Shown: positions 1-64,000 of the stretch, piece after piece
How the letters are laid out: each line of letters opens with the position of its first letter
Numbering within the stretch: the stretch's first letter is position 1
NCBI GenBank assembly: GCA_903813345.2
Contig: CAIIXF020000001.1
Span: forward strand, 39,527,366 to 39,591,365
Length of the DNA: 64,000 bases
Source of the DNA: Owenia fusiformis
Taxonomy: Eukaryota; Annelida; Polychaeta; Sabellida; Oweniidae
Direction of reading: 5' to 3'
Translations under genes and position numbers: made by a program
The notes under the pieces: model-generated
Seen by the model: only the letters and a program-made list of their open reading frames with translations
Database searches by the model: none
Told to the model about the DNA's origin: nothing

Positions 1-26
1 TTTCTTGTCTTTAATTGGCTAATTAG

Positions 27-13493
<13,467 letters not shown>

Positions 13494-13684
13494 TGTGAAT
13501 ACAATGCCCCTGGCTACATTGTCAAGAAGATATGGAGCATAATGTGAATATAATGCCCCTGACTACACTTTCAAGAAGATATGGGGTGCATAATGTGATT
13601 ATAATGACCCTGGCTACACTGTCAAGAAGATATGGGGTGCATAATGTGAATATAATGCCCCCGACTACACTGTCAAGAAGATAT

Positions 13685-16600
13685 ATTAATTGACAAGCAA
13701 CTTGTTATGGAGTGTGTGACAAAGTGCATCATGCCTCTTGTTTTACTCTCCGAAACTTATATACAAATACTATAAAAATGTGGAGTGCAATAACATTTTG
13801 TATGCCCCTTGTACAGTCAAAAATATGGATGCATATAATGTTTAAACTGTTCGAGATACACTGACACAATGACAATGTGCAGAAAAATTACACAAACATG
13901 CATGATAAAACGTACTTAAATGAATCGGAAGAAAAACCAATTTTCATGTTGCTCCAACTTAAGATTAAAGTTAGGATTCATAGATATAGAATTTACAATA
14001 ACGCAGATGCGAGTAGGTAGTTACCAGATTCACCACCAGGTGGCTTGTTCGGGTCAGATAGTTCCCTTTAACTTAAATTACATCTATTTGCGTGGTTTAA
14101 TTTTCATATAACCCTTATGTATCTATACTAATAGTTATGCAAATTGAAATATGTCCAGTAAAAGAAAATGTTATCTGTCCAATACAATAGAAGATAATTC
14201 ACTTTTTGTTATTTTGTAACATGGGGTCTATGGGGAATCAACCCGAACAAGAAGTCACATTTTCTAACAAATTAAATGTTACTTAAAGAAATAGAGCATG
14301 CTTAACCCAACTGATTGCATCTGGAAACAAACCTAAAAGGACTTTAGCCATAAAAGGAACTTAAATTGGGAATAGTAAGTACATGTATGTGCAAAAGTGA
14401 CACAAAGATGCAAGTGCCTTTACTGGTTATTATTAGTTGCTATTAAATAACAATATCTTGTCGAAAAAAGTGTTTTTTTGTAAAACCATTTCTCGTAACA
14501 GTTGTAAATTGATAATAAAACTGAGTTTCACAAATACATTTTTTGCATGTCATACCGCATTTCATGTGCAACATCCACTTCAAATTCTTTCTAGAGGCCA
14601 ATCAAACTGAGTTTCCAGAAACAACATGTTGGTACTATACTTGCCTAAAGTACATTTTGATATTCTTCCTGAGGTTACAATATTGTTCACTATGTCTTTT
14701 GCTCCCCTTGTATTGACACTGTAAATAGTATAAGTGTAATTATGTCACCACCAAAAAGCAGTGACATATATTGGTCTCCGTTTTTTTACGGCGGTTGGCG
14801 ATCGGCGTCTGTAACAAATTCTTACAACTTCCAAGAACTTAACAAATACTGTTTACATCATTTTCATGTTTCCAGAAGTTCAAATCTAACTTTATATTTT
14901 AGATTTGACCTTTAATGACCTTTTCAAGATCGAAAAAGGTTAAAAAGGTCTTTTGTCAACTTGCTTTGAATTTTTCAAAATCATCTACAAGTTCTCAACA
15001 GTTCAAATCTGACTATAGATTTGACCTCCAATGGCATTCTTAAGGCCAAAATAAGTCTTTTTTAATCTTGCTTCAAATTGACCAATTTTTTCTCAGTTCT
15101 CAGAAGTTCGAATCTGACATTAAATTTGAGATTTCACCTTCAATGTGCTTCTCAGGGTCAAAAAAGGTATTTTTAATACTTGCTTCAAATTGACCAATTT
15201 ATTTTTTCCAAATCATCTACAAGTTCTAAGAAATTTAAATCTGACTAAGATTGAACTCACAATATTATGAGCAACAAGGTGGTGACATTTTGTCATGTTA
15301 ATGCCTTGTTTTGACATGCAGTATACCCCTGTACATGTATGTGGGGGAAAATTGCTTGTAGTCTTCAGGCTTGTAACTTTGAAAGTTCAAAGAAGAAACA
15401 TTACTTAATTTCATTCTGTAAATGTTTCATGTAGTTTTCAAAACATTATTGATTTTGCAGTACTGTAAATACTCAAAAACATTTATTCATTTGTTTTATA
15501 TACCAAGTCTTCCTCTATACAGATGTATAGTATAGTGAATGTAAATTAACTTGCTGTTATATAATATAAATACAATATATTTATAATGTTATAAACATAG
15601 CACACATGTTTGTTGATACCTGTACCTGATTAAGAATAATAAATAATTTGCTCATTTCAAAATGGTCGCCATTTTCCCCCCAAAATGTAATAGGATAATT
15701 CAAATACTGGTTGATTTAATATGATACATTTGTCGCACGGCGGCCGTATGTCGCAAATGTGACTGGGGCTTCAGGAACATATATGACTGTACTCTAGGAG
15801 GGATTTTCAAGATCGCTGCTCAAGCACAAAATCAATTCAAAAGTGTCACCAATTTTTCGAAAAATGTTTTTTGCTCATTTTTATAGAATTTGGCCGAAGT
15901 TTTATAGGCGGATATTCTATTGGAAAGGACCTCTGCTCAAGAAGGAGTTTCCACTCAATTCGGAAATGTTTATCAGATAATGTTCCACTCTAAATATTTG
16001 GTGCGGTAGCTCAATAAACAATAAACTTTCTCGTTTGATAATTTTGTGTTGTGAGAGAACTTAGACCACGCCAACTGTTTCCATAATCCCCAAACATACT
16101 AGGAAATACGTTTTTATGTTTGTGGCAAAAGTACGTTCAACTGATGAATTGGCCCGTAATAAAAGGGCACGTCGGTCAGGACATGGAAGGTGTAAATTCC
16201 ACACTACGCCAAAAAAGAAAAAAGAAACTATTGTCAAATCTTCGTGGTGCGCGCATTATACCGAAACCCATTATACCGACGCGCATTGTACCAAAAGGTG
16301 TTATACCGAATACCATAATCACTGTTCCACAACTAGTTACCTAGACGGAATGTCAATGTAAAATGGATGAACTTCCTGGTTACGAATTTTTTGCTTTCTC
16401 GATTTAAACCTCCTAATAAGTCAAGTTGCAGATTATAATTTGGCCTAAATCTAGAAAATATAGCCTAGTTTTAATAAGTTTCTTCGATTTGGAATTTGTT
16501 TTGTAAATGAAGCTCTGTAATTCATATACTAAGCCCCTCGCTTTTGTTACATTGACGAAAGCCCGTTATATTACCAATGTGTGTTACTTTGACGACTTAC

Positions 16601-17329
16601 GTCAATGTAACAAAAGCGATGGTCTAAATGCACAAATTACAGATTTATTGAAAAATCAAATTCCAAACCGAGAGCATTTCTAATGTAAACGAATTTTACG
16701 GTGTTCCATGCGTTCTATTGTCATGATTCAAGTACTACTTTGAGGGGCATAGTAATAAAAAAATTATCATATAAAATGTCGTTAAATACATAAATGAAAT
16801 TGGTCCGTCTAATAACCGAGAAATCAAGCATAACGTACATGTATTCTACTTTAAAACACAATTTTACAAACCAAAGGTTTACGTGCATTTATTCATCGTG
16901 GTAAAGCATGGCTAGCCACACGTTAAGCACACCATTGGAAAGTTATTTTTGCGATTTTATATATCATAATGATATTTACCAGAACAAAATAGAGAATTAA
17001 ACCTTAGAATGTTAATGATACACCCTGAAAGGATGTGGTACGTCCCCACTCAACACATTCCCCAAAAAGTCTGATTCTGTAGAATTGACCCTTTCCATAT
17101 AAATGGAAAAATAGATGGCATCATGGGTATAGATGGGGCGAAATAACATGACAAGAGTCACTTAATTTCTTGATTTAACAAGTAATTCCATTTGAATCAA
17201 CTTAAAACACCATTAAAATGTAACTATATGATATTATTGACATATGGATTGTGATTTCACATTAAAATTGTGATCCTTGTAAGAGTAAATGAACTTTTGA
17301 AGGTTTTTCAACATTTGCTGGAATTACAC
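13685..17329. other. Intergenic or ferlin 3' flank; no gene seen
   Basis: Contains a GTCACC-ended element (14742-15288), candidate AATAAA words near 14511 and 15640, a hairpin at about 16547-16615 (TCGCTTTTGTTACATTGACG and its inverse), and a short 15-bp periodic patch at 16256-16300 that recurs inverted at 24443-24550. I see no splice-flanked open frame and no protein homology. Confidence 0.5.
14742..15288. mobile_element. GTCACC-ended non-autonomous element, copy 2
   Basis: Starts ATGTCACCACC and ends GGTGGTGACAT. It shares with copy 1 (8077-8712) the GGCGATCGGCGTCTGTAAC block, the CAGAAGTTCAAATCT units and the terminal ATATTATGAGCAAC block. The same relative order in two places 6 kb apart shows a mobile family. 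No ORF. Confidence 0.75.
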
Positions 17330-20300
17330 ATGGCGTTTTACAAAAGCTTTTTCGGTTTTAACCAGGTTTAAGAATTAGGTGTAATCACGATTGCGGTTTT
17401 ACAAAAGCGCTTTTCTAAAACTCCAAGAACCCTTGTAGTCCAGTAAAACCATGACAAAAATTGACAAATGAAGGAAAAAATTGCAAAAGTATTTAAACCT
17501 AGTGTAATCAATGCATAATGATGGGTTAAAAGACATATCAAAAATCTAGAAAAATCTAAGTAGTGGAAAACTTCAAAAATCACCATTTATACCCCCTGGG
17601 GTACTTTTACGAGGGGGTACTATCATAAACCTTAATAATTCCTGTTATGTACCCCAAATCACATTCAAATTTTCAGGGATCATGCAGCTATACATAGTCA
17701 GTTACCATGGCAAGTTTGATATTGATTGGTGAAATGATTACCATGGCAACACAATTTAATTACACAAAAGCTGTAAATATTTTGGATAAATCCAAAGCTT
17801 CCTTAAAAACAAATGTCTGCTTATCTTATCTGAAGTTATTCCAAATGAACAAAACTTTGACCTTTAAAACATATTTAGGGAGTTTTCAATAAGATAACAT
17901 GATACAAATGATGAACTCGTGGATGTCTATGACTCTGGACTCTATTGATATTTGGTGACTACTGCTCAATCTACTAAAAAGTGGGTGTGGTACTTTTCAT
18001 GAATACAGATATTATAATTTGATATGGTAAGTCTGAACATGATTGGTCAAGTGGTTGCCATAGTAACACAACATAATGAATGCAAATAGTGGCTAGAGAT
18101 CATTTCAAATAATCCTTATATCTTAACAGGTTGTTCCAATTGCATTAATCTTTTAAGAGTTGTTTTGTGTATGATTCTAACAAAATTAAGTTTGGATAAT
18201 ATTGATACATGGTTGTTATGGCAACCTAACTGATAATACTGTTTGTTAAGACACATGCTTTGCTACTGTAGTATCTTCTTAGTACAAAATACGGCAGGCC
18301 ATGTCTCTAACTCTCTGTCTGTCTGGATATCTCCTTCTAGACCCTTCAACCTTGAGTCATCATGCTTGATCAATATTCTTAGTGGATCAATGAGTTTCCT
18401 ATTAAGGACAGAGGTCAATATCTCGGTATTTGGCATTTTAAGATCCTGGGCGGATGCTGTGACCCTTGACGACCAATGATAAGGTAACCTGAAGTCAAGG
18501 TCAATGTTATGGGTCAAAGTCATTCCAAGGTCAATGATCAATTTCTTGGTGTTAAAGTATTTTGGGGGCTTGTTGACCCACTTGTATGGGTAGAGATTGC
18601 TAGTATAAGTAATGAAATTATGTTCAATTTGAATTGTTTTCACAATCCAGTTTAAATGTAATTGTTAAAACATATTTATATCTACTTCCATTGTGTCTCA
18701 ATCTTTCTGATGTAAAGTTGTTTGTCAGAGGATGTATTCATCTCAGACTTTGGAGGCTGAGGCTGTACCCATCTTGAAATTCCTGAGACTGCACCTTCTC
18801 AGATTCTGAAGGATGTATTCATCTTAATCGCTGGAGGCTGTACCATCTTAGATTCTGGAGGATGCATTCATCTTAGACTCTGGAAGATGTACCATCTTAG
18901 ATACTGGAGGATGTATTCATCTTAGACTCTGGAGGCTGTACTATCTTAGATTCTGGAGGATGTATTTATCTTAGACTCTGGAGGCTATAGTATCTTAAAT
19001 TCCGGAGGATGTATTCATCTCAGACTTTGGAGGCTGAGGCTGTACCCATCTTTAGACTCTTGAGACTGTACCATCTTAGATTCTGGAGGATGCATTCATC
19101 ATAGACTCTGGAGGATATACCATCTTAGATTCTGGAGGATGTATTCATCTTAGACTCTTGAGGCTGTACTATCTTAGATTCTTAAGGCTATAACCATCTA
19201 TGACAATGGAGGCTGTACCATTTTAGTCTCTGGAGGCTGTTCCCATCCTAAGACTCTGGAGGCTGTGCCCAATTTAGAGTCTGTAGACTGTACCATCTTA
19301 GGCTCTGGTAGCTGAACTATCTTATAGTCTAAGTGTTCTGGAGGATGTATTCACCTAAGACTTCAGAAGCGGTACCATCTTAGATTCTGGAGGATGTATT
19401 CATCTTAGACTTTGGATACTGTACAATCTTAGATTCTTAAGGCTATAACCATCTATGACAATGGAGGCTGTACCATTTTAGTCTCTGGAGGCTGTTCACA
19501 TCCTAAGACTCTGGAGGCTGTGCCCAATTTAGAGTCTGTAGACTGTACCATCTTAGGCTCTGGGAGCTGAACTATCTTATAGTCTAAGTGTTCTACCATA
19601 TTAAGGTACAGTATGGGATGTTACTTTCTAGGGATTGAGCCGCATGTTCTCTGGGGATTGAAACACGGTGCATAATTTTGAATCAACATTGCAACATGCA
19701 CTCTAAACATACATATGGTAGAATACTCTCATAGTCAATATATTGCAAATGACATGGATTGAATGGGATCGCAACTTAGTCAGCCCCTCAGCTTATTTTA
19801 GCAGTTGAGGTTATATTATTTATATTTTCACTTATCAGGCTATTGCTGAAGCACTTAATAAAAAAATAAGAATTTATGATAATTACAGGCACAACAATTA
19901 GATTGAAAAATATTTGAACTCCTTTGATACTCCTTTTAAGTAAAAATGTAGTTAAGATAATAAGTATGTGTGCCTGGCTCCGCCCACATTTTACATTAAT
20001 CACGTTTTGTTACTATGACCTACTGTGAGTAATGTGCAACCCATTGTTACTATTGACCAATTATGATCAAGATTACCATATCAACTGACGATAATGTGAT
20101 TGATGACCCTATGAAAATGACTGTGATAATACTACCAACATAAAATTAATAGGAAATGTAACCAAAAAGTGCCACGCCCACTTTTCAATTCACCCCTGCC
20201 CCATGATGTTAGAATTGTCAAAATTAAGAACATAAATATATTCTGTTCATCTACAAAATTATATTTTATTGTATTTTACACATCATGGGCACAATAATAT

Positions 20301-20980
20301 GTTGAATATTTGGTTGATAGACCTCTTATTTTAAATGGATGATGTTGCGCTCATCCTGACCCTAAAACTGGCCCTAGAAAATGAACAAATTATAAGAACT
20401 TAAATAATTTTTTTCTGTCAAACAAATTAACCTACAGTTCTGATATTCATAGTGTCTAATGTCTGATAGTAGGACAACTCTTATGAATTTTTAAAAGTCA
20501 TCACTATGTCTAATGATCAAATTATAGGCATTTATAGAGAAAAATGGGTGAAAAAAGCATACAAGGTAAGGTCATGAACACACACATGAAATTTTCTCAA
20601 TATTTTCAAACTTTCTTCTATGAAACTATCAATTTTGATATCTTTCTAATACATACATGAAAAAAACAAGAGACACTTTAAAAAGAAAGTAGTGTGATAA
20701 TTTTTTTAAAATAAATAGTTGTCATTTTGGGGGGTCATTGAGCGGGTATCTTCAGAACGAAAATTCATAGTCTTCCACTACTTAGATTTTTCTAGATTTT
20801 TGATATGTTTTTTTACTTACCAAGACACATTGATTTCACCAGGTTTAAAAACTTTTGCAATTTTTTCCTTTATTTTTGTGTTTTTTACTGGACTATTGTC
20901 ACTAGTAAACGGCATAAGTCGTTAGGCGCTTTAAGTGTGCAGTGTAATACCGATCGGTTTTTGTAAGACGCCTTACCCGG
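17330..20980. repeat. Large diverged foldback with a minisatellite in the loop
   Basis: Several left-side landmarks mirror right-side ones around one centre near 19.1 kb. They are GGCGTTTTACAAAAG (17333) against CTTTTGTAAGACGCC-like sequence (about 20959-20973), a 130-bp stretch with AAAATCTAGAAAAATCTAAG (17540-17560) against CTTAGATTTTTCTAGATTTTT (20780-20800), a GTGGGTGTGGTAC box (17982) against a CCACGCCCAC box (20172), and GATATGGTAA..GATTGGTCAA (18020-18048) against its inverse (about 20048-20085). The arms are old and gapped. The unpaired loop holds the array at 18715-19600. No transposase found. Confidence 0.65.
18715..19600. repeat. Minisatellite array, about 24-25-bp half-units
   Basis: Alternating half-units of the type TCTGGAGGATGTATTCATCT / TAGACTCTGGAGGCTGTACC run for about 880 bp with substitutions and small indels. 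A higher-order block (GGCTATAACCATCTATGACA ... TAAGTGTTCT) occurs at about 19187-19332 and again at about 19440-19594, a local period near 255 bp. Confidence 0.85.
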
Positions 20981-21762
20981 GTTTTTACTAGTTTTTAACA
21001 TTTGCCCTAAACGAAATAAGAAATCATTTCATGCTGCTATGTGGCTATATCTAAATTGAAAAATGGATGATGGTCGCCAGGTCACATCGAAATCAATTTC
21101 TTTTTATTATGTTTTCTCATAATTAATAAAAGATAAATAAAAAATATGCAATGTCATGCATTTTTAATCAAATTATGGAAGATCAGTTTTGTCTTAGGTG
21201 CAAAAAGAATACAGTTCCTTAATAGGTCGTTCAGTTTTTCTTGTTTTTGTTCTACACAACACTTGTGTTTAATAGCCAGTCGCGTAATTATTAATAAGCG
21301 TAATCAGATTATTTCAAGCGTCGAAATAGCTTATTTTCCTCGACGTATCTACACAAACCTATTCACTTACCGTTATATTGAGCGATCTAGATGCGTCAAT
21401 TATAATTGTTTTCACTCATCGGCTTTAGCGGCCCGCGATACCTTTTATTTCATTCATTTGAGACGCAATTGATATATTGGCAACAAATCAAATGTTCTAA
21501 ATGATACTTCTTCATTTTGGAATGTTTCTCCTACCCGATATTTAAAGATTAAATATTATACTTTACATTGATAACGATTCTTGTACTTTCTGTCTTTACG
21601 ACTTCCGTTCACATTTGCAAGAGTTGTTGATTGCGTTGCCTTGACCGTTGGTCGAACTTCGATTCCAACTAAATCAGATTAATCAATTAAGAAATGTAAT
21701 TTCATGTTTATCCAAGCAAATAATTGTAACAACTACATTATTTTTTAGCAGTTTTGACACCT
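20981..21762. other. Intergenic; nothing recognised
   Basis: AT-rich DNA with a 108-codon open frame (21146-21472, +) that has no recognisable domain, no splice context and biased simple composition. I do not support it as a gene. Confidence 0.4.
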
Positions 21763-22146
21763 AAGCAGGGTAGCCTAGTGGCGTAGACTGAGGCTACTTT
21801 GCGGTTGAACGTCGTGGGATACGGAGGTCCCGCGTTCGAGCCCCAGGTACGGAGTTGTTGATCATTGTCACTACGGACACCCGGTCCGAAGGTCCAACCG
21901 TTCACCGGCCCTTGGCATGGGTTGGTTCTCTGGCCGCTCTTGCCGGAGACAGATTGTGAGACTGTGGTTGGTTCCTCCACTTACGTGCTTTAGTAAACTC
22001 CGGGAGTCATATAGTATGGTAGCGGGCCCCCACCAAGGGCAGTGGTGGAACGACGCGAATCGGTCCCAGTATAGTTGCCTTGCAACTGAAGAGACTCGAG
22101 GAAATCATGCCATTCGCAGTGACCCAGAAAAGACTTTTGCTTCTTA
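21763..22146 (+). mobile_element. tRNA-derived SINE
   Basis: The 5' part looks like a tRNA gene relic. It has an A-box-like GGTAGCCTAGTGGCG (about 21769-21783) and a B-box GCGTTCGAGCCC (21832-21843) about 50 bp downstream, so it could be transcribed by RNA polymerase III. A GC-rich body of about 300 bp follows that stands out from the AT-rich surroundings. Several short open frames cross it and are not genes. The target duplication and SINE family were not determined. Confidence 0.75.
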
Positions 22147-23720
22147 ATTTGACGTTTTAATTCATTTATTTACATACTTTATTCATATTACTTTCCAGGC
22201 AGTTATGATTTTATTGGTCAAATAAATGAACGAAAAATCTAGATACTATTAAATACATCTAGAAAGTATCAAAACCATTATTCGATTTGTCGGACATATA
22301 TAAAATAACACTTGAAAACACAACACACATAGCTGCAATATCCCTAGCATATGGCACAGTCGGTTCCCACGCTCTATCATTTTGTGCGGTCATCATAAGA
22401 TAAGGAGGTACGGTTGATTGGCCCATGGGCTTTCAACAGAGTCAAGAAATTGGCATGGGTACTTTGAGAAATGAGGTAGCAACAAAAAGAAACACTGGAA
22501 ATAATCCAGAAATGTCCACACCATTGTTTTCGTTAGTTATGGCAAGGCCCCGGAGGAAAAACAGCATTCGTGGGTAGCTTAATTTTTGTACCAATTACCC
22601 TACTATCAAACCAAACTAGTTCTCACTACGTTCTCGGAAACGGGCTTCAACTGTGTACGAACGGACTGGACGTACTTAGTACCGTTTGTGGTCTATTTAC
22701 AAACTAATTCATCGAACGTACTCGAACGGGTAGGTCCTCTAGAACTAACATGCTCAAAATGTTCTCTTGGTCGTCAAAACTGGGTTTAAACTGTGTGCGA
22801 ACGGAATGAACGTAGCTACAACGTTCTACGGTTTTTACGAACTTCATGGACTTTCCCGGACGGGGAATGTGATTTAGAATTTTGAATCGATTCAAAATTC
22901 GATGACGACCATACCGTTCTGTGATCAGGTCATGATGACCTTCTAGACTAAGGAACGCGTTATACGACGTTGCACACTGTCGTGGTGCGACCTGAACGAA
23001 CTGCGAATGAGATGGACGTATTGAAGACTGTTTACATATATGATGTATCAAATAGACAAATAAATCCCTAATTCGGGTGCATTCTATGTTTGTAAGGACT
23101 GGAAATATTTGTAACTAACAATTAATTATTCGCCAACTACAGCTTATAATTCGTAAATTTCAAATAAGTTGCCTGTTATTTTATCGCAGAAATGGGGGGG
23201 GGGGGTAATGACTTTGACCATGCCTTGACCATGTCTCGTTGAGAATGATCACGTGATCTCAATGGACCAATGAAAAACGAATATATAAGTGCAATTGACG
23301 AATACAAATTACAATATTTACGAACAGTAAATGTGCACTTCTACGGAAACATATTATACCTCGTTACGAAAATAAATTCGACAATTAATTATTAATCGAT
23401 TTTGACATTCAGTTCGTAGATCTATATTAAACTAATATATTGCAGAAACAACGATAAAGGTACAAATTGAACTTAAATTTATTTGAATACGGATATATAC
23501 AATGTGTCCCTTACAAATGCTTTTGAGGACTTTTGAATGTCTTTCAGTATAAAACACGTACATTTTAACGAAACAAATTAGATGAACGAACAGAAAATAC
23601 AAACACTGAGTGAAAATACTCAAGTTGCGAACATAAATGTGCTTTTAACAAATTCAAAAGTTCAATATACGAATACATATTGTAAATTACGAATAATGAA
23701 GCAGAAAACATTCCATAGAT
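22147..23720. other. Intergenic; no supported gene
   Basis: About 22600-23000 is richer in CG dinucleotides than its surroundings and holds a 115-codon open frame on the - strand (22704-23051) with no recognisable domain and no splice context. A run of 12 Gs lies at 23194-23205. Nothing else seen. Confidence 0.4.
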
Positions 23721-23872
23721 ACTTATAGGATATCCTATGATTTTGAGGAATATCATTTTTATCTACGAGGTGATATTGATATCTGCACGAGAGAGCGAAG
23801 CGAACGAGTGCATATATCAATATCACCGAGTAGATTAAAATGATATTCTGAAAAAATCATAGGATGTTCTTA
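23721..23872. repeat. Long hairpin with GAGAGAGCGAAGCGAACGA loop
   Basis: The left arm (ATCCTATGATTTTGAGGAAT ... GATATCTGCAC) and right arm (GTGCATATATCAATATCACC ... AATCATAGGAT) pair over about 60-65 bp around a GC-richer loop at about 23791-23809. It directly abuts the MITE at 23874. No coding potential. Confidence 0.8.
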
Positions 23873-23873
23873 T

Positions 23874-24139
23874 TATCCTACACTTACAAGGAGTGTACTA
23901 AATGTATAATATCATTGCAAAGTGAATTCCATGCCAAATAGAGTCAATTTGGCAGGAAATCAACAAGCGGAGTATATCGTCACAATATCCTCCGCATATT
24001 GGGTTTTCCGGAGTATATCGTCACGATATCCTCCGCCCGGAGTATATCGTTACGATATCCTCCGGATATTCATTTTGCCAATAAATATCAAATTTATTTT
24101 TTAATGTTATTATACATTTAGTACACTAAGTGTAGGATA
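23874..24139. mobile_element. MITE carrying three CGGAG...CTCCG hairpins
   Basis: Terminal inverted repeats of about 31 bp begin TATCCTACACTTACAAGGAG at 23874 and end in the inverse (ACACTAAGTGTAGGATA) at 24139. Between them lie three near-palindromic units of about 28 bp, each of the form CGGAGTATATCGT then ACGATATCCTCCG, at about 23969-23997, 24010-24038 and 24039-24067. No ORF. Confidence 0.8.
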
Positions 24140-27100
24140 AAGTAGAATATCTCTTGGCTTTTCAACATAGCACCATATTTGACTTTTCAGGCTCTACTTT
24201 TATGATTCTATGCCTATATAATGTTACTTTGCAATATCATACATGTACATAATCATGTACGTGCCTACATGAAGTTTTGAAAGAGTATAGAGCTAGATTC
24301 AAAGCACCGTTCTTGCGAGTTTCAAATGAAAATATTGAAAAACGCGCGAGTATGAGGACCGCAACTTTTTTATGTCTACACTGACAAAAACGGAAGTGCA
24401 CGTCACAAAACTGATGGGTTAAGGCAATGTACCGTCCCACTGGCATGGATTTCGGTACAACGCGCATCGGTAGGCCCATGTTGGTTTTCGGCACAATGCG
24501 CGTCGGTATAATGGGTTTCGGTATAATGCGCGTCGGTATAATGAGGTGATCCCTCTTCTATATCTTCATATAAAGTCACCATGGACAGCCGATCTTTTAA
24601 ATCTCGACACAACTCATTCTCACTTTTCTAATGTTAATGTGTTTTTTCTCGAATGGCAAAGACGACTTTCAGGATAACAATGTGGGATTTTTAACCATTT
24701 CTGAATAATTGAATTTAAATACATACCATTGTCTGATTCCATTGTGTATCGTGTAATACAATACAGATTAAAGAAACTAGTATGATCAATCGATTTAAAG
24801 AAGCATGTTCGTGATCAATGATACCAATACGCGATAACGTTTAATTTTGTTCAGTTTAGCTACCTCTCGTTTGAAGAGCTCTCATGTATGGTACAACTTC
24901 GTCTACATCCGGGTTCTTTCCCATTGGATTACACAGGGGTGCTATTTTCAATGCCGCACTGCGGCTCTATTAAACATTTATGTAGAGTTTCATTTGCACA
25001 AACGATAGGTATGTATGTAATTAAGATATATGACAAAGCTTTTTGAGCTACACTGTATAATCCCCAGATCCGAAGAAATGTGTAGTTGAAAATGCCGTCC
25101 AATTCCTGTGACGTCACTGATATCCCAGAAATTGCTCAGACGCCATCGAAGATCGAAAAATATAAATAATGTTACTTTGAATCTCCGATTATATTTCTAA
25201 TTATTGAATAGATTGGATTATATAACTATGCTTGAGGGCTGATGGAACATCAGAAGCTGAGAAACGTTCAGAGTAATTGACTTGTTCGGCGGGCCAATGA
25301 AAATTTGTCCTTTCCAAAGCGATGCATCATGGAAGATATTTATGTAAATTACCCCCTGAACTCTTATCGCGAATAGGAGTATTAACCCTAATGTCTGCAA
25401 ACTTTTTATAACACTAATTCACAAGACCAAATAACCTCCCCTCTACAAAGGTCAAATCGAGGTCAACGTGATTTAGAGGTGCCAAAAATGCAGGTAATAG
25501 CTTTTCCAGAACGTTGTACTTTTATAAAATGTATTTACAAAGATAGCGGGTATCGCCAAAGCCCATTAAAATCAATAAAAAATGAATAATCAACAATTTC
25601 AAGTTGTTTTTGTCTTTGACATTCATATTTCAAGAAGTACTACCAAAACAATGAGTGATTTAGTAAGAAAATAGGTAAATGCTGCATAAGCATTACGGAA
25701 CATGCACAAAAACTGCAAAGGTATTCATCGTAAAGAGAACGCGATTCACGAATATTTAGCGAAATTGTAGCTTTCTTTTAAAATGCATAAGATAGTCAAT
25801 AGTGGCTCGATTTTTATGAAATCTGTTCAAAAATTATTTACCAAAATGAGCAATAACGATTACTAAATGCATTTTCTACAGTTTTAGAAACAAGGTACAT
25901 AACTTTCAATATTTTAAAACTAATTCAATATTTCATGAATTTAATTTTTCAAAAAGTGTCATTCATCTGCGGCCCAGGTTAGAAAATAACAGAAGCACAA
26001 AAACCTTGAAAAGAGTACTATTGAAAAATCGAGCATGATCATATGGTATAAAAAAACATTTCTTTAGGCTAGTGTGCTCGAGATATATACACACTACTAT
26101 ACCTAACACCTAGAAATGCATAAGATACTTTGTTTGTCTAATTGAATTGTTTAATATATTTTTGAAAGTGCCTTACTAGCATCTAATTTTCAACCGATAA
26201 ACCATTCATAAGGAACAGACAAATAAAAACAAATACATAATCATTACTAATAAGCCAAATGGGTTGCTCATGAACACCTAATGCAAGGTATAGTAGTGTG
26301 ATATATATAATATGCCACCTATTTTGGAGTTGCCAGACATGAAGGCTATCAATTTTCAAAAGAATTCCTAGGTGACTCTCTCCATGATGCCAAAGACTTG
26401 CCTTTATCCGAGGATAGTGAAACTGACATGGAATAGTTCTAAAATTATTAATACACGTCGCACGAAACTGGGGACAATTAGCGTAACATTATGGCGTCAA
26501 AAAACCAAAACAAAACAATGAGCAGTATAGGGCGCAAACAGCCTTACAACGTCAAAAACGACAAGCGTCACATTTTTTACAAGTTTACTCAACCTAAAAA
26601 TAAAATACTTTATCCTTATCTAATCATTACAAAATTCACAGGGTAGCAAGATCTCGAGGACAATATTTCTAAAATGTTTTTGAATTTTGAAAAACGGTCA
26701 AGAAATCCATTTGGGGCGTTAGTAAAAATTGATATGTATGGAATTTGTGGTACAAAATCGATGCGTCACATTTTTTCAAGTCTCGAAAACCAGCTCTTAT
26801 TTTAATATTATTTGCAAAATAAACAAACTGGTTATTGTTTTGTAAATTTCGCCATGACAATATTGTGCAGTTAATTTTTCTTTCAAATCAGACATAAATT
26901 AGGAGGTTAAATGAAGGTAAACTTATTGCTCGTCCCATTCGCCTTCAAAACCTTACACAATTTTGAAATTCTTAAAGTCCCCGTCTAAAGTTTGAAAATA
27001 TTTTTTTATCATTAATTTATTATTTGTCAGGACTTAAAAAGTGATGTTAGAGATTTTTGAACAAAAAAAAAAATTTTGAAAAAAAGTTGTGAGCATTTCA

Positions 27101-28624
27101 TTTCTCAAATATTCAAATTTCCCGCCATTTTTCAAAAAAAGTTGAAATTTCTTAATCATCAAATATTTCTTAATGCATTTCAAAAAAGATTATCTTTTTA
27201 ACACCAATGCAAAGGTTGAACAAAGGACACACTATTTCAATAATAAAATGCCATATTTAATGGGCCATTTCAATGTTTTAACATATCAAAAATATTTTGA
27301 AACATTAGTGATGTCACTAAGGTACCAAAAACTTTTTGAAAAAAATTGAAATTTTTTTTTCGATGTCAATCTTTTCTAAATATGTTAGACTTTCATAAAA
27401 AACAAATGTTGATTGTCTAACCAGGTTAAAAGGAAGAATAAATTATGTTTTAGATATCAATGTACCATTGGTTTCTATGAGAACTAAAATTTTGAAATGC
27501 ATTTTTCTCAGAACCATTTTCATGCACTGATAAGTTCATTTCTCGCTTATTTATGAAACGATTTTCTTAATTTTTTCGGCAAAAAACATGGGAGGATGAA
27601 TGCTATGCATTGGTATGAATAGTGGCTAATTAGAAGATATGAGTGACCTCTAAAAGTTGGTTTTAAATAAATTCCCAAATTTTGGAACAAAAAGTCTATC
27701 AAAAACCACTTTTTGAAATTAAAAAAAAAAGTTTCACATATCACACTTTGATAACATTGGGTAAGACTACATTATAGGCCAAAGTGGTTTAAACTTTATA
27801 TGGGGCCTTTAAAAGCGTTCGTTTTAAGATAATTTGAACTGTAGCCGTCAAGCAATTGTGACGTCATAAATGCACATGTTCGATTGAATAAAATGTGAAA
27901 TTTTAGTGGGATTGATTTTGATCATTATTTCAAAAGTTATCCCAATTTCAACGAGCCCCGTAAGCGCAAAGTGTTACGTCTTACAGCGTATTTGACGATG
28001 TCGGGGTATATTTAACTTTAATAATATGTAGGATCCCATCAAAATTTTGAAGGAAAAATAATTTCACTGAAATGCAAATAAAAAATACTTCAAAAAGATA
28101 TATAAAACACATAGTTAGCTTTTTAAATGAGGCAGAGATTAACGCTCAAAGCTGAGATCAGCCCGCATTTCCCGAATTGTCCCCAGGTCCTTGCACGTCA
28201 TATAAAATATCTGTTATGGGTTTGGTCAAAATATCGATGTCAATCGAAAAACGTAATTAATTTCATTAGGCGGAGGGGGCCAAACACTGATTTCATTAGG
28301 TGACGGACATCGATTTTCGTTTTCCTAGGAATTTCAATTTTCAAGATTTTTGGTTTTGTTACAAGGGGGAGGGGGGGGGGGTGGTTTAGACCTAAATAAA
28401 TTTCTATGGGTACCTATTGGTACCCATAGAAATTCAATAAATACTAATATGTTGTATCAAAGCTTTAGAATATTAATATCAAATATATTACAATACAATA
28501 TTTTGACAGTTTACCAGTACATGTATTTTGACTAAAACATTTTCCTTGTGTTAAGTATGGTGTGAATACTACTCCAAGGCTATTAAGATACCTTTTCCCC
28601 CATGGAAATAAATGTAAAGTCAGG
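24140..28624. other. AT-rich intergenic region, no gene recognised
   Basis: Contains a 15-bp periodic patch (about 24443-24550), a short dispersed repeat at 26250-26278 (inverse of 5930-5957), an A/T homopolymer-rich stretch with many TTTTGAAA/TTCAAAA words (about 26880-27740), G runs at 28371-28381 and a perfect 16-bp-arm palindrome at 28399-28434. Short open frames show no domain or splice pattern. Confidence 0.5.
28399..28434. repeat. Perfect palindrome, 16-bp arms, 4-nt loop
   Basis: AATTTCTATGGGTACC, loop TATT, then the exact inverse. It lies 190 bp left of the start of the 14-kb duplicated segment. Confidence 0.9.
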
Positions 28625-29403
28625 TTTATTTTATTTAGGTATGTTTAAGGAAATTATTTGATCATTAGATGGATTTTACCAACTTGACCTTTTTGCACCC
28701 AGTGACATCATTGGGCTATCATTTGACCTAATTTTGAAATATTATTGTGAAGTACATTTATGAGGATACTCTAGATGCAAAATAAGTTAGATTCTGATGG
28801 GGGCAGAAAGGGGGTCTGTTGGGACGGTACCTTTTATATGCGGATGCATAAGAACACAGGAGCTCTGCTCGATAAGGAATAAGGAATCTTTGGCAACTCA
28901 AATACCAGTAGACGGATCCGGTTGAAATATGCCGATGCCAAGAGAGAAAGAAGCTCTGGTCAAGGAGACATTTTCAAAAAGGCCAATTAATTTCAAAATG
29001 GCAGTCATCTTTCGTAAAAAACATAATCTCCAATACTTCAAATACTAATGGACAGATTTGGTTCAAATTTCACATGTTTATACCTAGGGACAAGGGAGCT
29101 CGGTTCGAGAAAAGATTTTCAAGATGGCTGCTATTTATCAAATCAGGTTTTGTTTGATGGGATTTGCTACTCCGAGGAGTTTCAGTTTTCTAGTTTGAAG
29201 GTTTAAAAAATGAAGGATAACGAGGCCGACACGTAACTGCTCCATTTTTCTTCAAACTTGTTCCATTCAAAACCACTTCTTGTACAAAAATACTTTGAAA
29301 GTAAGACATATTTGATCTGTAGTGGCCATTTGGAAAACGGATTAATAATGTTGTCCGACTTCATGCAGTATCCACTTGTGATCATCTCGATTACGCTGGT
29401 ACA

Positions 29404-29847
29404 GTTTCGGTAACAAAATGTCGGAACATCGAAGCTATGATTTTTCTTTTTTCCTTAGATCACACCTTGTAGGCAGAATTCTAAAGACTTTTTAAAAACA
29501 AACGTGTATCGGCAACATATGTTTAAGAAAATGTACACATTTGCGAACAAATAGTTCAGAAGACAACAGAATCGTCGATTCAATTCCTCACTTAAGTTAC
29601 AGAAGCAGTATTTCGAAAACCGATAAGATCTGCACTTTTAACCCAAATCGTTTCTGTGACTTAAGTGAGGAATTAAATCTACGATTGTTTTCTTCTGAGC
29701 TATTTTTTCGCAAACATATACATACATACGATACCGATACACGTTTGCGAGAAAAACGTCGTGCGGATTCTGCCTACAACACGTGGATATAGGGAGAAAA
29801 AAAGGAAAAATCGTACCTTCGACGTTCCGACATTCTGTTACCGAAAC
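29404..29847. repeat. Foldback element in copy A flank
   Basis: GTTTCGGTAACAAAATGTCGG at 29404 pairs with CCGACATTCTGTTACCGAAAC at 29827-29847. The inner parts also pair, for example GTAGGCAGAATTC with GGATTCTGCCTAC and TTCCTCACTTAAGT with ACTTAAGTGAGGAA. The duplicate counterpart is 44950-45401. It lies downstream (3') of the copy A gene. Confidence 0.8.
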
Positions 29848-30136
29848 GAAGAGTTTCGGTAACTACTGAGCGTAATCAAGCGGATCACCAGTGGGATCTC
29901 TGAATAGATGATGTTGAAGTATGTTTAAGAGCATTCAGTGTTGTCCTATATTCATAAAATATTCGATAGGATTATAGCCGCCTTGGCGTTGCTTTCTTCT
30001 AGTTTAGAATCGGAGAGTTGCATCTTTTGTCCTATATAGTTATGAAGGATGTATACGGTGGAAAATGTGTGAGAGGTCACAATGCGCATTTGTCTTCATG
30101 AGAGATAACAATTAAAATACGAACATAATATTTCTT

Positions 30137-30142
30137 TTTATT
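30137..30142 (-). terminator. Candidate poly(A) signal, copy A gene
   Basis: AATAAA on the - strand, 225-230 bp downstream of the stop codon of the copy A gene. It is conserved at the matching place in copy B (45676-45681). Confidence 0.55.
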
Positions 30143-30366
30143 TGAAGAATATATTAATAACATAGAAGTTATACTGTAACCATGACAACAAACATTCATA
30201 TACATAACAGATTTACTTATACACGTAATAACAGTTCTTAAAAATGTCATTTTTGACACACGATTGACCGAGGTTTGCGTGTACGTCAAGCATTAGAATG
30301 GGTTATAACAATTGGATAATTAATATTGGTCAATTCTAGATGACTATTAAGTCAAAATTTGAATCA

Positions 30367-33300
30367 CTATTTCCTCGATGAGTGTCTCAACAAGCGAGCA
30401 AGTAGCTCTGAAGAAGGACCGTTCATTAGTTCCTCAAGTTCCGAAGCTAGTCCATTATTCTGTGAAGCTTTACCACCGGAAGGCAAAATTGCCTTAACCA
30501 GGTCGTTCAGTTTGGCAGTTAGACGTCCGTCCAGTGGGCTCGCAAGGTTCTGGTTGATGTAGTTTTGTAGATCGTTGAAGAAATATGAATAGAGTTCAGT
30601 GGGCAACAACGCCGAAAGCAAATTATTATCTGAAAATAGGACAATTAATAATTGCATTACCAGAGAGATGAATTTAGGCAGAAAGTACGAATATTATTAT
30701 GTCCGAGCTATTACCATGGAAAATGGCAGAATGCCAGTGAAAAGTATTTAGCAGGAAAGGACCTTTCACTACGTAAACCGTTTTGTTTGTACCTGCATTG
30801 GCCGAGACATATGAAGCGAATGCATCCAATGATTGTAAAGCTTGCATAAGTTTCAAGTAGCTAAGGTTTATGGTTTCTAGAAAAGTCACCAAGTGGGGCC
30901 TATACGATTCCACGATTTCCTCGCTCATCAGCTTTGACACTAAAACGGCCTTGATATCCGCAACAAACTCCTCCACCCGATCACCAGGCATCCTTATAAA
31001 TTAATTATAAACAGAATGATGCATTGTTAATTGTATTCCACATCAAAACAAATTAAGTCATGTTCTGCATTCTCCAAGACTTTTTCAGTCTGTTTTGATA
31101 GCCGCATTACGTGTTGCTAATGAATGTAAGTGAAATGAGAAGCGATATCGATCAACGAGGCGACTACACACTTTTAATACATATAGTACTTCATGATGCC
31201 AAGCCTACCTGAGTGTATTAGACATTGCTTGCTTGACTGCTGGGAGAACCTCCTCCAAAGGTAAACAATCTTGCTCTGAAAAGTTTGAAAACAATTGATT
31301 GGAAAGAAATTCATCGTCGCATGTTTTAACCGCCAATGGAGTAATGCAGCACACTAAAGAGCAGCACTATTATATAAGGAACTAGGAGCATATGTTTTGA
31401 TATCTTCCCGATTTCGTGTCTAAATATGTATTTCATCTCAAGGGGTCAAAAACGTAAATATTTACATTCGAATTATCTGCATTTTCTAAGACACAGACCG
31501 TGAATCTAAGCGTATACAGATACTTACGGATTCCTTCAACTTTTTTAATAAAAGCATCCTCATTCACCAAAAGATCCTCCTGAATACCATTGACAATTTC
31601 GACGTCCAGGTCAATGATTTGTTTAGCAGTCAGATCCTCTAGGCTATTTAGAGCCTCATTGCCCAGAAGTGCAGCCTTCGACCAATTTGCAGCTTTCTGG
31701 ATTGTGCTCTCGCTAACATAACGTACAATCTCTACAAAAATGCTCATCTTGATTTGAATTTATCTGATTTTGTTGTTGCTTTGAATATTCTGCTTGGACT
31801 AAGGGGAAAGAAAATGCATAAACCAAATAAAAGTATAGGTCCTCTGGCGCATATGCATTTGTAATACAACGGTGTAATTCCAGATCATATGATACGTGTT
31901 TCTTGAAAAATATTAGACAATGGCAGCGAAACCCTTGGACACTTACTTGACACGAGCCTTGGAAACATGTCTGAATTGTCTGGACATAAAGAGGCTTGTG
32001 TCGTAGTCTTAGGACGTGGCGTTACAGGTACCGTAGTGTGGCCTTCTTCGGTGGTGGTCGACTCTGTAGAGAACAGCAAGGCCTGGGTGGTGGACGGGGT
32101 AGTCTCATCTGGTCCCAAAATGACGGTAGTGGTCTCAACAGTGGTTGTGGAAGGAGGTGGTGGCATGGTAACTGTGGTAACCTCCGTCTCTGGTGTTGTA
32201 GGAGGAACAGGGGGATAAAAGAATAATTTCAACAGATCCAGATGTTGCCCAATCTCCTCTCCAAGACGTGTCAGCAGAACATATTCCATTTTGCCGATGA
32301 TGGCTGGATCTATAAAACATACACATTTTATGATGTATCAATTACCATTATATCTGTCAAAATAATATACCATACACAATAATTTACACACTAGCTCATA
32401 ATAACGTACCTTTTACTTTTAATACATAGTCCAGCAGTTTTTGGTAACCATTCTCCGAATCCAATTTGGCAAGTTGGTCGAGGCGTCTATTTACTAACTT
32501 GAAATATTCTGGCGATAGAAGAACTAGTTCCTCAATCAGTCCTTCAATTACTGAAACGATCTCCTCATCTTCGATACCATTGGTGAAACCTTTACTCATA
32601 ATTTTGTACAATTCGTTGAACTCGTCCTCTTTAATCCTAACAATATATAGTTAACACAATGTGTATTAGAAATATTCTCGAATTACTTTTATATTGGATA
32701 TATAGAATTGTAAGGGTTAGGACCCGGTGTAAAAGGGTAGGAGGTACTATCAAATTATGGTCATACTTTCTATTTATTTATATGGTGACCTAAATACAAC
32801 TCTTTCCCTCATTATCGTATCCACAATCAGGGCCAGCAAGGGCCTTTTTGAAAGGGGACCATAATCCCCAGGGGACCATAATCCCCAGGGGACCATCATT
32901 TCTTTTACACCGGTGTGAAAGAAATGACGGTCCCCCAGGGATTATGGTCCCCTTTCTTAACGGCTCTTACTGGCCCTGATTGCGTATAAGATAATGAGGG
33001 AAAGAGTTGTATTTAGGTCACCATATAAATCAATGGAGAGTAGGACCATAATTTGATAGGACATCCTACCCGTTTACACCGGGTCTAGTTTCTCCCGAAG
33101 CCCTTTCAAGACATAGCAGATATGTACTTTTTAAAAATGTCCTCATCCGATATCACTAGATAAGGCGTTCCAAGTTTTTCAAATGTGATTTATTTTTTAC
33201 CCTAAACGTATATTTAATCGGCACGAATAAAAGCCTGGTAATATATTGATGATATTGAAGTAAATCTATCCTTTCTACAAGATGCGAAATAGGTTTTAAG

Positions 33301-36300
33301 TTTACCTGGTAGATACTCAATAAACGATAACCATCAAACCACTGTTTCACAGCTGGATGACTAACTGCAGTCAGTATCATTCAAGATGGTGGTCAAAATT
33401 TTTTCGTTTTTGATAAACCAATGGCAATGATTTCAGCTAATTTTGTAACTAAGTTTAGTTGCAATTAGAGTCATCCAGCTGAACAGTGCCAACGAAAACA
33501 ACAGAACCACCATAGCTTTTCTGTTGTAATTTGGTGTAAAAAATTGAATTATAGAAAATGTACTCACTTAAGTGTTGGCACTATACTCGAGATGAAATTC
33601 AACTCCTCACTTACACTTATACAACCATCTGTAACACATTTAAAATTAAACAGAAGATCTGGATATACAAAGGGGAATTGATAAATCAAAGACCACGTGT
33701 ACCCATTAGTATCTAGACTATTCAAGGCGGACTTAGCAAAGCGAATGGACGTTTTGTGTGTGATAAATTAAAATCCAATGGGTTTCGCACAAAGCTCATC
33801 TTGAAATGTTAACCAAAGCAAAATAGATAACTAACCATAGTTAATTGTTTCTTTTTGTATGGTCCACTCTTCTGCTATCTTTTTCAGTGTTTCTCCCTGT
33901 ATGATACCAGCTAAATTTTTGGCAGCTCTGAGGAGTAATACTTCGGGGACTCGACCTTCTGGTGTTTGATGAGCATTTCTCAATATTGAAAAGATTGTGT
34001 TGGTCAAGATGAAAGAATCTTCGCTATAAGCCCAGTATTGGAATAACTCTGAAAATACGTGAAAATAGGTGAAATGCACTGGAGTACGTTCAGTAAAGGT
34101 TGTACATCAAAATGAGACTTTATACATTCATATATGTGCATACCATATAAGACTTTAAGAACAAACTGGAAGAGCACGACAAATCCACTACTTGGTACTT
34201 ACTTTGAATAACCTCGTCCAACATGACAGATTGACAAGCTGTGGGTAAAGGTTGCAGTTGATTCAAAGATTGAGGGGCCACATCTAAACACACGTTGATT
34301 CGTTGAGGACTTGCAGAAATATTGGACTGAAAGAACAAGTTGTTGTCTATGTATGGACTTAGCAGATTAGCAGCATAAGATAGCTTCTTTAACTTTATTT
34401 TGGCAGGCAATCGAGTAGTCTGCTCAGCAGGCAATCGGGTAGTCGGCTCAGCAGGCAATCGGGTAGTCGGCTCAGCAGGCAACTGAGTAGTCGGTTCTGC
34501 AGGCAACTGAGTAGTCGGTTCAGCAGGCAATTGAGTAGTCGGCTCAGCAGGCAATTGAGTAGTCGGCTCAGCAGGCAATTGAGTAGTCGGCTCAGCAGGC
34601 AGCTGAGTAGTTGGTGCAGCAGGCAATCGAGAAGTTGCTTTAGTAACAAGGGGAGTGTTTGGTTCGGTAGCCAATTGAGTTGTGGGTTTCTTTCCAAAAA
34701 AACTATCTATGGCGTTTCCGACTACTTTGATGGGTTTGAGGAAACGTCTCTCTGAAAATCAAATTAAGAATAAGTTTATTAAGTAACCTGAGTGCATTTA
34801 ATCTGAAACGATATCACATGGAGGCGAAGGTCAAAATACAAAATATTATTGGGGGCACTTTGATATATGGCATCCATACCCTTATTCCAAAATGCTTTAA
34901 ACAGTTACTGTTTGCTTCAACTTCAACGAATTTATTGATTCGAATACAATATTTATCATGTGTACAAGGCATTGTGTATATAATTCCCCATACAATTTTG
35001 CAATGAAATATGCAATGGTCGCCTGTTAATCACAACAATTTTCATTAAGAGGAGGGGGGGGGGCTATATTTATATTTTGTCTTAGAGGGGATTATGATTT
35101 ATGGGTATGGCAAAAATATACTATAACCTCAAATCATTGTTATTGGCTCAATTTGAATCTATGTTATCATTCAGGAAATGCTAAAACGGACCCATAAAAT
35201 ACTATCATTATTAGATATAAATCAGATTAAGGTAACGCTTAAGTTAATCAAATGAACAAAAACATGGCAGCCATATTTTTTTGATAAAGTCACAAGATTT
35301 CGTGTATCTGTTTTCCTTGTATGTGAATGCACTGACTGACTAAAGAGACATGTCAAAGAAAACTTCACATTTAAACGCAATTTTTATAACTATGAATTGG
35401 AGGTGCAAGGGTCCCTAAAGCTAGCATGGAGACAGTGAAGTGAGGATAACGTTTAAAAATTTCAAGGAGTAGGATTGCAATGGAGACACATTTTTATAAC
35501 TATGAATTGGAGGTGCATCGATCCCTAAAGCTAGCATGGAGACCGTGAAGCGAGGATAACTTTCAAGGAGTAGGATTACAACGGAGATACATTTGTAAGA
35601 CTCCAAAATTTCCACAAATCATCTTACCTTACCAAGGAATATTGAAGAAGCATGAAAATGTGTGCTTCTTGCATTGTAAGGGTAAAATAAAACTCAAACC
35701 ATTTTGAATTCTAAATATTTCATGTCCACCATTTTATTTGCTGGGACTATTTTCTAGTCCCAAGTAATCCTCACTCATGTATCCATTGTTTATCATTTAT
35801 AAAGCCTCAATCATGTATCTATCATGATAATTATACTGTTATAGATAAAATATACTTGTGATAATCCATAAAATTTAGCCTCATTTCACGGTCTTAATGT
35901 TAGCTTTTGGGACCCATGCACCTCCAATTCATAGTTATAAAAAATGCGTTTAAAAGTGAAGTTTTCTTTGACATCTCTCTTTAGTCAGGAAATGCATTCA
36001 CATATAAGGAAAACAGAATACAAAATCATGTGACTTAGTCAAAAATATATGGCTGCCATTTTTTGTACTTTTGATTAAGTTAACGGTTACCTTAAACAAT
36101 ACTACCTATATACTGCACGATATACAGTGATTCCCAAGAAATTGGAATCATTTTTCTAATCATTTAAGAAATAGAGACGCACCCGTAGTAACATAGTAGA
36201 GCAAGATGTAAACTCAAAACTACCAGGAATTTACTACATAGAATGTGTATTGCCCCGTTTAAGGTTTAGCTGGAAAGTAACATTTTTGATAAAAAATGCT

Positions 36301-39300
36301 ATACCTGCACATATTATTTTCTGTTACAAAATTAAGTATGAAGGCATGTGTGTATTTCCTTGCTTTTTTCAGGAAAGTATCATTACACTGTCTACTTTTA
36401 GTAAACCTGGAAACAGGTCAATGGTAGCTCCTGTGTTGTCTGGAAACTTTGAAAGAATATTTGGAAAAATAGAAAGTGTGAAATATCAGAATTTCCTGGA
36501 GTTCCCATTGAACTCCTACCAGATATTGTAAAAGAAGACAATGTAAAGATATTTTCCTGAAAAAAAGCAAGGAAATTGACACATGCCTTGATACTTTATT
36601 TTGTACCAGAAAATAACATGTGCAGGTATAGCATTTTTTACCAAACTGTTATTTTCCAGCTTACCTGTACCTGCTTTCTCAAAATGAAAGCACCCGGCCA
36701 ACATCACATATAGACATTATATAGTACAGCTATTGTTGTAAGAGGGCCAATGCGCCCAAGAGAATTCAGCCGAATCTCAAGCATAGTACAGTACCCTGAT
36801 GGAATACATTCTTACCTGTTTGCAATTGTCTCATTTCGTTGTACAAATCGGTTAAGTCAGCATTGTTCCGATGAAAAAAAAGACCTGAAACAGAAGGTTC
36901 AAAAGTGATAGTGATGATTGGTGCATTTTTTGTTCGACTATTTATAGTAAAAGGGGACATGCCATTAAGAGGCCATTCTCTGACTTAGTCATTTTTTCAA
37001 AAGTGTGAAAATAAAAAAAATCATGAAAAGTTCTTAAAATATTCTGAATAACAAGTTGAATATATATATTTAATGATGGCACAAGCAAAAGTCTGAAAAT
37101 TAATATGAAATGAAGGGTTTTGACAGATGCAAAATATGGTAGATTTGTGATGAAGAAATAGAGGTTTTTGCAGTAACAACACAATTACCTCGAAGTTATC
37201 CGTTATAAGAGGCTGAGGACTAAACTTGACATAATTTTCAATCTCAGATTATCAGTAGTATCTAACTTAAGCCGGACAGCCACTCAAAATGTATATGGAG
37301 CCCATAAGATTCATTTTTCTCAATTGAAGTCACTGTTTCTGTTTTTAGCTTCAGAGGATAGGAGGTACATAAACATGCTAAGTTTACCTAGATCACAAGC
37401 CTTACCACAAATATAAAGTATATAGGAATAGAGTTGATATGTGTGAAAACCTTAAACTTCCCATTTTATTGGGGATGGAACTTGTGGACCATGTGTATTT
37501 CTAACTTCTTCACATGTGCATGGATCTAAAATTGTGGCAGCCATCTTGGATTTGTCATATTATGTGGACATGGTTTTGGTTGTGCTGAATTTGTTTCAAA
37601 ATAACATTTCTTGTATACCTTCGATAAGTGAGATAGGCATTTGAAATTAAATACAGATAGTATATACTTGACATTTAATGCAGTAAACAGTAATACAATT
37701 CATTCTTACATAATAAGTAAGTCCAGACAAAAAGTTGTTATTGTGTTCGTTTAACTGGGCATAAATTACACTCATTGGCCTTGGTTTTCTTAATTGGCTT
37801 GGATAAAATGTTGTTCTGTTTATTCAGAAAAGGAGTATAGTTCACATTCGTTCCATCCTCTTGTAGAAATGAATCTCATATTATTTCATCTCAAATATAG
37901 AACACAAGAATATAATTAAAAAAAACAAGATTCTATTAATTGCAAAAGTTAGCTTCTATGTCATGACTGAGTTTGGGTTCCGCTTCTAGGGAAAAAATAT
38001 CCATCTGGAAATATCGTATTGACCATTGCTATACACCCCATATTTAATCCTCCCAGTAAATAACATTGATATACAGTATACAAGTATATATGACATCGAG
38101 GATCTGGGGTTTGGGTAATGTGAAACATGAGGCCACTTGTCTTTTTGAATCTCATATTCAATATTCTTTCTTTAAACCCTCATATTTAATATTTTTGGAT
38201 TGGTAATTCAATTATGTACCTACTTTTTATTCTTTATCCCATAGTTGAACTCTGTTCCGCTCTGTTAGGTAACATGAAAACATATTTATGATATTTTGGA
38301 AATGCGTGGAAAAAGTGATATCTGTGGAATACGGAAAATATTTCACAAATATCACCTTTTGGCAGGGATTTGAAAACTACCACCAATATGATGTGTTTTG
38401 TTACATAGTGATTTCATGACATCACGGGGATGAACGAATGAATGGATTTTGTTATGATATGCTTTGTTTAGTTTTAGAGGTGAACTATGGGAAAAATAGA
38501 ACATCCTATGAATTTTCGTGATATTGTGTTAATCCAACTCATTGATATCAATCTGCGCTAATTCGCTATTCTAACTTGGCAAGATATTGATATCAACTCG
38601 GAGATAAAGATAAAATCATTTAAAATCATATAATATCCTATACATATCCTGTACCACAACTTTCTCATATGTTATATATTTTGGCACAGGCCATCATTTA
38701 TTTTCCTTGAATTCATGCTTTTGTTCCTCGTTTTAGAAATGAGAGGAAATCTTTGATTTTCCTTGTATTTAAGTTGCTTAAATGTTGCCCTGTGATGTTG
38801 ATAAAAGTCAATAGTAATCCATTAGAGTCACAGTTGAAATGTACCCATTGCTAGCCCAGAACCTACCAAAATGGCATTTGCATTTTGTCAATATTGCCCT
38901 ATGTGCTTTTCCATGAAAATAATTTTAATCGTATCTTTTCTTCAGTATTTCATATATTACATTTTAATATATTTAAATTGGTTAATATTTATATACTATT
39001 TACTTAGACAACAATAAATAAAGAATTTTTTGTAAAAACACCAAAAATGGTATATGATCTTTAAATGACTGTTGTGTGAACATCAAAGGTCAAAATTCGC
39101 TGAAATTGTATTTTTATAAAGCACAAATGATTTTTCTTCAATATGATATGCATTATTATCAGATATCTTTTGGGGCTAAAAAGGGCCCTTAATGACACCC
39201 GTCCTTTTAAATGTTAGTGAGTACTTTGAATTTAAAAAATAAGCAATCAAATGACCAAATTGAAACAGCTTAATATGTAAAAATAGAAACATTTATGTTT

Positions 39301-42119
39301 ATCCTAACTTTTGTATATTTCAGATAGTAATGTATAATTTGCAGCAAAGCTGTGGCCTTTTGTAATTTAGGGAGTTTCAGCCATGTTATTTTTCCGAAAA
39401 TAACATGGCAGAGAAGTATCATAATATAAGAGGACACAGATATGATAGCTAAACTACAAAAACTAAAATATACAGTCTGATCCAAAAATAAAAGACACCT
39501 GAAATTTTTAGCACAGTTTTGCTGAATTTGAATATTAAATGTGCCAAACACTCCTCTATTGCTAGAATATATACTCCTGTAAATGATTATTAGCAGGAGT
39601 AATGTCTCCAATGCTTTATATCAGCGTATGGTGGATAGTTTGTAAACATGTGAATCCACTTTTCAAATGGCAGCCATTGTTTTTGTAGTCTCAAACCAAA
39701 ATGAAAATTGTTCAATTTGTATATCTGGTAATGTTATTGTATCAATTGATTGATAAAGACATATAAAGTATGGTAGAATACATATTATAGTTGTGTAAGT
39801 GGTGAAATGTTATTTTAAAATGGATTGTTGCAGAATTGTTTGAGACTATGCACAATTATTTTCAAAAATGGTGGACATTTAACATGTGGAAATCACTTCA
39901 AATTTTTAAGATCCAAATGGTCATTATGGACACAAATTCCACTATACATGTATTTGTATTTTCCAGAACGGAGAAAATATAGTACTAATTCCCTGAGGTA
40001 AGAATTTATTATATGTGCGACAGAATGTCTTTTTGAAATCGATAGTAATTATTTATGGATCTGACTGTACAAAAGTTAGGATTAAGGTGCTATGGAAGTT
40101 AACAGGAAATGACAAAACAGGAAGTGACAATTTTTTTGCATTTTTAGACATTTTTTGAACAAAGATAACAGTTCTGTTTTGACCTCCAGTCAATTTAACT
40201 AGTTCCAAGTACCATTTACAGGTCCAGGATCACAATGTTTATGGTCAGAATGACCCTAAACATGATGAAATAACCTTTTCAGCCCTATGAAAATGTGACT
40301 GAAAAATAGCTAAAAGTAGGAGGTAGGAAAGGTCACTGATCAGAATCTTTTGAATTTTTGAGAAAATGTGCCCAATATATTGCTCTAAATGATACAATCT
40401 TTGAAAATTTGATATCATTCATAGAAAAAAAAATGAAAAAAATGATTTGAAAAGCGATCTATTTTCCTTTTTATGACCGCCGTTTTTGTTTAAGACAATT
40501 TTCTAAAATTTCAAAGATTGTATCAGTTAGAGCATTATATTGGGCACATTTTCTGAAAAATTCAAAAGATTCTGTTCAGTGACCTTCCCTAGCTCCTACT
40601 TTTAGCCTTTTTTCAGTCACACTTTCAAATAGTTCAACAAGTTAAACCCAATACCACGGCTTTCATTTATTAATCTGAATGTTCTTGTAGCCGTGATTGG
40701 GTTTAACTTCCGTGCTATGCTTACATTTGTTGCAAATTCTCACTATCAGTTATTTAAACGCGCATGGAACTCCATGCGCTGCCATAGACCATCATTAAAC
40801 TTTTTTGCATTTAGGGGCAAATAGGCACGGACGTTAAACCTAGGGCGGGCCACAAGATATGTCAGATAAGAAATAAGGCCCAGACTAGGTTTAACTTGTT
40901 GAACTAACTTTCAAAGGGCTAAAAATTTTACTGTAGTACGGTTCTAAAAATACGGAAATCAGTAGTGTTTGAAGTGTAAACTGAAAATAGTTGTTCTTTC
41001 GGAAAGGTCACTGAACAAGTATAATTTTCTCAGTGAATGTGCAAGGATATAATATATATATATATATTGGACACATATTCTGAAAAAATCAAAAGATTCT
41101 GTTCATTGACCTTTCCTGAGCACCTACTTTTAGCTATTTTTCAGTCACATTTTCAGAGGGCTAAAAAGGTTATTTTATCATGTTTATGGTCATTCTGACC
41201 CTTTCAATTGTGTTCCTGGTCATGTAAATGATATTTGGAACTAGTTAAACTGACTGGAGGTCCAAACAGAACTCTGTTATCTTGGTTCAGAAAATTTTCA
41301 AAATCCAGCATGGCTTTGTCATTTTTTGTTTTGTCATTTCCTGTTAACTTCCATGAGACCTTAAACCTTTCCCAGACCTATATATTTTGAAATTATCCCA
41401 TAAATTAGCTCCATAAACGTACCTCCGCACCCAATATTTAGAGGGGGCTCATATCTGAAGAACATTTCCGAATTTTTATAAAATCACACAGATACTGCCT
41501 GGCTTCCAAGATGCAAAAATAATTTGCATGGGTAGTGTATCTTGAACACCATTTTTTATGAATGCTGGGGACGCAGTATTAAAAGGATAGTATCAAAATA
41601 TATAGGTTTGGGAAATGTTTAAGTCATACTGCGTCGCTATAAAATGAATTGCACTACTATTTTCACAATTTTATTGATATTTGGTGTCAAATACACATAT
41701 CTTGGTATATTTGAAGTCCCAAAACGGCTTAGTTTCAGAAATATCCCAATTTTAAATTCAAAAATGACCGTTAGCTCCGCACCCTCCGCTCATTTGCGCC
41801 GCACCCAATATTTCCCAGAGGCTCTGTCTGCATAGGGTGGGTTATAAAAAGAAAAACCGATGGCTTTTTGAATAAGTATGTTCAATTTTATTTTATTTTT
41901 GGGAATGAATTCGAATTTTCAAAACCATGTCCATTGTGATCACTAGTGCCCTCTTTATGCAATTGTAGACCGTATATGAAACGTTATTAATTCCTGAAAT
42001 ACGAGGTACGAGTTTTTTAAAATATAAAAGCCACAATGGTGAGTTCAAATAGTTACAAAGGAAAAAAACTTACTTTGTCCACCCACGGAAAACAACAAAA
42101 TAGCAAACAGGACCCTCAT
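30367..42119 (-). CDS. Predicted secreted two-module helical protein with Thr/Pro repeats, copy A (753 aa)
   Basis: Family not recognised. Eleven exons join in frame: 42074-42119, 36816-36884, 34203-34751, 33836-34048, 33568-33628, 32410-32636, 31947-32309, 31528-31731, 31209-31275, 30793-30992, 30367-30629 (2262 nt with stop). The start ATG opens a signal peptide (MRVLFAILLFSVGG) 59 bp after a TATA box. Next come a short charged segment and nine LPAEPTTQ-type units in exon 3. Module 1 runs from the exon 3 tail through exon 7. A second Pro/Thr linker in exon 7 has mucin-like TTTVETTTV runs. Module 2 runs from the end of exon 7 through exon 11. The modules are leucine-rich and look alpha-helical, with two cysteines each. 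FQSNISA is a possible N-glycosylation site, and the Thr/Pro linkers suit O-glycosylation. Extracellular location is inferred; the function is unknown. Confidence 0.85.
32721..33085. repeat. 365-bp near-perfect palindromic element (intact in copy A)
   Basis: GACCCGGTGTAAAAGGGTAGG at 32721 pairs with CCTACCCGTTTACACCGGGTC ending at 33085. Pairing continues to a centre near 32907 (TTTTACACCGGTGTGAAA). The left arm includes repeated GGGGACCATAATCCCCA words. It lies in the intron between exons 33568-33628 and 32410-32636. Copy B keeps only the left arm (48273-48468). Confidence 0.9.
33156..33380 (-). other. Conserved open frame with splice donor, possible alternative exon
   Basis: A 74-codon frame is open in both copies (here and 48539-48763). 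It begins next to a candidate acceptor (GACTGCAG) and contains a good donor after SIYQ (CAG then GTAAAC at about 33306). The phase does not fit the flanking exons (phase 2 needed on both sides), so I left it out of the gene model. Conservation may only reflect the recent duplication. Confidence 0.25.
34406..34621 (-). repeat. 24-bp coding repeat, 9 units (copy A)
   Basis: In-frame minisatellite inside exon 3 encoding LPAEPTTQ-type octapeptides. Units towards the 3' end of the gene end in Arg instead of Gln (PTTR, QTTR). The same array also keeps a Leu/Arg-rich alternative frame open; that frame is a by-product of the repeat. Confidence 0.95.
35228..36093. repeat. Foldback element in intron 2, copy A
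   Basis: The left arm (about 35228-35440, with AGGTAACGCTTAAGTTAATC ... CTATGAATTGGAGGTGCA) pairs with the right arm (about 35890-36093, with TGCACCTCCAATTCATAG ... TTAACGGTTACCT). The left arm also holds a tandem pair (GAATTGGAGGTGCA..GGGTCCC / ..CGATCCC). In copy B (about 50670-51700) more of the central right arm survives but the outer right end is lost. Confidence 0.75.
36258..36663. repeat. Foldback element in intron 2, copy A
   Basis: TAAGGTTTAGCTGGAAAGTAAC near 36259 pairs with GTTATTTTCCAGCTTA at about 36648-36663. The inner parts pair over about 180 bp (ATGCTATACCTGCACAT with ATGTGCAGGTATAGCAT, and CTTGCTTTTTTCAGGAAAG with its inverse). In copy B the outer left arm is missing (starts about 51950). 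Confidence 0.75.
36956..39212. mobile_element. 2.26-kb copy A-specific insertion with imperfect inverted ends
   Basis: Copy B reads straight from TATAGTAAAA (52567) into ATGTTAGTG, whereas copy A has 2.26 kb between these points. The insert starts AAGGGGACATGCCATTAAGAGG and ends with an imperfect inverse (GGGCCCTTAATGACACCCGTCCTT). No transposase frame is visible. A non-autonomous DNA transposon inserted after duplication is the simplest reading; deletion from copy B is the alternative. Confidence 0.6.
39303..40080. mobile_element. MITE-like element, CCTAACTTTTGTA ends (copy A)
   Basis: CCTAACTTTTGTA at 39303 is inverted as TACAAAAGTTAGG at 40068-40080, with AT on both outer sides and CAGAT continuing the match. 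It contains a perfect 13-bp hairpin at 39380-39409 (GCCATGTTATTTT, loop TCCG). It is also present at 52675-53443 in copy B, so it is older than the duplication. The 113-codon frame inside is conserved between copies but has no domain. Confidence 0.7.
40630..40906. mobile_element. 277-bp MITE with 9-bp target-site duplication (copy A)
   Basis: Terminal inverted repeats TAGTTCAACAAGTTAAACC / GGTTTAACTTGTTGAACTA are flanked by direct repeats ACTTTCAAA at 40621-40629 and 40907-40915. The interior has further inverted pairs around a CCACGGC ... GCCGTGA core. It is present at the identical place in copy B (53985-54264). Confidence 0.9.
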
Positions 42120-42260
42120 ACTAACGCTCAGCTCGATCAACAGCACGTGTAATGAGTTACAAGTATGACGTGGTCTATTATTTATATTGATTGGTTTTGC
42201 TAGGCACCTGAGTGTTTGCATCTGATTGGCTGCATTTTCTCTTCTTACGGTTGATTGGAC
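42120..42260 (-). promoter_or_regulatory. Core promoter of copy A gene (TATA, CCAAT, E-box)
   Basis: On the - strand an ATATAAATAA box lies at 42178-42187, about 60 bp before the start codon. CCAATCA boxes are at about 42188-42194, 42222-42228 and 42249-42255, and CACGTG and TGACG words lie between the TATA box and the ATG. The arrangement is conserved in copy B. Confidence 0.65.
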
Positions 42261-42952
42261 AGATCAAAATAATTGGTACAATGCAAATGGTATGCTATTC
42301 GTTTTAATCGACGCACTGCGACCTGTAATTTTTGAACATTTTCATTTGAGCATAGTTTTAATTTGACTTTCAAAATGTTATGACAACTTTTCTAATTCAT
42401 TTGACGAATGTAAACAAAAGAGATTGGGACCCTAAATGTTTCTTTTATCGACAGAGATATTTCTGGTGTCTAGAGAAAGTACAATCAATTCCCTTGAGTG
42501 TGTGCTATACAATATCACCATCCAAACTTGATGCGAAACATAATCTCCACTTCCATAGGATAAGGTCACAATTTTTCATAGAATGGTCTGTTTTACTCAG
42601 TATTTAATCTTAATTAGGTAGCAACACAATATAATGAACTGTTGTTTATTTAAAAAAATATACTGTTGTATCAAAAGGAAAGTACATTCCTTTTCTATTG
42701 TTTTTAAAGAATGGACATTTGGCAAGCTACAAAAAACAAGTGTGGCACAAATGACGATTGACAGTTTTTGATAGTTTCCATCCCCTAAAAACAATATATA
42801 AATGTACAATACGTACCATTCTCTTGTTAGTATGCACTCTTTAGAATAAAACAATTCATCAATTTTTGTTGCTATCTTCATTATTGATTAAGCTTACTTA
42901 CAAATATTGTGCTATATTCAAATTCATACCTCCAGTATAGTCAATACAAAAG

Positions 42953-44165
42953 AATTAAAATTCAACACGTTTGAAATTAGAGTTGAATTATTTTATTTCC
43001 GGTTGATATAACGTCTTAGCGTTAGTGAAAAAAAGTAAAAAAAGTCAGCATCCAGATTATCATTCAAAGTTACGTTGATTAACATATATCTATTACCTGA
43101 ATCAATGTCCCAAATTGCTATATTGTATCGTTTAAGACCTAGAAATATGGCAATTCAATAGCGTATTTGGCAGAACAGTCGAGCGCAAGATGACAACGTA
43201 ATATGTTTATTACAAATCAATTTGTGGATAGGGTTAAATACACCCTTGGTATACACAGCTAACGAAAATTGACCGGTACGGGTCAAAAGCTGGACCGGTA
43301 CGGGTGTGTCTAATTTGAAATATATGATGCCTCCCAATGCTTTTAAGTACCCCAATTTTTTACAGATTTTTAAACGGACCAAAACTCTCTAAATGCGCAT
43401 TTATGCTCTTTTCTCTCGAGAACGACTGTCTCATTTTCACGATAACTTTTATTACGTACTTCTAACATATAAGATCTATTTTTCCCCATCAAGGTATGAT
43501 GTAAATGACATGCTATTTACATCTTGTGAGTTTCAATGACGCGCGTTTGATTTTATAAAAAATGCCAAACTTTTTGACAAAGAATTTCATCCTGCTTGCA
43601 GCGAGAAGACGGACGGTTCGGGGCAATTTGCTTGCAGCGAGAAGACTGATCGGTTCGGGGCAATAGCTGATGAAATTCTTTGTCACAAAGTTTGGCATTT
43701 TTTATAAAATAAAACGCGCGTCATTGAAACTCACAAGATGTAAATAACTTTGTGACAAAGAAAGAAATAAGCTTTGAACCGAGAGATATTCACGATTGAT
43801 ATGCACATTTTTGATTGTGCCATATTAAGCATAAGGATTTCCCTATTGGTCTGGGTCGAGCCTTGTTCGAAAACACAATCCATAAATACATGCTAATTTC
43901 TAAGGAGATAGGAAGTGTATAACGTGTTTATCGATTTTGTTTAAAGATTTAATCAATTATCAAATTGTTTAAGTGGATAAAGTGGTCACACTTGCTTCAA
44001 TTCATAGCGTAATCGACGGATGGAAACTGACCGAATTCCCAATATCCTACCCCGTATTACTGTAGGCTATAAGCACAGTGACCTACAGAGGGCGCTATCA
44101 CAAACAAGTACTGCACGAACCGATAAATTCCCGGGTATTGTAACGCCCTTGGTTTAACTTATGAT
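42953..44165. other. Single-copy spacer between duplicates
   Basis: About 1.2 kb without a counterpart in the other copy. The only clear structure is the hairpin element at 43514-43746. No gene seen. Confidence 0.6.
43514..43746. repeat. Hairpin element with 80-bp near-perfect arms
   Basis: TATTTACATCTTGTGAGTTTC at 43514 pairs with GAAACTCACAAGATGTAAATA ending at 43746. The arms run inward to GAATTTCATC / GATGAAATTC. The loop holds a tandem pair of GCTTGCAGCGAGAAGAC...GGTTCGGGGCAAT units of about 38 bp, GC-richer than the arms. No coding function. Confidence 0.85.
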
Positions 44166-44949
44166 TTTATTTTATTTAGGTATGTTTAAGGAAATTATTT
44201 GATCATTAGATTGATTTTACCAACTTGACCTTTTTGCACCCAGTGACATCATTGGGCTATCATTTGACCTAATTTTGAAATATTATTGTGAAGTACATTT
44301 ATGAGGATACTCTAGATGCAAAATAAGTTAGATTCTGATGGGGGCAGAAAGGGGGTCTGTTGGGACGGTACCTTTTATATGCTGATGCATAAGGACACAG
44401 GAGCTCTGCTCGATAAGGAATAAGGAATCTTTGGCAACTCAAATACCAGTAGACGGATCTGGTTGAAATATTATATGCCGATGCCAAGAGAGAAAGAAGC
44501 TCTGGTCAAGGAGACATTTTCAAAAAGGCCAATTAATTTCAAAATGGCCGTCATCTTTCGTAAAAAACATAATCTCCAATAATTCAAATACTTGTGGACA
44601 GATTTGGTTCAAATTTTACATGTTTATACCTAGGGACAAGGGAGCTCGGTTCGAGAAAAGATTTTCAAGATGGCTGCTATTTATCAAATCAGGTTTTGTT
44701 TGATGGGATTTGCTACTCCGAGGAGTTTCCGTTTTCTAGTTTGAATGTTTAAAAAATGAAGGATTACGAGGCCGACACGTAACTGCTCCATTTTTCTTCA
44801 AACTTGTTCCATTCAAAACCACTTCTTGTACAAAAATATTTTGAAAGTAAGACAGATTTGATCTGTAGTGGCCATTTGGAAAACGGATTAATAATGTTGT
44901 CAGACTTTATGCAGTATCCACTTGTGATCAACTCGATTACGCTGGTACC

Positions 44950-45401
44950 GTTTCGGTAACAAAATGTCGGAACATCGAAGCTATGATTTTTCTTTTTTCC
45001 TTATATCACACCTTGTAGGCAGAATTCTCAAGACTTTAAAAACGAACGTGTATCAGCAACATATGTTTAAGAAAATGTACACATTTGCGAACAAATAGTT
45101 CAGAAGACAACAGAATCGTCGATTTAATTCCTCACTTAAGTTACAGAAGCAGTATTTCGAAAACAGATAAGATCTGCACTTTTAACCCAAATCGTTTCTG
45201 TGACTTAAGTGAGGAATAAAATAGACGATTCTGTTGTCTTCCGAGCTATTTTTTCGCAAACATATACATTCATACATACATACGATACCGATACACGTTT
45301 GTGAGAAAAACGTCGTGCGGATTCTGACTACAACGCGTTGATATAGGGAGAAAAAAGGAAAAATCGTACCTTCGACGTTCCGACATTATTGTTACCGAAA
45401 C
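44950..45401. repeat. Foldback element in copy B flank
   Basis: Counterpart of 29404-29847, with GTTTCGGTAAC at 44950 and GTTACCGAAAC ending at 45401. The inner arms (GACAACAGAATCGTCGATTT and AGACGATTCTGTTGTC) pair better here than in copy A. Confidence 0.8.
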
Positions 45402-45675
45402 GAAGTGAGCGTAATCAAGCGGATCACCAGTGGGATCTCTGAATAGATGATGTTGAAGTATGTTTAAGAGCATTCAGTGTCGTCCTATATTCATAAAATA
45501 TTCGATAGGATTATTGCCGCCTTGGCGATGCTTTCTTCTAGTTTAGAATCGGAGAGTTGCATCTTTTGTCCTATATAGTTATGAAGGATGTATACGGTGG
45601 AAAATGTGCGAGAGGTCACAATGCGCATTTGTCTTCATGAGAGATAACAATTAAAATACGAACATAATATTTCTT

Positions 45676-45681
45676 TTTATT
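45676..45681 (-). terminator. Candidate poly(A) signal, copy B gene
   Basis: AATAAA on the - strand about 225 bp downstream of the copy B stop codon, at the same place as in copy A. Confidence 0.55.
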
Positions 45682-45905
45682 TGAAGAATATATCAATAAC
45701 ATAGAAGTTATACTGTAACCATGACAACAAACATTCATATACATAACAGATTTACTTATACACGTAATAACAGTTCTTAAAAATGTCATTTTTGACACTC
45801 GATTGACCGAGGTTTCCATGCACGTCCAGCATTAGAATGGGTTATAACAATTGGATAATTAATATTGGTCAATTCTAAATGACCATTCAGTCAAAATTTG
45901 AAACA

Positions 45906-48900
45906 CTATTTCCTCGATGAGTGTCTCAACAAGCGAGCAAGTAGCTCTGAAGAAGGACCGTTCAATAGTTCCTCAAGTTCTGAATCAAGTCCATTATTCT
46001 GTGAAGCTTTACCACCGGAAGGCAAAATTGCCTTAACCAGGTCGTTCAGTTTGGCAGTTAGACGTCCGTCCAATGGGCTCGCAAGGTTCTGGTTGATGTA
46101 GTTTTGTAGATCGTTGAAGAAATACGAATAGAGTTCAGTGGGCAACAACGCCGAAAGCAAATTATTATCTGAAAATAGGACAATTAATAAATGCATTACC
46201 AGAGAGATGAATTTACACAGAAAGCACGAATATTATTATGTCCGAGCTATTACCATGGAAAATGGCAGAATACCAGTGAAAAGTATTTAGCAGGAAAGGA
46301 CCTTGCTCTACGTAAACCGTTTTGTTTGTACCTGCATTGGCCGAGACATATGAAGCGAATGCATCCAATGATTGTAAAGCTTGCATGAGTTTCAAGTAGC
46401 TAAGGTTTATGGTTTCCAGAAAAGTCACCAAGTGGGGCCTGTACGATTCCACGATTTCCTCGCTCATCAGCTTTGACACTAAGACGGCCTTGATATCCGC
46501 AACAAACTTATCCACCCGATCACCAGGCATCCTTATAAATTAATTATAAACAGAATTATGCATTGTTAATTTTATTCCACATCAAAACAAATTACGTCAT
46601 GTTCAGCATTCTCTAAGACTTTTTCAGTCTGTTTTGATAGCCGCATTACGTGTTGCTAATGAATGTAAGTGAAATGAGAAGCGATATCGATCAACGAGGC
46701 GACTACACACTTTTAATACATATAGTACTTCATGATGCCAAGCCTACCTGAGTGTATTAGACATTGCTTGCTTGACTGCTGGGAGAACCTCCTCCAAAGG
46801 TAAACAATCTTGCTCTGAAAAGTTTTTAAACAATTTATTGGAAAGAAATTCATCGTCGCATGTTTTAACCGCCAATGGAGTAATGCAGCACACTAAAGAG
46901 CAGCACTATTATATAAGGAACTAGGAGCATATGTTTTGATATCTTCCCGATTTCGTGTCTAAATATGTATTTCATCTCAAGGGGTCAAAAACGTAAATAT
47001 TTACATTCGAATTATCTGCATTTTCTAAGACACAGACCGTGAATCTAAGCGTATACAGATACTTACGGATTTGTTCAACTTTTTTAATAAAAGCATCCTC
47101 ATTCACCAAAAGATCTTCCTGAATACCATTGACAATTTCGACGTCCAGGTCAATGATTTGTTTAGCAGTCAGATCCTCTAGGCTATTTAGAGCCTCATTG
47201 CCCAGAAGTGCAGCCTTCGACCAATTTGCAGCTTTCTGGATTGTGCTCTCACTAACATAACGTACAATCTCTACAAAAATATGTTTATGCTTATCTTGAT
47301 TTGAATTTATCTGATTTTGTTGTTGCTTTGACTATTCTGCTTGGACTAAGGGAAAAGAAAATGCATAAACCAAAGAAAAGTATAGGTCAAGATGTCTGAC
47401 GCATATGCATTTGTACTACAACGGTATAATTCCATATCATATGATACGTTCTTCTTGAAAAATATTAGACCATTGAAGCAAAACCCTTGGACACTTACTT
47501 GACACGAGCCTTGGAAACATGTCTGAATTGTCTGGACATAAAGAGGCTTGCGTAGTAGTCTTAGGACGTGGCGTTACAGGTACCGTAGTCTGGCCTTCTT
47601 CGGTGGTGGTCGACTCTGTAGAGAACAGCAAGGCCTGGGTGGTGGACGGGGTAGTCTCATCTGGTCCCAAAATGACGGTAGTGGTCTCAACAGTGGTTGT
47701 GGAAGGAGGTGGTGGCATGGTAACTGTGGTAACCTCCGTCTCTGGTGTTGTAGGAGGAACAGGGGGATAAAAGAATAATTTCAACAGATCCAGATGTTGC
47801 CCAATCTCCTCTCCAAGACGTGTCAGCAGAACATATTCCATTTTGCCGATGATGGCTGGATCTATAAAACATACATATTTTATGATGTATCAATTACCAT
47901 TATATCTGTCAAAATAATATACCATACACAATAATTTACACACTAGCTCATAATAACGTACCTTTTACTTTTAATACATAGTCCAGCAGTTTTTGGTAAC
48001 CATTCTCCGAATCCAATTTGGCAAGTTGGTCGAGGCGTCTATTTACTAACTTGAAATATTCTGGCGATAGAAGAACTAGTTCCTCAATCAGTCCTTCAAT
48101 TACTGCAGCGATCTCCTCATCTTCGATACCATTGGTGAAACCTTTACTCATAATTTTGTACAATTCGTTGAACTCGTCCTCTTTAATCCTAACAATATAT
48201 AGTAAACACAATGTGTATTAGAAATATTCTCGAATTACTTTTATATTGGATATATAGAATTGCAAGGGTTAGGACCCGGTGTAAAAGGGTAGGAGGTCCT
48301 ATCAAATTATGGTCCTACTTTCTATTTATTTATATGGTGACCTAAATACAACTCTTTCCCTCATTATCGTATCCACAATCAGGGCCAGCAAGGGCCTTTT
48401 TGAAAGGGGACCATAATCCCCAGGGCACCATAATCCCCAGGGGACCATAATTTCTTTTACACCGGGTCTAGTTTCTCCCGAAGCCCTTTCAAGACATAGC
48501 AGATATGTACTTTTTAAAAACGTCCTTATCCGATATCATTAGATAAGGCGTTCCAAGTTTTTCAAATGTGATTTATTTTTTACCCTAAACGTATATTTAA
48601 TCGGCACGAATAAAAGCCTGGTAATATATTGATGATATTGAAGTAAATCTATCCTTTCTACAAGATGCGAAATAGGTTTTAAGTTTACCTGGTAGATATT
48701 CAATAAACGATAACCATCAAACCACTGTTTCACAGCTGGATGATTAACTGCAGTCAGTATCATTCAAGATGGTGGTCAAATTTTTTTCGTTTTTGATAAA
48801 CCAATGGCAATGATTTCAGCTAACTTTGCAACTAAGTTTAGTTGCAATTAGAGTCATCCAGCTGAACAGTGCCAACGAAAACAACAGAACCACTATAGCT

Positions 48901-51900
48901 TTTCTGTTGTAATTTGGTGCAAAAAATTGAATAATAGAAAATGTACTCACTTAAGTGTTGGCACTATACTCGAGATGAAATTCAACTCCTCACTTACACT
49001 TATACAACCATCTGTAACACATTTAAAATTAAACAGAAGATCTGGATATACAAAGGGGAATTAATAAATCAAAGACCACGTGTACCCATTAGTATCTAGA
49101 CTATTCAAGGCGGACTTAGCAAAGCGAATGGACTTTTTGTGTGTGATAAATTAAAATCCAATGGGTTTCGCACAAAGCTCATCTTGAAATGTTAACCAAA
49201 GCAAAATAGATAACTAACCATAGTTAATGGTTTCTTTTTGTATGGTCCACTCTTCTGCTATCTTTTTCAGTGTTTCTCCCTGTATGATACCAGCTAAATT
49301 TTTGGCAGCTCTGAGGAGTAATACTTCGGGGACTCGACCTTCTGGTGTTTGATGAGCATTTCTCAATATTGAAAAGATTGTGTTGGTCAAGATGAAAGAA
49401 TCTTCGCTATAAGCCCAGTATTGGAATAACTCTGAAAATACGTGAAAATAGGTGAAATGCACTGGAGTACGTTCAGTAAAGGTTGTACATCAAAATGAGA
49501 CTTTATACATTCATATATGTGCATACCATATAAGACTTTAAGAACAAACTGGAAGAGCACGACAAATCCACTACTTGGTACTTACTTTGAATAACCTCGT
49601 CCAGCATGACAGATTGACAAGCTGTGGGTAAAGGTTGTAGTTGATTCAAAGATTGAGGAGCCACATCTAAACACACGTTGATTCGTTGAGGACTTGCAGA
49701 AATATTGGACTGAAAGAACAAGTTGTTGTCTATGTATGGACTTAGCAGATTAGCAGCATAAGATAGCTTCTTTAACTTTATTTTGGCAGGCAACTGAGCA
49801 GTCGGTTCGGCAGGCAACTGAGTAGTCGGTTCAGCAGGCAACTGAGTAGTCGGTTCAGCAGGCAACTGAGTAGTCGGTTCAGCAGGCAACTGAGTAGTCG
49901 GTTCAGCAGGCAACTGAGTAGTCGGTTCAGCAGACAATTGAGTAGTCGGTTCAGCAGGCAATTGAGTAGTCGGTTCAGCAGGCAATTGAGTAGTCGGCTC
50001 AGCAGGCAATTGAGTAGTCGGCTCAGCAGGCAATTGAGTAGTCGGCTCAGCAGGCAATCGAGAAGTTGCTTCAGTAACAAGGGGAGTGGTTGGTTCGGTA
50101 GCCAATTGAGTTGTGGGTTTCTTTCCAAAAAAACTATCTATGACGTTTCCGACTACTTTGATGGGTTTGAGGAAACGTCTCTCTGAAAATCAAAATAAGA
50201 ATAAGTTTATTAAGTAACCCGAGTGCATTTAATCTGAAACGATATCACATTGACGCGAAGGTCAAAATACAAAATATTATTGGGGGCACTTTGATATATG
50301 GCATTTCAGCAATTTATGAATCTAAAACATAGATTCAAATTATTATTTTTGAGCCCCAAAAATATGAAATATCATGGTTATATACGATTGATGATCCATA
50401 CCCTTATTCCAATATACTTTAAACCGTTACTGTTTGCTTCAACTTCAACGAATTTATTGATTCGAATACAATTTTCATTAAGGGGGGGGGGGTCTACGTA
50501 TATTTATATTTTGTCTTAGAGGGAATTATGATTTATGGGTATGGCAAAAATATACTATAACCTCAAATCATTGAACTATGTTATTGGCTCAATTTGAATC
50601 TATGTTGTCATTCAGGAAATGCTAAAACGGACCCATAAAACACCATCATTATTAGATATACATCAGATTAAGGTAACGCTTAAGTTAATCAAATGGACAA
50701 AAACATGGCAGCCATATTTTTTTGATAAAGTCACAGGATTTCGTGTATCTGTTTTCCTTGTAGGTGAATGCACTGACTGACTAAAGAGACATGTCAAAGA
50801 AAACACCACATTTAAAAGCAATTTTTATAACTATGAATTGGAGGTGCAAGGGTCCCTAAAGCTAGCATGGAGACAGTGAAGTGAGGATAACGTTTAAAAA
50901 TTTCAAGGAGTAGGATTGCAATGGAGACACATTTTTTATAACTATGAATTGGAGGTGCATCGATCCCTAAAGCTAGCCTGGAGACCGTGAAGCGAGGATA
51001 ACTTTTCAAAATTTCAAGGAGTAGGATTGCAATGGAGACGCATTTGTAAGACTCCAAAATTTCCACAAATCATCTTACCTGACCAAGGAATATTGAAGGA
51101 GCATGAAAATGTGTGCTTCTTGCATTGTAAGGGTATAATAAAACTTTTTTTTTTTGAATTCTAAATATTTCATGTCCACCATTTTGTTTGCTGGGACTAT
51201 TTTCTAATCCTCACTCATGTATCCATGGTTTATCATTTATAAAGCCTCTATCATGTATCTATCATGATGATTATACTGTTATAGATAAAATATACTTGTG
51301 ATAATCCATGCCACTTGGTGAAGTCACAAAACTTGTATGAGGATTAATCAGGAAGTCTAGAAGTAGTTCCAGCAAACAAAATGGCGGACATGAAATATTT
51401 ATAAGAAACTATGGTTTGAGCTTATCGTACTCTAACAAAGCAAGAAGTGCACATTTTCATGCTCCTTTGATGTTCCTTTGTAAGGTAAGATGATTTGTGG
51501 AAATGTTGGATTCTTGCAAATGTGTGACCGTTACAATGCTACTCCTTGAAACATTCAAAAATTAGACTCTCGTCACACTCTTCATGCTAGCTTTGGGGAT
51601 CCATGCACCTCTAATTCATAGTTTTGAAAAATGCATTTAAATGTGATGTTTTCTTTGACGTGTCCGTTTAGTCAGGAAATGCATGCACATACAAGAAAAA
51701 CATTTTGAGGTTGAGATATACCCATAATACCCACAACAATTTTTGTCAGGGGTGAAGTGGGATAAAGATCAAAACTGGCAACATTGTTTCCAGAAATTTA
51801 TATCAGACCAAGTGGATTCTTGATTGGGGTGGTACAATGGTCATATTTATGAAAAATATCACCATATCTCGACCAATCCACCTAAACAGTCTAATATAAC

Positions 51901-54900
51901 ATCATGTATAAAACAATGGAGAAGACCTTAAACAATACTACCTATATAAATTATGTATGAAGGCATTGTATTTCCTTGCTTTTTTCAGGAAAGTATCATT
52001 ACACTGTCTACTTTTAGTAAACCTGGAAACAGGTCAATGGTAGCTCCTGTGTTGTCTGGAAACTTTGAAAGAATGTTTGGAAAAATAGAAAGTGTGAAAT
52101 ATCAGAATTTCCTGGAGTTCCCATTGAACTCCTACCAGATATTGTAAAAGAAGACAACGTAAAGATATTTTCCTGAAAAAAGCAAGGAAATTGACACATG
52201 CCTTGATACTTTATTTTGTACCAGAAAATAACATGTGCAGGTATAGCATTTTTTTACCAAACTGTTATTTTCCAGCTTACCTGTACCTGCTTTCTCAAAA
52301 TGAAAGCACCCGGCCAACATCACATATAGACATTATATAGTACAACTATTGTTGTAAGAGGGCCAATGCGCCCAAGAGAATTCAGCTGAATCTCAAGCAT
52401 AGTACAGTATCCGGATGGAATACATTCTTACCTGTTTGCAATTGTCTCATTTCGTTGTACAAATCGGTTAAGTCAGCATTGTTCCGATGAAAAAAAAGAC
52501 CTGAAACAGAAGGTTCAAAAGTGATAGTGATGATTGGTGCATTTTTTGTTCGACTATTTATAGTAAAATGTTAAATGTTAGTGTACTTTGAATTTAAAAA
52601 ATAAGCAATCAAATGACCAAATTGAAACAGCTTAATATGTAAAAATAGAAACATTTATGTTTATCCTAACTTTTGTATATTTCAGATAGTAATGTATAAT
52701 TTGCAGCAAAGCTGTGGCCTTTTGTAATTTAGGGAGTTTCAGCCATGTTATTTTTCCGAAAATAACATGGCAGAGAAGTATCATAATATAAGAGGACACA
52801 GATATGATAGCTAAACTACAAAAACTAAAATATACAGTCTGATCCAAAAATAAAAGACACCTGAAATTTTTAGCACAGTTTTGCTGAATTTGAATATTAA
52901 ATGTGCCAAACACTCCTCTATTGCTAGAATATATACTCCTGTAAATGATTATTAGCAGGATTAATGTCTCCAATGCTTTATATCAGCGTATGGTGGATAG
53001 TTTGTAAACATGTGAATCCACTTTTCAAATGGCAGCCATTGTTTTTGTAGTCTCAAACCAAAATGAAAATTGTTCAATTTGTATATCTGGTAATGTTATT
53101 GTATCAATTGATTGATAAAGACATATAAAGTATGGTATAATACATATTAAAGTTGTGTAAGTGGTGAAATGTTATTTTAAAATGGATTGTTGCAGAATTG
53201 TTTTTGAGACTATGCACAATTATTTTCAAAAATGGTGGACATTTAACATGTGGAAATCACTTCAAATTTTTAAGATCAAAATGGTCATTATGGACACAAA
53301 TTCCACTATACTGTATTTGTATTTTCCAGAACGGAGAAAATATAGTACTAATTCCCTGAGGTAAGAATTCATTATATGTGCGGCAGAATGTCTTTTTGAA
53401 ATCGATAGTAATTATTTATGGATCTGACTGTACAAAAGTTAGGATTAAGGTGCTATGGAAGTTAACAGGAAATGACAAAACAGGAAGTGACAATTTTCTT
53501 TGCATTTTTAGACATTTTTTGAACAAAGATAACGGAGTTCTGTTTTGACCTCCAGTCAATTAAACTAGTTCCAAGTACCATTTACAGGTCCAAGATCACA
53601 ATGTTTATGGTCAGAATGACCCTAAACATGATGAAATAACCTTTTCAGCCCTATGAAAATGTGACTGAAAAATAGCTAAAAGTAGGAGGTAGGAAAGGTC
53701 ACTGAACAGAATCTTTTGAATTTTTGAGAAAATGTGCCCAATATGATACAATCTTTGAAAATTTGATATCATTCATAGAAAAAAAAAATGAAAAAAATGA
53801 TTTGAAAAGCGATCTATTTTCCTTTTTATGACCGCCGTTTTTGTTTTAGACAATTTTCTAAAATTTCAAAGATTGTATCAGTTAGAGCATTATATTGGGC
53901 ACATTTTCTGAAAAATTGAAAAGATTCTGTTCAGTGACCTTCCCTAGCTCCTACTTTTAGCTTTTTTTCAGTCACACTTTCAAATAGTTCAACAAGTTAA
54001 ACCCAATACCACGGCTTTCATTTATTAATCTGAATGTTCTTGTAGCCGTGATTGGGTTTAACTTCCGTGCTATGCTTACATTTGTTGCAAATTCTCACTA
54101 TCAGTTATTACTTAAACGCGCATGAAATTCCATGCGCTGCCATAGACCATCATTAAACTTTTTTGCATTTAGGGGCAAATAGGCACGGACGTTAAACCTA
54201 GGGCGGGCCACAAGATATGTCAGATAAGAAATAAGGCCCAGACTAGGTTTAACTTGTTGAACTAACTTTCAAAGGGCTAAAAAGGTTATTTCATCATGTT
54301 TAGGGTCATTCTGACCATGCACATTGTGGTCCTGGTCATGTAAATGATATGTGGAAATAGGACTGGAGGTCAAACCAGAACTCTGTTATCTTTGTTAAAA
54401 AAATGTCTAAAAATGCAAAAAAAATTCACTTTCTGTTTCGTCATTTCCTGTTTACTTCCATGGCACCTTAATATAAATGTTTCTAATTTTACATAAACTG
54501 TTTCAATTTGGTCATTTGATTGCTTATTTTTTAAATTCAAAGTACCCACTTTAAAATTTTACTGTAGTACGGTTCTAAAAATACGGAAATCAGTAGTGTT
54601 TGAAGTGTAAACTGAAAATAGTTGTACTTTCGGAAAGGTCACTGAACAAGTATAATTTTTTCAGTGAATGTGCAAGGATATAATGCTAAACGATAGTAGC
54701 CTGGAAGATTTGACAAAATGTAGTGAAACAAGAATGGCGGTTATAAAAAGAAAAACCGATGGTTTTTGAATAAGTATGTTCAATTTATTTTTATTTTTGG
54801 GAATGAATTCGAATTTTCAAAACCATGTCCATTGTGATCACTAGTGCCCTCTTTATGCAATTATGAAAGATGTAGACCGTATATGAAACGTTATTTATTC

Positions 54901-55028
54901 CTGAAATACGAGGTACGAGTTTTTTTTATAAATGTAAAGCCATAATGGAGAGTTCAAATAGTTACAAAGAAAAAAAACTTACTTTGTCCACCCACGGAAA
55001 ACAACAAAATAGCAAACAGGACTCTCAT
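45906..55028 (-). CDS. Predicted secreted two-module helical protein with Thr/Pro repeats, copy B (about 769 aa)
   Basis: Paralogue of the gene at 30367-42119 with the same 11 exons and phases: 54983-55028, 52432-52500, 49586-50182, 49219-49431, 48951-49011, 47962-48188, 47499-47861, 47067-47270, 46748-46814, 46332-46531, 45906-46168. Every splice site and the frame look intact, so nothing marks it as a pseudogene. It has 11 LPAEPTTQ units, one of them LSAEPTTQ. Visible replacements relative to copy A include GNAIDS to GNVIDS, EEIVSV to EEIAAV, VEGI to VEQI, RVEEF to RVDKF and GLASELEELM to GLDSELEELL; both cysteines of each module are kept. The signal peptide exon is unchanged in protein sequence. 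The function is unknown. The matching promoter suggests similar expression unless distal elements differ. Confidence 0.84.
48273..48468. repeat. Half-deleted palindromic element (copy B)
   Basis: Keeps the left arm of the copy A palindrome (GACCCGGTGTAAAAGGG ... GGGGACCATAAT) and then jumps at TTTTACACCGG directly to the outer right end (ACCGGGTC). About 170 bp, essentially the whole right arm, is gone. Confidence 0.85.
49789..50052 (-). repeat. 24-bp coding repeat, 11 units (copy B)
   Basis: In-frame array in exon 3 of copy B, two units longer than in copy A and more homogeneous (almost all LPAEPTTQ). Unit variants alternate in blocks (CAACTGAG units 49789-49932, CAATTGAG units after that), as expected from unequal exchange or slippage. 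Confidence 0.95.
52675..53443. mobile_element. MITE-like element, CCTAACTTTTGTA ends (copy B)
   Basis: Counterpart of 39303-40080 with the same ends and internal hairpin. It interrupts the left arm of the foldback 52588-54545: the flanks CATTTATGTTTAT and ATTAAGGTGC match the continuous right arm (GGCACCTTAATATAAATG) once the element is removed. Confidence 0.75.
53985..54264. mobile_element. MITE with 9-bp target-site duplication (copy B)
   Basis: Same element and same flanking ACTTTCAAA repeats (53976-53984 and 54265-54273) as 40630-40906. Presence in both copies shows that insertion came before duplication. Confidence 0.88.
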
Positions 55029-55170
55029 ACTAACGCTCAGCTCGATCAACAGCACGTGTAATGAGTTACAAGTATGACGTTGTCTATTATTTATATTGAT
55101 TGGTTTTGCTAGGCACCTGAGTGTTTACATCTGATTGGCTGCATTTTCTCTTCTTATGGTTGATTGGACA
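55029..55170 (-). promoter_or_regulatory. Core promoter of copy B gene
   Basis: TATA-like ATATAAATAA on the - strand at 55087-55096, with the same CCAAT, CACGTG and TGACG words as copy A. Very few base changes are seen over this stretch. Confidence 0.65.
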
Positions 55171-55862
55171 GATCAAAATAATTGGTACAATGCAAATGGT
55201 ATGCTATTCGTTTTAATCGACGCACTGCGACCTGTAATTTTGGAACATTTTAATTTGAGCATAGTTTTAATTTGACTTTCAAAATGTTATGACAACTTTT
55301 CTAATTCATTTGACGAATGTAAACAAAGGAGATTGGGACCCTAAATGTTTCTTTTATCGACAGAGATATTTCTGGTGTCTAGAGAAAGTACAATCAATTC
55401 CCTTGAGTGTGTGCTATACAATATCACCATCCAAACTTGATGCGAAACATAATCTCCACTTCCATAGGATAAGGTCACAATTTTTCATAGAATGATCTGT
55501 TTTACTCAGTATTTAATCTTAATTAGGTAGCAACACAATATAATGAACTGTTGTCTATTTAAAAAATATACTGTTGTATCAAAAGGAAAGTACATTCCTT
55601 TTCTATTGTTTTTAAAGAATGGACATTTGGCAAGCTATAAAAAACAAGTGTGGCACAAATGACGATTGACAGTTTTTGATAGTTTCTATCCCCTAAAAAC
55701 AATATATAAATGTACAATACGTACCATTCTCTTGTTAGTATGCACTCTTTAGAATAAAACAATTCATCAATTTTTGTTGCTATCTTCATTATTGATTAAG
55801 CTTACTTACAAATATTGTGCTATGTTCAAATTCATACCTCCAGTATAGTCAATACAAAAGAA

Positions 55863-57014
55863 ATCATATTTCCAAATTGAATCATGGACCATTAACCTTC
55901 CATAAGAGTCAGTGTGGGGTTTAAGTAAGATAAATAATTCGCTTAGGGTCTTATGAGAAAATAATAGCCGCGGAATGATCTGCCACTCACCATGTGAACG
56001 CCGAGAACAAGTACTTGGCCGTATAGACGAAGGGGTTTATTATGCCATGGTTGTACGTACAAAATCGTCGGTTACGTCGTGCTTCAAACCTTTAGAGAAT
56101 GGAGTGATTTTTTTTGTCAAATTCATCATTTATTGCAAGTGAATTGTAACCGAATCGTAAATTACACCATTCAAACAAAATAGCCTTTTATTTATCATTT
56201 ATCAGGTGACCACTTTTTTGAATATATTCGATTGATACATGTACACCGGTCCCCACCTATTTATGAAGGCGCTACAAAATGGTTGAACTTCCGTAGGAGG
56301 TAATCATTAATCATTTCACCAATTGCAACAAAGAAGTCGATTTGAATCCAACTACAAGGACGATTGGAAGCCGTTATTCAAACTCGATACTACGTTGCCC
56401 GGTGTAGACCAATTTGGTAGCAATATTACTCTTAAAGACTAGAACTGCTGATGAAGCTTGATAATACTACCAAAACATTCGTGATGACCATCGTTCAACA
56501 AAATACATGGTCCAAAGAGAACTTTATAGAAATACGTTTACGAAATTGTGCCACTGCAAGCAACGGAGTATCGAGTTTGAATAATATGGCTGCCAATCCT
56601 CCTTGATCCAAATATTTACTCGTATTTAAAAAGTAACATCCGGTTACTGAAAACCTAGTCAGTAACGAGCAAATATATCCAGGCGCTCCAAGTCGAGTGA
56701 AAATTTCCTCACTTCAGCAAACAGGACGTTATCTGATGAATTTCATAACGTCTTGGTTGCGTTGTGTTAACGTCCTGGTTGCCAAACGAGGGTTTCTCAC
56801 TCGATTATTGGAGCCCTCGGATTTATATAATCGCGACTGATTCGCTTGTCAGTAACCGGATAATACCAATAACATATTGGTAAAATGTTTGGACACAAAT
56901 CGACCTTCTTGGTGACAATAATAAAAATTTCCCGACGGAAATGCATCCATTTTGTTATATTTGTTACATTGTAGTAAAGCCAACGTGAGGTTTTACAAGT
57001 ACACTCTACTCGAT
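55863..57014. other. Spacer between copy B and TIMP; nested foldback
   Basis: No gene seen. At about 56350-56620, TTCAAACTCGATACTACGTTGC pairs with GCAACGGAGTATCGAGTTTGA, and at about 56640-56875, CATCCGGTTACTGA..GTCAGTAAC pairs with GTCAGTAACCGGAT. Both sit inside a weaker outer inverted pair (about 56270-56960). They are probably foldback elements inserted close together. Confidence 0.55.
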
Positions 57015-60000
57015 TTATTTTACATTTTGCCCATCGTCACTTGTTTGACCCTTTCCTCTGTTTCTTTTAGGTTTAACATTGTTAAAAATCTCTGGGTCGA
57101 GATTAGATAGACATATCGCAGAGTCAGTTGGAAGGTTCTCCTCCATACATCTTGAGTAGCTATCCGTGACATGCCACTGGCATGAGCATGTATGATGGAT
57201 CATGACTTCGTCTGTGGCCGTTTTATTGGACTCCACGTTACACACCTGGCCACAGTAGGAATACCATTGTTGACACGTATGGAGACGGGTAATACCAGGT
57301 TCTATGTATTGGCAGGTAGACTGCTTCTTACAATCACCATCACCTATGAGACAGATCTGAAAAGAACTACCAATGTAAATGTAAGTTCAAACAAAAACGT
57401 AAATTAATATTTTCTTCTATATTTGATACAACTGCAGAATTCTTTGATCAGCAACAATGTGTTCATATCAAATATTCTGATGCCCATGAAACTATTTTCC
57501 GACAAGGCAATGGAGAGAAAACACAAATAGAAAACGTGTAAATGGTCATCCTAAATTCAATACATATGGATAGGGAAACAATAAAAATTAAACATTAGAT
57601 AATAGCAAAAAAATATGAAAAGATCAATCATTTCGTTTTTTTGTTTTGTTTTAGTTGTCTTTATTCAACAAATTCATATACAATAATACAAGAGTATGCT
57701 GCCAAGCGCCAATGGCATTACTGGCTAGCATTTATTATTTCATCTTTAGTAAAATATCTTTCATAAAATAAAAACATAGATGTATGTGCTTAATTGCATT
57801 ATTTATCCTGGAGTTTGTCACATTCTACTTAAGACAGAAGCACTTTAAGTTTCTTGATGCATTATAAAATTGATGAATTTTTTCTTTAAAATACAATCTT
57901 TTTCTAATGACAGATTGTTTTCAAACACTAATGCATTAATTCTATCCTCTTGTCTTCGGGGTAACAGTTTCTCAAGGTTATGCTGCTCAAGGGACTCGAT
58001 AAACTCATGTCGTCCTGTAGAAAGGCGTATTTCGTATTGGTAATTCTAATTTCCTGTGAAATAATAAACAGGATGAGAAACATAAATATAACACTATACC
58101 TGGCAACAGTTGCATTGGTTTGCATATGTTCCACGTTCTATATATCTCCGAACTTGTAAAGTAAGTTTATCCCACTCATAGTAGAAACTGCATCGATTCA
58201 TTACAGCCTCGCCATTGTCATTGAAATTACCTTAAATATATGAGATAGTTAATAAATCAAGTACAGTAGTCTGGCTCTATATATGGCTCTTCTCAATTTC
58301 ACGACTGTTTTTCAGACATCTTTTCTTCCGAAGCTAAAGACATGTTGATTGCTATTCATATTTCATTTGGAATAACTAAACATTGAAGTGTTTGAACATA
58401 TTGTTTAGTAGAAAACTAGTGTTTCAATGTCAACTTAAGGAATACCCAAAATGATCAAATATATTTGGGAGTATCGAAGGGGGTACATGTCAGAGACATG
58501 ATTACATAACCACTAAAGCTACTCAAATGACAAATGATGGTTTCCACTTTAAATAAATGCAAAACGGACATACCGATCATTTAACAAAAGGCAAATTGAT
58601 TGAATTAATTCGAAACAGAGGACCAGGCTTGAATTGTTCAAATGTAATTCAGGAGAAGATTGGTCATATCAAATATTGACTTGTTTAACCCAGTCACATG
58701 GTATGCTGCATTTATAAACTTCACAGCCAATGCACATTCCAATGACCATTTCTTTTGGATAACCATGTACATTAACAATCATATTTCTAATTTGACGCCC
58801 CCCACCTCCCTACATACATTTAACTAATGTGCCAATTTCTTTTGGACAGGCCTTTACATTAAACAACTATATTTCAATTTGATCCCCTACCTCCAAGTTT
58901 CCTTTAAAACCGCAAAATACTCGATGGAGTCCCGAAATGAATATGATAACCAATGATTTATTAAAGACATACAGATTGCGAGTCTTTGATTTATGGCAAT
59001 GGGCAAAATAAAATCTATGGTCATATAGAATCGAGCTCTTTGTTTTGATTTAATATGATAAACAAACCAGAAAACAACTTTTTGCATTTATTAAATTAAG
59101 TCTCATTAGACACCAGTTAAACAATTAGAATAGATAATAATACATACATGTATTTTAATTTGTTAACGTTTTTGACATACATACCCATAAACACAAACTC
59201 CGTCTTGGATGCATCGAGAAAGAAGCCACATTCAGATCCTGCTTGAGGGGTTACTATTCGAATGTTTTCATACGGTAATTCATAAGTACTCTGCAAATAC
59301 ATAATATCTATAATAGTTTTATTGTCAAGCCATATTATTTAATTGTAATTCAATTAACATCTTCGAGGACAACTTCTTATGGGCGGTTGCATCATCACTT
59401 AATATATGTTTTCTTTTCAAAAACAAATATTATTTTAGTGCGAGATTTCCATTATAGCGACATTACATGCCAGTCTGTGGACGATGTCTCGAGGGTTTGA
59501 CATATTAATGAATATAATTGTTTAAATAAGTTCACGGACTTTGTTAGGATAATAAACTCAATTTGTATCAATTAGAACATGCTTCATTTCCCAGGATTAA
59601 GTCCACAGATACTGTAGTCTTGCTGAATGATGCTTCTGAAAGTAGATTTTGGGGTAAAAAACTATTTTAAAAAGAAAAAAGTATAGCAGTCAAATATTGT
59701 TTGAGTGATGAGCATTTAAAAAAACAAAAAAAATTATTCAAAATGTAACGTGTTGATGGTGGATATTTGCCAGATTTTGGGGTAAAAAACTTTTTTTAAA
59801 AAAAGAATGCGCAATAATTGTGAAAGGCTTGTATTTGATTTGAAAACCTCATTAATGCAGCTTTAACATTAGTTAGAATATTATCTTATATTCCGAAAAT
59901 TTTTGTAAAAACTGTTGAGCTATAATCAAAGTTGTTTTGATAATTCCAGAATTGAACATATATCAAGCTTTCCATGTATGCTATATGACATATGGGGGTT

Positions 60001-61359
60001 TGCTATTTAGGATTGGTGGCTGATTGGGGAAAGGTCATTATAAAACATCCTGTACAAAAAAGCAACTTGTACATTCCAAATCTGTGTTCAAACGTATAAT
60101 AGTACTTCATGAATATGACAACCGAAATGCCGTTGAATGATTCTACTCTATCAAAGGACGATGAAGAAGTACAATTCATAAAAACTCATAAAAGAAATTC
60201 AATAGTATTACACAATTTTTTTTATATATTCAGGATGGGCCAGATCATTTCGTCATTCAAACTAATAATGTTCCGGTTGTAAACTAGAAAGAAATGCTCT
60301 TTGAAAACATCTCCGAAACTGGATGATTCATTCTGATTTATCAGAGTCTCACTTTATCTAACGCTTTGGTGAGTATTTCAAAGAATAATTCTTGCAGTGG
60401 ATCCTACAATGGAATGTTTCGCTAAAGATGCTTCCAACTCAAATTGCATTTTTGCCAGCAATGAAATCCAAAGTGGTATGATATTAACTGGATAGAAATA
60501 ATACATTGATAATCTCCATTGAGCTAGTTTCATTAATGGTAAATATCGTTATATAAGTTAGTAGTAATCATCATTTATTTGAGTTAGGAAAGAGCAGATA
60601 ACATGAGATTTCCTCAAATGCCTCACGGTAATATATAAATATAATTCAGCTACCTTGTCTGATGGATTCTGACTTTAATGGCAATGTATTTAGCAAAATG
60701 AAATTTAAGGATTATTTTGGCCCACTCTGTAAGAAGACTTTTCAACTCTAGTTTTCAATTTTGGAGGTCCTTTTAATGTGATGAGTTGCGGTGCGTGTGT
60801 CAATATACACGGGATGGTATATTCCGTGTGTGATAGCTCATGAAACACACAAGACAATCGTCAATGCTCTTGTGGAATAAAAACGATCTGTCAAGGTATG
60901 AAATATAACAAACTAAGACGGGCTTTTGCTGAGGGATTATATATTTAATAGAATTGAAGCGAAAACAACATTTAACAATAAACCTTTTCCTTAACTGCTT
61001 CATAGTAATATCAAGTAAATATCAATTACCTTGAATATTTGATGAATTCTAACTTTATGGACATATACTCGTGGCATTCGTCCAGATCGATCATTTTGTC
61101 CAAACTGTTTTACGTTGCGAATCGCTCCCTTTATCACTATAATAAAACAAACATTTGATATTATTATAACTATCAAATAATCCGTAAATCGTGAAATATC
61201 TGCATAGTATTAAGCGTAAAGTAAATTCACACCGAAGTCACTTTCACAGAATTTCTGCTGTGGGTGATTATCATAGCACGTGCATCCTTCTGCAGAATCG
61301 GTACAGGTCGCAATCAATGCTAAAATACCCCAAACGAGCTGACTGGTTTTCTCCAACAT
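57015..61359 (-). CDS. TIMP: Tissue inhibitor of metalloproteinases (TIMP), complete, 270 aa
   Basis: TIMPs are secreted inhibitors that bind the active-site zinc of matrix metalloproteinases through their N-terminal cysteine. Five exons join in frame: 61233-61359, 61030-61136, 59185-59290, 58100-58230, 57015-57356 (813 nt). Residues 1-25 are a signal peptide. The mature chain starts CTCYDNHPQQKFC, with cysteines at mature positions 1, 3 and 13 as in the family. The N-domain continues with SECGFFLD (C99) and NRCSFYYEWD (C127), and the C-domain has the CQQWYSYCGQVC cluster. I count 18 cysteines in the mature chain against 12 in vertebrate TIMPs, and a basic tail of about 30 residues (KPKRNRGKG). 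NTR-domain proteins without TIMP function are the main alternative, but the free N-terminal Cys-X-Cys and full two-domain layout favour a true TIMP. An AATAAA overlaps the stop codon. Confidence 0.93.
60231..60729. mobile_element. Degenerate mariner-type MITE in TIMP intron
   Basis: Left end CAGGATGGGCCAGATCATTT and right end ATTTTGGCCCACTCTG are inverted and resemble the ends of the element at 6084-7177 (CAGGGTGGGCCA). TA follows the right end. About 500 bp with no transposase trace. Sits between TIMP exons 59185-59290 and 61030-61136. Confidence 0.55.
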
Positions 61360-63014
61360 GTCGCTGTGAAGATACTCTTCCAATAGTGGTTGTAAGAAAG
61401 GATCGATTACATTTTGTTTAGCATAATGCTATTTGGTAAGTACTCACTAGATAAAGTCTACATAATCAATAATTCTTTAATCATCCATAAATAATTGTTA
61501 TATTTCCATAAAGCAGGAGTATGAAGATAATGTTGTTGGTTATTGCCAATGACCAGTTGATTGATGGTTGTGATTTCGTTCCTTACACTAGTATTACACT
61601 AGTATTGTGTGCATATATATTTTTACAGATATATAAAATTAGTGTCAATCACGAATTTTGACACTGTTCAACAAAATATTACGAAAGAGACCACGTATTA
61701 ACATGCCATTTGTTACAGATGATGAACGTCGACTGCCAAACACCGTCCACAAGAACATGGCAATTTTCAGCTCATCTTTATTTCGAAGAACTGGAAGTGA
61801 ATTTTCGAGTCAAGAAAATGCCGACATTGTTCTTTTGATGAAGCGGGGGGGGGGGGGTCATTTAGAAGCATATAAAATGGGTTTTATAACCGACGATTTT
61901 ATTTACCAAAAATATGTTATTTGCGACATCTGCTTAAATATTTGCATACTTGTGTTCATTTTTTAAATCAAAAATAGGTAATATGAAGATGAATATGTCA
62001 AGATTGTTTGATCACGTCCCAGAAGAAAATCGAACTGCATTTCTTTCGCTCAGAATTCCACTAATAATCCTTTCTAATTTGGTGATAAAAGCTGACCGGT
62101 CCGGAAAGTTTTGGAACATCATTTATGTATTATAAATATCCTAGAAAAATTGTCTTTGATGTTGTTATCAATACCATAGAACCATGGGATCCATTCCTCC
62201 TTCGCGATTTATTGTTTGTCTCAATATTGATTGGTTATGGTACTATTTCTGACATTTACATCCAAGAACATACGATAGTGATCCTATGTATCAATACAAC
62301 AGGCGATAACAACCTTTTGAATAAATGAAACATTATAGCAAGCCAAAACAAAACAAATATGAGCTTTACACCAGACAAGGTTTATTTGAAAAACTTAGGA
62401 AAGTCAATACAGTTTAAATTGAATTAATATAAAATTGAAGAGTTGGGATTATATTAGATAAGCATATGTCATAAATCTGATTGTCTCATTGTTTGGTTTT
62501 TAAAACTCTTGTCAAACTCTAATGTAACGTAAAATCTACTGAAATATTGATATGATTCGAATCATTCCAACATGTTTTTGTACAGAAAGTCATCTAATAA
62601 TTCTCGGCTAAAATGTTCTCCAATATTTACAGCAAATCTATTCATATTATATTATTTCTAATGATTTAATTCTTTGTGATAAAAAGATATCTATAGTCAT
62701 TTCACTCTAGCTCTAGGACCAGCCAAGGTCACGTCTATGCCATGCCCATGTGTAATTATTAGGTCGTTGTGATTATATAGGCCAGACAGATTAAATTAAT
62801 ATGATTTTGAAGAGATTGTTGAGAGAGCCATATTAAACTTTGTATCATATGATATATTACTTATCTTTGCGGGGCTCTAGTCAATCAATATTTATTACTT
62901 ATTCATATGAAGGTAACATATCGTTTTGTCTAAAGTAGGCTGACATATACGTTTACTTGTGTTGGCATTGGGGACATTAACTAATTAGAGATCATAGTTC
63001 GTACTTAAGACGCG
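61360..63014. other. Intergenic between TIMP and right-edge gene
   Basis: The two genes are divergently arranged (TIMP on -, next gene on +), so this 1.7-kb stretch holds both promoters. It contains a run of 13 Gs at 61845-61857. Open frames at 61658-61966, 61950-62135 and 62125-62328 (+) overlap each other in different frames and show no domain. I do not call them genes. Confidence 0.5.
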
Positions 63015-63022
63015 TATAAATA
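63015..63022 (+). promoter_or_regulatory. TATA box of right-edge gene
   Basis: TATAAATA 48 bp upstream of the ATG at 63063, which implies a 5' leader of only about 20 nt. Confidence 0.6.
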
Positions 63023-63062
63023 AACTTTGTAATAAGGTGTTTCGACCTGATCTTCTTTCAAC

Positions 63063-64000
63063 ATGGCGACAGTAAGTATGCTTAATGTGTATTGTCTCTC
63101 CTAACAAAGTGTGAATGCAAATATTTGAGGATAGCGAACATAGATTTTCTAATATGTCGACTTGTTATGTTATTCTTGACAATTTATCACAGTCCACTCT
63201 CTGTAAACCTGAACACCATATTTCTGTACTTTAGACCCCGAGTGAGCTGAGAGAAAAGTTTCTCGAGAAATTTGCAGGTAAAGTATTCATTTTAACGTAC
63301 TATTTTCAGCAAAATCAAAACTCAAAGCTAGGATCAATCCAGCTGGTACACGTTCCAAAATGAAAATGTGATATCTGATCAAAGTGTTCGAAAAAGTAAA
63401 AATCAACACTGCGCATGCGTCCCTGTCCCAATAAACTATGTAGAACTCTCCTTACTTTTTGGACCATTGATATGCATGTTTAATAAATCGCAGCCCATCG
63501 ATTTTCAATGAATTTCAGAGAAATACAGCAAAACATATCAACTAAATGTTAAAAAAATTTCAACAAAAATATCCCACGAAAATCAAAAATTGTGCTTTCT
63601 TACATAGTTGGAGTGCCAAAACGTCATCATATTTAGTATGTACATTGACCAATTCACCACTACCAAGCTCATCCATCCGCAGAAAATAATCTCAAATATT
63701 TTACCGTCCGCTGTTATGATCACATGTTTCCCAGTTATTCTGGGCATTATATGTTTATTGTATTCAATAGCCTTTTTGATTTTATAGGGTTATTTTGACC
63801 CCTGGATTCACATTTTGTAATACTTAATTTAAGACTGGAAGTGTTTTTTTCTCATAAGAATACTTATTGGAGAAATGTTAGGTAAAATTTGCGTTATCCA
63901 CACAACATCTATTCGGTGCAATGGTAAATGCAGCAATACTGGCGAAATCAGCCAGCCGTGAATTGCAGAATTCGATTTTCTAAAATATTTTTTTGGGTAA
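63063..64000 (+). CDS. 5' end of an unidentified gene (first two exons)
   Basis: Exon 1 (63063-63071) would code only Met-Ala-Thr before a strong donor (GTAAGTATG). Exon 2 (63235-63277) follows a TTTAG acceptor and codes TPSELREKFLEKFA, ending in phase 1 before GTAAAG. Evidence is the TATA box at the right distance, the ATG in good context (CAACATGG), phase-compatible splice sites and a charged helical peptide. The rest lies beyond the window: 63278-64000 looks like intron, with no further exon seen. Too little protein is visible to name a family; very short first exons after a TATA box are common in muscle and other strongly expressed genes, which is only a hint. Confidence 0.55.

Follow-up and report, generated by a model that had tools for sequence, protein, structure and literature searches.

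Background

Secreted proteins that combine helical or globular domains with repetitive, low-complexity segments are known from several systems. Gel-forming mucins carry VWD, cystine-knot or other Cys-rich domains, and spidroin-type silks possess a signal peptide, helical terminal domains and a repetitive middle; Pfam includes models of the spidroin terminal domains. Among annelids, the tube cements of sabellariids (the Pc and Sa proteins) are Gly- or Ser-rich, with Sa-1 and Sa-2 being basic and Pc-3 polyphosphorylated (PMC4275877).

The gene pair described here lies in a stretch of 64,000 nucleotides of the polychaete Owenia fusiformis (hereafter the window; assembly GCA_903813345.2, contig CAIIXF020000001.1, forward strand, positions 39,527,366 to 39,591,365). 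Like secreted and gel-forming mucins, its product has a signal peptide and Thr/Pro tandem repeats, encoded in this pair by a length-variable minisatellite, but its two linkers, of 111 and 76 aa, are short, and helical modules make up most of the remainder. It further differs from gel-forming mucins in having no Pfam match, and therefore no mucin-type VWD or cystine-knot domain, and in having five cysteines in 769 aa. The alternation of helical modules with repetitive low-complexity segments recalls the spidroins, but the repeats are Thr/Pro rather than Ala/Gly, there is no N-terminal module, and the Pfam matches of copy B, searched whole or in pieces (maximum E 10), include no spidroin N- or C-terminal domain. 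With the sabellariid cements it shares being a secreted annelid protein, possibly one destined for the tube. Unlike these, however, it is acidic (pI 4.68 for copy B), with 25 Gly, 51 Ser and 19 Tyr among 769 residues and a composition rich in Leu, Thr, Glu and Pro.

Organization of the gene pair

Gene models rebuilt from the DNA give two complete minus-strand genes, A and B, in head-to-tail arrangement:

30367..42119, minus strand: gene A; 11 exons, 2262 nt, 753 aa plus stop, GT-AG introns, open frame
42119-42074, 36884-36816, 34751-34203, 34048-33836, 33628-33568, 32636-32410, minus strand: gene A exons 1-6 (high to low)
32309-31947, 31731-31528, 31275-31209, 30992-30793, 30629-30367, minus strand: gene A exons 7-11 (high to low)
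45906..55028, minus strand: gene B; 11 exons, 2310 nt, 769 aa plus stop, GT-AG introns, open frame
55028-54983, 52500-52432, 50182-49586, 49431-49219, 49011-48951, 48188-47962, minus strand: gene B exons 1-6 (high to low)
47861-47499, 47270-47067, 46814-46748, 46531-46332, 46168-45906, minus strand: gene B exons 7-11 (high to low)
42179..42186, minus strand: gene A TATA-like element TATAAATA, with CCAAT upstream of it (read from sequence)
55088..55095, minus strand: gene B TATA-like element TATAAATA (read from sequence)
30137..30142, minus strand: gene A AATAAA poly(A) signal (read from sequence)
45676..45681, minus strand: gene B AATAAA poly(A) signal (read from sequence)

A first-pass annotation of this DNA had proposed two complete 11-exon genes of 753 and about 769 codons, with intact frames, splice sites and promoter. 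The rebuilt models agree with it throughout: they encode 753 and 769 aa without internal stops, all 20 introns begin with GT and end with AG, and both genes are preceded by CCAAT and the TATA-like element. Each copy has one AATAAA within 500 bases downstream.

The window contains other features on either side of the pair. Exons of a ferlin gene lie at 7638-12151 on the plus strand (PF22901, ferlin dsRNA-binding-like domain, E 4.1e-14; PF16165, C-terminus, E 7e-12). Downstream of them, a 51-bp tandem array at 13449-13684 (plus strand, about 4.7 copies) repeats the coding end and stop of the ferlin gene, as though the gene's final coding segment had undergone amplification on its downstream side. 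A complex minisatellite of about 870 bp, with periods of 24, 25 and 49 bp and longer, occupies 18728-19594. Upstream of gene B, a Cys-rich frame at 57015-57386 (minus strand) looks like the terminal exon of a gene, perhaps a secreted one; no Pfam family matched it over cut-off (EGF_3 reached E 0.5), and a search of its own genome at E up to 0.001 returned the frame itself and nothing else.

Anatomy of the predicted protein

Copy B, from which the protein description below is taken, consists in order of a signal peptide, a short N-terminal piece, linker 1, module 1, linker 2 and module 2. The corresponding features are:

54983..55028, minus strand: gene B exon 1, signal peptide MRVLFAILLFSVGGQ, residues 1-15 (hydropathy)
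42074..42119, minus strand: gene A exon 1, signal peptide (gene model)
49786..50119, minus strand: gene B coding minisatellite, PTTQLPAE linker (Tandem Repeats Finder, pattern scan)
34403..34635, minus strand: gene A coding minisatellite for the PTTQLPAE linker, about 9.7 copies of the 24-nt unit (Tandem Repeats Finder, pattern scan)
47962..49431, minus strand: gene B exons 4-6, core of module 1; intron phases 1,1,2,1 (exons 4-7); Cys 227 and 311
47499..47861, minus strand: gene B exon 7, comprising the end of module 1, the 76-aa Thr/Pro linker and the start of module 2 (Cys 513)
45906..47270, minus strand: gene B exons 8-11, module 2 and C-terminal tail; intron phases 1,1,2,1; Cys 597

The N-terminus contains the segment VLFAILLFSVG, with an 11-residue hydropathy of 2.77, and every 19-residue window starting after residue 20 stays at or below 1.19. 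A hydrophobic N-terminus followed by no further membrane-like segment is as expected for a secreted soluble protein, so that, by hydropathy, the signal peptide and secretion claimed at first pass are upheld. The two mucin-like Thr/Pro linkers claimed there are also present. Linker 1 (111 aa, 50% T+S+P) is built on the unit PTTQLPAE and encoded by the 24-nt minisatellite, which in gene B runs to 11.3 copies over 49786-50057, with a 72-nt period over 49786-50119; linker 2 (76 aa) reaches 59% T+S+P. The minisatellite preserves the reading frame while differing in length between A and B. PTTQLPAE, in any codons, has 15 exact matches in the genome, six in A and nine in B, and none elsewhere. Three N-glycosylation sequons are found in B, and its five cysteines are at 209, 227, 311, 513 and 597.

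Module 1 takes in the end of exon 3 and the start of exon 7 in addition to its core. The helical character of the modules, another part of the earlier description, is favoured by an amphipathic, hydrophobic periodicity that peaks at 95 degrees in both, and by a model of exon 6 that has four helices (mean pLDDT 70.4, pTM 0.44), folded from an alignment that also contained exon 6 of the other copy and exon 10 of each; a crude propensity assignment gave helix and strand mixed. The fold model of exon 11 was set aside at a mean pLDDT of 48.7.

Divergence between the two copies

Self-BLAST places each gene, with its flanks, in one of two duplicated blocks:

~28625..42954, minus strand: duplicated block, copy A (gene A and flanks; self-BLAST)
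~44166..55862, minus strand: duplicated block, copy B (gene B and flanks; self-BLAST)
36953..39206, unstranded: repeat element of 2254 bp in intron 1, copy A only (absent from B by self-BLAST)

The blocks align as collinear pieces of 92.5-98.5% identity, and about 1.2 kb of other, gap-free sequence lies between them. Immediately outside the genes, 493 of 500 upstream bases and 486 of 500 downstream bases are identical. Within the coding sequence, the minisatellite being left out, the copies differ by 17 synonymous and 10 non-synonymous changes (S = 449.5, N = 1527.5), giving a Ks of 0.039, a Ka of 0.0066 and a Ka/Ks of about 0.17; about 6 of the 27 differences would be expected to be synonymous under neutrality, against the 17 observed (binomial p = 9e-6). 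By region, Ka is 0.0033 for that of module 1 and 0.0101 for module 2. A Ks of 0.24 for the minisatellite was discarded because the alignment of repeat units there is arbitrary. Introns 3-10, summed, are identical in 2019 of 2069 aligned columns, gap columns excluded (169 in intron 5, 13 in intron 7); introns 1 and 2 (2243/2462 and 1683/1975 identical) were left out of this sum since large insertions spoil their alignment. Protein-changing sites have thus changed at about a quarter of the rate of introns 3-10, and synonymous sites somewhat faster than these introns. Given the difference between Ks and Ka, both copies look constrained, and A and B are apparently working copies of one gene. The pair had been put forward as a recent tandem duplication with both copies intact, and the high identity of the blocks, the open frames and the low Ka/Ks all speak for this.

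The 2254-bp element in intron 1 of gene A has at least 33 further copies of at least 2,200 bases, at 94-99% identity, among the 40 of 782 candidates that were scored. These near-full-length copies mark it as a recently active mobile element.

A probable internal duplication of a four-exon module

The helical part of the protein probably arose by duplication of a single module within the gene, with exons 4-7 corresponding to exons 8-11. This duplication was missed by the first-pass annotation and is new here. We take it as likely mainly because gene structure and cysteine spacing match. Exons 4-7 and 8-11 are similar in length and share the phases 1,1,2,1; in each module the cysteines lie at offsets 2 and 86, hence 84 residues apart, and the introns fall at positions 13/15, 84/83, 104/105 and 180/172 of modules 1/2. 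When introns were placed at random with uniform phases, spacing and phases were reproduced in 0 of 150000 trials (90 without the phase demand); with 80% phase 1 introns the figures were 12 and 77 of 150000, and with a looser tolerance 214 and 1006 of 150000. Permuting the exon order gave such a match in 970 of 200000 cases. The nulls and tolerances of all these tests were chosen after the match had been seen.

Taken alone, the residue signal for such a duplication is weak. Local alignment of module 1 with module 2 gave p = 0.002-0.023 against residue shuffles under four scorings and p = 0.026-0.11 against heptad-block shuffles. Three of the four scorings aligned introns 1 and 3 and the second cysteine exactly and intron 2 within two residues; in these three, intron 4 fell outside the alignment and the first cysteine was aligned in one. 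Reversing module 2 gave scores of 72, 90 and 75 against 76, 100 and 90 in true order, and under BLOSUM62 the reversed module (55) scored above the true order (51) and the register was lost. MAFFT alignments did not recover the whole-module register, and a MAFFT alignment of exons 4 and 8 contained long gaps. In single-exon comparisons the matching pairs reached Z values of -0.4 (4/8), 1.3 (5/9), 1.0 (6/10) and -0.9 (7/11), the highest value (2.9) belonging to the non-matching pair 5/11. When the halves of module 1 were compared with those of module 2, only 6 of 1000 shuffles equalled the similarity of the second halves, against 55 of 1000 for the first halves. A four-fold repeat, with the half-modules alike within each module, found no support, 425 and 644 of 1000 shuffles being as good.

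Searches for relatives

The first-pass annotation had recognised no domain, and the same result was obtained with copy B in Pfam, NCBIfam and the PDB sequences, where all matches were at chance level. With the whole protein, no Pfam family was found at E up to 10, although the filters of HMMER discard most hits weaker than about E 0.1. The modules and pieces without linkers gave chance-level matches in Pfam and NCBIfam, none over a curated cut-off; even the best, to a sigma factor (E 0.038), FANCI_S1 (E 0.051) and DUF7784 (E 0.11), fell far short of it. Among PDB sequences, phmmer with each module reached a best E of 1.1. The module-by-module comparison with masked linkers that had been suggested at first pass was thus carried through at the sequence level, with no confident match, and at the level of fold for exon 6 alone, for which the best Foldseek match had E 1.7.

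The protein's own genome was searched exon by exon, a procedure that would miss distant paralogues. With an E limit of 1, module 2 matched the two copies and nothing else. Module 1, searched with an E limit of 10, matched the two copies and one further place, on contig C10 (E 6.64); on reading the sequence, the latter lies in a reverse transcriptase frame and was rejected as a relative. A search with module 2 of a collection of bacterial and archaeal genomes confirmed no relative. As far as the family libraries, structures and literature searched extend, the protein appears undescribed. Animal genomes contain many such orphan secreted genes, and the pair illustrates well what an undescribed secreted protein looks like, without being a categorically new system: it is interesting as a candidate and ordinary as a kind.

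A separate observation in the same genome concerns the erythrocruorin linker C-terminus (PF16915), a family we take to be confined to annelids. Three matches over cut-off lie within 15 kb on contig C6 (27033687-27048438), on both strands, and the best is adjoined by what reads as an LDL-receptor-A-like exon; these are perhaps a cluster of genes for linkers of the giant blood haemoglobin. Matches to this family mark the genome as that of an annelid. The syt1 forward primer published for Owenia fusiformis (PMC8111721) has a single exact match in the genome, where a 20-mer would be expected to have about 0.001 by chance (498 Mb, both strands); it lies in an exon that reads as the membrane segment of synaptotagmin. 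The elav1 forward primer had no match, and the syt1 reverse primer, trimmed of a presumed adapter, was absent from the 9.9 kb inspected; interruption by introns could account for both. A COX1 search found no match, perhaps because the assembly lacks the mitochondrion, and one for the mollusc haemocyanin beta-sandwich found none either, though its controls also gave no signal.

Possible function

We tentatively favour the view that the pair encodes a secreted, acidic, mucin-linked glycoprotein which acts as a scaffold, cross-linking a secretion of the epidermis such as mucus or the organic tube lining. The Thr/Pro linkers would be O-glycosylated, stiff and hydrated, keeping the helical modules apart, and the modules would bind each other or partner molecules, producing the cross-linked scaffold. 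One disulphide per module is possible, between the two cysteines 84 residues apart; as the other four cysteines would then pair within modules, the fifth, Cys209, would be free to join two chains into a dimer. Tandem duplication of the gene may raise its dose. Secreted proteins of immune, reproductive or enzyme-like kinds also carry mucin-like linkers, which counts against a scaffold. The placement in the epidermal secretion of the worm is suggested by what is known of polychaete tubes: the tube lining of Owenia collaris is described as secreted, and protein is apparently present in the tubes of all polychaetes (PMC4375521). Among the open-access titles and abstract openings listed by literature searches, some of them aimed at other subjects, none concerned a protein of the tube or mucus of Owenia.

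Proteins of reproductive or larval secretions are often lineage-restricted, duplicated and Thr/Pro-linked, and a role as an egg coat, seminal or larval secretion, although somewhat unlikely in our estimation, would fit the recent duplication of the pair, the different length of the coding minisatellite in A and B and the lack of detected relatives in the genome. Gamete-recognition proteins usually change fast, however, and the Ka/Ks outside the minisatellite indicates constraint. The low Ka values of both module regions do not suggest diversification, and copy B has no credible similarity to any carrier or immune family in Pfam or the PDB. We consider it unlikely that this is a defence or coelomic-fluid protein, such as a carrier of lipids or small ligands with helical binding modules, even though the amphipathic periodicity of the modules and the acidic, secreted nature of the protein would suit one.

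A quite different explanation is that assembly accounts for part of the tandem arrangement, a single gene being represented by two haplotypes placed end to end. The divergence of A and B, about 2-4%, falls within the range of allelic differences in marine invertebrates, and alleles can also differ by an extra repeat element such as that in intron 1. Against this, the window contains no N and about 1.2 kb of other sequence intervenes between the copies, and since the sequence is gap-free an artefact is less likely. If the assembly used here derives from the published Owenia assembly, the latter was built from long reads with an N50 of 25.75-30.75 kb and purged of haplotigs (PMC9977687). Altogether we regard an artefact as distinctly improbable.

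The scaffold we favour can be extended into a bolder proposal, which we consider rather unlikely: a new family of helical domains with a fold of its own, confined to oweniids or to annelids, that originated as a single unit of four exons, was duplicated within one gene with a mucin-type spacer and came to serve as a disulphide-linked scaffold of tube or mucus. Oweniids, which live in tubes with a secreted lining (PMC4375521), are members of the lineage that is sister to all other annelids. If this proposal were true, the oweniid scaffold would join the sabellariid cements and the chitin-protein tubes as another kind of annelid tube building block. Should the exon-cassette repeat be real, a deeper search for homologues could use each half to find the other. 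As a constrained secreted pair with no detected relatives, the two genes are in any case a concrete candidate for the proteomics of the tube and mucus of this worm.
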